From: Microbispora sp. H11081
GTDB lineage: Bacteria > Actinomycetota > Actinomycetes > Streptosporangiales > Streptosporangiaceae
Direction of reading: 5' to 3'
Assembly: GCF_012999535.1 (NCBI RefSeq)
Contig: NZ_JABBWV010000001.1
Coordinates: 124,001-188,000 of the forward strand
Length of the DNA: 64,000 bases
The translations under genes and the position numbers were made by a program. Shown here in pieces: positions 1-64,000 of the stretch. Below the pieces are notes generated by a model. That model did no database searches, was not told the DNA's origin, and worked only from the letters and a program-made list of their open reading frames with translations. Every line of letters begins with the position of its first letter. Position 1 is the stretch's first letter.

Positions 1-830
1 TTGTCCAGCACGAGGATCGTGTCGTTCTCGTCCAGCCGGGAGGACAGCGGGTAGTCGAACGGGCTGCCCATCACGGCGGCCTGGGCCGAGTAGGACGGGC
101 GGCAGATCAGCTTGAGGCCCGGCGCGCCCATCGGCACGGTCGCGACCAGGGCGAACTTCTTGTCCTTGATCGGCAGGCCGTAGTGGGCGATGAAGTTGTA
201 GTGGGTCAGGGCCGAGCCGGTCGCCACGACCTTGGCGCCGCTCACGACCAGGCCCGCGTCGGTCTCCTTCTCGACGTGCACGAAGACGTCGGCGACCTCG
301 TCCGGCGGCCGGTTGCGGTCGACCGGCGGGTGCACGATCGCGTGGTTCCAGAAGAGGACCTTCTCCTGCGACTCGCGGTACCACCGCCGGGCGTTGTCGG
401 AGAAGGGCTCGTAGAACTCCGCGTTCGCGCCGAGCGTGCCGAGGAACGCCCCCTTGTAGTCGGGGCTGCGCCCCATCCACCCGTAGCTCATCCGGGACCA
501 GGCCGCGATCGCCCGCTGGTCGGCCACCAGGTCGTCGACGCCGCGCGGGGTGGTGAAGAAGCTGTGGGTGTAGCCGTCGCTGCCGGTGTCGGTCGGCACG
601 ACGAGGTCGCCCCGCCGGTCCGGGTCGTGCAGGGCGTCGTAGAGCCGCGCCGTCATCCGGATCGGGTTGTGGAACGCGGGATGCCTGGTGACGTCCGCGA
701 CCCGCTCGCCGTACAGGTAGATCTCGCGGTCGTCACGCAGGCTCTCGACGTACTCGTCGCCGGTCAGGGGACGCGTCCGCCGCGGCGGTGCGTGCTCCCC
801 GGTGATCGGCGCGTCGTGGAGGTCTGTCAT
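1..830 (-). CDS. HpaB-family flavin-dependent aromatic hydroxylase (SgcC-like), partial
   Basis: Oxygenase component of a two-component FADH2-dependent phenol hydroxylase of the 4-hydroxyphenylacetate 3-hydroxylase family. Only the first 276 codons are in the window; the C-terminus lies beyond the left edge. The frame starts at an ATG (828-830) with [13 protein letters not shown] and contains the family-typical stretches [20 protein letters not shown] and the mid-domain [20 protein letters not shown]. It lies 37 nt downstream of the next hydroxylase and is probably co-transcribed with it. In C-1027 the homologous SgcC hydroxylates a carrier-bound beta-tyrosyl unit; the presence here of a free-standing adenylation enzyme, carrier protein and condensation enzyme makes the same role likely. 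No flavin reductase partner is visible in the window. Confidence 0.85.
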
Positions 831-867
831 CGCCAGCTGTCCCTTCCTTCTCGGTCGTCCGGGGCTC

Positions 868-2115
868 TCACCCGTGGTCCGCGACGCCGAACCGGGCCCG
901 GGCCAGTTCGCGCTTGGCGATGGTGGCGAGGAAGGTCGAGACGCCGGCGTGCGTGACGAACATCGACATGTCCCGCCAGACCCGCTCGATGCGCTCGCCC
1001 CGCTTCACGGCGCTCGACCCGGCGGTGGGGAACAGGTAGCGCTCGACCGCGCGCCAGCACAGCGACACCACCTCGGAGCAGATCGCGGCCAGGCGCAGCT
1101 CGTGCTCGTGGGTGATCGCCGCCGGGCCCCGGGCGCAGGCCTCGCGCCACTGCCGCACCGCGTCCATGGTCGCGGCCTCGGCGGTGGCGATCAGGCCGGC
1201 GGCCTTGCCGTACCTGAGCTGGAAGTCCGGGTCCTCGGAACGCACCACGATGGGCGGGAACGGGGTGGTGCGGGTGCGCATCAGGTCCTCGTACGCGTCG
1301 AGCGCGCCCTTGGCCATGCCGACGGCGAGCACCGCGTCCTCCATGACCATGAAGCTGAGCTGGCCGCCGCCGTACTCGGGGTTGCCGTGCAGGGCGCGCC
1401 CGGGCGAGCCCTGGCTGACGTCGATCTGGCTCATGTGGGTCTTGATCGTGTAGCGGTCGGGAACGCGGCCGCCGGTGATGCGGATGCTGTGGGAGCCGCT
1501 CCCCTTGAGGCCCAGCGCGTGACCCCAGTCGTCGAGGCGGGTCCACTGGTCGCGCGGCGCGATGAACATCATGGGCTCGGGCTCGCCGCCGTCCTCCGGG
1601 GTGACCATCGCGTGGCCCATGAAGTGCGTGGCGTACGGCGAGCCGGAGCAGTAGCCCCAGGTGCCGTCGATGACCCAGTCGCCGTCCTCGGTGCGCTCGG
1701 CCGTGCCGCCGGGCACGACGGTCGCCGGGCAGATGAACTCGCCGGAGGCGAAGATCTCGTCCTGCACCTCGCGGGGGAACACAGTGGCGGCGGGGAGCGC
1801 GTGCGCGGCGCCCAGGCAGAACATCCAGCCGGTCGACGGGCAGCCCCGGGTCAGGGCGATGGCGACCCGCATGAACGTGTCGATGCCGAACTCGTAGCCG
1901 CCGTACCGGCGGGGCACCAGGATGCGGTAGAACCCGGCCTTCCGGAACTCCTCGTGGACGTCCTCCCCGTAGTACGTGCGCTGCTCGGTCTCCGCCTGGA
2001 GTTCGACCAGGCGGGGCACCATGGCTTCTGCCCTCGCGACCACCCGCTCGGGCGTGAGGCCGGGCTCGGGAGGGGACGGGAGGCGGTGCTCGGGAAGATC
2101 GGTGATGACTCCCAT
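868..2115 (-). CDS. Acyl-CoA dehydrogenase-fold flavin-dependent hydroxylase 1
   Basis: A 415-aa protein of the acyl-CoA dehydrogenase superfamily, of the subgroup (HsaA and pigment-production hydroxylases) that works as a reduced-flavin monooxygenase rather than a dehydrogenase. Visible features are the N-terminal helical part with [19 protein letters not shown], the middle domain around [17 protein letters not shown] and [16 protein letters not shown], and a C-terminal helical bundle. The ATG at 2115 is chosen because GAGGAA precedes it by 9 nt; longer in-frame extensions run through the promoter. It shares only the fold and short motifs with the similar gene at 42.3 kb. The substrate is unknown; aromatic hydroxylation in a peripheral moiety is the reasonable guess. 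A copy of the cluster-wide 16-bp promoter element lies 72 nt upstream. Confidence 0.8.
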
Positions 2116-2186
2116 GCTGCGCGGTTCCTCACGGTCTCGTGGGCGTACGGGTACGCGGTCAGCGTCACACCCGCCACCGGACCGGT

Positions 2187-2202
2187 GCATCTCCCGAAAT
2201 GC
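2187..2202 (-). promoter_or_regulatory. 16-bp cluster promoter element, site 1 (hydroxylase 1)
   Basis: Read towards the leftward hydroxylase gene this is GCATTTCGGGAGATGC, followed after 20 nt by the -10-like hexamer GACGCT (2161-2166), with the start codon at 2115. A degenerate rightward relative (2232-2247, GCATTCCGGGATAAGA, with GAGAAT 20 nt on) may serve the facing methyltransferase operon. An 8-bp inverted repeat, TATCCCGG...CCGGGATA, also lies between the two genes. Confidence 0.75.
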
Positions 2203-2383
2203 CCTGCCATATCCCGGGACGTGCGGGCATGGCATTCCGGGATAAGACAGCGCGCCGGGCACCCGGAGAGAATCCGAGTGCGGTTCCCCGTCCCGGAGAC
2301 GGTCAAGTAGCGGACGAGGCGCCCCCGCGACGCCGGTAGCGCCCGGCGTCCGCGCGGCGGGGCCCTGGCGGTTGGGAGTTGCG

Positions 2384-3139
2384 GTGACCACAGTCGACAG
2401 CCGAACACGGGACGACAACGTCTACGGAGAGGACGTCAGCGAGATCTACGACCTCCTCTACAAGCGGCGCGGCAAGGACTACGCGATGGAGGCCGAGGTG
2501 GTGACCGGCCTCATCCGCGACCGCGCCCCGCACGCGGCGACGCTGCTCGACGTGGCCTGCGGCACCGGAGAGCACCTCACGTCGCTGCGGACGATGTTCG
2601 AGCACGTCGAGGGGGTCGAGCTGTCCGACGCCATGCGGGAGCGGGCCATGGCCAAGCTGCCCGGCGTCGCCGTCCACCCGGGGGACATCCGCGACTTCGA
2701 CCTCGGCCGCACCTTCGACGCCGTCTGCAGCCTGTACGGCACGGTCGGCTACATGGCCGGCACGGAGGAACTCGACGCCGCGATCGGGTCCATGGCCAGG
2801 CACGTCGCTCAGGGCGGCGTCCTCATCGTCGAACCGTGGTACTTCAGGGACGGCTTCGTCGACGGCCACATCGGGCACGACGTCGTCCGCGACGAGCACC
2901 GGGTCGTGGCGCGGGTCGCGCGGTCCGTACGCGTCGGCGACACGGTCGAGGTGCGGGCCCACTACCTCGTGGGCGACGGCGAGGGGGTGCGCCACTTCGA
3001 GCACGTCCAGGTGATGAGCCTGTTCTCCCGGGAGGAGTACGCCGCCGCGTTCCGGCGGGCCGGCCTCGACGTGACCTGCCTGGAGGAGACGGGCGACCTG
3101 CTCGCCGGGCGCTCGCTGTTCCTCGGCGTGCGCCGGTGA
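2384..3139 (+). CDS. SAM-dependent sugar N-methyltransferase (DesVI/TylM1-like)
   Basis: A 251-aa class I methyltransferase. It opens with VYGEDVSEIYDLLYKRRGKDY and has the SAM-binding motif LLDVACGTGEHL (around residues 55-66), then SLYGTVGYM and LIVEPWYF, the layout seen in DesVI/TylM1-type NDP-aminosugar N,N-dimethyltransferases. The GTG at 2384 is chosen because GGGAG lies 5 nt before it. The next two genes are a PLP aminotransferase and a sugar C-methyltransferase, so the likely substrate is an NDP-4-amino sugar made by the neighbour. Whether one or two methyl groups are added cannot be told. Confidence 0.82.
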   Translation: MTTVDSRTRDDNVYGEDVSEIYDLLYKRRGKDYAMEAEVVTGLIRDRAPHAATLLDVACGTGEHLTSLRTMFEHVEGVELSDAMRERAMAKLPGVAVHPGDIRDFDLGRTFDAVCSLYGTVGYMAGTEELDAAIGSMARHVAQGGVLIVEPWYFRDGFVDGHIGHDVVRDEHRVVARVARSVRVGDTVEVRAHYLVGDGEGVRHFEHVQVMSLFSREEYAAAFRRAGLDVTCLEETGDLLAGRSLFLGVRR

Positions 3140-3155
3140 GGGGGAGGGGCGGGCG

Positions 3156-4286
3156 GTGATCCCCCTGTTCCGGTCCACGGTGGCGCCTGGCGCCGCGGAA
3201 CTGGTCGCCGACGTGGTGCACAGCGGCCGGTTCGGCCACGGGCCGCGGGTGGAGCAGTTCGAGCGCGCGCTCGCGGAGCGCGTGGGCAACCCCCACGTGG
3301 CCGCGTTGAACAACGGCACGTCGGCGCTCCACCTGGCGCTGCACCTGGCGCTGAGATCGGCCGGCGGGCAGGAGCAGGACGGGCCGCCGGGCGAGGTGCT
3401 GACCACCCCGTTCACCTTCGAGGCCACCAACTGGAGCATCCTCGCCAACGGGCTGCGCATCACCTGGGTGGACGTCGACCCGGCCACGCTCACCATCGAC
3501 CTCGACGACCTGGCGAAGAAGATCTCGCCGGCCACCCGGGCCGTCATGGTGGTGCACTGGGGCGGCTGCCCGGTGGACCTCGACCGGCTGGCGCGCATCC
3601 TGGACGACGCCGAGGCGGCGTACGGCGTCCGCCCCGCCGTGATCGAGGACTGCGCCCAGGCGTGGGGGGCCCTGTGCCACGGCCGGCCGCTGGGCAACCA
3701 CGGCAACTACTGCGCCTACAGCTTCCACGCGACCAAGCACCTGAGCTGCGGCACCGGGGGCATGCTCGCCCTGCCAGACGAGCGGTCGCTGGAGCGCGCC
3801 AGGCGCCTGCGCTTCTTCGGCATCGACCGTGACGCCGACCGGGTGAACGCCGACTACGACGTGCCCGAGTGGGGCTACAACTTCTACCTGAACGAGATAG
3901 GCGCGGCCATCGGCCTGGCGAACCTCGTCGACGTGGACGCCCGCGTCGAGCGGCACCGGCGCAACGCCGCCTTCTACGACCGCGAACTCGCGGGCGTGCC
4001 GGGCCTGGAGTTGACGGAGCGCACTCCGGGGCTGGAGTCGTCGTTCTGGCTCTACCCGGTCAAGGTGGAGAACCGCGCCGCCTTCATGCGGAAGATGACG
4101 GCCGCCGGGATCACCGTGAGCGTGGTGTGCCGCCGCAACGACGCGCACGGCTGCGTCACCGCGGCGCGCACGGCCCTGCCGGGGCTCGACTCGGTGGACG
4201 AGCGCGTGGTCAACATCCCCGTCGGCTGGTGGCTTTCCGAGGAGGACCGCGCGCACATCGTCGCGACGGTGAGGTCGGGCTGGTGA
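3156..4286 (+). CDS. DegT/DnrJ/EryC1-family NDP-ketosugar aminotransferase
   Basis: A 376-aa PLP-dependent aminotransferase. The hallmark Schiff-base lysine is K194 in YSFHATKHLSCG; the substrate-side motif NNGTSALHLALH and the aspartate-containing EDCAQAWGA are also present, so it is a true aminotransferase, unlike the His-containing dehydratase at 34.1 kb. The GTG start at 3156 has a strong GGAGGGG site. It follows the N-methyltransferase by 16 nt. Given the sugar dehydrogenase and decarboxylase elsewhere in the cluster, the likely reaction is transamination of an NDP-4-keto-pentose, as proposed for calicheamicin and maduropeptin sugars. The stop codon is embedded in a perfect 9-bp inverted repeat. 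Confidence 0.88.
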   Translation: MIPLFRSTVAPGAAELVADVVHSGRFGHGPRVEQFERALAERVGNPHVAALNNGTSALHLALHLALRSAGGQEQDGPPGEVLTTPFTFEATNWSILANGLRITWVDVDPATLTIDLDDLAKKISPATRAVMVVHWGGCPVDLDRLARILDDAEAAYGVRPAVIEDCAQAWGALCHGRPLGNHGNYCAYSFHATKHLSCGTGGMLALPDERSLERARRLRFFGIDRDADRVNADYDVPEWGYNFYLNEIGAAIGLANLVDVDARVERHRRNAAFYDRELAGVPGLELTERTPGLESSFWLYPVKVENRAAFMRKMTAAGITVSVVCRRNDAHGCVTAARTALPGLDSVDERVVNIPVGWWLSEEDRAHIVATVRSGW

Positions 4287-4309
4287 ATTCCGCGCCATTG
4301 GCGGAATTC
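4285..4309. repeat. Perfect 9-bp inverted repeat between sugar genes
   Basis: GAATTCCGC, a 7-nt loop, then GCGGAATTC, overlapping the aminotransferase stop codon and lying 50 nt before the C-methyltransferase start. It could be an operator or a processing hairpin; there is no T-run after it. Confidence 0.6.
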
Positions 4310-4360
4310 ACCGCAACCGCCGATAAGAAATGCCGCGGACGGCGGTGTTAACGTCCTGTC

Positions 4361-5581
4361 ATGGATATTTCCTGCCGAATTTGCGGCGGCCCTGTGAAGG
4401 CGGCGGTCGATCTCGGGTCGCACCCCCGTGGGAACGCGTTCCCCAAGCCCGGGGACACCTCGGACGAGTTCTTCTTCCCACTCGTCGTCGGAATGTGTGA
4501 CTCGTGCACCATGGTCCAGCTCATGGCGGACATTCCGCAGGAGGTCAGATATCACGACGAATATCCGTACCACGCCTCGAATTCGGTGGTGCACAGCCGG
4601 CACTTCGAGGGCATCGCCGAGCGGTTCCTGGAGACGGAGCTGACGGGCCCCGACCCGTTCATCGCCGAGATCGGCAGCAACGACGGCGTCATGCTCGCGC
4701 GGATCGCCAGGGCGGGGGTGCGGCACCTCGGCATCGAGCCCTCGCGGCAGGTGGCCGAGATGTCCAGGGCGCGCGGCGTCCAGGTCCTGTCCCGCTTCTT
4801 CGACGAGTCGGCGGCGGAGCCGATCCGCGCCGAGCACGGCCCGGCCGACGTCATCTTCGGCGCCAACGTGATCGCGCACATCGCCCACCTCGCCTCGGTG
4901 CTCAAGGGCGCCAGGCAGCTGCTCGGCCCGCGCGGCGTGTTCGTCTTCGAGGAGCCCTACCTGGGCAGCGTCGTCGAGCAGACGGCGTTCGACATCCTCT
5001 ACGACGAGCACTCCTTCGTGTTCTCCGTGCGCGCGATCAGGGCCGCGGCCGAGCTCTACGGGCTCGAACTCGTGGACGTCGAGCACGTCGAACTGCACGG
5101 CGGCTCGATGCGCTACACGCTGGCCAAGCCGGGCGCGCGCGAGATCCGCCCCGCGGTCGGCGAGTGGCTCGCCAGGGAGGAGGCCCAGCGCCTCGGCGAG
5201 CACGCCACGCTGGAGGAGTTCGCCCGGCGGGCGGCCCGCGTCCGCGACGACCTCAACTCGCTGCTGCGGAGCCTGCGCGCCGAGGGGAAGACGATCGCCG
5301 GCTACGGCGCCCCCGCCAAGATCACCACGGTCACCAACTACTGCGGGATCGGGCCCGACACGGTGCCGTTCGTCTGCGACTCCACGCCGTCGAAGCAGGG
5401 CCGCCTGGTGGCGGGCTCGCACATTCCCGTCGTCTCGCCGGAGGTCTTCGCGGCGAACCCGCCGGACTACGCGATCCTGTTCGCCTGGAACCACGCCGGG
5501 GAAATCATGCGCAAAGAGCGGGAATTCGCGGAGCGCGGCGGCCGGTGGATTCTCTACGTGCCCGAGGTGCACGTCGTCTGA
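4361..5581 (+). CDS. NDP-sugar C-methyltransferase (TylC3/SgcA3-like)
   Basis: A 406-aa three-domain C-methyltransferase. The N-terminus carries the putative zinc-binding domain (CRIC and CDSC pairs); the middle holds the SAM-binding region FIAEIGSNDGVMLARI; the C-terminus is the family-specific domain with IAGYGAPAKITTVTNY and FVCDSTPSKQG. These features define the family that methylates C3 of NDP-4-ketosugars, including SgcA3 of C-1027 and the enzymes for mycarose. It probably installs a branched C-methyl group on the cluster's aminosugar, as in madurosamine. The ATG at 4361 is the only sensible start. Preceding sequence (4287-4360) holds inverted repeats and no gene. Confidence 0.9.
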   Translation: MDISCRICGGPVKAAVDLGSHPRGNAFPKPGDTSDEFFFPLVVGMCDSCTMVQLMADIPQEVRYHDEYPYHASNSVVHSRHFEGIAERFLETELTGPDPFIAEIGSNDGVMLARIARAGVRHLGIEPSRQVAEMSRARGVQVLSRFFDESAAEPIRAEHGPADVIFGANVIAHIAHLASVLKGARQLLGPRGVFVFEEPYLGSVVEQTAFDILYDEHSFVFSVRAIRAAAELYGLELVDVEHVELHGGSMRYTLAKPGAREIRPAVGEWLAREEAQRLGEHATLEEFARRAARVRDDLNSLLRSLRAEGKTIAGYGAPAKITTVTNYCGIGPDTVPFVCDSTPSKQGRLVAGSHIPVVSPEVFAANPPDYAILFAWNHAGEIMRKEREFAERGGRWILYVPEVHVV

Positions 5582-5597
5582 GCGCTTTCCGGAATAA

Positions 5598-5613
5598 GCA
5601 CGGGGGGAGATGC
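5598..5613 (+). promoter_or_regulatory. 16-bp cluster promoter element, site 2 (acyltransferase/P450 operon)
   Basis: GCACGGGGGGAGATGC, then 20 nt, then the -10-like AATGAT (5634-5639); the acyltransferase starts at 5727. The GGAG-ATG inside the element can be mistaken for a ribosome site plus start codon. Confidence 0.75.
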
Positions 5614-5726
5614 GGCGGCGCGCGGCGGATGCGAATGATGGAGTCGCCGGAAAGCGACATCCCCAGATTGCCCAGCGTTTCTCCATTTGCCGGCAGGGGC
5701 AGTCCGAGTCGAAAGGAACACCCACC

Positions 5727-6926
5727 GTGTCCGTGGCGACATCGTCGGTTGTGCGCGGTGCCCCCCAGGAGGAGCGCCGCCCCGATCTGCCAGCACTGAC
5801 CGGCATGCGGATCATCGCCGCACTGCTGGTTTTCATGAGCCATGTCATCTTCCCGATGACCGCGGGCGACTTCGACCCCGCGACGCCGTTCCAGGACGAC
5901 ACCATCACGCAGAACCTGATGTGGTTCTTCTCCCCGGGCGGCTTCATCGGAGTGTCGTTCTTCTTCATCCTGAGCGGCTTCGTGATCACCTGGTCGTACC
6001 GGCCGGGTGACTCGGTCCGCGCCTACCTGCGGCGCCGCTCCGTGAAGATCCTGCCCAACCACGTGGTGACCTGGGCGCTCGCGATGCTCCTGTTCGCCGC
6101 CGCCTACACGCCGATGTGGGGCCTGCCGAACCTGCTGCTCGTCAACTCGTTCTCGCCCGACTCCAACTACTGGGGCGGGGCCAACATGCCGGCCTGGTCG
6201 CTCAGCTCGGAGATGCTGTTCTACCTGCTGTTCCCGCTGCTGATGATCCCGATCGGCAAGATCAGGGAGAGCCGCCTGTGGGCGTGGGCCGGCGTCACCG
6301 TCGTCGCGATGGCCGCCGTCTGCCTCGTCACCCTCTCGCTGCTGCCCGACCAGCCGCGCTACCCGGGCGACCCGCTGTCGCTGACGCAGTTCTGGTTCGT
6401 CTACATGTTCCCCCCGGCCCGCCTGTTCGAGTTCGTGCTCGGCATGATCCTGGCCCGGATCGTGATCAGCGGCAGGTGGCCCCGCATCGGCCTCACCCCG
6501 GTGGTCGCACTGCTCGTGGTCGCGTACGCCGCCACCCTGTGGGTGCCCTCGCCGTTCAGCCTCGTCCTGGTGACGGCGGTCCCGTTCGGCCTGGCGATCG
6601 GCACGTTCGCGACGGCCAACCTGCGCGGCCGGCGCACCGTGATGGGCAGCAAGCCCATGGTGTGGCTGGGCAACGTGTCGTTCGGCTTCTACATGACCCA
6701 GGCCGTGGTGCTCTTCTGGCTGCGTCCCACCGTGCTGGGCCGCGCCGAGTACGGCGTCGTGGGCGGCACCCTGCTCGTCCTCGCGCTGATCGGCGTGAAC
6801 GTGGTCGCCGGATGGCTGCTCTACCGGTTCGTCGAGCAGCCCGCGATGCGGCGGTGGAGCCGGGCCCGCGGGACCGGCACCGAGGAGGCGCGCCCGCAGG
6901 CGGTCTCCACCGGCTCGTCCAACTGA
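5727..6926 (+). CDS. Integral-membrane acyltransferase (acyltransferase-3/OafA family) 1
   Basis: A 399-aa polytopic membrane protein of the acyltransferase-3 family, which transfers acyl groups from acyl-CoA to sugar or macrolide hydroxyls. After the start come LPALTGMRIIAALLVFMSHV (first membrane helix with the catalytic-site histidine) and then FFFILSGFVITW and the RxxRR-type segment YLRRRSVKILP, followed by about nine further hydrophobic helices. The GTG at 5727 is preceded by AAAGGAA at 8 nt; the longer frame upstream overlaps the promoter element. The acyl donor and acceptor are unknown. It is followed after 43 nt by the P450. A second member of the family lies at 10.5 kb. Confidence 0.85.
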   Translation: MSVATSSVVRGAPQEERRPDLPALTGMRIIAALLVFMSHVIFPMTAGDFDPATPFQDDTITQNLMWFFSPGGFIGVSFFFILSGFVITWSYRPGDSVRAYLRRRSVKILPNHVVTWALAMLLFAAAYTPMWGLPNLLLVNSFSPDSNYWGGANMPAWSLSSEMLFYLLFPLLMIPIGKIRESRLWAWAGVTVVAMAAVCLVTLSLLPDQPRYPGDPLSLTQFWFVYMFPPARLFEFVLGMILARIVISGRWPRIGLTPVVALLVVAYAATLWVPSPFSLVLVTAVPFGLAIGTFATANLRGRRTVMGSKPMVWLGNVSFGFYMTQAVVLFWLRPTVLGRAEYGVVGGTLLVLALIGVNVVAGWLLYRFVEQPAMRRWSRARGTGTEEARPQAVSTGSSN

Positions 6927-6969
6927 CTCTTCCTTGTCCAACGCACCAAAGAACGACCGGGAGACATCC

Positions 6970-8211
6970 GTGGAACGACGCTGCCCAGTCCTCGACACCA
7001 CCGGCCGGGACATCCACGCGGAGACCGACCGCCTGCGCGCACAGGGTCACGCGACCCAGGTCGAGCTCCCCGGCGGGGTGATCGCGTGGTCGGTCAACAC
7101 CCACGCCGCCATCCGTAAGCTGCTGAGCGACCCGAACGTCACCAAGAGCGCCAGGAACCACTGGCCGGCGTTCATCAACGGCGAGATCCCCCCGGACTGG
7201 GAGATGATCAGCTGGATCGCCATGGACAACATGGTCACGGCGTACGGCAAGGACCACGTCCGGCTGCGCCGGCTGGTCGGCAAGGCCTTCACGCCGCGCC
7301 GCACCGAGGCGATCAAGCCGCGGATCGTGGAGCTGACCAATATGCTCCTCGACGCGCTGGCGGCCACCCCGCCGGGTGAGGTGGTCGACCTGCGGCAGCA
7401 GTTCGCCTACCCCCTGCCGGCGATGCTCGTGGCCGACCTCATCGGGATGTCCGAGGCCGCCCGGGTCGAGACCGCCAAGGTCATCGACATGATGGTGGAC
7501 ACCACCGTCACCCCCGAGCAGGCCCAGAGCATCCTGCTCGGCTGGCGGGGCGCGATGGACGAGCTCATCGCGGAGAAGCGCCGCAACCCCGGCGAGGACA
7601 TCACCAGCGACCTGGTGGCCGCGCGCGACGAGGACGGTTCGCGCCTGTCCGAGCAGGAACTGGCCGACACGATCTTCGCGATCCTCGGCGCGGGCTCGGA
7701 GACCACGATCAACTTCTTCGACAACGCCATCACCGCCCTGCTGTCCAACCCCGAGCAGCTCGAACTGGTCACCTCGGGCCGCGCGAGCTGGGACGACGTG
7801 ATCGACGAGACGCTGCGCGTCGAGTCGCCGCTGGTGCATCTGCCGCTGCGGTACGCCGTCACCGACATCCACCTCGACGGGGTCACCATCCCGAAGGGCG
7901 ACCCGATCCTGATCAACTACAGTGCCGTGGGGCGCGACCCGGCCCTGCACGGCGTCGACGCCGGCCGCTTCGACATCACCCGGCCGGACAAGGAGCACCT
8001 GTCGTTCGGCTACGGGCCGCACTACTGCCTGGGCGCGGGCATCGCCCGGGCGGTCGCGACGATCGGCCTGTCCAGCCTCTTCGAGCGCTTCCCCGAGCTG
8101 ACCCTCGCCGTCTCGAAGGACGAACTGCAGCCGCTGCCGACGTTCATCATGAACGGCCACCGGTCCCTGCCGGTGCGGCTGACCGCCCCGGTGCCCGCCG
8201 GCGTCAGCTGA
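6970..8211 (+). CDS. Cytochrome P450
   Basis: A 413-aa bacterial P450. The heme ligand is C353 in FGYGPHYCLGAG; the I-helix oxygen-binding segment is ILGAGSETT, with serine in place of the commoner histidine; the K-helix ExxR is ETLRVES. The GTG at 6970 has GGAGA 5-6 nt upstream; an in-frame TTG at 6934 lacks a ribosome site. No ferredoxin gene is next to it. Nine-membered enediyne clusters use P450s for core or benzoxazolinate oxidation; here the substrate cannot be assigned from sequence. EryCII-type helper proteins lack the heme cysteine, so this is not one of those. Confidence 0.9.
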   Translation: MERRCPVLDTTGRDIHAETDRLRAQGHATQVELPGGVIAWSVNTHAAIRKLLSDPNVTKSARNHWPAFINGEIPPDWEMISWIAMDNMVTAYGKDHVRLRRLVGKAFTPRRTEAIKPRIVELTNMLLDALAATPPGEVVDLRQQFAYPLPAMLVADLIGMSEAARVETAKVIDMMVDTTVTPEQAQSILLGWRGAMDELIAEKRRNPGEDITSDLVAARDEDGSRLSEQELADTIFAILGAGSETTINFFDNAITALLSNPEQLELVTSGRASWDDVIDETLRVESPLVHLPLRYAVTDIHLDGVTIPKGDPILINYSAVGRDPALHGVDAGRFDITRPDKEHLSFGYGPHYCLGAGIARAVATIGLSSLFERFPELTLAVSKDELQPLPTFIMNGHRSLPVRLTAPVPAGVS

Positions 8212-8223
8212 GCGTCGCGGCTC

Positions 8224-8288
8224 GACGACAGAGCCTGACGACAGAGCCTGACGACAGACCCTGACGACAGACCCTGACGACAGAGCCC
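8224..8288 (+). repeat. Five tandem 13-bp repeats after the P450 gene
   Basis: Five head-to-tail copies of GACGACAGAGCCT, two of them with AC for AG at positions 9-10, lie immediately 3' of the P450 stop and run into the terminator. They do not encode a continuation of the protein. Confidence 0.85.
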
Positions 8289-8318
8289 CCCGCCCGGGAG
8301 ACCCCCGGTGCGGGGGGC
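8285..8318 (+). terminator. Terminator after the P450 gene
   Basis: Perfect 9-bp stem GCCCCCCGC / GCGGGGGGC with a 16-nt loop; no T-run, as usual in actinomycetes. Confidence 0.7.
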
Positions 8319-8435
8319 TTCGCCGTGGTGCGGGCGCCCCGCCTCCGCGGTGGTGCTGGCTTCCGGGCTCCGCGGTGGTGCGGGCGCCCCGCCTCCGCCG
8401 TGGTCCGGGGAGGGGGGCAGGGGGGTGCAGACGCG

Positions 8436-8464
8436 AGGAGGGCCGGGCGGCGCCCGGCCCTCCT
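8436..8464 (-). terminator. Terminator of the leftward SDR gene
   Basis: Perfect 13-bp stem AGGAGGGCCGGGC / GCCCGGCCCTCCT with a 3-nt loop, 26 nt past the stop of the leftward sugar gene. Between it and the P450 terminator are two near-copies of a 29-bp GC-rich direct repeat (about 8322 and 8371). Confidence 0.8.
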
Positions 8465-8489
8465 GTTCTCCTGCCGCTGTGATCTCCTG

Positions 8490-9581
8490 TCACGCGGCGC
8501 TGTCCAGCACGGCGGGCTCGCGCGCGGCGACCGCGCCGGTGTCGGGCAGGGCCAGCCACCAGGGGTTGGCGCGGGCCCAGGCGACGGTCCGCGCGACGCC
8601 CTCCTCCAGCGAGGTGGCGCACCGCCAGCCGAGCACGCGGCGGGCCTTGGTGCTGTCGGGGATGCGCCGTGGCACGTCCTCGTAGGCCGAGCCGAGCGCG
8701 TGGCGGGTGTCCACCGCGTCCATCTGGTCCTGCGCGGTGGCGGCGCCGGTCAGTCTGGCCACCAGCGCGCCGGCCTCGCGGACCGTCGTCTCGACCATGC
8801 TGCCCAGGTTGAACGACTCGCCGACGGCCGCCGGGTGGTCCGCGGCCAGCAGCGTGCCGTCCACGGCGTCCTCCACGTAGGTGAAGCACCGAGTCTGCCC
8901 GCCCCTGTCGTACATGACGATGGGCCGGCCGTTGAGCGCTCGGTGGATGCTGCGGCTCAGCACGAACGCGGGGCGCTGCCGCGGGCCGTACGCGTTGAAG
9001 TAGCGGACGACCGTCGCGGGCAGGTCGTGCTGGCGGGCGAAGGCGAAGGTCAGGTGCTCGGTCAGCGCCTTCGCCGTGGAGTAGGTCCAGCGGTCGGCGG
9101 AGGTGGAGCCGAGCACGCGGTCGGCGTCCTCCGTCCACGGCACGGCGGGGTTCTTGCCGAACACCTCGCTCGTGCTGGCCACGACGACGCGGGCGCCGGC
9201 GCGGACTGCCTGCTCCAGGACGTTGCGGGTGCCCTGGAAGTTGATGTCGATGACGTCGAGGGGCCGGGCCAGGTACTGGTCCACGCCGACAACGGCGGCC
9301 AGGTGATAGACCACGTCCACCCCGGCGGTGATCGCCTTGGCGAGCCCGTCAGGATCCCGTACGTCGCCCTGCACGAGCCGGGCGTGCTCACGGGCCAGCC
9401 GCTGGTGCTCCGGCAGCGGGCCGCTGTCGAAGACGGTTACCTCGTCTCCTCTGGAGATGAGGCGGTCCACCAGGTGGCTGCCGATGAAGCCGGAGCCGCC
9501 GGTCACCACCACGCGGGCGGGACGGTGGCCCGTCCCGGGTGACGACGACAACCGGTTCGCCCTTCTTGCGTCTCTTTCCAC
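8490..9581 (-). CDS. NDP-sugar SDR, probable NDP-glucuronate decarboxylase (UXS/CalS9-like)
   Basis: A 363-aa extended short-chain dehydrogenase. It has the NAD-binding TGGSGFIGSHL, the catalytic STSEVFG and YSTAK (YxxxK) segments, and the C-terminal sugar-nucleotide region FNAYGPRQRP, TRCFTYVEDAV, FNLGSM and RRIPDSTKARRVLGW. That pattern fits UDP-xylose synthase/decarboxylase or an epimerase better than RmlB. With the nucleotide-sugar dehydrogenase at 32.4 kb it would give an NDP-4-keto-pentose or NDP-xylose, as CalS8/CalS9 do in calicheamicin. The GTG at 9581 has AAGGGA upstream. No copy of the 16-bp element precedes it; a 9-bp GC hairpin (9606-9625) does. A 4-epimerase role cannot be excluded. 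Confidence 0.72.
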   Translation of the reverse strand: MERDARRANRLSSSPGTGHRPARVVVTGGSGFIGSHLVDRLISRGDEVTVFDSGPLPEHQRLAREHARLVQGDVRDPDGLAKAITAGVDVVYHLAAVVGVDQYLARPLDVIDINFQGTRNVLEQAVRAGARVVVASTSEVFGKNPAVPWTEDADRVLGSTSADRWTYSTAKALTEHLTFAFARQHDLPATVVRYFNAYGPRQRPAFVLSRSIHRALNGRPIVMYDRGGQTRCFTYVEDAVDGTLLAADHPAAVGESFNLGSMVETTVREAGALVARLTGAATAQDQMDAVDTRHALGSAYEDVPRRIPDSTKARRVLGWRCATSLEEGVARTVAWARANPWWLALPDTGAVAAREPAVLDSAA

Positions 9582-9645
9582 GGCCGCTGATCCCTTCCGT
9601 AGACGACGCGCCCGGTCGGGCGCGTACCCGAAATGGCGCGACGGC

Positions 9646-9678
9646 CGCCCGCGACCGGCGCGGAGGCCGTCGCGGGCG
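9646..9678 (-). terminator. Terminator of the RibD-like gene
   Basis: Perfect 10-bp stem CGCCCGCGAC / GTCGCGGGCG just beyond the stop codon of the leftward reductase gene. Confidence 0.7.
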
Positions 9679-9689
9679 ACCGTGTTCTC

Positions 9690-10253
9690 CTAGTCCTCCG
9701 GCGCCTTGGGAGCCGTGGGCCGGTAGTTGAGGATGACGATGCCCGAGGCGAGCGTCCTGCTGTCGACGAGCTCCAGCGGCGAGGCGACGCCCTTGCGGTG
9801 CAGCTGTCCCTCCTCGCTGCCCACGAGGACCGGGTGGAGCCACACGTTGACCTCGTCGAGCAGGCCGTGGCTCAGCAGCGACTCGGTAAGCCGCCCCCAG
9901 CCGAAGGTCAGGATGTTCTGCCCCGGCTGCTGCTTGAGCGCGGCCACCTCGCCGGCGACGTCGGACCCGATGACGGTGGAGTTGTTCCAGTCGGCCTTCT
10001 CCAGCGTCGAGGAGACGACGTACTTGGACACGCTGTTCATCCGCTCGGCGTACCCGCTCTCGTCGGTCATCTCGGGCCACGCCTCGGCGAAGCCCTCGTA
10101 CGTGACCCGCCCGAGCAGCAGGGCGTCGCTGGCGAACAGCAGCTCGCAGGCCTGGGCCTCCGCCTCGTCGCTCCAGTAGTCCATCGACCAGAGCTCGGGG
10201 TGCTCGATGGCGCCGTCCAGCGATGTCATGACCGATGCGATGAGCTTCCTCAT
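9690..10253 (-). CDS. Dihydrofolate-reductase-like RibD C-terminal domain protein
   Basis: A 187-aa single-domain protein: MRKLIASVMTSLDGAIE at the N-terminus, LLLGRVTYEGFAEAWPE, then DVAGEVAALKQQPGQNILTF and EVNVWLHPVLVG. This is the stand-alone RibD C-terminal/DHFR-like reductase family common in actinomycete genomes, usually NADPH-binding and of unknown substrate. The ATG at 10253 has GGAGGT 6 nt before it. It lacks the cluster promoter element, and nothing ties it to enediyne chemistry, so it may be a bystander gene. Confidence 0.8.
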   Translation of the reverse strand: MRKLIASVMTSLDGAIEHPELWSMDYWSDEAEAQACELLFASDALLLGRVTYEGFAEAWPEMTDESGYAERMNSVSKYVVSSTLEKADWNNSTVIGSDVAGEVAALKQQPGQNILTFGWGRLTESLLSHGLLDEVNVWLHPVLVGSEEGQLHRKGVASPLELVDSRTLASGIVILNYRPTAPKAPED

Positions 10254-10487
10254 CCGCTGACCTCCTTCGTGTGTTCGCGGCCGTGCCCCCGCACCCTCCC
10301 ACGCGGAGGGGGTCCAGCGGTGGCGCAGGCCGGATGTGGCGCGTGACCGGATCCGGCCGCGCGGGGGACCTGGGAGAACGTTTCGACCGCAATGCCGGAG
10401 AGGCCGGTGACGGTCGCGGCTGGCGATCCGTCGGGTTCGGCGCTCTCCGGCGTTGCGGTCGTGGTCGTGCGCCCCGCTACGCGGCGG

Positions 10488-11807
10488 TCAGGCGCGGTCG
10501 GAGCCGGTGGACGCGGCGCCCACGGGCACGCCCTGCTGCACCGGGTCCGCGGTGGCCACGGGCCGCCTGGTGTCCTTCTTGAACCAGACGTTCCACAGCT
10601 TCATCACCGGGCGCTCCAGCGCGTAGTAGCTGACGGTGGACAGGATCACGCTCACCGCGAGCACGAAGGCCGTCAGCTCCCAGAAGCCGACGGTGCCCCG
10701 GAACTGGGTGGCGTCCAGCGGGTCCACCCCGAAGATGTTGCCGTTCTTCAGGTAGAACTCCTGGACCAGCACGTGCCACAGGTAGATGCCGTACGAGATG
10801 CGCCCGAGGTAGCGCATCACCGGGTTGGCCAGCACCGCCTCCATGAACCGCGACTTCGCCTCGGGCAGCGTCAGCGGCACGATGAACAGCACGCCGAAGA
10901 CGAGCACGAGGGTGTGGCCGACCAGCTCCTGGATCAGGGCGGGCCAGTCGCCCATGCCCGGGGTGCCGAAGGGCTGCGGGGCGTACGCCAGGTAGACGAC
11001 GAGCGCGGCGAGCCAGAACATGTTCGGCCGCCGGATCGCCAGCCGGTAGAGCCCGGGCACCCGGCCGGTCACCTCGGAGTAGGCGTGCAGGATGCCGAGC
11101 ACCATGCCGCAGGCGAAGGCGGTCATGTAGTAGAACGGCCAGAACCAGAACTCGTACGGACCCGTGAACGAGGGCAGGTTCGTGTAGATGATCCACGCGT
11201 AGCCGCCGGCCAGCACGAGGGCGGGCGTGATCATCATGAGCCGCATCCGCCTGGCCGGGTCGGGGCTGCGGCGCGCGAGCCGGTTGGAGGCGAGCGCGAG
11301 CAGCGGGATGGCCAGGTAGAAGGTGAGCTCGGTCGGGACGGTCCAGGTGTGCAGCAGACCGGTGAGCGGCTGGCCCTCCTGCCAGAAGAAGTGGATCGCC
11401 AGGAACGGCCGCAGCACGTCGCGGATGCCGTTGATCCCGTTGAGGTTGATGAACAGCAGCGCGACGGCCAGCATCAGCCAGTAGGCGGGCAGGATGCGGA
11501 ACGCGCGCCGGGTGAGGAACGCCGGCACGTTGGGCTTGCCGCTGCCGGCCAGGATCGCGCGGGCGAACGGCCGGTAGAGGAACAGGCCCGACAGCAGGAA
11601 GAAGGGCGGCAGACAGACCGCGAGGCCGTCCGCCAGGTATCCCCAGATGCCGTTGCCGGGCTGGTCCATGAAACTGGTGGCGCCCGCCAGCCACGCGGCG
11701 TGGAAGACGAGCACTCCCAATGCGAGGACTCCGCGTACACCCTCTAGCCGCGGAATTCGTTCACCGCTGTCGGCTCTCGCGCCGCGCGTGCTGGATGTGG
11801 CCACCAT
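10488..11807 (-). CDS. Integral-membrane acyltransferase (acyltransferase-3/OafA family) 2
   Basis: A 439-aa polytopic acyltransferase-3 protein. After a polar N-terminus come IPRLEGVRGVLALGVLVFHA (helix 1 with the conserved histidine) and PFFLLSGLFLYRPF, then about ten hydrophobic segments and a charged C-terminal tail after YYALERPVMKLW. The ATG at 11807 is chosen for its AGGAG at 8 nt; the upstream frame extension crosses the promoter element. It differs clearly in sequence from the first acyltransferase, so the two probably act on different acceptors or donors. It could O-acylate the aminosugar or an aromatic appendage; no specificity can be read. It lies downstream of the FAD monooxygenase and has its own element copy. 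Confidence 0.85.
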   Translation of the reverse strand: MVATSSTRGARADSGERIPRLEGVRGVLALGVLVFHAAWLAGATSFMDQPGNGIWGYLADGLAVCLPPFFLLSGLFLYRPFARAILAGSGKPNVPAFLTRRAFRILPAYWLMLAVALLFINLNGINGIRDVLRPFLAIHFFWQEGQPLTGLLHTWTVPTELTFYLAIPLLALASNRLARRSPDPARRMRLMMITPALVLAGGYAWIIYTNLPSFTGPYEFWFWPFYYMTAFACGMVLGILHAYSEVTGRVPGLYRLAIRRPNMFWLAALVVYLAYAPQPFGTPGMGDWPALIQELVGHTLVLVFGVLFIVPLTLPEAKSRFMEAVLANPVMRYLGRISYGIYLWHVLVQEFYLKNGNIFGVDPLDATQFRGTVGFWELTAFVLAVSVILSTVSYYALERPVMKLWNVWFKKDTRRPVATADPVQQGVPVGAASTGSDRA

Positions 11808-11883
11808 TTGCCTGCTCCTATCAGGAGTGAATCTGTTCGCAATCGTTTGGCGTTGCCAATCGACCCCCCTTGCGTCGTAATCA

Positions 11884-13290
11884 TCAGCTTCGGCCGGAAA
11901 TGCGCACATCTCCTGAAATGCTGGATTCGGTGCGGCTCTCCGCCCACCGCGGCGACGCGGCGGGCCGCGGGCGGCCGCCCTTCAGCAGGGCCCGCAGGAT
12001 CATCCCGGGGCTCATGAGCGCCTGCGGGGGGTCGACGAGCCCCGCCACGCGCATGAACGTCCTGGTCGCCAGGCCGTCTCTGGACATGGCGTTCTGCACC
12101 CTGGCCATGTAGGCGTTCATGAACCGCACCATGAGCGGGCGCTCGCCCTCGACCTCGGGGAAGCTCAGGTCGCCGCCCGCCGAGACGTTCCAGGGCACGT
12201 CGATGACGGCGGAGATGTCGCGGAAGAAGTCGAGCGGCCTGGGCTCCGTCCCCTTGCGCAGGTGCGTGCGGAGCGTGAGCGACTCGAGGGCGGCCACCGT
12301 CATGCCCTGGCCGTACACGGGGTTGAAGCTGCACGCGGCGTCGCCCATGACGAGCAGGCCGTCGGGGAAGCGGGTGAGCCGCTCGTAGTGCCTGCGGACG
12401 CTGGCCGGGTAGCGGAAGGAGACGGGGTCGTCCAGCGGTTCGGCGTCCTTGATGACGTCGTAGATGTCCGGGACCGGCAGGGACTTGACGAAGTCCATGT
12501 AGCCCTCGGGGTCGGCGGGGGCGCTGTCGCCCAGCACGCCGGTGAGGGACACCACGCACCTGCCGTCCTCGATCCTGGAGAAGAAGGCGCCGCGCGGGTG
12601 CGAGGGCGTGGAGACGGGGTTGATGGACAGGTCGCCGTTGAGGATGCTCTCGTCCCGCAGCCGGAAGTGCCGGGTGGTGTAGGTCAGGTTGATCTTGACC
12701 TTCTCCTCGGCCGGCCGCTCGTAGCCGAACTCCTCCAGCCACACCGGGGTCCGCGACCCGCGGCCTGTGGTGTCCACCACGAGGTCGGCCTCGATGGTCA
12801 CCTCTTCGCCGTCGTGGGGGCGCACCCGTGCCCCGGTCACCCTGCCGCGGTCGGGGGTGGCGACGAGCCCGGCGATGTCGTGCTCCTCCAGGAACGTGAC
12901 GTTGGGGAGCGCGGCCACCCGGGCCCTCACGTGGCTCTCCAGCACGGGCCGGGCGGCGGAGACGCAGATCAGGCCGGTGCGGGCCGGCTGGAGCCGGGCG
13001 CCGTTGAAGAACCAGCGCAGCTCGCCGAGGTCGCCGGTGGGCACGCCGGCGGCCACCGCCCCCTCGGTGAACCCGGGGAACAGCTCCTCGAGGATCTGCT
13101 GGCCCCGGGCCAGCAGTCCGTGCACGTGCCGGCCCTGCGGGACGCCGCGGCGCGCGGTCGTCACCCCGCTAAGCCGGTCCCTGTCGACGACCAGAACCTC
13201 GGCGTAGCCATCCGCGAGCACCCGCGCCGCGAGCAGACCCGCCATGCTGCCGCCGAGCACCACCGCGCGGTTTCCCACGAGACTGCTCAT
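11884..13290 (-). CDS. FAD-dependent monooxygenase, LasC/squalene-epoxidase-like
   Basis: A 468-aa class A flavoprotein. It has the FAD dinucleotide motif VVLGGSMAGLLAARVL, the characteristic RRGVPQGRHVHGLLARGQ, and the second FAD motif GDAACSFNPVYGQGMTVAALE; the middle holds DLVVDTTGRGSRTP. It lacks the WxWxIP motif of flavin halogenases. This sequence type includes polyether epoxidases. The immediately upstream gene, ending 219 nt before the ATG, is an epoxide hydrolase, which suggests (inference) that this enzyme makes the epoxide that the hydrolase opens in the enediyne core. The ATG at 13290 has GGAGGT 6 nt before it. Confidence 0.8.
   Translation of the reverse strand: MSSLVGNRAVVLGGSMAGLLAARVLADGYAEVLVVDRDRLSGVTTARRGVPQGRHVHGLLARGQQILEELFPGFTEGAVAAGVPTGDLGELRWFFNGARLQPARTGLICVSAARPVLESHVRARVAALPNVTFLEEHDIAGLVATPDRGRVTGARVRPHDGEEVTIEADLVVDTTGRGSRTPVWLEEFGYERPAEEKVKINLTYTTRHFRLRDESILNGDLSINPVSTPSHPRGAFFSRIEDGRCVVSLTGVLGDSAPADPEGYMDFVKSLPVPDIYDVIKDAEPLDDPVSFRYPASVRRHYERLTRFPDGLLVMGDAACSFNPVYGQGMTVAALESLTLRTHLRKGTEPRPLDFFRDISAVIDVPWNVSAGGDLSFPEVEGERPLMVRFMNAYMARVQNAMSRDGLATRTFMRVAGLVDPPQALMSPGMILRALLKGGRPRPAASPRWAESRTESSISGDVRISGRS
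11906..11921 (-). promoter_or_regulatory. 16-bp cluster promoter element, site 3 (acyltransferase 2)
   Basis: Reads GCATTTCAGGAGATGT towards the leftward acyltransferase, with GATGAT 20 nt on (11880-11885). It is the only copy inside a coding region: it overlaps the last codons of the FAD monooxygenase, and the -10 overlaps that gene's stop codon. Confidence 0.65.
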
Positions 13291-13382
13291 CGGGTTACCT
13301 CCCTGTGTACCGGATCGCGTAGAAAAGTGCGGCGATCCGCCGTTTCGCACCTCGTCATCGTCAGACGGCCTCGGGAAGCGGC

Positions 13383-13398
13383 GCATCTTCCGCAGTGC
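13383..13398 (-). promoter_or_regulatory. 16-bp cluster promoter element, site 4 (FAD monooxygenase)
   Basis: Reads GCACTGCGGAAGATGC towards the monooxygenase, then 20 nt, then GACGAT (13357-13362); the start codon is at 13290. It lies just past the epoxide hydrolase terminator, so the two genes are separate transcription units. Confidence 0.75.
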
Positions 13399-13444
13399 TC
13401 CGGTGCCGAGCCGGCTCACGGGGGTGTTTCCGGGCATGCCGAAG

Positions 13445-13486
13445 GGCCGGGTGGAGGGAGCCTGAGCCGGCTCCCTCCACCCGGCC
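13445..13486 (-). terminator. Terminator of the epoxide hydrolase gene
   Basis: Perfect 18-bp stem (GGCCGGGTGGAGGGAGCC and its complement) with a 6-nt loop, 24 nt past the stop codon. Confidence 0.9.
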
Positions 13487-13509
13487 GGGGTGTCTCGATC
13501 AGCGCGGCG

Positions 13510-14682
13510 TCAGGCGTTCACCGGCGCGGGCCGCAGCGAGCGCGCGAACGCCCGCACGTCGCCGACCAGCAGGCCGGGCTGCTCCAGCGCCGCGAAGTGC
13601 CCGCCGCGGTCGAACTCCGTCCAGTGCGTGATCGTCGGCAGCGCCTGCTCGGCGAAGCGGCGGATCGGGCGGGTGGCGTCCTTGGGGAAGACCGCGACCC
13701 CGACCGGCATGGCGAGCGGCCACGGCCCGCCCCACGTCTGAACGAAGGCCGCGTCGCCGTGGCTGGACTCGTAGTAGAGCTGCGCGGACGATCCCGCGGT
13801 GGCGGTGAACCAGTAGATGGACACGTTGGTCAGCAGGGCGTCGCGGTCGACCGCGTCCTCGGGGGCGTTCTCGGAGTCGGTCCACTCCTTGAACTTCTCC
13901 GCGATCCAGGCGAGCTGGCCGACCGGGGAGTCGGTGAGCCCGTAGGCGAGGGTCTGCGGACGCGTGGACTGGATCTTCTGCCAGCCGAGCCCGTCCTGCT
14001 GGAACCGGCCGCCGTGCTCCAGGCGGGTCAGCTCGTCCGCGTCCAGGTTCAGCGTCGCCGGGTCGCCGGGCGGGAACGTCACCAGCATGTTGATGTGCAC
14101 GCCGGCCACGTGCTCGGGGTCGGCGAGGCCGAGCTGCAGCGAGATCACCTTGCCCCAGTCGCCGCCCTGCGCGATGTACCGGTCGTACCCGAGGCGGTTC
14201 ATCAGCTCCGCCCACGCCCGCGCGACCCGCGGCACGTCCCAGCCGATCTGGCCGGTGGGGCCGGAGAAGCCGTAGCCGGGGATGGACGGGATCACGACGT
14301 GGAAGGCGTCGGCCGGGTCGCCCCCGTGGGCGGCCGGGTCGGTCAGCGGGCCGATGACGTCGAGGAACTCGGCGACAGAGCCGGGCCAGCCGTGCGTGAG
14401 GATGAGCGGAGTGGCGTGCGGCTCGGGCGACCGCACGTGGATGAAGTGCACATTCGCGCCGTCGATCTCGGTCACGAACTGGGGGTACTGGTTGAGCCGC
14501 CGCTCGGCCGCGCGCCAGTCGTAGCTCGTCCGCCAGTACTCGGCGAGGTCCTTGAGGTACGCCAGGGGAACGCCGCGGTCCCAGCCGACGCCCGGCAGTT
14601 CGTCCGGCCAGCGGGTGGCGGCGAGCCGCCGGTTCAGATCGTCCAGGTCGGCTTGCGGAATTTCGACACGGAATGAACGCAT
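13510..14682 (-). CDS. Epoxide hydrolase (SgcF-like)
   Basis: A 390-aa alpha/beta-hydrolase with the EHN N-terminal domain ([20 protein letters not shown]), the oxyanion-hole motif [12 protein letters not shown] and the nucleophile region [14 protein letters not shown] (aspartate in GGDWG); the C-terminal histidine lies in [13 protein letters not shown]. This matches the microsomal-type epoxide hydrolases SgcF and NcsF2, which open the epoxide of the nine-membered enediyne core to a vicinal diol. The ATG at 14682 follows AGGTG by about 5 nt. It sits as its own transcription unit between the 16-bp element and a strong terminator, upstream of the FAD monooxygenase. Confidence 0.9.
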
Positions 14683-14809
14683 GTGTGCACCTGATTCGGT
14701 AGAAGCTGCGCTGCCTGATGCGATGCGATCTCGGCCGCCTGCGGAGTCGCTCGGGCCGCGTGAGGAGCTGTCCTCACCCCGCCATCGTCGGCCGGGGGCC
14801 CGCGGCGCC

Positions 14810-14825
14810 GCATCTCCCGCAGTGC
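14810..14825 (-). promoter_or_regulatory. 16-bp cluster promoter element, site 5 (epoxide hydrolase)
   Basis: Reads GCACTGCGGGAGATGC, then 20 nt, then GACGAT (14784-14789), 128 nt upstream of the epoxide hydrolase start. Confidence 0.75.
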
Positions 14826-14847
14826 TCCCTGCGCTCTTCGGGAAAGG

Positions 14848-14901
14848 CGAGGGCTCCCTCCCCGCCGCGCCTGGCGCGGTACGGCGGAGAGGGAGCCCTC
14901 G
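14848..14901 (-). terminator. Terminator of the serine hydrolase gene
   Basis: Perfect 13-bp stem CGAGGGCTCCCTC / GAGGGAGCCCTCG with a 28-nt loop that is itself partly paired. Between it and the gene, four copies of GGTCACCC (14921, 14948, 14962, 14977) form a short irregular direct repeat. Confidence 0.7.
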
Positions 14902-14992
14902 CGGAAGGTTCCCCGTGACCGGTCACCCGGCCGGCCACACGGTTGCCGGTCACCCGGTGCGGGTCACCCGGTTGTCGGTCACCCAGTGCGGA

Positions 14993-16105
14993 TCAAACGG
15001 GGGCGCCGGCCTTGGTGATGACCTCGGAGACCGCGGCGACGGCGGAGTAGTCGCCGGGGCTGAACCGGGTCTTGGTCAGCGCGAACGTGGTCCCGCTGGA
15101 CAGGTCCATGTCGGCGTGCGTGCCGCCCGCGCCGGGCCAGCCGAGCACGGTGGACGGGTCGGGGCCGTTCTCCACCGGACGGCCGAGGCCGAAGCCCAGC
15201 GCGTACTGCGTCGGGTGGCCGAAGATCTCGTCCACGGCGTCGACCGCGACGGCCGAGACCTCACGGAGCCGCTCGGCCGAGATCAGGCGGACGCCGTCCA
15301 CCTCGCCGAGCAGCGCGGCGTACAGCTTCGCGATCGCGCGAGCGCTGAAGGTGCCGCCGGCCGGGATGTCGGCGCCCAGGTAGTCACGCCGGTTGCACAT
15401 CTCGACGCTGAGCTGCACCGCCTTGGGGACCGCCTTGAAGTAGGTCGGCATCCACTGCTCCAGCTGGTCGAGGTCGACCGGGTCGCCCACCTGGACGAGC
15501 GGGGCCACCTTGTCCAGGTGGGAGGCGGGCACGCCGAGGAACAGCTCGTCGGCCACGCCCAGCGGGGTGGCCACCTCCTCCTTGAGCACCTGGGAGATCG
15601 GCTTGCCGGTCGCGCGCCGCACGGTCTCGCCGAGCAGCCAGCCGAAGGTCTGGGCGTGGTAACCGGTCTTGGTGCCCGGCTCCCACCACGGCTCGGCGTC
15701 GGCCAGGGCCGCCACCATCTTGTCCCAGTCGACCAGGTCGTCCGGGGTGGTGTCGGCGGGGACGCCGGGGGTGCCGAGCGTGTGGGTCAGCGCGTGCCGG
15801 ATGGTCGCCTTGTCCTTGCCCTTGGCCGCGAACTCCGGCCACACCTCGGCGATGGGCGTGTCGTAGCCGAAGACGCCCCGCTCGACGAGGACGTGCACCA
15901 CGGCCGAGGTCAGAGCCTTGCCGGCGGAGCTGCTGTAGATCAGGGTGCCGGACGTGATCGGGCTGCCGGTCGCGGCGTCGGCGCCGGCGACGGCGTCCAC
16001 CACCTGACGACCGTCCTGGTAGACCGCGACCTGCAGGCCGGTCTCGGCCCCTGACTCGACCAGCTGGTCAATGGTTTCCTGAACTTTCCGCTGGAGTTCG
16101 CTCAT
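14993..16105 (-). CDS. Serine hydrolase of the class C beta-lactamase/esterase family
   Basis: A 370-aa protein with the SxxK active site (SAGK in IYSSSAGKALTSA), a tyrosine motif GYHAQTFGWL in the YxN position, and the C-terminal WPGAGGTHADMD in place of the KTG box. There is no signal peptide, so it is cytoplasmic and not an ordinary secreted beta-lactamase. Members of this family act as esterases, amidases or transacylases (EstB, LovD types). It could trim or move an acyl group on the enediyne, but no substrate can be named. The ATG at 16105 begins MSELQRKVQETIDQ. No copy of the 16-bp element clearly points at this gene; the only one in the gap faces the other way. Confidence 0.82.
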   Translation of the reverse strand: MSELQRKVQETIDQLVESGAETGLQVAVYQDGRQVVDAVAGADAATGSPITSGTLIYSSSAGKALTSAVVHVLVERGVFGYDTPIAEVWPEFAAKGKDKATIRHALTHTLGTPGVPADTTPDDLVDWDKMVAALADAEPWWEPGTKTGYHAQTFGWLLGETVRRATGKPISQVLKEEVATPLGVADELFLGVPASHLDKVAPLVQVGDPVDLDQLEQWMPTYFKAVPKAVQLSVEMCNRRDYLGADIPAGGTFSARAIAKLYAALLGEVDGVRLISAERLREVSAVAVDAVDEIFGHPTQYALGFGLGRPVENGPDPSTVLGWPGAGGTHADMDLSSGTTFALTKTRFSPGDYSAVAAVSEVITKAGAPV

Positions 16106-16209
16106 GTCCTTTTCCCTTGTCGTCGGCCATTTCCGTCATATTTTCTCGCCCGCGGTGGCCGGACGACAACGCGTTGTCAAGACAGCGCAATCTGAGAGAA
16201 GTCCGCGCC

Positions 16210-16225
16210 GCATTTTCGGAGATGC
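16210..16225 (+). promoter_or_regulatory. 16-bp cluster promoter element, site 6 (ligase/SgcG-like operon)
   Basis: GCATTTTCGGAGATGC, 20 nt, then CACGAT (16246-16251), facing the PaaK-like ligase that starts at 16355. Confidence 0.75.
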
Positions 16226-16354
16226 GTCGCGGCGCACATCGCGATCACGATGTCACGGTAATAAGGGATTTATCGACCAGTTTCGTGGTGCCGCGCCGGC
16301 GCCTGTCGCGCCGTCACCGGAGCCGGTTGTCGACGAGGTCGTAGGGGAGGCTTG

Positions 16355-17686
16355 ATGGCATCGCTCGGACCGGCCCGCCCGGAGACCGCCGAGTACTGGA
16401 ACCGCAAGACGGAGACCATGCCGCGCCGGGAACTGGAGCAGTGGCAGTGGCGCAAGCTGTCGAAGGCCCTGGACTACGCCAGGAGCAACTCACCCTTCTG
16501 GCGGGAGCGGCTGCCCGAGCGGATCGGCTCCCTTGAGGAGTACTTCGCGACGGTCCCGTTGCTGCACAAGTCGGAGCTGATCGCCGCGGAGGAGGCGGCC
16601 CCGCCGTACGGCGCCTGGCCGTCGACCGACCCCGTGCTCGGCATCCGGCACCACCAGACCAGCGGAACGAGCGGGAACCCGCCCGTCCGCACGTTCGACA
16701 CCCAACGCGACTGGACCTGGGGTGTGGACCTGTGGTGCACCGTGCTGCACGGCATGGGGGTGCGCCCCGGCCACCGGGGGATGGTCGCCTTCGGCTACGG
16801 CCTGTTCATCGGTTTCTGGGGCATGCACTACGGGCTCGAACGGATGGGCTGCCGCGTCGCGCCCTCCGGCGGGCTCGACTCCAAGGCGCGCGTCCGGCTG
16901 CTGGTGGACCAGCAGATCGAGGTGCTCGGCTGCACGCCCAGCTACGCCATGCGGCTGATCGAGACGGCCCGCGAGATGGGCGTCGACCTCGCCAGGGACG
17001 CCAACGTGCGCATCATCATGGCGGGCGGCGAGCCGCGGCCCGAGTCGACCACGCGGACGATATCCGAGGCGTTCGGCGCCCGGGTGTTCAACGCCGCGGG
17101 CACCACCGAGTTCGGCACCGTGTCGATGTTCGAGTGCCCCTGGCAGAACGGCGGCTGCCACATCATCGAGTCCGGGCTCATCGAGGAGGTGCTGGACCCC
17201 GAGACCCTGCGACCCGTGGGGTACGGCGAGGAGGGCGTCCGGGTGACGACCGGCCTCGGCCGCGAGGGCGTGCAGCTGTTCCGCCACTGGACCGACGACC
17301 TGGTGGTGAAGCGGCCCTGGCACGAGTGCGGCTGCGGCCGCACCTGGGACTGGTTCGATGGCGGCATCCTCGGGCGGCGCGACGACATGCGGAAGATCCG
17401 CGGCGTGTCCGTGACGCCGGTGATGATCGAGGACGTGCTGCGGGGCTTCCCCGAGGTGAGCGAGCACCAGGTGATCCTGCGTACCGTCCGCGGGCTCGAC
17501 ACGATCGTCGTGCGGGTGGAGTCGCACGACGTGGCGGGACTGGACGCGCCGGGCCTGTGCGAGCGCATCAGCAGGGCGGTGAAAGAGGAGATAGGCATCC
17601 GGCCCGAGGTCGAGACGGCCGAGCCGGGCAGCCTTCCCCGATTCGAACTGAAAGCGGCGAGGTTCCATGATGAACGCTCCAGGTGA
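16355..17686 (+). CDS. PaaK/coenzyme F390 synthetase-like adenylate-forming ligase 1
   Basis: A 443-aa adenylate-forming enzyme of the phenylacetate-CoA ligase family. The phosphate-binding loop is QTSGTSGNPP; the adenine region includes AAGTTEFGTVSMFECP, and a CGCG pair lies in WHECGCGRTWDWFDG near the hinge sequence GRRDDMRKIRGVSVTP. This family includes SgcD5 of C-1027, originally called a coenzyme F390 synthetase and assigned to benzoxazolinate activation. The ATG at 16355 follows GGGGAGG by 4 nt, with an in-frame TTG just before. It begins a four-gene operon with an SgcG-like enzyme and a second ligase, so an anthranilate- or benzoxazolinate-type acid is the probable substrate (inference). 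Confidence 0.85.
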   Translation: MASLGPARPETAEYWNRKTETMPRRELEQWQWRKLSKALDYARSNSPFWRERLPERIGSLEEYFATVPLLHKSELIAAEEAAPPYGAWPSTDPVLGIRHHQTSGTSGNPPVRTFDTQRDWTWGVDLWCTVLHGMGVRPGHRGMVAFGYGLFIGFWGMHYGLERMGCRVAPSGGLDSKARVRLLVDQQIEVLGCTPSYAMRLIETAREMGVDLARDANVRIIMAGGEPRPESTTRTISEAFGARVFNAAGTTEFGTVSMFECPWQNGGCHIIESGLIEEVLDPETLRPVGYGEEGVRVTTGLGREGVQLFRHWTDDLVVKRPWHECGCGRTWDWFDGGILGRRDDMRKIRGVSVTPVMIEDVLRGFPEVSEHQVILRTVRGLDTIVVRVESHDVAGLDAPGLCERISRAVKEEIGIRPEVETAEPGSLPRFELKAARFHDERSR

Positions 17687-17897
17687 GCTGTCCCCCAAGC
17701 AGGAGCGGCAGCTCCGCGAGTGCTACGCGACCCTGCACGAGCTGGCCGCTTCGTGCGACGTCCCGTCCGTCGCCGCCGCCGCGCGGGTGGCCGTGGCGGA
17801 GCTGCACGCGGCGCTCGACGGCCAGGCCCTCGACTTCGAGTTCTACTCGCACCGCTGGAGCGGCGAGCGGGAGACCTCGTTGCGGGAGGCGTCGTGA
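17667..17897 (+). CDS. Small protein of unknown function in the ligase operon
   Basis: A 76-aa acidic, helix-rich protein ([19 protein letters not shown]..., ending [11 protein letters not shown]). It overlaps the end of ligase 1 by 20 nt and the start of the iron-sulfur flavoprotein by 4 nt (GTGA), so it is translationally coupled on both sides, which argues that it is a real gene. No signal peptide, membrane segment or known motif is seen. I do not recognise the family. It may be an accessory or chaperone of the neighbouring ligase or oxidoreductase, but that is only context. Confidence 0.7.
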
Positions 17898-18568
17898 CCG
17901 CCCGGAGGAAGCGGATCGTCGCCATCAACGGCTCCGAGCGCGACGGCAACACGGTGGACGTCCTGCTGCACGCGGCCGAGGTCGCCGCCAAGCGCGGCGT
18001 CGACTTCGAGGCCGTCGACCTGCGGAACATCCGGATGGTGGCCTGCGGGCCTTGCGGCGACTGCAACGACCGCGTGGTCCGCTGCGTGCAGACCGACGAC
18101 GTCGCGGGTGTGGTGGACAAGATGAGCGCCGCCGACGGCATCATCTACGCCGCGCCCGTCCACGGCTTCGGCACCTGCAGCCTCATGCAGACGTTCCTGG
18201 AGCGTGCCGGGGTCGGCTACCTGCGCTTCGACCGGCCCCTGCGCAACAAGGTGGCCGGCGTGATCGCGCTCGCGCGCCGCTACAGCGCGGGCGAGGTGTG
18301 GGCGCAGCTCACCGCCAACGCGCTGCTCAACCGGATGATCGTGGTCGGCAGCGGGTTTCCCGCCACCGTGCACGCCCTGCACAAGGGCGACGCCGCGTAC
18401 GACGAGGAGGGCATGATCAACGTGACCCGGCTGGTCGACCGCATGATCGACATGATCGAGGTGCTGGACGAGTACCGCGAGCTGACCGGCAAGGAGGAGA
18501 TACTCCCGCTGCGGGAGCGCAGCGAGCGCGACGGCCTGAGCTGGGACGCCGCCAGGGAGCGGATGTGA
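17894..18568 (+). CDS. Iron-sulfur FMN oxidoreductase, ADIC dehydrogenase (SgcG-like)
   Basis: A 224-aa NADPH-dependent FMN reductase-fold flavoprotein. The N-terminal FMN phosphate loop is [13 protein letters not shown], and the compact cluster C51-x2-C54-x2-C57-x6-C64 ([14 protein letters not shown]) is the [4Fe-4S] ligand set of iron-sulfur flavoproteins. SgcG of C-1027 is of this type and oxidises 2-amino-2-deoxyisochorismate (ADIC) to 3-enolpyruvoylanthranilate on the way to benzoxazolinate. An ADIC synthase is present at 38.9-40.8 kb, completing the pair. The GTG start at 17894 overlaps the preceding stop; the stop overlaps the next start (GTGA). Confidence 0.88.
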
Positions 18569-20034
18569 GCGCGGTCGCGGTCGCGGCCCGGCCGGTGGTC
18601 AACGCCGTCGCGGCCGAGCCGGCCGGCCCGCCCGCGCTGCGCGAGTTCTGGGAGGAGTACCGGCGCACGCTGCGCGCCTTCCACGACGGCCGGATGTCGG
18701 AGGCGGACTGGGACCGATGGTACGGCGAGCGGCTGACCGCCGTGCTGCGGCACGTGACCTCGCGCTCGCCGTTCTACCGCCGCCACCTGGCCGGGGTGGA
18801 CGTCGAGCGGGTCACCCCTGCCACCCTGTCCACGCTGCCCTTCACCACCAAGGACGACCTGCGCCGCGAGATGTACGACGTGCTGTCGGGCAGCCCGGCG
18901 GAGGCGGCCATCTTCTACGAGACGACGGGCACGACCGGCGCGTCGACGCCCTGCCCGCGCGGGGCGAAGGACATCCTGACCAGCAACTCGGCGGTCGAGG
19001 AGTCCTGGCGGCGGCTGTTCAGGGCCAGGTTCGGCGACCGGATGCCGGTGGTCGGCCTGATGGGCCCTTCCGAGCTGTACGCGTTCGGCGACGTGTTCAC
19101 CGCGGTCACCGGAGCGCTCGGCGCGTGCCACGTGAAGATCTGGCCGGAGTCGCCGCGGGTCGGCTACCGCAAGGCGCTGCGCCTGATCGAGGAGCTGGGG
19201 ATCGAGGTCCTGGTCTGCGCGCCGGCGATGTGCCTCAGCCTGGCGAAGGCGGCCCTGCACTACGGCTACGACCCGGCCCGGCTGCCCGTCTCCCTGTTCC
19301 TGGTGCTCGGCGAGGTCTGCACCCCCGCCTTCGCCGCCAACGTCTCCTCGCTCTGGCCGGACGCGATCGTGCGCCCCGCGTTGTACGGCTCGCAGGAGGC
19401 GCTGTGCATCGCGACGGGAGCGATCACCGGCGACCTGCACCTGTCGAAGCTGAACTACCTGGTGGAGCTCGTCGACCCCGACACCGGAGCCGTCCTCGGC
19501 GACGAGGGGGAGGGGGAGCTGGTGCTGACGATGCTGGTCGACGGCATCAAGCCGCTGATCCGCTACCGCACCGGCGACCTCGTGCGGATCACTCCGGCGC
19601 CGGACGGCGCGCCCCTGCCGGGGCCCGTCGTCGAGGTCGTCGGCCGCGCCGCGGACCGGATCCACCTGGGCACCGCGGTGCTCCAGCCGGCCGAGCTGGA
19701 GACCGCCGTGCTGACCGGCGTGCGCGGCTGCCTCGGCTACCAGATCGTCATCGACGGCGACGCCGAGAGCGGTGACAGGGTGACCGTACGCATGGACCTC
19801 CTGCCCGAGGTCGGCGGCGACCCGCGCGCCATCGGCGCGGGCGTGGCCGAGCGGCTGCGCCGGATCGCCGGCGTGGACGCGGACATCACCGTCGAGGCCG
19901 AGCTCGACCCGGTGACCAACACCGGGGCCTTCGTGAGCTGGAAGGCCGCGCGGATCCAGGACAACAGGTCCGCGCCCGACCACGCGGCCCTGGTCGCCCG
20001 CGAGGTCGCGCACCGCTACGCGATCACGACCTGA
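18565..20034 (+). CDS. PaaK/coenzyme F390 synthetase-like adenylate-forming ligase 2
   Basis: A 489-aa second member of the phenylacetate-CoA ligase family, only distantly similar to ligase 1. It has [18 protein letters not shown], the phosphate-binding loop [14 protein letters not shown], the adenine motif [15 protein letters not shown] and the hinge region [13 protein letters not shown], then [20 protein letters not shown]. The GTG at 18565 overlaps the flavoprotein stop and has GGGAG upstream. Having two ligases around one ADIC dehydrogenase suggests either successive activation of the aromatic acid (for ring closure and for attachment) or two different acids; sequence does not decide. Confidence 0.85.
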
Positions 20035-20046
20035 GGGAGGGGGAAC

Positions 20047-20076
20047 CGGCCGGCGCGCCGCCCCGCGCGCCGGCCG
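20047..20076 (+). terminator. Terminator of the ligase operon
   Basis: 12-bp GC stem (CGGCCGGCGCGC and its complement) with a 6-nt loop, 13 nt after the stop. From here to the next terminator are two copies of GGGTGTCTTC(C/G)AGGTCGTC and no gene. Confidence 0.7.
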
Positions 20077-20182
20077 CCCGTCCTCCCGCGCCCGTCGCCC
20101 TGTCATCGAGTGTCATCGCGGTCGTCGCGTGGGTGTCTTCCAGGTCGTCGCCGCGGGTGTCTTCGAGGTCGTCACGGGACGC

Positions 20183-20230
20183 GTGAACGCCGCCCGGCCG
20201 CGCTCGCTCGCGGGGCCGGGCGGCGTTCAC
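20183..20230 (-). terminator. Terminator of the DUF1801 gene
   Basis: Perfect 17-bp stem (GTGAACGCCGCCCGGCC and its complement) 24 nt beyond the leftward stop codon. Confidence 0.85.
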
Positions 20231-20253
20231 GGACGCTCGCCGGTAGGGCTTCG

Positions 20254-20607
20254 TCAGTTGGCCGAGTCGACCTTGATCGCCTGCGCGATGTAGTCGCGCA
20301 GCGCCTCACGGTTGATCTGGTCCGGCTTCTTGATCTTGACGTGGCGCGTCTGCTTGCCCACGCCCGCCAGCAGGCCGTGCGCGTCCTCGAACTCCGCGCC
20401 CCGCTCGAAGGCGAAGGTGATGTGGGTCTTGCTGCTGCTGATGATCGCCAGGATCTTCTTCTGCTGCCAGGCCGGCGAGCCGAACTTGATGACCTCCGCC
20501 GCGTCCGGAGCGCACTCCGCCATCAGCTCGCGCAGAGCGGTGACGATCTCCTGCTGCTCGGGCGTGAGCCTGTTCTTCATGTACTCGTCCACGTCCGGGT
20601 TGCCCAT
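20254..20607 (-). CDS. DUF1801 (YdhG-like) domain protein
   Basis: A 117-aa protein with the DUF1801 layout: DEYMKNRLTPEQQEIVTALR, IKFGSPAWQQKKILAII, HITFAFERGAEFED and RHVKIKKPDQINREALRDYI. These small proteins are common in actinomycetes and have no established reaction. The ATG at 20607 has GGAGGT at 6 nt. It has its own terminator and a 92-nt gap to the upstream oxidase, and no 16-bp element. Its role in the cluster is unclear and it may be unrelated. Confidence 0.82.
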   Translation of the reverse strand: MGNPDVDEYMKNRLTPEQQEIVTALRELMAECAPDAAEVIKFGSPAWQQKKILAIISSSKTHITFAFERGAEFEDAHGLLAGVGKQTRHVKIKKPDQINREALRDYIAQAIKVDSAN

Positions 20608-20699
20608 CCGGGGGACCTCCTTCGGAATCGTCCGCGCCGGGCTTGCGGCCCCGGCGTAGTGGTCATCTTCGCAATCCCGTCCCGCGCGCGGTGCGCGTT

Positions 20700-22082
20700 T
20701 CACAGACGGGAGGCATTCGGGGTGACGTCGCCGCGGAACAGCCCGTCCGGGTCGACGCGCTCGCGCACCCGGTCGGCCGCGGCGATCTGCTCAGGGCCGA
20801 GGTGGCCCTGCGGCTGCTCCACGTTCTCCACGAACGAGGGCGCGGTCCGCCCGGTGTCCCACGGGCTCAGCGCGGCGCGTACGGCCGCGCAGTGCTCCTC
20901 GACGGCCGCCAGGCTCGCGGCGTCCTCGACGACGCCCGCGCCTGAGTAGGCGTACGCCGCGTCGAGGTGGCTGAGCGCGCCGCCTCTTGGGTCGGGCACC
21001 GCGTACGCGCCGCCGAGCTGGCGCAGCCCGGCCGTCACCAGCGGCGAGCCGGACCCCTCACCGAGCAGCCGGAGGAACTCCGCGGCGCCCTCGTCGCCGA
21101 ACTCGCGCAGCAGCATGTGGTCGCCGGCGATGGCGATGGGCTCGTCGGGCTCCATGTGCGCCTCGAGCACGGCGGCGGGCACGGTCTCCTCCCAGGAGTC
21201 CACGACCGGGTCGGCCACCGCACGCAGCGGGGCGAGCAGGCTCTCCGCCTGCCGCCGCGCGAGGGTCAGGTCGTCGCCCGTGGTGCAGAGTATGGCGCCG
21301 TCCACGGTCACCACCGGACCCGAGCTCAGCGCGCGCGGGATCTCCGGCAGCGGCGGCAGGTTCATCACCCGCAGCGACGTCGTCACCTCCCAGGGGGCGT
21401 CGACCGTCCACCGCCGCCACTCGGCCAGCAGCCTGGGCGCGTGCGCGGCGGGCCAGAAGGACGCGCCGGTGATCACCCGGGTCGCCGGGAACAGGTCGAT
21501 CTCGATGGCGGTGACGACGCCGAAGCCGCCCCCGCCGCCGCGCAGCGCCCACAGCAGCTCGGGGTCGGACGTCGCGTCCGCCCTGCGCAGTTCGCCGTCG
21601 GCGGTGACCAACTCGACCGCGCGCACGCTGTTGGCGGCGAGCCCGTGCAGCCGGCCGTAGAAGCTCAGCCCGCCCCGCAGCAGATAGCCGACCACGCCGA
21701 CGGTCGGGGCCGAGCCGTGCGGCGCGGCCAGCCCGTGGGCGGCGGCGGCCTCGACCACCTCGGCCCAGCGCGTGCCGGCCGGGACGCGCGCGACGCGGCG
21801 GTGGGAGTCGATCTCCACACCGCCCTTCAGCTCGGTGCGGATGAGCAGTGCGTTCTCCACGGGACGGCCCGCGGGGGCGGCGTGCCCCGTCGTGTGCACG
21901 CGCACCGGCAGCCGCCGCTCCTTCGCGTACCGGATGGCGGCCCGGACCTCGTCGACCGTGCGGGCGGTCGTCGCGGCCACCGGCCGCACCCGCCCGGCGA
22001 GGTTGAAGATGTGCGTGGCGGCCTCGAACGCCGCCTCTCCCGGCAGTGCGATGCTCACGCCCTGCTCGCCGACCATCGTCAT
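20700..22082 (-). CDS. FAD-linked oxidase (berberine-bridge/PCMH type)
   Basis: A 460-aa PCMH-fold flavoprotein. The FAD-binding domain runs about residues 35-210: VRVHTTGHAAP holds the histidine used for covalent FAD attachment, but the second attachment site, normally a cysteine, is alanine (GSAPTVGVVGYLLRGG), so attachment should be single. FSF- and C-terminal motifs include ALRGGGGGFGVVTA and the short BBE-like end RVRERVDPDGLF. Such oxidases dehydrogenate alcohols or amines or oxidise aromatics; the substrate here is unknown. The 16-bp element lies 88 nt upstream, so it is a regulated member of the cluster. Start ATG at 22082. Confidence 0.85.
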   Translation of the reverse strand: MTMVGEQGVSIALPGEAAFEAATHIFNLAGRVRPVAATTARTVDEVRAAIRYAKERRLPVRVHTTGHAAPAGRPVENALLIRTELKGGVEIDSHRRVARVPAGTRWAEVVEAAAAHGLAAPHGSAPTVGVVGYLLRGGLSFYGRLHGLAANSVRAVELVTADGELRRADATSDPELLWALRGGGGGFGVVTAIEIDLFPATRVITGASFWPAAHAPRLLAEWRRWTVDAPWEVTTSLRVMNLPPLPEIPRALSSGPVVTVDGAILCTTGDDLTLARRQAESLLAPLRAVADPVVDSWEETVPAAVLEAHMEPDEPIAIAGDHMLLREFGDEGAAEFLRLLGEGSGSPLVTAGLRQLGGAYAVPDPRGGALSHLDAAYAYSGAGVVEDAASLAAVEEHCAAVRAALSPWDTGRTAPSFVENVEQPQGHLGPEQIAAADRVRERVDPDGLFRGDVTPNASRL

Positions 22083-22169
22083 GACTGGCGTGCCCTCCAG
22101 CTCAGCGGTGCCAGGCGGACGGCCTGGCGTTCGGCCGTTTCCCAGGCTCGCACGCCGGTCGCGGGCCCC

Positions 22170-22185
22170 GCGTCTCCCAGCGTGC
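22170..22185 (-). promoter_or_regulatory. 16-bp cluster promoter element, site 7 (FAD-linked oxidase)
   Basis: Reads GCACGCTGGGAGACGC towards the oxidase; the -10-like hexamer 20 nt on is GAGCCT (22144-22149), the weakest of the set. Confidence 0.65.
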
Positions 22186-22223
22186 GCAGATGCGCGGCCC
22201 CGCCGCCGGGTCCAGGCGCCCCC

Positions 22224-22239
22224 GCACTCTGGGAGATGT
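22224..22239 (+). promoter_or_regulatory. 16-bp cluster promoter element, site 8 (methyltransferase operon)
   Basis: GCACTCTGGGAGATGT, 19 nt, GACGAT (22259-22264), facing the methyltransferase that starts at 22343. Together with site 7 it makes a back-to-back promoter pair. Confidence 0.75.
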
Positions 22240-22342
22240 GACCGCGCCGCCCGGCACGGACGATGGCGTCGACGCGTTGTGTCCGGCAGTCGTCAGAACC
22301 CGTCCGCCCAGATGAGCGCGGCACGATGGGAGCGGCATCTCC

Positions 22343-23227
22343 ATGGCTTTCGAAGTGGGTTCAGAAGCCGTCGATACGGCAGAGATCGGCAGGCACTACG
22401 ACGAGCGCTCGCCCATCGGCGACGTGCTGCGCGACGGCCAGATCCACATGTGGTACTGGTACGACGACGAGGACGACACCCCGCTGGCGGAGGCGATCCA
22501 CCGGCTCGGCCGCAAGGTGACCGACACCCTGGGCCTGCGGCCGGGTGAGCACCTGCTGGACGCGGGCTGCGGGCCGGGCGCCACGGCCGTCTTCCTCGCC
22601 AGGACCTACGGCGTGCGGGTCACCGGTGTCACGGTGAGCCGCTTCGAGATAGACACCGCCAGGGAGCGGGTGAGCGCCGCCGGCGTCGGCGACCTGGTGC
22701 GCGTCGAGTACGGCGACTACGCGGCCCTGCCCTACCCGGACGCCTCCTTCGACGCCGTGCTGGCCCTCGAGTCGCTGCAGAACGCGGCCGACCTCGACGT
22801 CGTGCTCAGGGAGCTGCACCGGGTGCTGCGGCCGGGCGGGCGCCTCACGCTCTCCGACTTCAGCCTGGAGTCGTCCGCCGAGCCCGCACGGGTGGCGAAG
22901 TTCATGGACACCCTCAAGCTGCGCGAGCTGCCCACCACGCAGGGCTGGCTCGACCGCGTGCGGGCCGCGGGGTTCTCGGTGGAGGAGCACACCCAGTGCG
23001 GCCCGCGCGTGTTCGGCAGGAAGTCGAAGTACATCAGGGCCGCCATGGCCCGGCGGGACGAGGTCGCCGGGAGGTTCGGCGAGGAGGCCGTGACCCGGTT
23101 CTCGCAGAACCACCTCGGCTTCTTCGCCCCCCGGCCGGACCAGATCGGCTACGTGATCGTCTCCGCGCGCAAGGTGCGGCACGACCAATCCCCCCGCGAG
23201 ATCCCCCGCGAAAGGACGCGCACATGA
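22343..23227 (+). CDS. SAM-dependent O-methyltransferase
   Basis: A 294-aa class I methyltransferase: IGRHYDERSPIGDVLRDG, then the SAM motif LLDAGCGPGATAVFLA, YGDYAALPYPDASFDAV and VLRELHRVLRPGGRLTLSDF. The N-terminal lead resembles the small-molecule O-methyltransferases of antibiotic pathways (rifamycin and erythromycin types). C-1027 and related clusters O-methylate the benzoxazolinate and the tyrosine-derived ring; either could be the target here. The start at ATG 22343 has GGGAG at 12 nt, a slightly long spacing. Its stop overlaps the next start (ATGA). Confidence 0.82.
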   Translation: MAFEVGSEAVDTAEIGRHYDERSPIGDVLRDGQIHMWYWYDDEDDTPLAEAIHRLGRKVTDTLGLRPGEHLLDAGCGPGATAVFLARTYGVRVTGVTVSRFEIDTARERVSAAGVGDLVRVEYGDYAALPYPDASFDAVLALESLQNAADLDVVLRELHRVLRPGGRLTLSDFSLESSAEPARVAKFMDTLKLRELPTTQGWLDRVRAAGFSVEEHTQCGPRVFGRKSKYIRAAMARRDEVAGRFGEEAVTRFSQNHLGFFAPRPDQIGYVIVSARKVRHDQSPREIPRERTRT

Positions 23228-24756
23228 CCACATCCCTTGTCCAGCCGGCCGTCGCCGACCTCCTGCACGCGTTCGCCGACGCCCCGCCGGAGCGCAGGGA
23301 CGAGGAGTTCCGGCGCCTGGTCGACGCGCTGTGGGACGACGGCGCCGTGAAGGACCTCGCCCTGCCCGCCGTGCCGCTGCTGGTGGAGACGCTGGAGCGG
23401 GTCGGCGAGGAGGGCGGCGCCTACCTCGCCCTCCTGCTCGGCATGCTGGCGGAGGCCGACGACCCCACGGGCGGCGAGGTCGCCGCCGCCGTACGGCAGG
23501 GCATCGACGGCTATCTGGAGCTGTGGGCCGGCAGCGCGAACGGGCAGCCGCTCTCTCTTGCGCTGGCCTACCTGGTGGGGCACTTCCCCGAGGACCGGGA
23601 CCGCATCCTGGCCGTGGCGGGGGACCGGGGGCTCGACGAGTACGACCTGTCCAAGCTCGACCGCGCCCTGCAGCGGCTGGACCCGGAGAACCCGGTGCTG
23701 GGGCGGGTCTTCCCCTCGCCCGCCGTGTGGGCGCTGATGGACGAGGCCGAGCGGGACTTCGACAACTCCTGGATCAAGCGGATGCCGCCCGAGCAGATCC
23801 AGCTGAACTGGGACAAGGACACGCAGAGCGTGCTGGGCAACCTCGGCGCCATGGCGTTCTGGGCGGCCGGCAACGGCGCGCCCACGCCCGTCGAGGTCGG
23901 GACCGTGCCGCCCCGCGACACCCTCCAGCCCCCGCCGGAGGCCGGCGCGGAGCTGTTCGCGCGGCACGCCGCCGCGTTCCGCTGCCCGCACTGCCGGGGC
24001 GCGCTGAACTTCGAGGGCGACGAGGTGCGCTGCGCCGGCTGCTCCGCGGCGTACCCGATCGCGAGCGGCATCCTCAACCTCACGGAGGACGCCGAGCGCA
24101 ACGCGGGCGACTTCCTCTACAAGCTGGCCGAGGTGCCGAGCATGGGCCACTTCTACGAGGCCTACGCGCGGCCGAACTTCCTGCGGCTGGCCGGCTCCAA
24201 CTGGGGCGCCGCGGTGACGCCCGCCGACGAGGACGCGTACATCGCCGAGCACGTGCGCCCGGTGGACGGGCCGGTGCTCGACCTGGCCGCCGGCGCGGGC
24301 CGGTGGACGGAGACGCTGATGAACGCGGTGGGCGCCGACCGGCTCATCGCGCTGGACATGTACCCGCCGATGCTGACCGCGCTGCGCAGGAGGCTGCCGC
24401 AGGTGCCGGCCGTGATGGCGAACGCCCGCAGCCTGCCGTTCGGCGACGCGACGCTCGGCGCGGTGATGTGCTGGAACGCCCTGCAGGCGTTCCCCGAGGA
24501 CGCGGCCGAGGCGATCGCGGACGTGGGCCGCTGCCTGCGTCCCGGCGGCACGTTCACGTTCCTGACGTTCCGTACGCCGTCCGACCCTCTCGCCCGCTAC
24601 TTCCAGTCCCGCCACGTCTTCCCCGGGCACCAGGGCGGGCTGGAGTTGTTCGACCTCGACGACATCAAGGCGTGGCTCGCCGCCGCGGGCCTGACGATCC
24701 GGGACGAGCGCGGCCCCGGCACCTTCGTCATCATCACGGCCGAGCGGCCCCGATGA
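23224..24756 (+). CDS. Helical-repeat / zinc-ribbon / methyltransferase fusion protein
   Basis: A 510-aa protein with an unusual layout. Residues 1 to about 230 are all-helical with HEAT-like spacing (VKDLALPAVPLLVETLERV, GAYLALLLGMLAEADDP, LSLALAYLVGHFPEDRD). Residues 254-273 form a four-cysteine zinc ribbon (CPHC and CAGC). The rest is a class I methyltransferase with VLDLAAGAGRWTE near 354 and DVGRCLRPGGTFTFLTF. The C-terminal half resembles zinc-ribbon methyltransferases such as the rRNA/demethylmenaquinone type; the helical half I cannot assign. It is translationally coupled to the preceding O-methyltransferase. It may act on a carrier- or protein-bound substrate, using the helical part for docking (inference). 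Confidence 0.78.
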   Translation: MTTSLVQPAVADLLHAFADAPPERRDEEFRRLVDALWDDGAVKDLALPAVPLLVETLERVGEEGGAYLALLLGMLAEADDPTGGEVAAAVRQGIDGYLELWAGSANGQPLSLALAYLVGHFPEDRDRILAVAGDRGLDEYDLSKLDRALQRLDPENPVLGRVFPSPAVWALMDEAERDFDNSWIKRMPPEQIQLNWDKDTQSVLGNLGAMAFWAAGNGAPTPVEVGTVPPRDTLQPPPEAGAELFARHAAAFRCPHCRGALNFEGDEVRCAGCSAAYPIASGILNLTEDAERNAGDFLYKLAEVPSMGHFYEAYARPNFLRLAGSNWGAAVTPADEDAYIAEHVRPVDGPVLDLAAGAGRWTETLMNAVGADRLIALDMYPPMLTALRRRLPQVPAVMANARSLPFGDATLGAVMCWNALQAFPEDAAEAIADVGRCLRPGGTFTFLTFRTPSDPLARYFQSRHVFPGHQGGLELFDLDDIKAWLAAAGLTIRDERGPGTFVIITAERPR

Positions 24757-24927
24757 GAAAGCCACGGAGCGCGCACCCGCGCGGGTGAGCGGGCGTACGT
24801 CAGGGCCGGTCCGGGCATCCGGGCCGGCCCTTCCGCGTAGGCGGTGCGGTGCGCTCACCGGTGTATGGGCCTCTCCGCCCTTGTCCGCGTGTCTCCGCGC
24901 TTGTCCGCCCTTGTCCGCGCACAGGAG

Positions 24928-24964
24928 AAGGGCCGCCGCCCCCTGGTGGGGGACGGCGGCCCTT
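24928..24964 (-). terminator. Terminator between converging methyltransferase and solute-binding genes
   Basis: Perfect 11-bp stem AAGGGCCGCCG / CGGCGGCCCTT. A second stem, AGGGCCGG / CCGGCCCT (about 24801-24831), follows the methyltransferase. Between them are repeats of TTGTCCGC (24881, 24901, 24911). Confidence 0.75.
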
Positions 24965-24978
24965 GCGCGCCGCGGGGC

Positions 24979-26433
24979 TCAGCGGGCGAGCTTGAGCCGT
25001 ACGACCTTCTCCAGGTCGGCCGCCGAGTAGTCACGGCCGGCCGAGGCTGTGCTGAAGGACTCCACGGAGAGGCTGTGGCCGGGGGTGCCGGCCGGGTTGC
25101 GGAACCCGTCGCGCAGGGCGTACTCGTTGTACGCGTCCAGCAGGCGCTGGGCCTCCATCGTGGCCTCGGTGAAGCGGACCAGCGGATCGGCGCCATGGGT
25201 CAGCACGTCGCCCATGGCGCGCGTCATGACGTCCTGGTTGCCGGCGAAGTCGCCGAACAGCGCGCCCTGGGAGAGCGGCACGCCGCCGGCCAGGGCGGGG
25301 TCGACCGTCGCGCCGCTCGGGAAGCGGTTGACGTGCTCGTAGGCCAGCCGGTGGTAGGGGTGCTTGTCGAACCACCCCTCCTCCTCCAGCAGGTCGTAGG
25401 AGGCGTGGGTGATCGGGATGAAGCTGCTGAACTTGTGCCGGTCGGCCGCGTTGCGCGGGTTGTGCAGGAACTGGATCAGTGCCAGCGCGCCGTCCTGGGT
25501 GGCCTCGTCCAGGCCGTTCGCCAGCCACAGCGAGGTGCCCGCCACCGCGTTGCCGACGTACGGGACCTTCTCGTTGTAGGGGAAGATGCCGATCTCGATG
25601 GGGAACCCGCTCTGCTCGGCGGCCTGGACCATGTAGTTGACGTCGTTGGACGAGGTGAACCTGATCGCCACGTCCTGGTCGGCGAAGGCCTTGAACGTGC
25701 CCGCCCAGTCGGGGATCTTGCCGGTGTGGAGGTAGTGCCCCTTGCTGTGCAGCCCCCGCCACCACTCGACCCAGGCGAGCATCTCCTCGGAGGCCAGGTA
25801 GGCCGTGGTGGCCCGGCCCGAGCGGCCGTTGTCGTTGTCCACCAGCAGCCCGCCCTGCGAGGCGAGCGCCTGCTGGAAGAACGTGCCGTGGTTCGACCAG
25901 GTGATGGCGTGCGCGGGACCGTTGCGGAGCTTGGCGATCTCCTCGCAGACGGCCTCGACCTCCGTCCACGTCTCCGGCAGCTTGGAGACGCCGGCCGCGC
26001 GCAGCAGGTCGGCGTTGGCGAACAGCAGGCTGGTCGTGCCGCCGGACGGCATCGAGGTGAGGTCGCCGTCCAGGGAGTAGTAGTCGCGGAAGGCCGGCAG
26101 CAGGTCGTCGATGACGACGGGCTCGCCGAGGATCTCCGTGCGTCCTCCGACGGCCTTCTCCACCGAGGTGAAGACCGGGCTGCCGTCCCTGTTGCGCAGG
26201 TCCCTGGCGGCCTGGCCCATGTAGAAGTAGATCTCCGCGACCATCGGCGCCCGCCCCTCGGCGGCCGCCTCGGCCACCTTCAGCGGGAACGTCCAGAAGT
26301 CCTGGCCGACGATGTTCACCTGGTATTCGGGGTGCGCCTTCTCGAAGTCCCTGCCCTGCTCGTGCCACCGGTCCATCCACCCGGGGAAGGTCAGGTCGGG
26401 CACCCAGACATCGAGGACGATTCGCTCCTTCAT
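24979..26433 (-). CDS. Leaderless extracellular-solute-binding-protein family 1 homologue
   Basis: A 484-aa protein of the ABC sugar-binding (maltose-binding-like) family: EKAHPEYQVNIVGQDFW, FANADLLRAAGVSKLPETW, then VAIRFTSSNDVNYM and GTSLWLANGLDEATQDGALA. The ATG at 26433 has GGAGGT at 6 nt and gives MKERIVLDVWVPDLTF directly, with no signal peptide or lipobox; no permease or ATPase gene is near. A periplasm-type binding fold therefore seems to be retained in the cytoplasm. It is 144 nt downstream of the glycosyltransferase in the same direction, so it may bind a glycosylated intermediate or product, perhaps for protection or hand-over (inference). Confidence 0.8.
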   Translation of the reverse strand: MKERIVLDVWVPDLTFPGWMDRWHEQGRDFEKAHPEYQVNIVGQDFWTFPLKVAEAAAEGRAPMVAEIYFYMGQAARDLRNRDGSPVFTSVEKAVGGRTEILGEPVVIDDLLPAFRDYYSLDGDLTSMPSGGTTSLLFANADLLRAAGVSKLPETWTEVEAVCEEIAKLRNGPAHAITWSNHGTFFQQALASQGGLLVDNDNGRSGRATTAYLASEEMLAWVEWWRGLHSKGHYLHTGKIPDWAGTFKAFADQDVAIRFTSSNDVNYMVQAAEQSGFPIEIGIFPYNEKVPYVGNAVAGTSLWLANGLDEATQDGALALIQFLHNPRNAADRHKFSSFIPITHASYDLLEEEGWFDKHPYHRLAYEHVNRFPSGATVDPALAGGVPLSQGALFGDFAGNQDVMTRAMGDVLTHGADPLVRFTEATMEAQRLLDAYNEYALRDGFRNPAGTPGHSLSVESFSTASAGRDYSAADLEKVVRLKLAR

Positions 26434-26577
26434 CAACAACCTCCGAGGAAACCCCCGCCTCCAGGCGGAGGAGGAATGAGAACCCTGCGGGGCACGGCAG
26501 GGGTGGGCGTTTCACCGTCAGGCCGGCCTCCGCCGCCGGACCGCGTCCGGCAGCGGAGTCGCCGGCGGCGCCGGCCG

Positions 26578-27900
26578 CTACCGCCGGTGCTGGCCGGTCA
26601 GCTTCTCCAGGTCGGGCACGATGTCCGAAGGGCTCGGCTTGGCCAGCCACTCCTCGTGCACCGCGTCCGCGCCCGCCCGGATCGACGGGTCCTCCAGCGC
26701 CTTGACGATCAGGTCGCGGACCTCCTCCACCGACTGCTTCTGGTGGTTGAGGCGCAGCCCCGCCCCGCGTCCCGTCACGTACGCGGTGGCGATCGGCGAG
26801 AGGATGTGCCGCTCGGGGATGGTGCTGCCGCCGTCCTCGTGGAACTCCAGCCGCTGGCTCTCGTCGGTGTCGGTGATGATCTGCGGGAGGTTCGCCGCCA
26901 CCGAGGACCAGAAGGTGCCGCTCGACCCGTGGTTGATGCTCACCGCGCAGCTCGGCAGCAACTGGGTCAGCGGGACGTAGTCGACCGTGCGCACGTTCGG
27001 GGGCAGCGGGGGCAGCCCGACGAGCTGGTCGGCGTTCAGCGTCGCGACCAGCTCGACGTCCAGGCCGGCGACGGCCTCCAGGATCTTGGGGGTCCGCCAC
27101 TCGCCCTTGTGGTAGGTCCGGGTCGACAGGCCCACGGACAGGGCGATACGGGGCCGCTCCGGCTTGCCGTACAGCCACTCGGGCACGACGCCGCCGCCGT
27201 TGTAGGGGATCCAGCGGACGGGCAGCGAGGACAGGTCGCGGGACAGGCGCATCTCGGGCGGCAGCGGGTCGAGGGTCCACTGCCCGAGCAGGAGCTCCTC
27301 GTCGACCTCGACGTCGTAGCGCTCGGCGAACGGGCGCACCGCCTCGGCGAGCGGGTTGAGCGCGTTGCCGGAGCCGGTGGCGCCGCCGGCGTGCTCGGCG
27401 AACCTCTCGGTCGCCCAGCCGCTGTAGTCGGGGCCCATCAGCATCCGGGCGTGTGCCGCGCCGCAGGCGCGGGCCGCGACGGCTCCGCCGGGGAACCAGG
27501 GGTCCCACAGGACCAGGTCGGGCCGCCAGCTCCGGGCGAAGGCGACCAGGGCGTCGTTGTCGGTGCTGGGCTCCGGGGGGAGGTGGAACTTCGCCGCGGA
27601 CAGCAGGAACTGGAAGAACACGTCCCAGCTGTCGCGGTCGGCGGGGTCGATCTTCACGGCGTCGGCGAGCCGGTCCATCTCGCCCGGATTCGGAGCGAGG
27701 TCGGGCCTCGCCCACCCCTGCGCGGTCGCCTCGGGAGTGCCGCAGACGACCGCGCTGAGCCCGGCCGCCACGATGTCGGCCTCGGCGCCCGGAGGGCAGG
27801 CGATGCGGACCTCGTGTCCCGCTGTCTGCAGGGCGTGCGCGTACGGAATGATCGGGTAGAGGTGGCACTTCTGCGGCCAGACCGTGAGCATTACCTTCAT
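26578..27900 (-). CDS. GT1-family glycosyltransferase
   Basis: A 440-aa GT-B enzyme of the antibiotic macrolide/enediyne type. The N-terminus MKVMLTVWPQKCHLYPIIP holds the acceptor-side histidine; the middle has DLVLWDPWFPGG; the donor-binding C-terminal domain has VDYVPLTQLLPSCAVSINHG followed by SSGTFWSSVAANLPQI, the usual HGG-type loop with SS. It should attach the cluster's aminosugar to the enediyne core, the role SgcA6 has in C-1027. Only one glycosyltransferase is in the window, implying one sugar unless others lie outside. The ATG at 27900 follows AGGAG by 6 nt. The likely promoter is about 190 nt upstream. Confidence 0.9.
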   Translation of the reverse strand: MKVMLTVWPQKCHLYPIIPYAHALQTAGHEVRIACPPGAEADIVAAGLSAVVCGTPEATAQGWARPDLAPNPGEMDRLADAVKIDPADRDSWDVFFQFLLSAAKFHLPPEPSTDNDALVAFARSWRPDLVLWDPWFPGGAVAARACGAAHARMLMGPDYSGWATERFAEHAGGATGSGNALNPLAEAVRPFAERYDVEVDEELLLGQWTLDPLPPEMRLSRDLSSLPVRWIPYNGGGVVPEWLYGKPERPRIALSVGLSTRTYHKGEWRTPKILEAVAGLDVELVATLNADQLVGLPPLPPNVRTVDYVPLTQLLPSCAVSINHGSSGTFWSSVAANLPQIITDTDESQRLEFHEDGGSTIPERHILSPIATAYVTGRGAGLRLNHQKQSVEEVRDLIVKALEDPSIRAGADAVHEEWLAKPSPSDIVPDLEKLTGQHRR

Positions 27901-28120
27901 CGAGGCTCCTGAATCTGTGACGGACGTGGACCGCGGCGGGGGAGAGCCGGGGCGTCCCACCCGGCCGCGAGAGTTCAGGGCCGCCCGGCGGGCACGGCGG
28001 CGCAGGGCGGGCGATGGCGGCGCAGGTGCTCGGCCGGGGCACGCGCGCGAGCAGCGTGCCTGCCGCGGTCGTGGCCGGGACCTCGCATGCCGCCAGCGTC
28101 ACATCGCCGGGTGACCAGGC

Positions 28121-28136
28121 GCATCTTCCCTCGTGC
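28121..28136 (-). promoter_or_regulatory. 16-bp cluster promoter element, site 9 (glycosyltransferase operon)
   Basis: Reads GCACGAGGGAAGATGC, then 20 nt, then GACGCT (28095-28100), pointing at the glycosyltransferase. The leader would be unusually long (about 190 nt); no convincing leader peptide is seen in it. Confidence 0.7.
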
Positions 28137-28342
28137 GGCATGGCCGCGGGCACGGCTTCGGCACTCACGAGGAGCGCCGGGTTTCCTTGGCAAATCTCCT
28201 GACCGATTTCAATTACTCTCCTGACAGAAACGTGTCAAATGCCGCGCAACATGCTGACAGGAATTCGTCTGGATTGCCGGCCGTGAATGGATCACATTAG
28301 GTCCTGTAAGCACCACTTGCCGCCGAAGAAAGGATGCGGAAA
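28137..28342 (+). promoter_or_regulatory. Upstream region of the apoprotein gene
   Basis: About 200 nt of relatively AT-rich DNA with no gene. A possible promoter is TTGCCG (about 28275) with TTAGGT 17 nt on. It has no copy of the 16-bp element facing the apoprotein, which suggests separate control of the apoprotein. The exact start of transcription cannot be fixed. Confidence 0.4.
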
Positions 28343-28873
28343 ATGAGGAACAAGACCGGTGTTCTGGCCAAGCTCGGTGTCGCCGCCGCGATGGTGTGCG
28401 GTCTGACCGTCGCCTCGCAGACGGCCGCGGCGGCCGCGCCCACGTTCTCCGTCGCCACGTCCTCCCCGTCGCCGACGTCGTCCGTGACCCCGACGTCGTC
28501 CGTGACCCCGACGTCCTCCCCGTCGCCCACCTCCTCCGCGGCGCCGACGTTCACTGTGTCGCCGGCGAGCGGCCTGCACCACGGCGACACAGTGACGGTC
28601 AAGGTGACCGGAGCGGGCGCGAACGAGACGTTCGGCATCGCGCAGTGCTCCAACATCGGCGTGACCTTCGGGTGCGACGGGACCACCGCCACCACGTTCA
28701 CCACCGACGCGAACGGTGCGGCCACGTTCACGATGCCCGTGCACCAGACCTTCGACGCCGTGACGTACCTCGGCCTGTCGCTGGGCAAGGTCGACTGCGG
28801 CGCCACGAGTTGCTACATCGGCGCGGGCAACCAGAACCTGGCGCTCGGGGACGTGCCGCTGTCCTTCGGCTGA
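28343..28873 (+). CDS. Secreted enediyne apoprotein (neocarzinostatin/CagA family) with Ser/Thr/Pro linker
   Basis: A 176-aa preprotein. Residues 1 to about 31 are a Sec signal peptide (LGVAAAMVCGLTVASQTAAA). Residues 66-176 are a complete neocarzinostatin-family immunoglobulin-like domain beginning APTFTVSPASGL; its four cysteines (C102, C111, C152, C157) match the two conserved disulfides, and VDCGATSCYIG and LALGDVPLSF are typical. Between them is a low-complexity linker of about 30 residues (TSSVTP and SPSPTSS repeats) preceded by a second copy of the mature N-terminus, APTFSV. The protein should bind and stabilise the chromophore outside the cell. The ATG at 28343 is preferred to that at 28334 because AAAGGA lies 8 nt before it. 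Confidence 0.93.
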   Translation: MRNKTGVLAKLGVAAAMVCGLTVASQTAAAAAPTFSVATSSPSPTSSVTPTSSVTPTSSPSPTSSAAPTFTVSPASGLHHGDTVTVKVTGAGANETFGIAQCSNIGVTFGCDGTTATTFTTDANGAATFTMPVHQTFDAVTYLGLSLGKVDCGATSCYIGAGNQNLALGDVPLSFG

Positions 28874-28893
28874 GCCGATCCCCGGCACCGGAA

Positions 28894-28936
28894 GATGGGC
28901 CCTGCCGGTGTGTCATGAGAACCGGCAAGGCCCATC
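28894..28936 (+). terminator. Terminator of the apoprotein gene
   Basis: 15-bp stem with one mismatch (GATGGGCCCTGCCGG against CCGGCAAGGCCCATC) and a 13-nt loop, 20 nt after the stop. Confidence 0.8.
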
Positions 28937-29084
28937 TCCGGGCGAATCTCGATTTGTCTCCTTGGCCACGCGAAACGGAGGGATCGCGGCCCGGGCGCGT
29001 GCGCGCCGCCCCCAGGCCCGCCTCCCTCCCGCCATCCCACGACGGGCCGGCGGGAGAGCCCTGACCGCGATGGGACAGGCCTGG

Positions 29085-30755
29085 TCAGGAAACCCGCGCG
29101 GCCACCTCGGCCGGCTCCTCGGCGGTGGTCGCCTGAGTCTCCGTCTTCGGCTCGGGCAGCCGCTCGCCGCCCTCCGCGCCCGCCTCCGCCGTACCGTCCT
29201 GCTCCGCCGCTGCGGCCTGCTCGGCGTCGCCGGACGCGGGGACGTGCCGCAGCGCGACCGCGGCCAGCGTGGCGAGCACGAGCGCGATGGCGGCGCTGAC
29301 GCCGGCGGTGGAGTTCAGCGCGGTGGTGAAGGCCTCGCGGGCGGTGGTCAGCAGATCGGCCGCGAGCGGGGCGGGCAGCTGCTGCGCCGCGGCGTACGCG
29401 CCGGCGATGCTCTCCCCGGCGGTGCCGGCCGCCTCGGCGGGGACCCCGGCGGGGATGGTGCCGGACAGCGCGCCCTGGTAGACCGCCGTGCCGACGCTGC
29501 CGAGGACGGCGATGCCGAACGCGATGCCGAACTCGCCGGTCGTCTCGGAGATCGCCGACGCGGATCCCGCCTTCTCCGGCGGGGCGGACCCGATGACGAG
29601 GCCGGTGCCCAGCGCGCCCATGGGGCCCGCGCCGACCGAGCTGACGATCAGACCGGCCACCAGCAGGGCGACGCCCGTCGCGCTGCCGACTTGCGTGATC
29701 AGCAGGTAACCGGCGCAGGTGACCACCAGGCCGCCGGCGATGACGTACGCGGGGCGGATCCGCCGCGCGAGGGCCGGAGCCATCATCACGCTGGCGATCG
29801 TCGCGAGCGTCGAGGGAACCAGCCAGCCTCCGGCCTGGAGCGGGGAGAGCCCCTCGACCGTCTGCAGGTACAGGTTGACCAGCAGGTGGGTGCCGCTCAT
29901 GATGCCGCCGCCGATCATGATCACCAGGGCGACGCTGAACGCGCGGTTGCCGAAGAGCCGCAGGTCAAGCAGCGGGCTGGCCAGGCTGCGCTGACGCCGC
30001 ACGAAGATGGCGCCGATGATCAGGCCGACCAGGACGGAGACGACGGGCAGCACCTGCCAGCCGTTCCTGGCCACCTCCTTGAGGCCGTAGATGACCGGCA
30101 TGATGGCGGCCAGGGAGAGCGCCACGCTGACCAGGTCGATCCGCCCGGCCTCCGGGTCCCGATACTCGGGCAGCAGGCGCGGCCCGACCAGCAGGAGCAG
30201 GCCCATCACCGGCACGCCGAGCAGGAACACCGAGCCCCACCAGAAGTTGGTGAGCATGATGCCGCCGACGACCGGGCCGATCGCCATGCCGCCCATGAAG
30301 CAGCTCATCCAGACGGCGATGGCCATCCCCATCTGCTTGGGGTCCTTGAACATGATGCCGAGCAGCGACATGGTCGACGGCATCAGAGTGGCCCCGGCGA
30401 TGCCCATCAGCGCCCTGGTGGCGATCAGCATCTCGGGGGTGGACGCGTACGCGGCGAGCGCCGAGGCGGCGGCGAAGCAGGCCGCGCCGATGAGCAGCAG
30501 CCTGCGGCGGCCGATCCGGTCGCCGAGCGTGCCCATGGTGACCAGGAGCCCGGCGATGAGGAAGCCGTAGATGTCGGTGATCCACAGCTGCTGGGTGGCG
30601 TCGGCCCCCAGGTCGATGCTGAGGTGCGGCAGCGCCAGGTACAGCACGCTCATGTCGAGCGACAGCAGCAGCGTGGGCAGGGCGAGGACGGCCAGTCCGA
30701 TCCATTCCCTGCGCCCGGCCCGCTCGGCCGGGCCGGATTCGGTGCCTGCGTGCAT
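29085..30755 (-). CDS. DHA2-family drug:H+ antiporter (SgcB-like exporter)
   Basis: A 556-aa major facilitator with fourteen predicted membrane helices (EmrB/QacA type). Helix 1 carries motif D1 LDMSVLYLALPHLSIDL; motif A is GTLGDRIGRRRLLLIG; motif C is FMGGMAIGPVVGG. The C-terminal tail after the last helix is a long acidic, low-complexity stretch (AEQDGTAEAGAEGGE). SgcB of C-1027 is of this class, and pairing with the apoprotein gene is usual for enediyne efflux and self-resistance. The ATG at 30755 is preceded by GGAAGGA. The gene has no visible 16-bp element. Confidence 0.9.
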   Translation of the reverse strand: MHAGTESGPAERAGRREWIGLAVLALPTLLLSLDMSVLYLALPHLSIDLGADATQQLWITDIYGFLIAGLLVTMGTLGDRIGRRRLLLIGAACFAAASALAAYASTPEMLIATRALMGIAGATLMPSTMSLLGIMFKDPKQMGMAIAVWMSCFMGGMAIGPVVGGIMLTNFWWGSVFLLGVPVMGLLLLVGPRLLPEYRDPEAGRIDLVSVALSLAAIMPVIYGLKEVARNGWQVLPVVSVLVGLIIGAIFVRRQRSLASPLLDLRLFGNRAFSVALVIMIGGGIMSGTHLLVNLYLQTVEGLSPLQAGGWLVPSTLATIASVMMAPALARRIRPAYVIAGGLVVTCAGYLLITQVGSATGVALLVAGLIVSSVGAGPMGALGTGLVIGSAPPEKAGSASAISETTGEFGIAFGIAVLGSVGTAVYQGALSGTIPAGVPAEAAGTAGESIAGAYAAAQQLPAPLAADLLTTAREAFTTALNSTAGVSAAIALVLATLAAVALRHVPASGDAEQAAAAEQDGTAEAGAEGGERLPEPKTETQATTAEEPAEVAARVS

Positions 30756-30867
30756 GAAGGAGTTCCTTCCGTCTGGTCGCCCGGGCCGTTGCGGGGGAGC
30801 GACGACGAGCGATTGTCGGGTGGGGGGTGCGCGCGCGTCGCTTTTCACCGGCTCGGCACACGCGGCG

Positions 30868-30909
30868 GCTTCCCCCGGGGCCGCTGGGCCGCGGCCCCGA
30901 GGGGGAGCC
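30868..30909 (-). terminator. Probable terminator of the condensation enzyme gene
   Basis: Imperfect GC-rich stem (GGCTTCCCCCGGGGCCG against CGCGGCCCCGAGGGGGAGCC) adjoining the stop codon. Confidence 0.55.
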
Positions 30910-32280
30910 TCAGCGCAGTGGGGCGTCGGGAGTGGTGACCACCGCTCGCAGCACGCTGTCGAACTCGGCCATCCACTCGGCCATCGTGTCGGCCCGCCAC
31001 AGGTTGGTGTTGAAGCCCAGAGTCCCGATGATCTCTCCCGACGGGGTGAGGTTGAGCTCGCACAGCGAGCCGTCCGGGATGTCCCCGCCCACCGGCTGCG
31101 AGACGAGCCGCGGCACCTCGGCGTACTCGACGTCGCCGACCACCTCGCCGGCCATCCCGAAGGGCGACTGGAAGACCTGGAAGAGGAACAGCGCGCGGTC
31201 GTCGGCCGCCGCGGGGGCCATCAGCTCGGGCGCCTCGGCGGCGATCTGGGCGAAGGGGATGTCGTGGGAGTAGGCCTCAAGGCAGGTCGCGCGGGTCCGC
31301 CGCACCGCCTCCCGGTAGCTGTCGCAGCCGTCGAGGTTCGTACGCAGCGGGACGAAGTTGAAGAACGACCCCACGGTGGTGTGGAACCGCTCCTGGGTGC
31401 GCCCGGTGGTGAACGTCGGGACCACGACGTCGCTCACGCCGGTGATCCGGTTGAGCAGGATGTTGTTGGCCGCGAACAGGACCATGAACGTGGAGCAGCG
31501 CAGCTCCTTCGCGGTCCGCCGGGTCGCGGCGCTCAGCTCGGGGCCGAGCGTGAACCGGTGCCACCCGGTCGTCTTGGGCAGTCCCGCCGACCGCGGGTGG
31601 TCGGTGGGCAGTGTCAGGATCTGCGCGCCCCGCAGCTTCTCGCGCCAGTACTCCCGCGCGCGGTCCAGAGCGGGGGACGAGGAGCGCTCCTGCTCCCAGA
31701 GCGTGTAGTCGCGGTACTGCGGCGCCTCGGGGAGCGCGGCCACCTGGCGCGCGCGCCGGGCGGCGTAGCAGTGGGCCAGGTCGCGCATGATCACGTGCAT
31801 CGACCAGGCGTCGGCCGCGGTGTGGTGCGCGATCAGGACGAGGACGGCGTCCTCGTCGTCGAACCGGGCCAGCACGGCCCGCAGCAGCGGCACCTCGGTG
31901 GCGCTGTAGGAGCCCGCCTCGATCTCGTTGACGAGTTCGCCCGCGCGGCGGTCGCGGTCGGCGGGGGCGACGCCGGACAGGTCGCGCAGCGTCAGCTCCA
32001 CCGGACCGGACGGGAGGATGCGCTGGTGGCGGTCCTCGGGAGCACGGACGATCAGCGTGCGGAGGGCCTCGTGGCGCTCCGCGACGTCGTGCAGGGCCGC
32101 CCGCAGGGTGTCGGCGTGGACCTTCCCGCGCAGCCGGCTCGCGTAGAAGATGTTGTATCGGGGGCCGAAAGGCCCGGAATCGTCTCCCTCGTCGAAAATG
32201 CAGAGGAATTCCTGGTTGAGAGAGAGGGGCACCCGGCTCGCCGGCTCGCTCGGCGCGTTCGGGATCTCGGAGACGCTCAC
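30910..32280 (-). CDS. Free-standing NRPS condensation enzyme (SgcC5-like)
   Basis: A 456-aa type II condensation domain. The active site is H152-H153-x3-D157 (HHTAADAWS); the glycine usually following the aspartate is alanine. Other family segments are LSLNQEFLCIF, RHEALRTLIV, YRDYTLWEQE, VGSFFNFVPLRTNLD and the latch-like IPFAQIAAEA. SgcC5 and its homologues join the carrier-bound beta-amino acid to the enediyne core as an ester or amide. The partners, an adenylation enzyme and a free carrier protein, are both in the cluster. The start is GTG (32278-32280) with AAAGG at 8 nt. It has no 16-bp element upstream. Confidence 0.9.
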   Translation of the reverse strand: MSVSEIPNAPSEPASRVPLSLNQEFLCIFDEGDDSGPFGPRYNIFYASRLRGKVHADTLRAALHDVAERHEALRTLIVRAPEDRHQRILPSGPVELTLRDLSGVAPADRDRRAGELVNEIEAGSYSATEVPLLRAVLARFDDEDAVLVLIAHHTAADAWSMHVIMRDLAHCYAARRARQVAALPEAPQYRDYTLWEQERSSSPALDRAREYWREKLRGAQILTLPTDHPRSAGLPKTTGWHRFTLGPELSAATRRTAKELRCSTFMVLFAANNILLNRITGVSDVVVPTFTTGRTQERFHTTVGSFFNFVPLRTNLDGCDSYREAVRRTRATCLEAYSHDIPFAQIAAEAPELMAPAAADDRALFLFQVFQSPFGMAGEVVGDVEYAEVPRLVSQPVGGDIPDGSLCELNLTPSGEIIGTLGFNTNLWRADTMAEWMAEFDSVLRAVVTTPDAPLR

Positions 32281-32404
32281 ACCAGAAGCCTTTCGCTAGC
32301 AGGCGGTTTCGCCCTGTGTTTGCGCGCGCGGGTAGCTCAGATGGTAGGAGCGGGTTTCCCCGGCGCGCTTATTCTGGATTGCCGTATACGGCCGGTCGTG
32401 GAAT

Positions 32405-33751
32405 TCACCGCCCGATGCCCTGGTAGGCGTAACCGAGGCGGCGCAGTTCCGCGATCTTGTCTTTCGGGTAGTAGGCCCGGCCGTCCAGCACCAGGCAGCC
32501 CGGCGCCACCGGCAGGTCCGCGAAGTCGATGTCCCTGAAGGGCCGGTGCAGGGCCATGACCGCCACGCAGTCGGCGTCCCGCACGGCCTCCCGCAGGTCG
32601 GCGCAGGGAGCGACGCCGAACAACGCCTCGGCCTGCACCGGGTCCACCAGCGGGTCGTGGACCCGGACCGTGGCCCCCGCCTTGACCAGCGTCGTCACGA
32701 AGGGCTCCACCGGCGTCGCCCGCAGGTCGCCCGTGTCGTTCTTGAACGCCGCGCCGAGCACCGCCACCGTGGCCGTGGCGGGATCCTTGCCGCGCCGCAC
32801 CAGCGTGTCGACGACAAGCTGCGCCGCGTACTCCGGCATGCCCGTGTTGACCCTCCGGCCGGCCGGCGCGGTGTGGATCTCCAGGCCGCGCCCGCGCGCC
32901 GAGTGCCAGACCATCCACGGATCCTTGACCAGGCACGACCCGCCCACGCCCACGCTCGGCAGCAGGATGTTGACGTTCCCCGTGCCCTTGGGGACGGTGT
33001 TGGCCGCCGCGATCACGTCGAGCACGTCCACGTCGTACAGCCCGCAGAACTTCGCCAGCTCGTTGGCGAGCGCGATGTTGAGGTCGATCCACCAGTTGTC
33101 CGCCAGCTTCACGATCTCGGCGGCCTCCGGAGAGTCCATCGGGACGATCGTGACGTCGAGCACCCGCCGCCAGAACTCCGTACCGGCGAGGGTGCTGTCG
33201 GCGTTCAGCCCGCCCACGGCGATCGGGAGGGAGCGCAGCTCGCGCAGCGCCGTGCCCTCGGCGAACCGCTCGGGGGTGAAGGCCAGGCCGAAGTCCTCAC
33301 CCGCGGTGAGCCCGCCGCGCTCCAGCAGCGGCCGGGCCAGGTCCCGGGTGGTGCCGGGCGGCACCGTGCTCTTGAGCAGCACGAGCTGGCCCTGGCGCAG
33401 GTGGTCGCCGAGCCGCAGGCACGCCTCGCGCAGCTGGTCGTCCCGCAGCGAGCCGTCCGGGTGGACGGGCGTGCTGACGGCGACGAGCACCACGTCGGCG
33501 TCCCGTACGCCGGTGTAGTCGGCGGTCACCCGGAGGCGTCCGGACGCCACCGCGTCCGCGACGAGCTCGGGCAGGCCGTGCTCCTGGTAGCGGCAGTGCC
33601 CGCGGGCCAGCTCGTCGAGCAGGACGGTGTCGATGTCCACGCCCGTGACCGTGCATCCGCGGTCGGCCAGCAGCGCCGCCAGGCACGAGCCGACGTAGCC
33701 GAGTCCGACGACCGCCACTTTCAAGTCCCGCTGGTCGGGTAGGAAACGCAT
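32405..33751 (-). CDS. Nucleotide-sugar 6-dehydrogenase (UDP-glucose dehydrogenase family, CalS8-like)
   Basis: A 448-aa enzyme with the N-terminal NAD motif VAVVGLGYVGSCLAALLA, the central LADNWWIDLNIALANELAKF and the catalytic cysteine C273 in GVGGSCLVKDPW. It oxidises C6 of an NDP-hexose to the acid in two NAD-dependent steps. CalS8 of calicheamicin does this on the way to an NDP-pentose; the decarboxylase-like SDR at 8.5 kb would follow. The PW after KD resembles the UDP-ManNAc dehydrogenase branch, so the natural substrate needs testing. The ATG at 33751 has AGGAG at 7 nt. The 16-bp element lies 132 nt upstream. Confidence 0.87.
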   Translation of the reverse strand: MRFLPDQRDLKVAVVGLGYVGSCLAALLADRGCTVTGVDIDTVLLDELARGHCRYQEHGLPELVADAVASGRLRVTADYTGVRDADVVLVAVSTPVHPDGSLRDDQLREACLRLGDHLRQGQLVLLKSTVPPGTTRDLARPLLERGGLTAGEDFGLAFTPERFAEGTALRELRSLPIAVGGLNADSTLAGTEFWRRVLDVTIVPMDSPEAAEIVKLADNWWIDLNIALANELAKFCGLYDVDVLDVIAAANTVPKGTGNVNILLPSVGVGGSCLVKDPWMVWHSARGRGLEIHTAPAGRRVNTGMPEYAAQLVVDTLVRRGKDPATATVAVLGAAFKNDTGDLRATPVEPFVTTLVKAGATVRVHDPLVDPVQAEALFGVAPCADLREAVRDADCVAVMALHRPFRDIDFADLPVAPGCLVLDGRAYYPKDKIAELRRLGYAYQGIGR

Positions 33752-33882
33752 GAAACGCTCCTGATTCGAAATAGGAATATGTTTCCGGTGTTGCCGGGCG
33801 TGCCCTCGCCGAAATTTCCGGCGTGCCGCCGGATCATGACGCGGTTCTCTGTTCGCATCGTCATTCCCGGCCCTCGTCCGCC

Positions 33883-33898
33883 GCATCTCCCGGCGTGC
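33883..33898 (-). promoter_or_regulatory. 16-bp cluster promoter element, site 10 (sugar dehydrogenase)
   Basis: Reads GCACGCCGGGAGATGC, 20 nt, GACGAT (33857-33862). The 349-nt gap 33752-34100 holds this site and site 11 back to back, and no gene. Confidence 0.8.
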
Positions 33899-33951
33899 GA
33901 AAGGGAAAAACGCCGCGCGTAATGCCGCGCGAATTACGGCTCTCCGGGGCG

Positions 33952-33967
33952 GCAATCCAGGAGATGC
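33952..33967 (+). promoter_or_regulatory. 16-bp cluster promoter element, site 11 (3-dehydratase operon)
   Basis: GCAATCCAGGAGATGC, 19 nt, GATGCT (33987-33992), 134 nt before the start of the dehydratase gene. Confidence 0.75.
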
Positions 33968-34100
33968 GGGGCGATCGGCGCCGCCGGATGCTGGGACGGT
34001 GCGTCCGTGGCTTCCCGTGGCTTCGTGGTCCCACCGCGGCTTCCCCGCGGGCCGGCCGGAAGACGACCGGCACCGTCCACCCGAGCGATAAGGACCGGAG

Positions 34101-35405
34101 ATGAACGATCACAAGGCGCTGATCCTGGACGAGGTCCGCAAGTACCACCAGGACGTCCAGACCGGTGGGGAATTCGTGCCGGGGGTGACCGAGATCTGGC
34201 CGACCGGCGCCGTGCACGACGTCGAGGACCGCGTGGCCCTGGTCGAGGCGGCGCTGGACCTGCGGGTGGCCGCCGGTCAGCGCGCGCGCAAGTTCGAGTC
34301 GGTGTTCGCCCGCAAGATGAAGCGGCGCAAGGCGTTCCTCACCACCTCGGGGTCATCCGCGAACCTGCTGGCGGTCTCCGCGCTGACCTCGCAGCGTCTG
34401 CAGGACATGCGGCTGCGGCCGGGCGACGAGGTGATCACGGTCGCCGCGGCCTTCCCCACGACGGTCAACCCCATCCTGCAGAACGGCCTGGTGCCGGTCT
34501 TCGTCGACGTCGAGCTGGGCACGTACAACCCGACGGTCGAGGCGGTCGAGCGGGCGATCGGCCCCAAGACCAAGGCGATCATGATCGCGCACACTGTGGG
34601 CAACCCGTTCGACGTCGTCGACATGGCGAGGCTCGCGACCGAGCACGACCTGTTCCTCATCGAGGACAACTGCGACGCCGTCGGCGCCCTGTACGACGGC
34701 GAGCCCACCGGCACGTTCGGCGATCTCGCGACCGTGAGCTTCTACCCGGCCCACCACATGACGATGGGCGAGGGCGGCTGCGTCCTCACCTCGAACCTGG
34801 TGCTGGCCAGGATCGTCGAGTCGCTGCGCGACTGGGGCCGCGACTGCTGGTGCGAGCCCGGCGAGAGCAACACCTGCCTCAAGCGGTTCGACTACCAGAT
34901 GGGCACGCTCCCGAAGGGCTACGACCACAAGTACATCTACTCGCACGTCGGCTACAACCTGAAGGCGACGGAGCTGCAGGCGGCGCTCGGCCTCAGCCAG
35001 CTCGAGAAGCTCGACGACTTCTGCGCGACGCGGCGGCGCAACTGGCGGCGGCTGCGCGAAGGGCTGGACGGCGTGCCGCACCTGCTGCTCCCCGAGGCGA
35101 CCCCGCGCAGCGACCCCAGCTGGTACGGATTCGTCATCACCGTCGACCCGCAGGCGCCGTTCGGCGCGGGCGAGCTCGTGGACTTCCTGGAGAACCGCAA
35201 GATCGGCACGCGCCGGCTGTTCGCGGGCAACCTGATCAGGCACCCGGCCTACGCCGACCAGCCGTACCGCGTCGTGGGCGAGCTGACCAACACCGACATC
35301 ATCACCACCCAGACCTTCCACGTCGGGGTGTACCCGGGCCTGACCGACGAGATGATCGACTACGTCGTCTCGTCCATCACCGAATTCGTGCGGGCACGTG
35401 GATGA
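34101..35405 (+). CDS. NDP-4-ketosugar 3-dehydratase (RfbH/ColD/SpnQ/E1-like, PMP and [2Fe-2S])
   Basis: A 434-aa member of the aminotransferase fold in which the Schiff-base lysine is replaced by histidine (H219 in [14 protein letters not shown]). It also has the E1-type iron-sulfur ligand pattern C191-x57-C249-x-C251-x7-C259 (EDNCDAV ... [12 protein letters not shown]). Both features define the PMP-dependent 3-dehydratases that remove the C3 hydroxyl of an NDP-4-ketosugar. These need an electron-transfer reductase; none is in the window. The ATG at 34101 has AAGGA at 6 nt. The expected product is a 3-deoxysugar, which is hard to reconcile with a madurosamine-like 3-C-methyl-3-hydroxy pattern and points to a different sugar. 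First gene of a three-gene operon. Confidence 0.92.
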
Positions 35406-35463
35406 CGGCCCGGCCGCGCTGCCGGTTGCGCACGAGACGAGCCGCGTTCCGAGGGGGACCGAG

Positions 35464-37119
35464 ATGCGCGTACCGCTCATTTTCCGGCCGGTCCACGAGC
35501 GGGTGCTCGGGCACGCGCTGACCCGGCCGGACGACATCGCGATCGCCGTGGGCGACCACGGCCTCTCGTACGCCGAGCTGGCGCGGGACGCGGCCGCCGT
35601 CGCCGCGGCGCTGACCGCGGGCGGCGCGGCGGGCCGGCCGGTGGCCGTGCGGATGGACCCCGGCCCGCGTCAGGCCGCCGCCGTGCTCGGGGCGCTGAGC
35701 GCGGGAGCCCACCTGCTCTGCCTGGACCCCGGCGCGGCCGGACAGCGCGGCGCCGCCGTGCTCGACGACCTCCGCCCCGAGTGGCTGCTCCTCGACGGAG
35801 CGCAGGGCGTCCACGGCGAGCCGACGGCAAGCGGTGAGGCGGGCACGGGCGACGACCTCGCGGACTGGTACCGCCGCGCCTCGCGCGGGACGGTCCTCGA
35901 CGTCGCGAGCCTGCTCCGGCAGGCCGAGACCGCCGCCCCGGTCTCCACAGCACCGGTCTCTACCGGGCCCGGGGCGCACGGCGCGTCCCCCGACAACCTT
36001 ATGTACGTCGCCTACACCTCGGGCTCGACCGGCAGGCCCAAGGGGATCCCGCAGACCCACCGCGGCTTCGCGCAGTTCGTGACGTGGTTCGCCCGGGAGT
36101 TCAGGATCGGGCCCGGCGCCCGGGTGGCCCAGTGGGCGGCGCCGGGATACGACGCGAGCCTCGTCGAGATGTTCGCCCCGCTCGTCGCGGGCGCGACGCT
36201 CTGCCCCGTGCCGCCGAAGCTGAGGGCGAACCCGGAGCGCCTCGCCGCCTGGCTCGTCGCCGAGGGCGTCACGCACCTGCAGACCGTGCCCAGCTTCGCC
36301 CGCCGCCTGCTGGAGGCGATCACGGCTCTCGGGCCGGACGGGCGCCCTCCCGCGCTCGGCCACCTCCTGCTGGCGGGCGAGCCGCTCACCGCCGAACTGG
36401 CGAACGGCCTGCGCGCCGCCCTGCCCGGGATCCGGCTGATCAACCTGTACGGCCCGACCGAGTCGATCCTCGCCACCTGGCACGAGGTGTCGCGGACCGT
36501 GGAGGGCCGCGTGCCGATCGGCCGGCCCATCCCCGGCCGCGTGGTGCTGGTGCTGGACGAGCTGGACCGTCACTGCCCGCCGGGCGTCACCGGCGAGCTC
36601 GTCATCCGCAGCCCCTACCTCACCCCCGGGTACGCCGGAGCGGCGGCGGGGGAGCGGTCGGCGTTCCGCCCGCCGCGCGGGCCCGCCCGCCGGGGCCGCT
36701 ACTACCGCACGGGCGACCGGGGCCGGTGGACGGCGGACGGCGTGCTGGAGTTCGAGGGACGCCGCGACTTCCAGGTGAAGTTCAACGGCATCCGGCTGGA
36801 GCTCGGCGACGTCGAGGCGGCACTCAACGCGCACGAGAGCGTGGCCGAATGCGCCGTCGTCGCCGTGCCGGGGGCGCACCGTCAGGTCGCCAGCCTGGCG
36901 GCGTACGTCGTCCCGCGCGCCACGGCCGCCGAGGCGACGCCCGCCGCGTGGCGTGCCGCGCTGCGCCGCTGGTTCGGCAGGGCCATGCCGCCCGTGAGCT
37001 TCACTGTCGTGGGACACCTGCCGCGCACCGCGGGCGGCAAGGTGGACAGGGACCGGCTGCGGCGCGAGCGCGAGAACCGGCAGGCGGCCGAGGCGCGGCC
37101 TAAGGGGCTGATCGCATGA
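35464..37119 (+). CDS. Free-standing NRPS adenylation enzyme (SgcC1-like)
   Basis: A 551-aa adenylation domain without carrier or condensation domain. Core motifs: YTSGSTGRPKG (A3), NLYGPTES (A5), YYRTGDRGRW (A7), GRRDFQVKFNGIRLELGDVE (A8) and the lysine in TAGGKVDRDRL (A10). The A4 region is GYDASLVEMFAPL, keeping the aspartate that binds an amino group; my provisional by-eye specificity string is D-A-V-Q-L-A-L-L-A-K. In C-1027 and kedarcidin the matching enzyme loads an aromatic beta-amino acid on a free carrier protein. The ATG at 35464 has GAGGGGG at 6 nt; an in-frame GTG at 35398 overlaps the previous gene. The stop overlaps the next start (ATGA). Confidence 0.88.
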   Translation: MRVPLIFRPVHERVLGHALTRPDDIAIAVGDHGLSYAELARDAAAVAAALTAGGAAGRPVAVRMDPGPRQAAAVLGALSAGAHLLCLDPGAAGQRGAAVLDDLRPEWLLLDGAQGVHGEPTASGEAGTGDDLADWYRRASRGTVLDVASLLRQAETAAPVSTAPVSTGPGAHGASPDNLMYVAYTSGSTGRPKGIPQTHRGFAQFVTWFAREFRIGPGARVAQWAAPGYDASLVEMFAPLVAGATLCPVPPKLRANPERLAAWLVAEGVTHLQTVPSFARRLLEAITALGPDGRPPALGHLLLAGEPLTAELANGLRAALPGIRLINLYGPTESILATWHEVSRTVEGRVPIGRPIPGRVVLVLDELDRHCPPGVTGELVIRSPYLTPGYAGAAAGERSAFRPPRGPARRGRYYRTGDRGRWTADGVLEFEGRRDFQVKFNGIRLELGDVEAALNAHESVAECAVVAVPGAHRQVASLAAYVVPRATAAEATPAAWRAALRRWFGRAMPPVSFTVVGHLPRTAGGKVDRDRLRRERENRQAAEARPKGLIA

Positions 37120-38141
37120 GGGCACTGGTGCTGTCCGGCGGGTCCGGCACCCGGCTGCGGCCGTTCAGCTACTCGATGCCCAAACAGCTCATCCCCATCG
37201 CGAACCGGCCGGTGCTCGAACACGTGCTGGACAACATCCGCGACTGCGGCGTCACCGAGGTCGGGATCGTCGTCGGCCACTGGAGCTCGGAGATCGCGCG
37301 GGTGATCGGCGACGGCGGCAGGCTCGGCATGCGGGTCACCTACATCCCGCAGCATGAGCCGCTCGGGCTGGCCCACGCCGTACGGCTGGCGCGGCCGTTC
37401 CTGGGGGACGACGACTTCGTCATGTACCTCGGGGACAACATGCTGCCGGACGGGATCGCCGGCATCGCCGAGGACTTCCGCGCGGAGCGGCCGGCCGCCC
37501 AGGTGGTGGTGCACCGCGTGCCCGACCCGCGCGAGTTCGGCGTCGTCGAGCTCGACGCGGCCGGCGGCGTGCGGCGGCTGGTGGAGAAGCCCGCGCACCC
37601 CCTCAGCGACCTCGCCCTCGTCGGCGTCTACTTCTTCACGGCGGCGATCCACGAGGCGGTCGAGGCCATCAGGCCGAGCCGCAGGGGCGAGCTGGAGATC
37701 ACCGACGCGATCCAGTGGATGCTGGCGCGGGGCGCGGCGGTGAAGGCCACCGAGTATCGCGGCTACTGGAAGGACACCGGCAAGGCCGAGGACGTCCTGG
37801 AGTGCAACCGCCGCCTGCTCGGCGCGCTCGGCGACCAGGTCCTGGTCGCCCCCGGCGCCCGGGTGGTGCGCTCCGTCGTGACGGGGCCGGCGATCATCGG
37901 TCCCGGCACGCTGGTGGAGGACTGCCATCTGGGCCCGAACGTCTCCGTCGGCGAGGGGTGCGTGCTGCGCGGCACCCGGCTGGCCGACTCCATCGTGCTG
38001 GACGGGGCGTCGATCTCCGACGTCCCCGGCCTGTACGGCTCGATCATCGGGCGCGGCGCGGTGGTCGGCCCCACCAGGCCCGGCGCGGCACGGCACCGCC
38101 TGCTCGTCGGGGACCACACGCGGGTCGAGATCTCCGCCTGA
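37116..38141 (+). CDS. Glucose-1-phosphate nucleotidyltransferase, long form (SgcA1/StrD-like)
   Basis: A 341-aa nucleotidyltransferase. The N-terminal domain has LVLSGGSGTRLRPFSYSMPK and YLGDNMLPDG; the catalytic region VVELDAAGGVRRLVEKPAHP follows; the C-terminus is a left-handed beta-helix (VVTGPAIIGPGTLVEDCHLG). This long form with the beta-helix is the usual antibiotic-sugar type, making dTDP-glucose from dTTP and glucose 1-phosphate. It starts the sugar route feeding the dehydrogenase and decarboxylase. The ATG overlaps the adenylation gene's stop. No RmlB 4,6-dehydratase is visible, which favours the pentose route. Confidence 0.9.
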   Translation: MRALVLSGGSGTRLRPFSYSMPKQLIPIANRPVLEHVLDNIRDCGVTEVGIVVGHWSSEIARVIGDGGRLGMRVTYIPQHEPLGLAHAVRLARPFLGDDDFVMYLGDNMLPDGIAGIAEDFRAERPAAQVVVHRVPDPREFGVVELDAAGGVRRLVEKPAHPLSDLALVGVYFFTAAIHEAVEAIRPSRRGELEITDAIQWMLARGAAVKATEYRGYWKDTGKAEDVLECNRRLLGALGDQVLVAPGARVVRSVVTGPAIIGPGTLVEDCHLGPNVSVGEGCVLRGTRLADSIVLDGASISDVPGLYGSIIGRGAVVGPTRPGAARHRLLVGDHTRVEISA

Positions 38142-38182
38142 ACATCCGAGCGCCTGGACGTCCCGAGCGCCTGAACATCCGA

Positions 38183-38219
38183 GCGCCTCCCGGCCCTGGC
38201 CACCAGGGCCGGGAGGCGC
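38183..38219 (+). terminator. Terminator of the 34-38 kb operon
   Basis: Perfect 17-bp stem (GCGCCTCCCGGCCCTGG and its complement), 3-nt loop. It is preceded by three near-repeats of CCTGAACATCCGAGCG (38137, 38153, 38170). Confidence 0.85.
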
Positions 38220-38293
38220 CGAGCCGTGAGCCCCGATCGCCGGGAACAGAACGGGCAGAACGCCAGGCGGAACAGAAACAGGCAGAAACGAAA

Positions 38294-38321
38294 CGAGGAG
38301 GACTCCGCGGAGTCCTCCTCG
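38294..38321 (-). terminator. Terminator of the SgcJ-like gene
   Basis: Perfect 28-bp palindrome without a loop spacer (CGAGGAGGACTCCG and its complement), 20 nt past the leftward stop. Confidence 0.8.
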
Positions 38322-38341
38322 TCGCCGGTTCAGCGCGCGGA

Positions 38342-38758
38342 TCAGGCCGCGGCGGCGGTCGGGGTGTTCTGGTAGGCCGTGATCAGCCACGTGCCGTCCT
38401 GCCGGGCGAGCACCCAGGTGGCCCGGATGGCCCGCTCCGGCGCGACCTCGGTCTCGCCGGGGGCCAGGACACCGCCCTGCGTGACCAGCACGGCCGCGTC
38501 GGAGCCGATGAACTTGACCGAAATCGGCTCGCCGGTCACCCGGGTTCCCTTGTACGGCCCTGCGTAGGCCGCCTTGAAGAATTCGCGGATCGCCTCCCGC
38601 CCGCTGACGAAGACGCCACCGGGCAGGATCATGGTGGCGTCCTCGGTGCAGGCCGCGGCGAAGGCGTCGGCGTCGTTGCCTGCCCAAGCGGCGACGATGC
38701 GCCCGGGCACCTCGCGGAGGGCCGCGATCTCGTCGTTGATCGTCGAAGTAGCGCTCAT
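38342..38758 (-). CDS. SnoaL-like/NTF2-fold protein (SgcJ/EcaC family)
   Basis: A 138-aa single-domain alpha+beta cone protein: DEIAALREVPGRIVAAWAGN, FAAACTEDATMILPGGVFVS, REAIREFFKAAYAGPYKGTR and TWVLARQDGTWLITAYQ. It belongs to the family named after SgcJ of C-1027; homologues occur in nearly all enediyne clusters. SgcJ-type proteins are thought to help the core PKS give the right heptaene product rather than to catalyse a known step. The ATG at 38758 has AAGGA at 9 nt. It is a single-gene unit with its own 16-bp element 68 nt upstream. Confidence 0.88.
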   Translation of the reverse strand: MSATSTINDEIAALREVPGRIVAAWAGNDADAFAAACTEDATMILPGGVFVSGREAIREFFKAAYAGPYKGTRVTGEPISVKFIGSDAAVLVTQGGVLAPGETEVAPERAIRATWVLARQDGTWLITAYQNTPTAAAA

Positions 38759-38825
38759 GCTCGTTGTTCCTTCGCTGGACGGCTGGAACTCACCTCCCCA
38801 TAGTCAGGACCGGGCCGCTGACCAC

Positions 38826-38841
38826 GCATCTCTGCCCGTGC
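38826..38841 (-). promoter_or_regulatory. 16-bp cluster promoter element, site 12 (SgcJ-like gene)
   Basis: Reads GCACGGGCAGAGATGC, 20 nt, GACTAT (38800-38805), 68 nt upstream of the SgcJ-like start. It is 30 nt beyond the stop of the ADIC synthase gene. Confidence 0.7.
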
Positions 38842-38871
38842 GCTACCACGGGGGGCGGCCGGCGGCGGCCC

Positions 38872-40767
38872 TCACCGGGGGACCGGCAGCCGGTCGAGCA
38901 GCGCGGCGATGGCGTCGCGGAGGATGGACACGCCGTTCTCCGTGAGCACCGACTCGGCGTGGAACTGCATCGAGCCGAAGCCGGGGCCGCGCAGCGCGTG
39001 CACCTCCCCGGTGCGGTGGTCGCGGCTGACCTCGACGGGCGCGGCCAGCCCGGGGATCTCGACGACGTCGGCGTCGGCCCTGGCGGCGAACGCGTTGTAG
39101 AAGCCGACCCTGACGCTGCGGCCGAACAGGTCGATCTCGCGCTGCACGCCCTGGTTCGGCACGGCCCTGCGCACCAGCGGCAGGCCCAGCGCCGTGCTGA
39201 GCACCTGGTGGCTCAGGCACACCGCGAGGAAGGGACGCCGCTCCCGCAGCAGCCGCCGTACGGCCTCGCGCAGGTGGGCGATCTTGGGGTGGGCGACGTC
39301 GCGGGGGTCGCCTGGCCCGGGTCCGAGGACCACCAGGTCGTGGCCGTCCAGCGAGTACGGCTCGTCGAACCGCCGTACGGCCACCTCCAGGCCGAGCGAC
39401 CGGAGCTGATGGGCGATCATGGAGGTGAAGTTGTCCTCGGCGTCCACCACGAGGACCCGCCGGCCGATCAGGCCGGGCGTCCACTGCACCCGGTGCTCGT
39501 CCTCCCGCATCCAGAAGCCGGCGATCGTGTCGTTGCGGGCGTCGAGCGCCCGGCGCACGTCGGGGTGGTCGGCGAAGCGCCCCGGCGGCTCCATGCAGAG
39601 CACGTCGAGCAGCCCGGCCGCCTTGGCCCGGGTCTCGGCCGCCTCGGAGAGCGGGTCGGAGTGGCGCACCAGGGTCGCGCCCACCGCGATCCGCACCCGG
39701 CCCTCGTTGTCGATGTCCGCCGTGCGGATGAGGATGGAGGAGTCGAGCGTGCGGCCGCCGGCGGCGTCCCTGCCGATGAGCGCGACGACGCCGCTGTAGT
39801 AGCCGCGTCCCTCCGGCTCGTACCGGCTGATCACCCGGCAGGCGCTCTCCAGCGGGCTCCCCGTGACGGTGGGCGCGAAGAGCGTCTCGCGCAGGATCTC
39901 GCGCACGTCGCGGGTGGTGCGGCCGTCGATGAAGTACTCGGTGTGCGCGACCCGCGTCATCTCCTTCAGGTACGGCCCCGACACCCGCCCGCCGGAGTGG
40001 CAGATGCGCCCCATCATCTTGAGCTCCTCGTCGAGCACCATGTAGAGCTCGTCGGCCTCCTTGCGGTCGGCGAGGAAGGCCATGAGCCCCGGCAGGGTCG
40101 GGCCGGACGCGGGGTAGCGGTAGGTGCCGCTGATCGGGTTCATCGTCGCGACGCCGCCCGACAGGCTGATGTGCCGCTCCGGGGTGGCGCCGACGAACGT
40201 GCGGTCGCCGGTGTGGATGACGAACGTCCAGTACGTGCCGGACTCGCGTTCCGTCAGCCGGCGGAAGAACGTCAGCGCGCTGCCCACGGAGTAGCCGGAG
40301 ATCTCGGCGGTGAACGACCGCTTGATGACGAAGTTGGCGCCCTCGCCGTGGCCGATCTCCTCCTCGATGACCTTCCGCACCACGGCCGCGTACTCGTCGT
40401 CGTCCAGGTCCACGCGGCGGGCGCCGGCGACCACGCGCGTACGGGGGATTCGCCGCAGCGCGTCGGTGAGCGGCAGCGTCCCCTGCTCGGTGATCGTCAT
40501 CGCCAGCAGCGGCTCGTGGTCGTCCACCACTGTGAAGCCCCGCTCGGTGATCTGCCGGAAGGGGATGAGGGCCAGCGTCTCGTGGCGGGCCTCGCCGGTG
40601 GCGCCGGGATCGTCGGGAAGCGGCAGTTCGTCGAGCGTCCCGACCGCGGACATGTCGCCCACGAGGACGTCGAGCAGGCCCTGGCGGCCGGCCCCCGGGC
40701 GGTGCAGCAGCGCGAAGGCGGGCGGCTCAGGGGAGAGCACCTTGTCGAGAATCCGTTCGGCCGTCAT
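38872..40767 (-). CDS. 2-Amino-2-deoxyisochorismate synthase (SgcD/PhzE-like)
   Basis: A 631-aa fusion of a chorismate-binding domain (residues 1 to about 430, with FVIKRSFTAEISGYS, FVGATPERHIS, NPISGTYRYP and the C-terminal RIAVGATLVRHSDPLSEAAE) and a class I glutamine amidotransferase (about 440-631: VLGPGPGDPRD, nucleophile in LAVCLSHQVLS, His/Glu in MQFHAESVLTE). The order TrpE-like then TrpG-like and lack of pyruvate-lyase function are typical of PhzE and SgcD, which make ADIC from chorismate and glutamine. With the SgcG-like enzyme at 17.9 kb it gives the 3-enolpyruvoylanthranilate precursor of benzoxazolinate. The ATG at 40767 follows GGAGGGA. Confidence 0.92.
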   Translation of the reverse strand: MTAERILDKVLSPEPPAFALLHRPGAGRQGLLDVLVGDMSAVGTLDELPLPDDPGATGEARHETLALIPFRQITERGFTVVDDHEPLLAMTITEQGTLPLTDALRRIPRTRVVAGARRVDLDDDEYAAVVRKVIEEEIGHGEGANFVIKRSFTAEISGYSVGSALTFFRRLTERESGTYWTFVIHTGDRTFVGATPERHISLSGGVATMNPISGTYRYPASGPTLPGLMAFLADRKEADELYMVLDEELKMMGRICHSGGRVSGPYLKEMTRVAHTEYFIDGRTTRDVREILRETLFAPTVTGSPLESACRVISRYEPEGRGYYSGVVALIGRDAAGGRTLDSSILIRTADIDNEGRVRIAVGATLVRHSDPLSEAAETRAKAAGLLDVLCMEPPGRFADHPDVRRALDARNDTIAGFWMREDEHRVQWTPGLIGRRVLVVDAEDNFTSMIAHQLRSLGLEVAVRRFDEPYSLDGHDLVVLGPGPGDPRDVAHPKIAHLREAVRRLLRERRPFLAVCLSHQVLSTALGLPLVRRAVPNQGVQREIDLFGRSVRVGFYNAFAARADADVVEIPGLAAPVEVSRDHRTGEVHALRGPGFGSMQFHAESVLTENGVSILRDAIAALLDRLPVPR

Positions 40768-41179
40768 CGCTGTCCCTCCAGACTCGGGGAAAGGCCAGGC
40801 GCCGGGGCGAGGCCCGCCAGGGGAGAAAGGTCCGGCGCGGGGGCGGGATCCCTCATGGCACGACTGTGCGGTCCGCCGTGAGCCACGGACAAGGCGGAGT
40901 GGAGGCAGCATGTTGCGTGCCGATAACCGTTTCCTGCCAGCGTGGGGCCGCCCGGGAAAGGGCCGGGCGTGGTGCCGTCGCGGCGCACCCGGCCCTTGCT
41001 TCATGCCCTGACGAACGGTCGGGAGAATGGTCAGCCCGGCCGGCCCTCCGCGACGGGACGGAGGCTGGCAGGAACCTGTACCGCACGGGCATCTTGCTGA
41101 CGCCGCCGCGTCTGGCCCGTGCCGTCGAAACGCGCGAGATTGCCCATGCGGAGATCCGTACTCGCACCGAGGGAGAGGC
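40768..41179. promoter_or_regulatory. Divergent intergenic region between ADIC synthase and tyrA
   Basis: 412 nt without a supported gene and without the 16-bp element. It holds one strong hairpin, AAGGGCCGGG / CCCGGCCCTT (40958-40997), placed between two divergent starts, where a terminator would not be expected; it could be a leader structure. No tryptophan- or tyrosine-rich leader peptide is visible. Confidence 0.4.
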
Positions 41180-42067
41180 ATGATGACTTCGTCGTCTATT
41201 CGCCGCGTCACGATCATCGGCTGTGGTCTGATCGGCGCCTCTGCCGCGCTCGCGCTGCGCGAGGCGGGCGTCGAGGTCGCGCTGCACGACCGCGACCCGC
41301 ACGCGGTGGCCGTCGCCGAGCGGATGGGCGCGGGCGTCGCGCTGACCCCCGGCGCTCCCGTGGCGGACGTGGTGGTCGTCGCGACCCCGCCGTCCACCGT
41401 GGCCGCAGTGCTGCGGGACGCCCAGGCCAGGGGCCTCGGCGTCGTCTACACCGATGTCGCGAGCACCAAGGCCCGCGTGGTCGCCGAGGCCGAGCGGGCG
41501 GGCTGCGACCTCACCACGTACGTCCCGGGGCACCCGATGGCGGGGGCGGAGGCGTCGGGCCCCGAGGCGGCCAGGGCCGACCTGTTCACCGGACGGCCGT
41601 GGACGCTCTGCCCGCTTCCCGCGACACCGCTGCGGCCGGTGCGCGTGGTGGCCGAACTGGTGGCGGCGTGCGGAGCCGAGCACCGGCTGCTGACGCCGGA
41701 CGTCCACGACCTGGCCGTCGCCGCGAGCTCGCACGCGCCGCACCTGGTGTCGGCGGCGCTGGCGGCGAGGTTCGCCGGAGCGGACGAGACCACGCTCTCC
41801 GTGGTGGGGCCCGGCCTGCGCGACGTCACGCGGGTGGCCGCCGGCGATCCCGGCCTGTGGGGCGACATCCTGCGGCAGAACGCCGAGCCGGTCGCCGCCG
41901 TCCTGGAGGCGGTGGCGCGGGACCTGGCCGCCGCGGCGGCGGCGCTGCGCGACCCGGAGGGCGGGGACCTGCTCGCCGACCTGCTCACGCGAGGCAACGA
42001 CGGCCGGGCGCGCATCGTCGGCGGGGGCGCGCGGCGCCCGGTGCGGGCGGACGCGCTCGCGGCCTGA
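41180..42067 (+). CDS. tyrA: Prephenate dehydrogenase (TyrA family)
   Basis: A 295-aa NAD(P)-dependent prephenate dehydrogenase: the dinucleotide motif VTIIGCGLIGASAALAL, TDVASTKARVV, the active-site YVPGHPMAGAEASG with its histidine, and SSHAPHLVSAALAARF in the helical C-terminal domain. There is no ACT regulatory domain, so it may escape tyrosine feedback. It would raise the supply of 4-hydroxyphenylpyruvate and hence tyrosine for the aromatic amino-acid unit, while the divergently transcribed ADIC synthase draws on the same chorismate pool. ATG ATG starts at 41180 and 41183 follow GGGAGAGG. This is probably a duplicated, pathway-dedicated copy. Confidence 0.88.
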   Translation: MMTSSSIRRVTIIGCGLIGASAALALREAGVEVALHDRDPHAVAVAERMGAGVALTPGAPVADVVVVATPPSTVAAVLRDAQARGLGVVYTDVASTKARVVAEAERAGCDLTTYVPGHPMAGAEASGPEAARADLFTGRPWTLCPLPATPLRPVRVVAELVAACGAEHRLLTPDVHDLAVAASSHAPHLVSAALAARFAGADETTLSVVGPGLRDVTRVAAGDPGLWGDILRQNAEPVAAVLEAVARDLAAAAAALRDPEGGDLLADLLTRGNDGRARIVGGGARRPVRADALAA

Positions 42068-42308
42068 GCCGCGTCGCCACCGCGGCCCTCTGCGACCTTC
42101 CGCGGCCCTCGGCGTCCCCCGTGACGGGGGACGCGGCCGGGGCTGCGCAACCAGAAAGGTGTGCACTCCACGGGGCCGGTGCGACAGTCGAGGAGACCCA
42201 GCGGCGGCCTCCGCACCGCATCGCGTCGCGGGCGTGTCACGCGCCCGCAGGTGCCGTGAGCTGGGACTCGAGGAGCGGCTTCAGCGCCGACGGCACGAGG
42301 AGGAAACG

Positions 42309-43490
42309 ATGTTGACGACCGGGGTTCCGACACGCGAGGAACTGGTTCGGCGCGCGTCCGAACTGCTGCCGCTGCTGCGCGGCCACGCGGACTGGGCGGA
42401 TGAGAACCGGCGGATCCACGACGAGTCGATCGAGGCCCTGGCCGACGCCGGCATCTTCAAGATGCGGGTGCCCGCCCGCTACGGCGGCTACGAGTGCGAC
42501 ACGAGGACCCTTCTCGAGGTGGCGGCCGAGCTCGGCCGGGCAGACGGCTCCACCGCCTGGACGGCGTCGGTCTACTGGATCCCGACCTGGATGACCTGCC
42601 TGTTCCCCGACGAGGTGCAGGACGAGGTGTTCTCGACGCCGGACGTGCGCGTGTGCGGCACGCTCAGCCCCACCGCCATGGCCGCCCCGGTGGACGGCGG
42701 CGTCGTGGTCAACGGCAAGTGGGGGTTCGTCAGCGGCGCCTGGCACAGCCACTGGCAGGAGATCGTGGCGATCCAGGTGAACCCCGACGGCGAGGCCATG
42801 CCGATCATGGCGCTGGTCCCGATGTCGGACCTGCAGATCGTGGACGACTGGCACACCTCCGGCCTGCGGGGCACCGGCAGCGTCACCACGGTCGCGCAGG
42901 ACGTGTTCATCCCGGCCGAGCGGGTGCTTCCGCTCCCCGCGGTGCTCATGGGGCAGTACGCGTCGAAGCTGAACGCCGCCAGCCCCATCTACCGCACGCC
43001 GCTGCTGCCGGTCGCCTCCGCGTCCTCGGTCGGCACGGTGATCGGCCTGGCCAGGGCGGCCAAGGAGGCCTTCTTCGAGCGCCTGCCCAGCCGCAAGATC
43101 ACCTACACGCACTACGAGAGCCAGAGCGAGGCGCCGGTGACCCACCTGCAGGTGGCGGAGGCGTCCCTCAAGATCGACCAGGCGGAGTTCCACGCCCAGC
43201 GCCTGACCGGCCTCGTCGACGGCAAGGGCGTGACCGGCGAGCAGTGGACGCTGGAGGAGCGGGCCAGGGCGCGCGCCGACATGGGCGCCGTGTGCCGGCT
43301 CGGCAAGGAGGCCGCGGACATCCTGGCCTCGGCCAGCGGCGGCTCCTCGATCTACACCCACGTGCCGATCCAGCGGATCGCCCGTGACATCTCGGCGGTG
43401 AACCTGCACGCCCTGATGAACCCCAACACCAACACCGAGCTGTACGGCCGGGTGCTCTGCGGCCAGGAGCCCGGCACCTTCTACATCTAG
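42309..43490 (+). CDS. Acyl-CoA dehydrogenase-fold flavin-dependent hydroxylase 2
   Basis: A 393-aa protein of the same family as the 0.9-2.1 kb gene: ADAGIFKMRVPARYGGYE, ADGSTAWTASVYWIPTW, VVVNGKWGFVSGAWHSHWQ and GLRGTGSVTTVAQDVFIP; the C-terminal bundle ends RIARDISAVNLHALMNP. Homologues such as HsaA use reduced flavin from a partner reductase to hydroxylate phenols. The ATG at 42309 has AGGAGGAAACG before it. It follows tyrA by 241 nt of non-coding DNA, probably in the same transcript or just after it. It may act on the benzoxazolinate or tyrosine-derived ring (inference). Followed by a strong terminator. Confidence 0.82.
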   Translation: MLTTGVPTREELVRRASELLPLLRGHADWADENRRIHDESIEALADAGIFKMRVPARYGGYECDTRTLLEVAAELGRADGSTAWTASVYWIPTWMTCLFPDEVQDEVFSTPDVRVCGTLSPTAMAAPVDGGVVVNGKWGFVSGAWHSHWQEIVAIQVNPDGEAMPIMALVPMSDLQIVDDWHTSGLRGTGSVTTVAQDVFIPAERVLPLPAVLMGQYASKLNAASPIYRTPLLPVASASSVGTVIGLARAAKEAFFERLPSRKITYTHYESQSEAPVTHLQVAEASLKIDQAEFHAQRLTGLVDGKGVTGEQWTLEERARARADMGAVCRLGKEAADILASASGGSSIYTHVPIQRIARDISAVNLHALMNPNTNTELYGRVLCGQEPGTFYI

Positions 43491-43506
43491 ACCGCACCCC
43501 CTCCGC

Positions 43507-43550
43507 AGAGACGGTTCCGCGGCCCAACGGCGTGCCGCGGGACCGTCTCT
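43507..43550 (+). terminator. Terminator of hydroxylase 2
   Basis: 16-bp stem with one mismatch (AGAGACGGTTCCGCGG against CCGCGGGACCGTCTCT), 17 nt after the stop. Confidence 0.85.
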
Positions 43551-43690
43551 TACGTGTGCCAGGGGGCGCGTACCGGCGGAGAGAACCCGGGTGCCCCCCG
43601 GAAACGACCCGGACGGCCCGGACATGACGGCGGGCGAGGACCCCGGGCATGCGGAAGGCACAAGGAACGTACAAGGAGAGCACGCGGAAA

Positions 43691-43720
43691 GGCCGGAGGC
43701 GTGGGACCACGCCTCCGGCC
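43691..43720 (-). terminator. Terminator of the carrier protein gene
   Basis: Perfect 14-bp stem GGCCGGAGGCGTGG / CCACGCCTCCGGCC with a 2-nt loop. Confidence 0.85.
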
Positions 43721-43737
43721 ACGACGTGCCGGACCGG

Positions 43738-44013
43738 TCACGCGGCGGGCGAGACCGCCGCCTTCCCCGCGACCATGCGGACCAGCGCGTCGAGGTTCGG
43801 GTCCTCCTCGAAGACGTCGCCGACGTCGACGGAGATGCCGAGCTCGTCCTCGATCCGGGATACGAGGCGGACCGCGGCGATCGACTCCCCCTCCAGGTCG
43901 AAGAAGGTCGCGTCCTCACTGCCGTCCGGCACGTCGAGCACCTGCTTCCAGATCTCGGCGACCTTGGCCTCGATGACCGGGAGAACGAGCTCGCCGGGGT
44001 GATTGCCACTCAT
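43738..44013 (-). CDS. Free-standing peptidyl carrier protein (SgcC2-like)
   Basis: A 91-aa carrier protein. The phosphopantetheine serine is S44 in FFDLEGESIAAVRLV, where the usual GGDS or GGHS is EGES; helices follow with VSRIEDELGISVDVGDVFEE. It should carry the amino acid activated by the free adenylation enzyme while it is hydroxylated and then passed to the condensation enzyme. The ATG at 44013 has GGAGGA at 7-8 nt. It is a single-gene unit with its own 16-bp element. Confidence 0.9.
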   Translation of the reverse strand: MSGNHPGELVLPVIEAKVAEIWKQVLDVPDGSEDATFFDLEGESIAAVRLVSRIEDELGISVDVGDVFEEDPNLDALVRMVAGKAAVSPAA

Positions 44014-44116
44014 ACGGTGTCCTCCCCAAACGTCCACGATGGCGCGCATGGCGTCCTGGCTGCCTGCTGACTGTCTGCTGGCTGCCCTCACAGCATCGCA
44101 ACCGCCGAGGGCCGCG

Positions 44117-44132
44117 GCACCTCCCAGAGTGC
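44117..44132 (-). promoter_or_regulatory. 16-bp cluster promoter element, site 13 (carrier protein)
   Basis: Reads GCACTCTGGGAGGTGC, 19 nt, GATGCT (44092-44097), 104 nt before the carrier protein start and 10 nt past the SARP stop. Confidence 0.72.
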
Positions 44133-44141
44133 GAGCCCGGG

Positions 44142-47100
44142 TCAGGTCATCACCACCGGCCCCAGGCCGTCGGAGACCCGCAGCGCGCCGCGGGAGTCGG
44201 GCCCTGCCCGCCGCGTCCTGGAGAGCCGCTCGCGCACCTGCCGCCCGGCGCGCGGGTCGATCCGGTCCGCGAGGTCGAGCGTGCGGGTCATGGCGTCGTC
44301 CGCCTCGTCGTAGTCCCCGAGGGTGTACAACGCGTCGCTCAGCATGATCAGGGTCTGCGCTTCGAGCAGCGGCATCTGCATCCCGCGGAACAGGGCGGCC
44401 GCCCTGCGCAGGTGCGCCGCGGCCTGGTCGTTCTCGCCGTTGGCGACGGCGACCTCGCCGAGTCCTGCCATCACGCGGGCCTCCGCGAGACGATGCCGTG
44501 CGCTGGTCGCGAGCCGCAGGGCCTCGCGCAGCGTCTCGCCGGCCTCGGCGATCCTGCCCTGGCGCAGCCGGGCGACGCCCAGGCCGTGCAGGGCCAGCGC
44601 CTCGCCGATGGAGTCGCCGATGTCCCGGACGACCGTCAGCGACTCCTCGAAGGCCCCGGCGGACAGCCCGAACTCGCCCGCCTGCAGATGCGCCTGCCCC
44701 ATCCGGTGCAGCACCTGCGCCGTCACCCTGCGGTCGCCCCCGGCCTTGCTCCGCGTCAGCGCCTCGGCGAGCAGCTCCTTGGCGCTGTCGAGGTCGTCGC
44801 AGTCGAGCCGCACCTGGGCGAGGCTGTGCAGGGTGTGCGCGGCGGAGACGTGGTCGCCCGCGTCCTGGAAGACCCGCAGCGCCTTCTCGTAGTTGGCGAC
44901 CGCCTCCGCGAAGCGCCCGTTGATGCGCTCGAGGACGGCGATGCTGCGGATGGCCAGGGCGATCCGCAGCTCGTCGCCGACCTCCTCGAACAGCCGCACC
45001 GCCGCGTCCAGCTCGCGCCTGGCGTCGTCGAACCGCTGCTCGCTGAACGACAGCGAGCCGATGGTGTACAGCATCTCGGCCTGGCCGCGCAGGTCGCCGG
45101 CCTGCCGCGCGGCCTCCAGCGCGAGCTCGTGGGTCTCCCGCCAGTCGTCCAGGTAGACCCGCGACTCGAAGAACATCGCGGCGTTCGCGGCCAGCCGCCA
45201 GCACAGCTCGACGAAGCCCGCCTGCGCCGCCTGCCGGATGCCGGAGACCAGCAGGTGCCGCTCCCGCTCGAACCACGCCATCGGGTCGGCGACGAGCTGC
45301 TCGACGAGCCGTTCCGGCAGCGGCCTGGAGATCCCGCTGTCCTCCCTGGCGAGCATGTCGGAGCCGAACTCCCGGGATCTGGCCGCGTCCGTCAGCGACA
45401 GCAGGGAGCCGAGCACCCGCGACAGCGCGGCCTTCCGCTCCGCGACCGGCTCCTCCGCGGCGAGGCGCTCGCGCGCGAACACCTTGACGAGGTCGTGGAA
45501 CCGATACTGGGTGTGCGTGCCCCGGCCGACCGCCACCTCGACGAGGTGGGCGTCGGCGAGGTCGTCGAGCAGGTCCTGCGCCTCGGCGAAGGACCGGTCG
45601 AGGAGGGACGCGCCGGTCCACACGGAGAAGATGTGGGAGTCGAGGATCGCCAGCCGCCGCAGCAGCCGCCGCGCATCCTCGCTGATGTTGTCGTAGGTGA
45701 GCGAGAGACTGGCCCGGATGCCCATCTCGCCGTGCATCAGCTCGTCGAGCCTGCGCGTCTCGTCCCTGAGGCGGTCGACGAGTTGTTCGATGCTCCAGTG
45801 CGGGCGGGCCGCCAGCCGCGCGCCGGCGATGCGCAGGGCCAGGGGAAGGTGACCGCACAGGTCGGCGAGGGCCTCGGCGGAGTTCTGCTCGGACTCCACC
45901 CGCCCCATGCCCGCGACCTGGGCGAGCAGGTCCACCGACTGGGCCGATTCGAACAGGTCCACGTCGATGTGCGTCGCCCCGGCCAGCCCCACCAGGCGGC
46001 TGCGGCTGGTGACGATGACGGCGGAGGCCGGATTGCCCGGCAGCAGCGGCAGGACCTGGCTCTCGTTGCGCACGTCGTCGAGCACGATCAGCATCCTGCG
46101 GTCCGCGAGCAGCGTGCGGTACGTCTCGGCCCGCTCCTCCAGGCCGTCGGGAAGCGCGGGGCCCGGCACGCCGAGGGCGCGCAGGAACCGTTCGAGCACC
46201 TGCATCGGGCTGACCGGACGGGAGACCCCGCCGTGCATGTCGGCGAAGAGCTGACCGTCGGGGTAGTGGTCGGCGACGCTGTGCGCGGCGTGGACCGCGA
46301 TGGTCGTCTTGCCGATGCCGGCCCGGCCGGCGATCGCGATGATCGGCACGGCGAAACGCGTGGCGCCGTCGGAGACCCGCGTCAGCCGGTGCCGGATCTC
46401 GTCGAGGTGCCTGTTCCTGCCGATGAAGTCGGCGATCCCCGAGGGGAGCATGCCGGGGATCGGCGGAGGAGGCGCGGGCTCGGCCGCGGCGGCCGGGGCG
46501 TTCTGCCGCTCCGGCGGCGCGTGGAGGCTCTCGTCCGCGGTGAGGATGGCGTGTTCGAGCTGCTGCAGCCGCTCGTTGGGCTCGATGCCCAGCTCGTCGA
46601 TCATCATCCGCCGGGCGTCGCGGTATACCTGCAGGGCCTCGGCCTGCCGGCCGGAGCGGTACAACGCCGTCATGAACTGACCGAGCAGCCGTTCGCGCAG
46701 CGGGTGCTCCTCCACGAGCCTGCGCAGCTCCGTCACCAGCTCGTGGTGCCGGCCGAGTTCCAGCTCGAGCTGGACGCAGTCCTCGTTCGCGGCGAGCCGC
46801 TCCTCGTCGAGCCAGCTCGCGGCGGCCTGGACCATCCTGCTCTCGATGCCTTCGAGCGCGGGGCCGCGCCAGAGGGCCAGCGCCTCACGGTAGCGCTTGA
46901 CGGCCTCGTCCGGGTTCCGGTTGTCGCGCGCCTGCCGCGCTCTCAGGACCAGGCTCTCGAAGCGGTGCGCGTCGATCTGCTCGCTGTCGGTCCTGAAGGC
47001 GTACCCCTGGGACCGGGTGACGATCATCTGATCCTTGCCGTGGGCGGCGAACAGGCGCCGCAGGGCGGAGATGCAGATCTGCACCTGGGCCCGCGACGTG

Positions 47101-47267
47101 GCCGGCGGGTCGTCCCCGTAGATGGCCTCCATGAGACGGCTGACGGCGACGGGGCGGTTTGCCTCCAGCAGCAGCACGGCCAGGACCGTGTGCTGCCGCA
47201 CGCCCCCGAGGTCGAGCCGCTGCCCGTCCTCGGTGACTTCGAGGGCTCCTAGCAGGCGAAACTCCAC
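44142..47267 (-). CDS. Large SARP-family regulator (AfsR-like: DNA-binding, BTAD, NB-ARC, TPR)
   Basis: A 1,041-aa regulator. Residues 1-95 are an OmpR-type winged helix (LEVTEDGQRLDLGGVRQHTVLAVLL), about 95-240 the bacterial transcriptional activation domain, then an NTPase with Walker A IAGRAGIGKTTIAVHAAHS and Walker B RMLIVLDDVRNES, and a C-terminal half of tetratricopeptide repeats. It should activate cluster promoters by binding tandem repeats. The GTG at 47267 is preferred to the ATG at 47273 because GGGAG lies 6 nt before the GTG and directly against the ATG, and family members begin MEFRLLG. A GATAGCGG / GATATGCG pair spaced 22 bp lies in its own upstream region. Confidence 0.9.
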   Translation of the reverse strand: MEFRLLGALEVTEDGQRLDLGGVRQHTVLAVLLLEANRPVAVSRLMEAIYGDDPPATSRAQVQICISALRRLFAAHGKDQMIVTRSQGYAFRTDSEQIDAHRFESLVLRARQARDNRNPDEAVKRYREALALWRGPALEGIESRMVQAAASWLDEERLAANEDCVQLELELGRHHELVTELRRLVEEHPLRERLLGQFMTALYRSGRQAEALQVYRDARRMMIDELGIEPNERLQQLEHAILTADESLHAPPERQNAPAAAAEPAPPPPIPGMLPSGIADFIGRNRHLDEIRHRLTRVSDGATRFAVPIIAIAGRAGIGKTTIAVHAAHSVADHYPDGQLFADMHGGVSRPVSPMQVLERFLRALGVPGPALPDGLEERAETYRTLLADRRMLIVLDDVRNESQVLPLLPGNPASAVIVTSRSRLVGLAGATHIDVDLFESAQSVDLLAQVAGMGRVESEQNSAEALADLCGHLPLALRIAGARLAARPHWSIEQLVDRLRDETRRLDELMHGEMGIRASLSLTYDNISEDARRLLRRLAILDSHIFSVWTGASLLDRSFAEAQDLLDDLADAHLVEVAVGRGTHTQYRFHDLVKVFARERLAAEEPVAERKAALSRVLGSLLSLTDAARSREFGSDMLAREDSGISRPLPERLVEQLVADPMAWFERERHLLVSGIRQAAQAGFVELCWRLAANAAMFFESRVYLDDWRETHELALEAARQAGDLRGQAEMLYTIGSLSFSEQRFDDARRELDAAVRLFEEVGDELRIALAIRSIAVLERINGRFAEAVANYEKALRVFQDAGDHVSAAHTLHSLAQVRLDCDDLDSAKELLAEALTRSKAGGDRRVTAQVLHRMGQAHLQAGEFGLSAGAFEESLTVVRDIGDSIGEALALHGLGVARLRQGRIAEAGETLREALRLATSARHRLAEARVMAGLGEVAVANGENDQAAAHLRRAAALFRGMQMPLLEAQTLIMLSDALYTLGDYDEADDAMTRTLDLADRIDPRAGRQVRERLSRTRRAGPDSRGALRVSDGLGPVVMT

Positions 47268-47646
47268 ATGCATCTCCCTCTGAAAACTGCTGAGCCACGC
47301 ACGGCGCGGATAGCGGAGGTCGCTCTCCGCGATATGCGCATTGCGGCCTCACATAAAAGGCTCTTTATGGTGTGACGGCAGTTTACGGAATGTTTGCGAA
47401 GGAGCCGTGGACACCGGCGGAAACGGTGTCAGGTCTGGTCACCGCCGTTCTGGCATGTTGTCATCCGCATGTCCCATTTTGACATTGATGTCAGGGATCG
47501 TACAGCGCAGGACGGCTGGTGGCTAGGCGAATGCGGTCCGAAGGATGGACTTCAGTTTCGCATGAGCATCCGCTCAGCGGCCTTACCGGTTGAAAGTCAC
47601 AGCGTCAGAAAACCGGCCGAGACGGTCCGGCAAACAACGCGTAAAG
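47268..47646. promoter_or_regulatory. AT-richer intergenic region upstream of the SARP gene
   Basis: About 370 nt with no supported gene and clearly lower GC than its surroundings. It contains GATAGCGG (47309-47316) and GATATGCG (47331-47338), exactly 22 bp apart, and a CATAAA / TTTATG inverted repeat (47352-47369). These are candidate operator and promoter parts for the leftward SARP gene. Confidence 0.5.
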
Positions 47647-47687
47647 CGCCGAGCGGCCGGAGACGCGAGGTCTCCGGCCGCTCGGCG
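47647..47687 (-). terminator. Terminator of the small secreted peptide gene
   Basis: Perfect 17-bp stem (CGCCGAGCGGCCGGAGA and its complement), 7-nt loop, just past the stop at 47693. Confidence 0.9.
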
Positions 47688-47692
47688 GCAGG

Positions 47693-47908
47693 TCAGTCCC
47701 AGGGGTTCACGTGGGTCGTCTTGGTGGGGCTCGGCGAGGGGGCGCTCGCGGGGCCGTCCCACTTGACGGCGGGGTGGTCGGCGGTGCGGGCGTGAGCGTG
47801 GGAAGCAGACGTCACCGAGACCACCGCGCCGGCCGACGCCGCGGCCGCGAGGGCGACGAAGACGGAGACGGCGAATCGCTTGACGAGGATGTTGCTGCTG
47901 CCGGCCAC
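47693..47908 (-). CDS. Small secreted or membrane-anchored peptide, unknown function
   Basis: A 71-aa protein with a short basic N-terminus, a hydrophobic stretch (FAVSVFVALAAAASAGAVVS) that is either a signal peptide with AHA cleavage or a single anchor, and a 31-residue polar tail (HPAVKWDGPASAPSPSPTKT, ending HVNPWD). The GTG at 47908 has a strong GGAGGT 7 nt before it and a perfect terminator follows the stop, which together support a real gene despite its size. I do not recognise the family. It lies between the SARP gene and the divergent transthyretin/leuA operon. Confidence 0.65.
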   Translation of the reverse strand: MAGSSNILVKRFAVSVFVALAAAASAGAVVSVTSASHAHARTADHPAVKWDGPASAPSPSPTKTTHVNPWD

Positions 47909-48116
47909 TGGATTACCTCCACCGTTTTCGCGGCGTCCTGTACGCCGTTCGCTTACGGGACAGACGCTCACACCCCCCGCCATCGGGCCCTTATCGTCGC
48001 GCTTCCGCGATTCCATCACCGCAGGTCAGAGCGCTATTGATGGGTGGGGTGCGGGGGTTCGCGCAACCACGGGGGAGCGCGGTCCCGCCACCGGCGGAGC
48101 CGCGGCGGCTAGCGGC

Positions 48117-48181
48117 GATCGCGGCGCGATGCCTACGCGATAGCGGGGCGATGCCGGGCCGATAACGGGGTGCGCGACTGT
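48117..48181 (+). promoter_or_regulatory. SARP-type operator: five GAT-headed repeats at 11-bp pitch plus -10
   Basis: GAT recurs exactly every 11 bp at 48117, 48128, 48139, 48150 and 48161; alternate units match best (GATCGCGG, GATAGCGG, GATAACGG, 22 bp apart). Eight nucleotides after the last heptamer is GACTGT (48176-48181), a possible -10. Direct repeats at 11 or 22 bp ending 8 bp before the -10 are the known SARP binding arrangement. The operon it faces starts at 48277. Confidence 0.65.
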
Positions 48182-48276
48182 GGCATGTACCCGGGACAAG
48201 CCCGCACATGGTGGCCATGCCGGGATCGCAAGGTCCGAAGACGAGAGCGTCTAGCCGAGTCGTCAGGGACTCGGGA

Positions 48277-48630
48277 ATGTGTGGCGATGAAATGGGCATT
48301 GCTCTGCAGGCGCTGGACGGCCTTTACGGCCGGCCGGCCGCCGGTGTGCGCGTGCGGCTTGAGCACATCGACAACGGCGCGTGGTGCGCCGATGTCAAGG
48401 CGGAGACCGACCACGAGGGGCGGGTGGGGGAGTGGCGCGGGCGCAGATTCGACCGCGGCCTCCACCGCATCGTCTTCGAGAGCGACTCGTACTTCGTCGG
48501 CCTGGGGCTCACAGCGGCCTATCCCGAAATCTCGATCACGTTCCGCATGCAGGACGAGGCCGACTCCTACCAGTTGCAGGTTCTGCTCTCGCCGCACTCC
48601 TACTCCGCCTATTTCGGATCGCTCACCTAA
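48277..48630 (+). CDS. Transthyretin/5-hydroxyisourate-hydrolase-like protein lacking catalytic residues
   Basis: A 117-aa transthyretin-fold protein: GIALQALDGLYGRPAAGVRV, TDHEGRVGEW, FESDSYFVGLGLTAAYPEIS and the C-terminal YQLQVLLSPHSYSAYFGS. In true HIU hydrolases these read THVLD, HYHVPLLLSP and YRGS; here both catalytic histidines are glutamine and the arginine of the terminal tetrapeptide is phenylalanine, while spacing is kept. It is therefore unlikely to hydrolyse hydroxyisourate and may be a binding or repurposed protein. The ATG at 48277 has AGGGA at 7 nt; ATG 48292 and 48208 are alternatives. It is first in an operon with leuA and a LuxR regulator, with 10 nt to leuA. Confidence 0.82.
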   Translation: MCGDEMGIALQALDGLYGRPAAGVRVRLEHIDNGAWCADVKAETDHEGRVGEWRGRRFDRGLHRIVFESDSYFVGLGLTAAYPEISITFRMQDEADSYQLQVLLSPHSYSAYFGSLT

Positions 48631-48640
48631 GGAGCCGGCC

Positions 48641-50425
48641 GTGAATCTCGGACGCTACAGCGGTTCTCCGCGGCTATTCCTGGAGGACCGCGCCTGGCCG
48701 GACGCGACCATCGGCGCGGCGCCGCGCTGGCTGTCGACCGATCTGCGGGACGGGAACCAGTCGCTGGCGGAGCCGATGACGCCGGCCCGGAAGCTGATCA
48801 TGTTCGACCTGCTGGTGGACATGGGCTACAAGGAGATCGAGGTCGGCTTCCCTGCGGCCAGCAAGGACGACTACGACTTCGTCCGGATGCTCGTCGAGCG
48901 CGACCTCGTCCCCGACGACGTCCGGATCTCCGTACTGACCCAGGCCAGGGACGAGCTGATCGAGCGCACGGTGGCGAGCCTGGAGGGCGCGTCGCGCGCC
49001 ACCGTCCACCTCTACGCCGCGACCTCGCCGCTCTTCCGCGGCCTGGTGTTCGGCATGAGCCGCGACGAGTGCAAGGACCTCGCCGTCCAGGGGACCCGGC
49101 TGGTGATGAAGTACGCCGAGCGGACGCTGGACGGCTGCGACCTCGGCTACCAGTTCTCACCCGAGCACTTCGCCGACACGGAGCCGGAGTTCGCGCTGGA
49201 GGTCTGCGAGGCCGTCATGGACGTCTGGCAGCCGGAGGCCGGCCGCGAGACCGTCCTCAACTTCCCCACCACGGTCGAGCGCGCCACGCCGAACGTCTTC
49301 GCCGACAGGATCGAGTGGATGCACCGCAACCTGTCGCGGCGCGAGCACGTGTGCCTGTCGGTCCACCCGCACAACGACAGGGGGACCGGCGTCGCCACCG
49401 CGGAACTGGCCGTCATGGCGGGCGCCGACCGGGTCGAGGGCTGTCTGTTCGGCAACGGCGAGCGCGCGGGCAACGTCTGCCTGGTCACCCTCGGGCTCAA
49501 CCTGTCCACGCAGGGCGTGGACCCCGGCATCGACTTCTCCGACCTCGACCGCGTCCGCCGCACCGTGGAGCACTGCACGGGGGTGCCGGTGCATCCCCGG
49601 CACCCGTACGGCGGCGACCTCGTCTACACCGCCTTCTCCGGCTCCCACCAGGACGCCATCAAGAAGGGCATGGACGCCGCGGAGAGGGAGGCCGCCCGCG
49701 GCGGGGACGACGCCGCGCGCCTGCCGTGGCGGGTGCCTTACCTGCCGCTCGACCCGCAGGACGTTGGCCGGACGTACGAGGCGGTGGTGCGGATCAACAG
49801 CCAGTCGGGCAAGGGCGGCCTCGCCTACGTGATGAGCGTGTGGCACGGACTCACCCTGCCGCGCGAGCTGCAGGCCGACTTCGCCAAAAGGATGCAGGCG
49901 CTGACGGACGCGGAGGGCGGGGAGGTCGCGCCGGAGCGCGTCCTCGAGGTCTTCGTCCGTGAGTACGTCGTGGACTCCACCCTGCCGATCCCGCCGTACG
50001 TCGAGACCGCTGGCACGGTCACCCTGCACATCGACGCCGGCTGGTTCCGCACCGGCCCGGCGAGGACGGACACGGTCCAGGCGGTCCGCGCGGAGCTCGC
50101 GCGCCGGGGCCTGCGGGTGCGGATCGTCCATCACACCCGCCCGGCGGCCGGCGCGGGCGCGGCGGGGCGGGACGTGGCCGCGGTCTACGCCGAGTACCGC
50201 GCGGACGGCGTCTGCCACTGGGGGGCGGGTATCGATCGGGACGTCGAGCGGGCCGCGCTGGCCGCGGTGCGCTCCGCCGTCGCCAGGGCCGCCCGCGAGC
50301 GGACGCCGGGGGCGGGCGGCGGCAGCGGTGACGGCAGGGGTGACGGCAGGGGAGCGACGGACGGAAGCGGGCGGCACGGACGCCCGGGCGCCGGGCGATC
50401 CCGGCGGGTGACGGCCGGCAGGTGA
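48641..50425 (+). CDS. leuA: 2-Isopropylmalate synthase-like enzyme
   Basis: A 594-aa LeuA of the long actinobacterial type. The catalytic TIM barrel has TDLRDGNQSLAEPMTPARK and KEIEVGFPAASKDDYDF, the metal-binding HPHNDRGTG, and GCLFGNGERAGNVCLVTLGL; a C-terminal regulatory domain (VTLHIDAGWFR ... YRADGVCHWGAG) is followed by a disordered Gly/Arg-rich tail. It condenses acetyl-CoA with a 2-oxo acid, normally 2-oxoisovalerate. Why an enediyne cluster holds it is unclear: it might make a branched or homologated acyl unit for the membrane acyltransferases, or be a captured housekeeping gene. The GTG at 48641 has AAGGAG at 8 nt. Confidence 0.85.
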   Translation: MNLGRYSGSPRLFLEDRAWPDATIGAAPRWLSTDLRDGNQSLAEPMTPARKLIMFDLLVDMGYKEIEVGFPAASKDDYDFVRMLVERDLVPDDVRISVLTQARDELIERTVASLEGASRATVHLYAATSPLFRGLVFGMSRDECKDLAVQGTRLVMKYAERTLDGCDLGYQFSPEHFADTEPEFALEVCEAVMDVWQPEAGRETVLNFPTTVERATPNVFADRIEWMHRNLSRREHVCLSVHPHNDRGTGVATAELAVMAGADRVEGCLFGNGERAGNVCLVTLGLNLSTQGVDPGIDFSDLDRVRRTVEHCTGVPVHPRHPYGGDLVYTAFSGSHQDAIKKGMDAAEREAARGGDDAARLPWRVPYLPLDPQDVGRTYEAVVRINSQSGKGGLAYVMSVWHGLTLPRELQADFAKRMQALTDAEGGEVAPERVLEVFVREYVVDSTLPIPPYVETAGTVTLHIDAGWFRTGPARTDTVQAVRAELARRGLRVRIVHHTRPAAGAGAAGRDVAAVYAEYRADGVCHWGAGIDRDVERAALAAVRSAVARAARERTPGAGGGSGDGRGDGRGATDGSGRHGRPGAGRSRRVTAGR

Positions 50426-50450
50426 CCACGTGAAGGGCGGTGACACGGCG

Positions 50451-53267
50451 ATGACCATGGTCGAAAGAGAACAGGAACTCGCGCTGCTGGAGGCGCTACT
50501 CGCCAGCGCCGTCATGGGCAGGGGCAGGGTCGCCCTGGTCGGCGGCGCGGTGGCGACGGGCAAGAGCACGCTGCTGCACACGTTCGCGGAGCAGGCCATC
50601 GAGCTGGGCGCCCTGGCCGTCACCGCGACGGGCTCGTCCCTGGAGCGCGACGTCCCGCTGGGCGTGCTGCGTCAGCTCGTGGAGGACGCCCCGCTGGTCC
50701 CGCAGGAGCGGGAGCGCGCGCTTTCCCTGCTGGAGGAGGGCGCGCGGGCGGTCGCGGCGGGCGCGGGCGAGCGCAGGCCGGTGGACGCCCAGCTCGTCCA
50801 CGCGCTCTGCGGCGTCATGCTCGACCTGTCCGAGCGGTGTCCCCTGGTGCTCGTCGTCGACGACGTCCACCACGCCGACCGGGAGTCGCTGCTCTGCCTG
50901 GCCTACCTCGCCCGCCGGGTGCGGCTCGCCCAGATCGTGGCGATCTTCGGGCACGCCGACCAGGCGTGGCGTACGGACTCCTACTTCCAGACCGAGCTGC
51001 TGCGCCAGCCGCACTGCCGCCGGGTCAGGCTGACCCGGCTGTCGCGGACGGGGGTGGCGGCGATGCTGGCCGAGCGGCTCGGCGACGAGGCCGCCGAGCG
51101 GCTCGCCGACGAGATGTACGCGCACAGCGGCGGCAACCCCCTGCTGGTCACCGCGCTGGCCGACGACTACGAGGAGTCCGCCCGTACGGCGCAGGAGCCC
51201 CCGGCGGGGGTGGTCGCGGGCGAGCAGTACGGCCAGGCCGTGCTTTCGTGCCTGAACCGCGGCGAGGCGCGGGTGGCGCGGGCCGCCCGCGGGCTCGCGG
51301 TCCTCGGCGAGCCCCGCTCCCTCGACCTCCTGCTGGGCGTGCCCGCGGCCGACGTGAACAAGGACCTGCACGCCCTCGGCGCCGCCGGCCTGACCGCGCT
51401 GGGCACCTTCCGCCACGAGGCCGCGCGGCAGGCGGTCCTCGGGGCGATGGACGCGGGGGAGCGGACGGAGTTGCACCGCAGGGCGGCCGAGCTGTCGTAC
51501 GGCGTCGGCGCCTCCCCCGCCGTGGTGGCCCGGCACCTGCTGGAGGCGGGGCGGGTGGACGCTCCCTGGGGCATCGAGATCCTGGAGGAGGCGGCCAGGA
51601 GCGCGCTGCGGGCCGGCCAGGTCGACAGCGCGGTCGGATACCTGCGGCTCGCCTGGCGCGCGTGCGCGGACGACACGCAGCGGGCGAAGATCATGACGAT
51701 GCTCGTGCGGGCCGAGTGGCGCATCAACCCTGCCGCGCCCGCCGGCCGTCTCGCCGAGCTGGCGGAGGCGGTGCACCGGGGCAGCCTGCGGGGCGCCGAC
51801 GCCGTCGTGCTGGCCAGGGCGCTGCTGTGGCACGGCCGCGTCGACGACGCGCGCGACGTGCTGGAGCAGGTGCTCGAATCGGGTGGCACGACCGACCAGG
51901 AGACGCGCGCCGAACTCGTCGTGGCCCGGCTCTGCCTGCGCGTGGCCCATCCCCCGTTCCTCACCGCGCTGGGGCGGATGACGAAGGAGGAGGAGGGGCC
52001 TGGCGGCATCGTCTCGGTGTCCGTCAGCCGGCGGCTGGAGTCGGCGCTCGCGCTGGCGGAGGTGCTGACCCGGGGGCCGCGCGAGGAGTACGTCGACGCC
52101 GTCGAGCGCATCCTGGAGGACTCGAGGCTCGACGAGATGTCGCTGGACACGGTCGAGAACTCCCTGCTGACGCTGACGTACGCGGGGAGGGCGGACCGGG
52201 CGGCCCCGCTGTGCGACATCTTCGCCGCCGAGGCGTCGGCGCGGCAGGCGCCGAGCAGGCGCGCGAGGCTCGCGGCGATCCGGGCGGAGATCGCGACCCG
52301 CCAGGGGGACATGCCGGCGGCGGAGCGCCACGCGCGCGCCGCCCTGCAGATCATCCCGATGAGCGGCTGGGGCGTCGCCGTCGGCGGGCCGCTCGGCAGC
52401 CTCATTCTCGCCCTCACCGCGATGGGGAGGTACGACGAGGTGCGCGAGCACCTGGACGCGCCGGTCCCCGAGGTCATGTTCCAGAGCCGCTACGGGCTCC
52501 ACTACCTGCACGCCAGGGGCCGTCACAGCCTCGCGACCGGCTACCCGGGACTGGCGCTGACCGACTTCCGGCGCTGCGGCGAGCTGATGACTGAGTGGGA
52601 TCTCGACACGCCCGGCCTGATCCCCTGGCGGGCCGACGCGGCGGACGCCTGCCTGCGCCTCGGGCAGGTGGAGGAGGCGCGTGAGCTGGTGCGGGCCCAC
52701 CTCGACGGGTGCGTGCCCGACGACCCCCGGGGCAGGGGGGTCGCCCTGCGGATGCTGGCCGCCACCCTCGACCCGGTCGAGCGGCCCGCGCTGCTGCGGC
52801 AGGCGACCGGGTGCCTGCAGGCCGCGGGCGACAGGTACGAACTGGCCCGCGCGCTGGCCGACCTCGTGGAGACCCACGACGCGCTCGGGGAGTACCGCAG
52901 GGCGCGGACGATCGCCACCTGGGCGCAGGCCGTCGCCGCGGAGTGCGGCGCCGAGCCGCTGAGCGCGGCCCTGAGCCCGAGGCAGCAGTCGCACAGCGGC
53001 CCGCGCGCCGGGTCGGGCGGCGGGCCGGACCACGAGGCGGCGGCCGTCCGTCCCGGGGCCGAGCCGCTCGGCGCGCTGAGCGACGCGGAGCGCCGGGTCG
53101 CGTCCCTGGCCGCGGCCGGCTGCACCAACCGGGAGATCGCGGCCCGGCTCTTCGTCACGGTCAGCACGGTCGAGCAGCACCTGACCCGCACCTACCGCAA
53201 GCTCGGCATCGCCCGGCGCTCCGACCTGCCGCTCGTGCTGGAGTTCGGGGAGGAGGCCGGGGTCTGA
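50451..53267 (+). CDS. LAL-type LuxR-family regulator (ATPase plus C-terminal HTH)
   Basis: A 938-aa large ATP-binding regulator. Walker A is LVGGAVATGKSTLLHTF near residue 35; Walker B is LVLVVDDVHHAD; a long helical TPR-like region follows; the C-terminal 60 residues are a LuxR helix-turn-helix (LSDAERRVASLAAAGCTNRE ... FVTVSTVEQHLTRTYRKLGI). It could be the activator that reads the cluster-wide 16-bp element, since the SARP has a better-fitting tandem-repeat site, but nothing in the sequence proves this. The ATG at 50451 gives the family-typical MVERE start; a GTG at 50430 with GCAGGT before it is an alternative. Confidence 0.88.
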   Translation: MTMVEREQELALLEALLASAVMGRGRVALVGGAVATGKSTLLHTFAEQAIELGALAVTATGSSLERDVPLGVLRQLVEDAPLVPQERERALSLLEEGARAVAAGAGERRPVDAQLVHALCGVMLDLSERCPLVLVVDDVHHADRESLLCLAYLARRVRLAQIVAIFGHADQAWRTDSYFQTELLRQPHCRRVRLTRLSRTGVAAMLAERLGDEAAERLADEMYAHSGGNPLLVTALADDYEESARTAQEPPAGVVAGEQYGQAVLSCLNRGEARVARAARGLAVLGEPRSLDLLLGVPAADVNKDLHALGAAGLTALGTFRHEAARQAVLGAMDAGERTELHRRAAELSYGVGASPAVVARHLLEAGRVDAPWGIEILEEAARSALRAGQVDSAVGYLRLAWRACADDTQRAKIMTMLVRAEWRINPAAPAGRLAELAEAVHRGSLRGADAVVLARALLWHGRVDDARDVLEQVLESGGTTDQETRAELVVARLCLRVAHPPFLTALGRMTKEEEGPGGIVSVSVSRRLESALALAEVLTRGPREEYVDAVERILEDSRLDEMSLDTVENSLLTLTYAGRADRAAPLCDIFAAEASARQAPSRRARLAAIRAEIATRQGDMPAAERHARAALQIIPMSGWGVAVGGPLGSLILALTAMGRYDEVREHLDAPVPEVMFQSRYGLHYLHARGRHSLATGYPGLALTDFRRCGELMTEWDLDTPGLIPWRADAADACLRLGQVEEARELVRAHLDGCVPDDPRGRGVALRMLAATLDPVERPALLRQATGCLQAAGDRYELARALADLVETHDALGEYRRARTIATWAQAVAAECGAEPLSAALSPRQQSHSGPRAGSGGGPDHEAAAVRPGAEPLGALSDAERRVASLAAAGCTNREIAARLFVTVSTVEQHLTRTYRKLGIARRSDLPLVLEFGEEAGV

Positions 53268-53368
53268 CCCGCCGGCGTCACCCTGGCTGGGCGCGGGCTC
53301 CCTCAACGGCAACCGGAAAGTTGCCCGCCCGCTTCGCGAGGTGTGACCGTCGAGGCGGGAGGCGCATC

Positions 53369-53620
53369 GTGGAGCACAGCAGCGACCTGATCGTCGTACG
53401 CGGCGACCCGACGCCGGAGGAACTCGCGGCCGTCGTCGCGGTCGTGGCCGCCGTCGCCGCGCGGGCGGGGTCGGCGGCGGACGCGCCGGAACCGCACCCC
53501 GCGCCCGTTTCGCCGTGGGCCTCGGCGTGGGCGGCCTTCGCCTGGCTCGCCCCCGGCCCCCGTCCGCTCGCCAGGGGCGCGTGGTCTTCTCCGAATGTGC
53601 GCTGGCATTGGATTAGCTGA
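53369..53620 (+). CDS. Acyl-CoA carboxylase epsilon-subunit-like small protein
   Basis: An 83-aa protein with the epsilon-subunit signature: LIVVRGDPTPEELAAVVAVV near the N-terminus, an alanine/proline-rich middle, and the end motif PGPRPLARGAWSSP. Epsilon subunits bind actinobacterial acetyl/propionyl-CoA carboxylase beta subunits; no alpha or beta subunit gene is in the window. Placed between the LuxR regulator and the enediyne core genes it might raise malonyl-CoA supply to PksE (inference). The GTG at 53369 has GGGAGG at 6-7 nt. Confidence 0.7.
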   Translation: MEHSSDLIVVRGDPTPEELAAVVAVVAAVAARAGSAADAPEPHPAPVSPWASAWAAFAWLAPGPRPLARGAWSSPNVRWHWIS

Positions 53621-53804
53621 GGAATCGCCACTCCCTTACCCCGATCGCGCATTTTACGAAAAGCCGCTTAGGACCCGCCGACGCATCCTGAGGAAAGAGC
53701 CGGCGAGGCCTTCCGGGATAACGCGGGAAGAGGAAAGCGGCTTCGGCGGCGCGGTGCCGACGGCGTTTCGAGCCCGTCCAGGGACCACGAGTGAGAGGTG
53801 TGGC

Positions 53805-54791
53805 ATGTCGACGTTCTCCGGTTCGCTCCGCAGGCTGGTGCTGGCCCCGTCCCTGCTCGATGTGACCTTCGCCGCGCGAGGGTTTCCGGGCTCTCCTTCC
53901 GAGGTCACCCGGCGGCTGGAGGCCATCCCCCAGTCGGTCGTCTGCGGCTTCGAGTGGGGCATCGACGCCCGTGACCAGTGGGAGGTCGAGCGCAGGCTGA
54001 GCATGATCGAGCCGGAACTGCGCGGCTTCGCCTACGAGGGCGCGACGATGGCGTTCACGGTGCTCGACGCGATGGGCGGCGGCCGCGGCCACCGCACCCG
54101 CGACCTGCTGCTGGGGCCCGGGCAGCCGCACATCTTCCTCACCTACATCGGCATCGGATTCGCCATGGCCCGGCTGCCCCGGGTGCTGTGGCGCAAGGTG
54201 ATGCCCGACCTCGGCGGATCGCCGTACTACCCGACGATGAGCTGGCTGGCCGTGGACGGCTACGGCTTCGACCGCGCCTACTTCGACACTCGCAAATGGG
54301 TGGACGAGCAGCGGGTGCCCACGCCCTACGCCTGGGAGGGGTCGCCCGACTACTTCCTGCGCGCGGTCGACCAGGGCATCGGGCGGGCGCTGTGGTTCAT
54401 CCACGGCGCGCGGGCGGCGGACGTCGCCACCGCGGTGCGGAACTTCGCCGGCAATCGGCAGGCCGACCTGTGGAGCGGCGTCGGCCTGGCCGCGACGTTC
54501 GCCGGCGGATGCGACGCCGACGGGCTGGCGGGCCTGAGCCGCGAGGCCGGCGAGCACGCGCCCCAGGTGGCCCAGGGCTCCGTCTTCGCCGCGAAGGCGC
54601 GCAGCTACGCCGGGTTCGTGCCGCCGCACACCGAGGTGGCCACCTCCGCCCTCGCCGGCCTGTCCGTGCGGGACGCGGTCGCGCTGGCCGACGACAGCGA
54701 GGTCACCGCCGACCCGTCCGCGTCCGTGCCGGCGTACGAGCTGTGGCGGGGCCGGGTCCGCGAGCACTTCGCCGCGCGCCTGGCGGTCTGA
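53805..54791 (+). CDS. DUF1702 enediyne core protein 1
   Basis: A 328-aa DUF1702 family protein, found almost only in enediyne clusters. Typical segments are RGFAYEGATMAFTVLDAM, YIGIGFAMARLP, WLAVDGYGFDRAYF, AVDQGIGRALWFIHG and WSGVGLAATFAGG. The reaction is not established; homologues (UnbL/E3-type) are needed for core formation in other clusters. No membrane segment is clear. The ATG at 53805 has GAGAGG at 7 nt; the frame extends upstream without support. Together with the next gene it forms a tandem, diverged pair with the same 27-residue N-terminal layout. Confidence 0.92.
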   Translation: MSTFSGSLRRLVLAPSLLDVTFAARGFPGSPSEVTRRLEAIPQSVVCGFEWGIDARDQWEVERRLSMIEPELRGFAYEGATMAFTVLDAMGGGRGHRTRDLLLGPGQPHIFLTYIGIGFAMARLPRVLWRKVMPDLGGSPYYPTMSWLAVDGYGFDRAYFDTRKWVDEQRVPTPYAWEGSPDYFLRAVDQGIGRALWFIHGARAADVATAVRNFAGNRQADLWSGVGLAATFAGGCDADGLAGLSREAGEHAPQVAQGSVFAAKARSYAGFVPPHTEVATSALAGLSVRDAVALADDSEVTADPSASVPAYELWRGRVREHFAARLAV

Positions 54792-54966
54792 CCCGCCGGC
54801 CTCCCTTTTCCCCTGTCGCGCCGAATTATTTCAGCGCGATTCAATTCGCCATGCCCGAAATCGCGACAAATAGGCACTTCCGAAGTGGTCGCGAGTCGGC
54901 GGAATATGCGTGAATAACGCCAGAATCAGCAATGTGTGCGGGACTTTATGGAGGGCGGAGAGGAAA
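54792..54966 (+). promoter_or_regulatory. Upstream region of the core operon with nested inverted repeats
   Basis: AT-richer gap with two nested inverted repeats: TCGCGAC (54861-54867) / GTCGCGA (54888-54894), enclosing CACTTC (54875-54880) / GAAGTG (54882-54887). This is a good operator or hairpin candidate ahead of the DUF1702-unbV-unbU-pksE run. No 16-bp element is present. Confidence 0.5.
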
Positions 54967-55947
54967 TTGACGAGTTTTCTGCGTTCGCTGAGACGCCGAA
55001 TCATGACACCGAACATCTCGGAGACGAAGCTCGCCACCCGGGGTTTCCACGTGAAGAGCCCGGAGGCCCGGGACCTGCTCGAGACGGTCGGTGAGACCTT
55101 CCTCAAGGGCTACGGCTACGCGATGGAGGCGTGCACGGTCGCGGAGGCGGAGGAGCGCCTTGAGCAGGTGCCGACCCGCTTCCGCGGCTTCGCCTACGAG
55201 GGCGCGGGAATGGCCTTCACCATCCTCGACGCGATGCCGTTCGGCGGTGGCCGGGTCGAGGAGTTCCTCGCCGGGCGCGGCGACCGGCACAACTACATGA
55301 TCTACGTCGGCATCGGCTGGGGGATGGCCAGGCTGCCGAAGTTCCTGTGGCCGAAGGCCGAGTCGCTCGACCCGCTGCTGCGCTGGCTGGCCCTGGACGG
55401 CTACGGCTTCCACCAGGCCTACTTCCGCACCGACCAGTACGTGCACGGGCAGTACCGCGACGCGGCCTTCCCCTGGCCGGCCGACGCCACCCGGCCGTAC
55501 GCCAACCACGCGATCGACCAGGGCATCGGCCGGGCGATCTGGTTCGTCGCCGGGACCGACGCTGAGCGGTGCGCGGACCTGATCGACCGCTTCGACCCGT
55601 CGCGGCGCGCCGACATGTACGCGGGCGCCGGGCTGGCCGCCACCTACGCGGGCGGCGCGGCCGAGGACGAACTGCTGACGCTGCGGGAGCGGGCCGGCGC
55701 GCACCGCCCGCAGCTCGCGCAGGGCGCCGCCTTCGCCGCCGAGGCGCGAGTGAGGGCCGGCCTGGTCGTGCCGCACACCCGCCTGGCGGCCGAGATCTTC
55801 TGCGGCCTGCCCGAGGACCGGGCGGCCCAGGTCACCCAGCTGGTCCGCCCGCCGCAGCCGCTGCGGGACGGCGACCCGCCCGCCTACGAGCTCTGGCGGC
55901 AGTGCATCGCCAACGAATTCGTCTCCCTTGGAGGTGTTACCCAGTGA
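54967..55947 (+). CDS. unbL: DUF1702 enediyne core protein 2 (UnbL/E3-like)
   Basis: A 326-aa second DUF1702 protein: RGFAYEGAGMAFTILDAMPF, YVGIGWGMARLPKFLW, WLALDGYGFHQAYF, AIDQGIGRAIWFVAG and YAGAGLAATYAGG. The TTG at 54967 is chosen: GGAG lies 6 nt before it, and it gives MTSFLRSLRRRIMTP..., which lines up residue for residue with the first DUF1702 protein up to RGF (27 residues in both). ATG 55003 and GTG 54910 are alternatives. It overlaps the unbV start by 4 nt and is part of the conserved warhead cassette. Confidence 0.9.
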   Translation: MTSFLRSLRRRIMTPNISETKLATRGFHVKSPEARDLLETVGETFLKGYGYAMEACTVAEAEERLEQVPTRFRGFAYEGAGMAFTILDAMPFGGGRVEEFLAGRGDRHNYMIYVGIGWGMARLPKFLWPKAESLDPLLRWLALDGYGFHQAYFRTDQYVHGQYRDAAFPWPADATRPYANHAIDQGIGRAIWFVAGTDAERCADLIDRFDPSRRADMYAGAGLAATYAGGAAEDELLTLRERAGAHRPQLAQGAAFAAEARVRAGLVVPHTRLAAEIFCGLPEDRAAQVTQLVRPPQPLRDGDPPAYELWRQCIANEFVSLGGVTQ

Positions 55948-57911
55948 CCGCGACCCTTGGCTGGCTGCGCAGGCAGATGGCGGGAATCGTGGCGCTCGTG
56001 CTGATCGCGACCGCCTTCCTCATCGCCCGCCTGCCCTCGTACTCCGCCGCGCAGACGGCGGAGACGGCGAGCAAGTACGCCTTCACGCCGTTGTCCATCG
56101 CCCTGCCGAGCGGCTTCGACCAGAAGACGATCCGCAAGGTCAACAAGGACTACACGCACATCGACGCCTGGATCTCCTCGGTGGGCGCGGCGATCGCGAT
56201 GAACGACCTCGACGGCGACGGGCTGTCCAACGACCTGTGCCTCGTCGACACCCGCATCGACCAGGTCGTGATCACGCCCACGCCGGGCGCCAAGGCGGAG
56301 CGGTACGCGCCGTTCGCGCTGAACCCGGCCCCGCTGCCGGTCAACGACCACATGGCGCCGATGGGCTGCGTCCCCGGCGACTTCAACGAGGACGGCCGGA
56401 TCGACCTGCTCGTCTACATGTGGGGCCGCACGCCGATCCTCTACCTGGCCAAGACCGGCGCCACCGGGCTGTCGGCCGACACGTACCGGCCGGTCGAGCT
56501 GGTGCCCGGCGCGAACAGCACCGAGGGCAAGTACACCGGCCCGCAGTGGAACACCAACGTCGCGACGGTGGCGGACTTCGACGGCGACGGGCACGACGAC
56601 ATCTTCATCGGCAACTACTTCGCCGACGGGCCGGTGCTCGACCCCACCGTCTCCGGCGGCGTGCACATGAACCACTCGATGTCGAACGGCCACAACGGCG
56701 GTGAGAACTACTTCTTCCGCTTCGTCAAGGCCAAGAGCGGCGACAAGCCGGCGGCGACGTACCAGAAGCTCGACGAGGTGCTGCCCGAGGAGGTGTCGCG
56801 GGGCTGGGAGCTCGGCGCCGCCGCCAACGACCTCGACGGCGACCTGCTGCCCGAGCTGTACCTGGCCAACGACTTCGGCCCCGACCGGCTGCTGTACAAC
56901 CGCTCCACGCCGGGACACTTCAAGTTCTCCCTGGTCGAGGGCACCCGCTCGGCGTTCATCCCCAAGTCGAAGACCGTGGGCCACGACTCCTTCAAGGGCA
57001 TGGGCGTCGACTTCGGCGACCTGAACCACGACGGCGTCTACGACATGTTCGTCAGCAACATCACCACCTCCTGGGGCATCGAGGAGAGCAACTTCCAGTT
57101 CGTCGCCGACGTGAAGAACCAGGCCGAGCTGCGCGAGAAGTTCCGTGAGGGTGTGGCGCCGTACCGCGACGAGAGCGCGCCCGCGCAGACCGCGTGGTCC
57201 GGCTGGGGCTGGGACGTCAAGATCGCCGACTTCAACAACAGCGGCGAGCTCGCCATCGCGCAGGCCACCGGCTTCATCAAGGGACAGACCGACCGCTGGC
57301 CGCAGCTCCAGGAGCTGGCCACGGCCAACGACCAGCTCCTGCAGAACCCGACCTGGTGGCCGAACGCCCGCGCCGGTGACGACATCGCGGGCAACCAGAG
57401 CCTGCACTTCTTCGTCAAGGGTCCCGAGGGCCGCTACATCAACATCGCCCCGCAGATCGGCCTCGACGTGCCGGTGCCGACCCGCGGCATCGCGACCGGC
57501 GACGCCGACGGCGACGGCCGCCTCGACATGGCGGTCGCCCGCCAGTGGGACGCGCCGATCTTCTACCACAACCAGAGCCCCGAGCAGGGCTCCTTCCTCG
57601 GGCTGCGCCTGACCCGCGACGAGAAGCCCGCCGACGGGACCCTGCCCCCGGCCGGCTCGCCGGTGACCGGCGCGCAGATCTGCGTCATGACCCCCGACGG
57701 CCGGATGCTCATCAGCCGGGTCGACGGCAGCAGCGGCCACTCCGGCCGCCGCAGCACCGACGTGCACATCGGGCTCGGCCAGAACATCACGGGGCCCGTC
57801 AAGGCGCGCCTGCAGTGGCGCGACCGCACCGGACAGGTGCGCGAACAGGAACTGCAGCTCACCCCGGGCTGGCACTCGCTCAAGCTCGGCAGCCAGGCCA
57901 AGGAGAAGTGA
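55944..57911 (+). CDS. unbV: UnbV: secreted or anchored FG-GAP/ASPIC enediyne core protein (SgcE4-like)
   Basis: A 655-aa protein with an N-terminal membrane segment (MAGIVALVLIATAFLIARL), then at least six calcium-binding FG-GAP/VCBS loops (DLDGDGLSND, DFNEDGRIDL, DFDGDGHDDI, DLDGDLLPEL, DLNHDGVYDM, DADGDGRLDM) forming a predicted beta-propeller, and a C-terminal ASPIC/UnbV domain (ICVMTPDGRMLIS ... STDVHIGLGQ). It is one of the marker proteins of the enediyne cassette; its biochemical role is not established. The GTG at 55944 overlaps the previous stop and has TTGGAGG at 8 nt. Confidence 0.94.
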   Translation: MTATLGWLRRQMAGIVALVLIATAFLIARLPSYSAAQTAETASKYAFTPLSIALPSGFDQKTIRKVNKDYTHIDAWISSVGAAIAMNDLDGDGLSNDLCLVDTRIDQVVITPTPGAKAERYAPFALNPAPLPVNDHMAPMGCVPGDFNEDGRIDLLVYMWGRTPILYLAKTGATGLSADTYRPVELVPGANSTEGKYTGPQWNTNVATVADFDGDGHDDIFIGNYFADGPVLDPTVSGGVHMNHSMSNGHNGGENYFFRFVKAKSGDKPAATYQKLDEVLPEEVSRGWELGAAANDLDGDLLPELYLANDFGPDRLLYNRSTPGHFKFSLVEGTRSAFIPKSKTVGHDSFKGMGVDFGDLNHDGVYDMFVSNITTSWGIEESNFQFVADVKNQAELREKFREGVAPYRDESAPAQTAWSGWGWDVKIADFNNSGELAIAQATGFIKGQTDRWPQLQELATANDQLLQNPTWWPNARAGDDIAGNQSLHFFVKGPEGRYINIAPQIGLDVPVPTRGIATGDADGDGRLDMAVARQWDAPIFYHNQSPEQGSFLGLRLTRDEKPADGTLPPAGSPVTGAQICVMTPDGRMLISRVDGSSGHSGRRSTDVHIGLGQNITGPVKARLQWRDRTGQVREQELQLTPGWHSLKLGSQAKEK

Positions 57912-57917
57912 TCGGAC

Positions 57918-58916
57918 ATGGCTGAGAACACGCCCGTCGCGGCGCCGCGTCACGACCCCAAGGTGGTCATCGCGCTGCGTAACTTCGCGATCTCGATTTC
58001 GGTCTTCAACATCTTCGGCTACACGATCCTCGGCTTCGAGCAGCCCTGGCTGTGGCCCTTCATCGCCCTCGCCACCGGATACACCACGGAAATCGTGCTG
58101 GAGCGGATCGGCTCGCGGGCCGAGGGCCGCGGCCCCCGCTACCGCGGCAACGGCATGCGCGGCCTGGTGGAGTTCCTCTACCCGGCGCACATCACCAGCC
58201 TCGCCATGAACATGCTGACCTACGTCAACGACCAGGTCCTCGTGCTCGTCTTCGGGGTCGTGGTGGCCGTGGGCGCCAAGTGGGTGCTGCGGGCTCCGGT
58301 CAAGGGCCGCATGCGCCACTACATGAACCCGTCGAACTTCGGCATCGCCGTCATCCTGCTGGTCTTCCCCTGGGCCAGCATCGCCCCGCCGTACCACTTC
58401 ACCGAGAACGTCGACACCTGGATCGACTGGCTGGTGCCGGGAATCATCATCATCGGCGGCACGATGCTGAACGGCAAGCTCACCGGCCGTATGCCGCTCA
58501 TCCTCGGCTGGGTCGGCGCGTTCGCCCTGCAGGCGATCCTGCGCGGCGTCTTCTTCGGCACGTCGATACCCGCCGCGCTGGGCATGATGACGGGCGTCGC
58601 CTTCATCCTGTTCACCAACTACATGATCACCGACCCGGGCACGACGCCGTCTAAGCCCGGCCCGCAGATCGCCTTCGGCGCCGGCGTCGCCCTGCTGTAC
58701 GGCCTGCTCACCGCCGTCCACATCTCGTACGCGCTGTTCTTCGCCACCGCCGGCGTCTGCGCGATCCGGGGTGGCTTCTTCTGGGCGCTGCACTTCGTGA
58801 ACAAGGCCCGCCAGCAGGCGCAGACGCCGACGCCCACCATTCCACCCCAGACGCCGGCCCCGGTCATCGTCACCGGCCCCGTCTCGGTCAACGGCAAAGA
58901 GGCGGCGTCCGTATGA
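57918..58916 (+). CDS. unbU: UnbU: integral-membrane enediyne core protein (SgcE5-like)
   Basis: A 332-aa polytopic membrane protein with about nine hydrophobic helices and the NqrB/RnfD-related segments MNPSNFGIAVILLVFPW and FTNYMITDPGTTPSKPG. The C-terminal tail is proline/threonine-rich (QTPTPTIPPQTPAPV). UnbU is a fixed member of the enediyne cassette; the RnfD likeness suggests a flavin- or electron-transport-related role, unproved. It follows unbV by 6 nt and its stop overlaps the pksE start (ATGA). Confidence 0.94.
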   Translation: MAENTPVAAPRHDPKVVIALRNFAISISVFNIFGYTILGFEQPWLWPFIALATGYTTEIVLERIGSRAEGRGPRYRGNGMRGLVEFLYPAHITSLAMNMLTYVNDQVLVLVFGVVVAVGAKWVLRAPVKGRMRHYMNPSNFGIAVILLVFPWASIAPPYHFTENVDTWIDWLVPGIIIIGGTMLNGKLTGRMPLILGWVGAFALQAILRGVFFGTSIPAALGMMTGVAFILFTNYMITDPGTTPSKPGPQIAFGAGVALLYGLLTAVHISYALFFATAGVCAIRGGFFWALHFVNKARQQAQTPTPTIPPQTPAPVIVTGPVSVNGKEAASV

Positions 58917-61900
58917 GCACCACCAGGATCGCCATCGTCGGCATGGCCTGCCGATATCCCGACGCCGCCTCTCCGCGGGAGCTGTGGGAGAACGCGCTGG
59001 CCGGCCGGCGCGCCTTCCGCAGGCTCCCGGACGAGCGGATGCGCCTGGAGGACTACTGGGACCCCGACCCGTCGGTGCCCGACCGGTTCTACGCCCGCAC
59101 CGCCGCCGTCATCGAGGGCTACGAGTTCGACAGGGTCGGCTACCGGATCGCCGGCAGCACGTACCGCTCGACCGACCTGACGCACTGGCTCGCCCTCGAC
59201 ATGGCGGGCCGTGCGCTGGCCGACGCCGGCTTCCCCGAGGGGGAGGGCCTGCCGCGTGAGCGCACAGGAGTCGTCGTCGGCAACACGCTGACCGGCGAGT
59301 TCACCCGCGCCAACGTCCTGCGCCTGCGCTGGCCGTACGTCCGCCGCACGGTCGCGGCGACGCTGAAGGACCAGGGCTGGGACGACGAGCGGATGGCCGC
59401 CTTCCTCGCGGACCTGGAGGCCACCTACAAGAGCCCGTTCCCCGAGGTCGACGAGGACACCCTCGCGGGCGGCCTGTCGAACACCATCGCGGGGCGCATC
59501 TGCAACCACTTCGACCTCAACGGCGGCGGCTACACCGTGGACGGCGCCTGCTCCTCCTCGCTGCTGTCGGTGACGACGGCGTGCAAGGCGCTGCTCGACG
59601 GCGACCTGGACGTCGCCGTCGCCGGCGGGGTCGACCTGTCCATCGACCCCTTCGAGATCATCGGTTTCGCCAAGACCGGCGCGCTGGCCAAGGGCGAGAT
59701 GCGCCTGTACGACAAGCACTCCAACGGCTTCTGGCCGGGCGAGGGCTGCGGGATGGTCGTGCTGATGCGCGAGGCCGACGCCGTCGAGGCCGGTCGCCGG
59801 ATCTACGCCGTCGTCGCCGGATGGGGTGTCTCCTCCGACGGCAAGGGCGGCATGACCAGGCCCGAGGTGAGCGGTTACCGGCTCGCGCTGAGCCGGGCGT
59901 ACGAACGGGCCGGGTTCGGCATCGAGACGGTCGGCCTGTTCGAGGGCCACGGCACCGGCACCGCGGTGGGCGACGCCACGGAGCTCACCGCGCTGTCGGA
60001 GGCCAGGGCCGACGCGTCCCCGGCGGCGGCGCCCGCCGCCGTCACCTCGATCAAGGGGATGATCGGGCACGCCAAGGCCGCGGCGGGGGTGGCAGGGCTG
60101 ATCAAGGCCGCGATGGCGGTCCACGAGCAGGTCCTGCCGCCCGCGATCGGCTGCGTCGAGCCCCACCAGATCCTCGCGCGGGAGGACGCCCCGCTGCGCG
60201 CGCTGCGCAAGGCGGAGCCCTGGCCGGAGGACGTCCCGGTCAGGGCCGGCGTCACGGCCATGGGCTTCGGCGGCATCAACACCCACGTCGTGCTGGAGCA
60301 GAGCGGGCCGCGGCGGCGGGTGCTGCCCGCCCGCACCAGGAGCCTGGCCTCCTCGCTGCAGGACGCCGAACTGCTGCTGGCCGACGCCGCGTCGCCGCAG
60401 GCGCTGCGGGAGCGGGTCGCCACGCTGGCCGACTTCGTGACCAGGCTGTCGTACGCGCAGCTCGCCGACCTGGCGGTCACGCTGCAGCGCGAGCTGCGCG
60501 GGCTGCCGTACCGGGCGGCCGTGGTGGTCTCCTCGCCCGAGGACGCCGAGCGGCAGCTGCGGCGGGTGCTCACCGCCCTCGACGGCGGCGAGACCAGCCT
60601 GTTCGCGTCCGACGGCAGGGCCTTCCTCGGCCACGCCGACGGCCCCAGCAGGATCGGCTTCCTGTTCCCCGGCCAGGGCTCCGGCCGCGGCACCAGCGGC
60701 GGGGCGCTGCGCCGCCGCTTCGCCGAGGTCGAGGAGATCTACGCCAGGGCGGCGCTGCCGGCCTCCGGGGACATGGTGGCCACCGCGGTCGCCCAGCCGC
60801 GCATCGTCACCGGCTCGATGGCGGGACTGCGCGCGCTGTCCCTCCTCGGCCTGGAGGCGGACGTCGCGGTCGGCCACAGCCTCGGCGAGCTGTCGGCGCT
60901 GCAGTGGGCCGGCGCCATGGACGAGGACGCGCTGCTCGGCCTGGCCGCCGCCCGCGGCCGGGCCATGACAGAGCACAGCTCCTCGGGCACCATGGCGGGC
61001 ATCCGGGCGACCCCGCAGACGGTCGCCGACCTCATCGCCGGGCTGCCGGTGGTGATCGCCGGATACAACGGCCCGAACCAGACCGTCGTCGCCGGTCCGG
61101 CCGACGCGGTGGAGGAGGCGGGGCGCAGGGCCTCGGACGCGGGCCTGAACTGGACCCCGCTCGCCGTGTCCCACGCCTTCCACTCGCCGCTGGTGGCTCC
61201 CGCGGCCGAGGCGTTCGGCGCGTACCTGGCCGGGCAGGAGTTCGACCGGGTCGGGCGGCGGATCGTCTCCACCGTGACCGGCGAGGAGCTGCCCGCGAAC
61301 GCGGACCTGCGCGATCTGCTGAGGCGGCAGATCACCGAGCCGGTGCGCTTCACCCAGGCGGTCGAGCGGGCGGCCAAGGACGTCGCCCTGTTCGTCGAGG
61401 TGGGTCCCGGCCGGGTCCTCGCGGGTCTGGCCGCGGCGGCGACGGACGTGCCCGCGGTCGCGCTCGACACCGACGACGAGTCGCTGGCCGGGCTGCTGCG
61501 GGTGGCCGGCGCCGCCTACGTGACCGGCGTCCCCGTCCTCCTGGAGGACCTGTTCCACGGCCGGCTGGTCCGGCCCCTGGAGGTGGGCGCGGAGTTCCGC
61601 TTCTTCGCCAGCCCGGCGGAGGCCGCTCCCCGGGTCGCGATCCCGAAGGCGCGGTCGCGCGCGGCCGAGCAGGCCGCGCCGCCCGCGGGGACGGCGGCCT
61701 CCTCGGCCGCGGCGGACGCCGTGGCCGACGCCGGGTCGAGCATCGAGCTGCTGCGACGCCTCGCCGCCGAGCGGGCGGAGCTGCCGCTGGAGATGGTGAG
61801 CGAGGACAGCAGGCCGCTCGACGAGCTGCACCTCAGCTCGGTCACCGTCATGCACATCATCGACCAGGCCGTCCAGCGCCTCGGGGTGCCGGCGGCCCAG

Positions 61901-64000
61901 GCCCCGACCAACCTCGCCACCGCGAGCCTGCGCGAGCTGGCCGAGGCGCTCGACCGGCTCACCCGGGAGCCGCAGGGGCAGGCCGCCGCCCCGGCCGTGG
62001 CGGCCGGCGCCGCCGACTGGGCCAGGGCGTTCGCGGTCGACCTCGACGAGGTGCCGCTCCCGGCGCGGACCGGCCCCGGCGAAAGCGGCAGTTGGCGGCT
62101 GTACACCGCGGGGACCTCCGCGATCGCCGAGCCGCTGCGCCGGGCGCTCGACAAGGGGAACGTCGGCTCCGGGGTGCTGGTGTGCCTGCCCCCGGACTGC
62201 GCGGAGGAGCACCTGGAGCAGGCGCTGCTGGGCGCCAAGGCCGCGCTGGCCGGCCCGCCCGGCACCCGGTTCGTCCTGGTCCAGCATGGCCGGGGCGCGG
62301 CCGGGCTGGCCAAGACGCTGCACCTGGAGGCGCCGCACCTGACCACCACCGTCGTGCACACCCCCGCGGTGCCGCAGGCGGTCGACCGCGTGGTGGCCGA
62401 GGTGGCGGCGACCAACGGCTTCGCCGAGGTGTACTACGACGCCGACGGCGTGCGCCGGGTGCCGACGCTGCGCGCCCTTCCGGTACGGCCGGCCGCCCAG
62501 GCGCAGCCGCTCGGCCCGGAGGACGTCCTGCTGGTGACCGGCGGCGGCAAGGGCATCACCGCCGAGTGCGCCCTGGCCGTGGCCGAGGACACCGGCGCGA
62601 AGCTGGCCGTGCTCGGCCGCTCCGACCCCGCGGGCGACGCGGAGCTCTCCGCCACCCTGCGGCGGATGGCCGAGGCCGGGGTGACCGTGCGGTACGCCAG
62701 GGCGGACGTGACCGACCTCGGTCAGGTGCGCCGTGGGATCGCCGAGCTGGAGGCGGAGCTGGGGCAGGTCACGGCCGTCCTGCACGGCGCGGGCCGCAAC
62801 GAGCCCGTGGGCCTCGCCGGTCTCGACGCCGACGCCTTCAGGCGGACGTTCGCCCCCAAGGTCGGCGGGCTGCGCAACGTGCTCGACGTGGTGGACGCCG
62901 GCAGGCTGCGCCTGCTGGTCACCTTCGGCAGCATCATCGGCCGGGCCGGCCTGCACGGCGAGGCGCACTACGCCACCGCCAACGAGTGGCTGGCCGACCT
63001 GACCGCCGAGGTCGCGGACAAGCACCCCGGCTGCCGCGCCATCTGCATGGAGTGGTCGGTCTGGTCGGACGTCGGCATGGGCGAGCGCCTGTCGGTGGTC
63101 GAGGGGCTGACCCGCAAGGGCATCGTCCCGATCACCCCCGCGCAGGGGGTGGAGATCATGCGGAGGCTGGTCGCCGACCCCGCCTCGCCCGTCGTCGCCG
63201 TGATCAGCGGGCGTACGGAGGGGATCGGCACGGTCCGCAGGGACGAGCCGCCGCTGCCCCTGCTGCGCTTCGTCGACCGGCCGCTGGTCCGCTACCACGG
63301 CGTGGAGCTCGTCACCGAGGTCGAGGTCAACTCGGGCACCGACCTCTACCTCGCCGACCACCTCCTCGACGGCAACCTCCTGTTCCCGGCCGTCTTCGGG
63401 ATGGAGGCCATGGCCCAGGTCGCGTACGCGGCCACCGGGCGGGCGGAGACGCCGGCGATCGAGGACGCGCGGTTCCTGCGGCCGATCGTGGTGCCGCCGT
63501 CCGGCAGCACGACGCTGCGGATCGCCGCGACGGTCACCGGCGACGACATCGTCGAGGCGGCGATCCGAAGCTCGGACACCGGCTTCGAGGTGGACCACTT
63601 CCGCGCGACGCTGCGCTACACCGGCGAGCCCGTGGCGGACGGGCCGCCCGGCCAGGTCGCCGAGGGGCTGCCCCCGGTGACGCTGGACCCGGCGCGGGAG
63701 ATGTACGGTGACGTGCTGTTCCAGGGCGGCCGGTTCCACCGGCTGCGCCGTTACCACCGAGCCGCAGCCCGGCACGTGGACGCGGACGTCGCGGCGGTGG
63801 CCGACGGCGACTGGTTCGCCCGCTACCTGCCGGACACCCTGCTCCTCGGCGACCCGGGCACGCGGGACGCGCTGATGCACGGCAACCAGGTCTGCGTGCC
63901 GGACGCCACGCTGCTTCCCGTGGGGATCGAGCGGGTGCGTCCGGGCGGCCCCGCCCTCGTGGAGGCCGGCGCGCTGCGGTACTGCGCGACGGAGCGGGAG
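58913..64000 (+). CDS. pksE: Enediyne polyketide synthase PksE, 5' part
   Basis: The first 1,696 residues of an iterative enediyne PKS; the rest lies beyond the right edge. Domains in order: ketosynthase (1 to about 460; C213 in DGACSSSLL, EGHGTGT and MIGHAKAAAG), acyltransferase (about 570-880; S656 in GHSLGE, SHAFHSP), carrier domain (about 940-1020; ELHLSSVTV with S975/S976), ketoreductase (about 1200-1440; LVTGGGKGITAE) and dehydratase (from about 1450; H1483 in LADHLLDGNLLFP). The C-terminal phosphopantetheinyl transferase domain typical of PksE should follow. Compact carrier domain placement between AT and KR matches the nine-membered class. It makes the linear polyene that becomes the core. 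Confidence 0.97.
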   Translation, partial: MSTTRIAIVGMACRYPDAASPRELWENALAGRRAFRRLPDERMRLEDYWDPDPSVPDRFYARTAAVIEGYEFDRVGYRIAGSTYRSTDLTHWLALDMAGRALADAGFPEGEGLPRERTGVVVGNTLTGEFTRANVLRLRWPYVRRTVAATLKDQGWDDERMAAFLADLEATYKSPFPEVDEDTLAGGLSNTIAGRICNHFDLNGGGYTVDGACSSSLLSVTTACKALLDGDLDVAVAGGVDLSIDPFEIIGFAKTGALAKGEMRLYDKHSNGFWPGEGCGMVVLMREADAVEAGRRIYAVVAGWGVSSDGKGGMTRPEVSGYRLALSRAYERAGFGIETVGLFEGHGTGTAVGDATELTALSEARADASPAAAPAAVTSIKGMIGHAKAAAGVAGLIKAAMAVHEQVLPPAIGCVEPHQILAREDAPLRALRKAEPWPEDVPVRAGVTAMGFGGINTHVVLEQSGPRRRVLPARTRSLASSLQDAELLLADAASPQALRERVATLADFVTRLSYAQLADLAVTLQRELRGLPYRAAVVVSSPEDAERQLRRVLTALDGGETSLFASDGRAFLGHADGPSRIGFLFPGQGSGRGTSGGALRRRFAEVEEIYARAALPASGDMVATAVAQPRIVTGSMAGLRALSLLGLEADVAVGHSLGELSALQWAGAMDEDALLGLAAARGRAMTEHSSSGTMAGIRATPQTVADLIAGLPVVIAGYNGPNQTVVAGPADAVEEAGRRASDAGLNWTPLAVSHAFHSPLVAPAAEAFGAYLAGQEFDRVGRRIVSTVTGEELPANADLRDLLRRQITEPVRFTQAVERAAKDVALFVEVGPGRVLAGLAAAATDVPAVALDTDDESLAGLLRVAGAAYVTGVPVLLEDLFHGRLVRPLEVGAEFRFFASPAEAAPRVAIPKARSRAAEQAAPPAGTAASSAAADAVADAGSSIELLRRLAAERAELPLEMVSEDSRPLDELHLSSVTVMHIIDQAVQRLGVPAAQAPTNLATASLRELAEALDRLTREPQGQAAAPAVAAGAADWARAFAVDLDEVPLPARTGPGESGSWRLYTAGTSAIAEPLRRALDKGNVGSGVLVCLPPDCAEEHLEQALLGAKAALAGPPGTRFVLVQHGRGAAGLAKTLHLEAPHLTTTVVHTPAVPQAVDRVVAEVAATNGFAEVYYDADGVRRVPTLRALPVRPAAQAQPLGPEDVLLVTGGGKGITAECALAVAEDTGAKLAVLGRSDPAGDAELSATLRRMAEAGVTVRYARADVTDLGQVRRGIAELEAELGQVTAVLHGAGRNEPVGLAGLDADAFRRTFAPKVGGLRNVLDVVDAGRLRLLVTFGSIIGRAGLHGEAHYATANEWLADLTAEVADKHPGCRAICMEWSVWSDVGMGERLSVVEGLTRKGIVPITPAQGVEIMRRLVADPASPVVAVISGRTEGIGTVRRDEPPLPLLRFVDRPLVRYHGVELVTEVEVNSGTDLYLADHLLDGNLLFPAVFGMEAMAQVAYAATGRAETPAIEDARFLRPIVVPPSGSTTLRIAATVTGDDIVEAAIRSSDTGFEVDHFRATLRYTGEPVADGPPGQVAEGLPPVTLDPAREMYGDVLFQGGRFHRLRRYHRAAARHVDADVAAVADGDWFARYLPDTLLLGDPGTRDALMHGNQVCVPDATLLPVGIERVRPGGPALVEAGALRYCATERE

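Follow-up and report, generated by a model that had tools for sequence, protein, structure and literature searches.

Positive regulators of enediyne biosynthesis are known genetically, among them SgcR2, SgcR3, TnmR7 and UcmR7. SgcR2 of the C-1027 (lidamycin) cluster belongs to the AraC family and is accompanied there by SgcR1, of the StrR type, and by SgcR3; TnmR7 and UcmR7 are AraC-family activators of enediyne production in the ten-membered, anthraquinone-fused group. Published accounts describe TnmR7 as essential for tiancimycin and its DNA target as untestable because the protein was insoluble (PMC9464397), give UcmR7 as 34% identical to SgcR2 (PMC8210685), and report positive control of structural genes for these relatives (PMC9464397, PMC8210685). 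In the tiancimycin cluster tnmD, tnmM1 and tnmN are reported to depend on TnmR7, other units being ascribed to TnmR1 alone. An earlier note on the DNA studied here knew of no published site of the form described below in enediyne clusters; a search of the open-access literature (PMC9464397, PMC2657911 and PMC8210685 among it) likewise gave none, with no report of the motif or of an AraC-type enediyne operator, that of SgcR2 included. Once a box is defined, the target question can be put to short DNA and whichever orthologue is soluble.

AdpA of Streptomyces, a global regulator, uses a different operator with a loose consensus. A closer likeness is offered by MarA, RamA, SoxS and Rob, monomeric proteins with a double helix-turn-helix, whose class II marbox is described as an asymmetric two-part site lying forward over the −35 region, centred near −41 for RamA on micF and written there as CACT-7X-AAA (PMC8811837; PMC12052159). 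Unlike the marbox, the element reported here has GAGATGC, not AAA, as its downstream half; its regulon is a single gene cluster rather than a stress regulon; and its candidate binder carries a C-terminal beta domain.

Here we report that a two-block element recurs through an enediyne cluster of Microbispora sp. H11081, and that an AraC-family activator specific to the pathway, one of the SgcR2/TnmR7 group, very probably uses it as operator, a reading in which both binding and activation are deduced from sequence comparison. The window, the whole stretch of 64,000 nucleotides that was analysed, encodes an enediyne chromoprotein of the neocarzinostatin family (28334..28873, + strand; PF00960, E 8.9e-19; NF040680 over its cut-off), which makes this a nine-membered enediyne cluster. 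The earlier note had placed 13 copies of a 16-bp string in the window, and every one lies at the left coordinate given for it. Each copy is followed by a −10-like hexamer, assigned from sequence alone.

The first element (2161..2202, −; 37.6 bits) consists of the 16-mer box, a 20-nt spacer and the hexamer, with an acyl-CoA-dehydrogenase-like gene downstream (868-2115). Acyltransferase genes follow both the second (5598..5639, +; 33.7 bits; gene end at 6926, with a P450 gene next) and the third (11880..11921, −; 37.5 bits; gene 10488-11714), the latter element running into the 3' end of the gene upstream. Next come the elements of an FAD oxidoreductase gene (13357..13398, −; 41.1 bits; gene 11884-13290), an epoxide hydrolase gene (14784..14825, −; 38.6 bits; gene 13510-14682) and an AMP-binding, CoA-ligase-like gene (16210..16251, +; 37.0 bits; gene 16355-17686, with further genes to 20034). 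The weakest copy (22144..22185, −; 24.6 bits; −10 CGAGCCTG) serves an FAD-linked oxidase gene (20700-22082) and is paired divergently with one that has a 19-nt spacer and precedes a methyltransferase gene (22224..22264, +; 36.4 bits; gene 22343-23227). Beyond a glycosyltransferase gene (28095..28136, −; 34.8 bits; gene 26578-27900) lies a second divergent pair, serving a UDP-sugar dehydrogenase gene (33857..33898, −; 39.5 bits; gene 32405-33751) and, again with a 19-nt spacer, a DegT aminotransferase gene (33952..33992, +; 33.3 bits; gene 34101-35405); both pairs thus carry one copy per direction, as had been noted. The last two elements precede a SnoaL-like gene (38800..38841, −; 31.5 bits; gene 38342-38758) and, with a 19-nt spacer, a carrier-protein gene (44092..44132, −; 27.4 bits; gene 43738-44013). 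The regulon is larger than the window, with two more copies just outside it, upstream of an aromatic amino-acid lyase gene (C1:121234, +) and of a DUF5987/GMC-oxidoreductase operon (C1:193861, +).

Across these 15 sites G1, C2, A3, A11, G12 and G15 of the box are invariant, as are the second A and the sixth T of the hexamer. The spacing of 19 or 20 nt claimed earlier is borne out, at 20 nt in 12 of 15 and 19 nt in the other three, whereas the distance to the start codon, put at mostly 68-143 nt, widens to 67-220 nt with re-predicted gene starts. Exact GCAYNNNGGGAGATGC occurs four times in the window (2187, 5598, 14810 and 33883), the other nine copies having at least one mismatch to it; the genome's one further exact copy, at C5:88812, has no −10 behind it. 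By base counts, the box mirrors itself only in GCA...TGC, its 5' half varying past GCA and its 3' half being constant.

Sites, geometry, specificity and co-occurrence were all computed. At 20 bits or more the window holds 13 matches, against a mean of 0.03 and a maximum of 1 in 100 order-1 Markov windows; at 18 bits or more it holds 14 against a mean of 0.18, the fourteenth being the antisense of the site at 16210. When each site was left out in turn, 14 of 15 ranked above every non-site in 124 kb, the exception being the weakest (22170), at rank 16. A covariance model that uses sequence only, built on all 15 sites, returned them as its top 15 genome-wide among the 150 of 22,948 first-look candidates that were scored (E ≤ 0.003; next 0.056), and since it was trained on them its informative part is the gap beneath them. 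No further locus in the 7.4-Mb genome scores as well as the 13 window sites and the two nearby copies, so that the equal density elsewhere named earlier as a refutation was not obtained. The suggestion of an activator site in the −35 position fits these observations, with a putative site at each promoter, a cluster-wide regulon and none in the rest of the genome.

Two conserved blocks at near-constant spacing, together with an ECF-type sigma gene at C1:193341-193904, could also speak for recognition by an alternative sigma factor dedicated to these promoters, with the 16-mer as its −35. We regard this as highly improbable: the 16-bp block exceeds a sigma −35 hexamer in length, its 19 or 20 nt to the −10 are too many for one, and the most constant hexamer positions, A2 and T6, are those of ordinary sigma-70 −10 boxes. 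The ECF gene, present in just 6 of 14 motif-bearing enediyne clusters, was rejected as the cause of the element.

The earlier note proposed the LuxR-type or SARP protein as the binder. Genes for both lie in the cluster, a SARP/AfsR-like regulator (44142..47267, −; BTAD, NB-ARC, TPR) and a LAL/LuxR-type regulator (50430..53267, +; AAA_16 and GerE), and many motif-bearing clusters have the LAL gene next to their DUF1702 pair. The LAL protein drew early interest since contig 5 carries both its single close paralogue of full length (57% identical) and the sole exact 16-mer outside the window. Yet the 140 kb surrounding that paralogue contain no two-block site, the 16-mer on contig 5 has no −10, and LAL is absent from 6 of the 14 clusters by reading of the stretches and by genome search, on which grounds it was rejected. 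The SARP was set aside as well, with no match on contig 5 and no SARP in 8 of the 14 clusters as read. The shape of the box argues in the same direction: it is asymmetric and one-directional where a LuxR dimer would bind a palindrome, and while SARP sites are tandem heptamers next to the −10, this is a single conserved block ending 19-20 nt upstream of it, with no conserved repeat on inspection of the 15 home sites. Binding by either regulator of the window therefore seems quite unlikely, and the indications point instead to an AraC-family protein encoded outside the window.

The gene for that protein (C1:191214-191993, −; HTH_18, E 9.8e-22) lies 3.2 kb past the window edge and adjoins the enediyne PKS cassette. 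Its product is 49.4% identical to SgcR2 over 93% of the query, and the aligned recognition helices of the two are identical except for S/T and V/I; two helix-turn-helix units of the MarA fold are predicted, the modelled protein being its orthologue L156. A scan of window genes, by domain rather than by orthologue search, brought up no StrR-type gene to match SgcR1. The AraC-family protein is the sole regulator recognised in all 14 motif-bearing enediyne clusters of the first set, although its presence tracks enediyne clusters as such and co-occurrence alone cannot set it apart from other core genes.

We propose that the N-terminal double helix-turn-helix of this protein would read the asymmetric 16-mer, GCA forming its upstream end and GAGATGC its downstream end, with about one helical turn between. 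The box would lie at about −48 to −33 (centre near −40), replacing the −35 hexamer in a single orientation, a placement from which the bound protein could reach sigma region 4 and the alpha C-terminal domain. By these contacts RNA polymerase would be recruited to a poor, GAYGMT-like −10, and transcription would start about 7 nt past the hexamer, a class II activation like that of MarA, RamA and SoxS. Tailoring, sugar, acyl and carrier-protein genes behind some 15 promoters, the two divergent pairs with one box per direction included, may be co-activated in this way. Occupancy over the −35 may repress too, and the box could then be a repressor operator for the AraC protein or another factor; this is very improbable, as polymerase contact is the better fit to a constant orientation and a constant distance from the −10, and published accounts of the related TnmR7 and SgcR2 describe positive regulators (PMC9464397; PMC8210685).

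The same protein-operator pair may be used again across enediyne clusters. In 12 other clusters a matrix trained solely on the home genome detects 110 sites, of which 99 are intergenic and upstream of a gene, against 0.1 for shuffled matrices. Orientation in tandem gaps is forward in 34 cases and backward in one, convergent gaps hold none, and the spacing is 20 nt in 67 and 19 nt in 33 of 100 sites under a spacing prior that favours both. In the C-1027 cluster the matrix adds sites, and the element stands upstream of 12 annotated gene starts, once weakly; two matches fall outside the cluster. The tailoring regulon proposed earlier describes the home cluster, where neither the DUF1702 pair, further core genes and enediyne PKS that crosses the window edge (53805..58916, +) nor the chromoprotein gene has an element at threshold, but not C-1027 and some others, where a site precedes the DUF1702-PKS core operon as well. 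The sgcA1 fragment of C-1027 carries a single box in opposite orientation, yet sgcA1 is down in an sgcR3 mutant, so another factor, for example SgcR1, must act there.

Clusters presumed to be of the ten-membered type encode AraC proteins of 34-38% identity and carry a variant element, less uniform and often with GAGACGC or GAAGA. The original matrix gives 2-5 matches of at least 20 bits per cluster in this group; a matrix re-trained on the group's own intergenic matches places 33 of 34 upstream of a gene, of which only the orientation counts as independent. Among DUF1702-positive genomes of the home family the motif occurs in 58 of 74 with the AraC protein (E<1e-50) and in 5 of 31 without. Six of those 31 were read: G120, G135, G320, G095 and G334 have AraC proteins of 33-38% identity and variant sites (in G334 weak and small in number), and the 11.5 kb of G248 showed neither. 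The association was thus rejected as joint loss of regulator and sites, and its p-value is no evidence for such loss; the contrast appears to reflect mostly divergence rather than presence or absence.

In Actinokineospora fastidiosa no AraC gene was found at 1e-15 in the 160 kb around the motif-bearing cluster on contig C9, a relative lying on another contig, which could favour, as the binder in all clusters, a regulator that actinobacteria share and encode in the chromosome outside the cluster. That alternative has little going for it in the home genome, whose 15 cluster sites are well separated from all others, and of the family genomes 264 lack the AraC protein at E<1e-50, none of these having three or more matches; we think it quite improbable. 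An AraC operator proper to the cluster is still preferred, and the same tag and protein in clusters of several actinobacterial families suggest a common on-switch for enediynes. In natural-product regulation regulators are often replaced, and a pathway-specific operator recognisable across several bacterial families, and seemingly two structural subclasses, is unusual. We lean modestly towards the view that nearly the entire class of enediynes is governed by a single regulator-operator pair while LAL, SARP and StrR-type regulators are swapped freely. On this view the pair would have stayed together in nine- and ten-membered clusters of Streptomyces, of Micromonospora and of the home family (Nonomuraea, Actinomadura, Streptosporangium and kin), an Actinokineospora sharing the box. 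If so, one activator of the SgcR2/TnmR7 type could wake many silent clusters, and the box would flag the genes that belong to a cluster. A defined box also provides a means of drawing cluster borders, predicting activator-responsive promoters and activating silent clusters.

Some counts tell against the proposed pairing, and the genomes compared are related, which makes the counts non-independent. A stricter model, R2, was applied to 39 named genomes that have enediyne-type helices; 25 show at least three matches and 14 show 0-2, so that outside the home family presence is uneven or partly missed. Of 73 genomes with at least one match, 10 are without a strong DUF1702 marker, where the cut-off nominally permits 2-3 (E-values being rough). 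In G330, three sites lie within 60 kb and two more in the following 20 kb.

The window (C1:124001-188000) holds a nine-membered enediyne cluster with genes for a chromoprotein, a DUF1702 pair (marker of the enediyne core), an enediyne PKS, an epoxide hydrolase and a chorismate-using synthase, together with sugar and carrier-protein genes. All 13 strings listed in the earlier note are present where it placed them, ahead of tailoring, sugar, acyl and carrier-protein genes, and its layout of a 16-mer box, a 19 or 20 nt gap and a -10-like hexamer is borne out across the 15 sites of the genome (20 nt in 12/15, 19 nt in 3/15), two of which (C1:121234 and C1:193861) fall beyond the window. Aligned, the sites share GCA at the upstream end of the box, its downstream end resembles GAGATGC, and the second A and sixth T of the hexamer are constant. 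At threshold, no element was found for the core DUF1702-PKS operon or the LAL (LuxR-type), SARP and chromoprotein genes of the window. At 47278, where the SARP gene starts, a GGGAGATGC string lacks the upstream GCA half and was ruled out as an element on that ground.

A two-block weight matrix from these sites scores all 15 at 24.6 bits or more, with the best non-site at 22.5 and the next at 18.7 in 584 kb of the same genome (the window plus 26 stretches); on leave-one-out, 14/15 sites rank above every non-site (124 kb). Hits of at least 18 bits number 14 in the real window versus a mean of 0.18 in 100 order-1 Markov windows. The earlier note had asked whether such sites occur at equal density elsewhere in the genome; a sequence-only covariance model run over all 7.38 Mb places the 15 sites first (E <= 0.003), the best E beyond them being 0.056.

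Covariance model R1 hits 73/341 family genomes at E <= 0.01, a sample of related and so not independent genomes whose counts shift with the thresholds used; a strong DUF1702 marker is present in 63 of the 73 and missing from 10. We fetched 13 further enediyne clusters, the majority picked because the model hit them: the 11 chosen for R1 hits carry 9 to 20 matrix hits of at least 19 bits (G075 15, G308 20, G216 19, G219 20, G305 9, G282 11, G236 11, G211 12, G199 16, G142 9, G012 13), and the two without any R1 hit carry 8 (G208) and 3 (G330). Once the near-identical G075 is set aside, 1.06 Mb of other clusters yield 110 hits of at least 24 bits with this matrix, whose training sites all come from the window's genome; 100 are intergenic, and 99 of these point to a start (gene starts being our own predictions, C-1027 excepted). 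Twenty column-shuffled matrices give a mean of 0.1 and a column-reversed matrix 1, and the same search finds 0 hits both in another 300 kb of the window's genome and in 140 kb around the LAL paralogue. Scored alone, the 16-mer is forward in 34 cases and backward in 1 in tandem gaps, and absent from convergent gaps. The LAL gene follows a leuA-like (HMGL) gene as a pair found twice in the genome, at 48641-53267 and C5:121879-126511 (L029:2879-7511); no enediyne core genes were recognised at the contig 5 copy.

On 135 kb of plasmid NZ_CP013739.1, which carries the C-1027 (sgc) cluster, the same matrix finds 13 sites of at least 20 bits (on average 0.16 and at most 1 with 50 shuffled matrices), 11 of them within the cluster and 2 outside, at 96414 and 129980. 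Scoring 18.6 bits, a twelfth sgc site at 57696 stands ahead of the operon to which the tyrosine aminomutase gene belongs. The 12 lie 64-167 nt upstream of annotated starts, and include one before the DUF1702-to-PKS operon and one for the chromoprotein gene, its box overlapping the end of the neighbouring gene; an extra weak site (57766) is 213 nt from a start. We mapped published gel-shift primers and found the element in all 4 structural fragments that map in full and in 0/2 regulator fragments. In the published gel shifts, SgcR3 bound the sgcR1R2 fragment and no other. This pattern fits, though not fully, a cascade in which SgcR3 acts on SgcR1/R2 and these in turn on the structural genes, the second step being predicted to run via the element. 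Against a full fit, the sgcA1 fragment holds only the box for the opposite-strand gene, and the sgcC1 copies are weak.

The proposed binder is the AraC protein encoded at C1:191214-191993(-). Its counterparts SgcR2, UcmR7 and TnmR7 are AraC-family proteins reported as positive regulators of enediyne production; PMC9464397 describes tiancimycin as lost on TnmR7 deletion, and TnmR7 as insoluble, which prevented a test of its DNA target. The putative mechanism is of an already known kind. Like the earlier note, we found no published report of the box in the open-access literature; the predicted operator, the extent of its regulon and its conservation over the enediyne class appear to be new.

In four genomes (G120, G135, G320, G095) the core genes are separated, PKS identity is 54-57%, and the AraC protein is 34-38% identical with key helix residues unchanged; from gene order, we infer that these clusters are ten-membered. 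After re-training, each has 7-10 candidates of a variant box (GAGACGC, GAAGA forms). A special variant, GCAC....GAAGAAGAC with a -10 like GCATGATT, stands ahead of the enediyne PKS gene in four ten-membered-like clusters (L186:9412, L191:15039, L195:15769, L199:12106). The element also occurs in Streptomyces verrucosisporus, S. alkaliphilus, Micromonospora radicis and Actinokineospora fastidiosa. No AraC gene was found in 160 kb of the motif-bearing enediyne cluster of A. fastidiosa (C9; L205-L208, L225-L228); an AraC relative with the usual recognition helices lies on another of its contigs (L143), and core genes are absent within 10 kb of it.

At least 3 hits of R2, the stricter model, at E <= 0.03 are found in 25/39 named genomes with enediyne-type helices versus 1/10 of a sister group, a strict count in which M. 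radicis has 3 sites by R2 versus 10 by the matrix. These uneven R2 counts, and the 10 genomes with R1 hits but no marker, call for slightly more caution. The sister group of the AraC regulator (L102-L126, L177), mostly in Streptomyces, has altered recognition helices (VSK[YF]HFLR, GYSSTGSFTRRF), and close enediyne core genes are absent nearby. Further AraC-protein relatives (L094-L098; E about 1e-57 to 1e-59) come from ~3 Mb genomes of a distant group within the phylum. The enediyne-type DUF1702 protein has matches in 49 records of the plasmid collection: 47 Streptomyces, 1 Nonomuraea and 1 Sinorhizobium.
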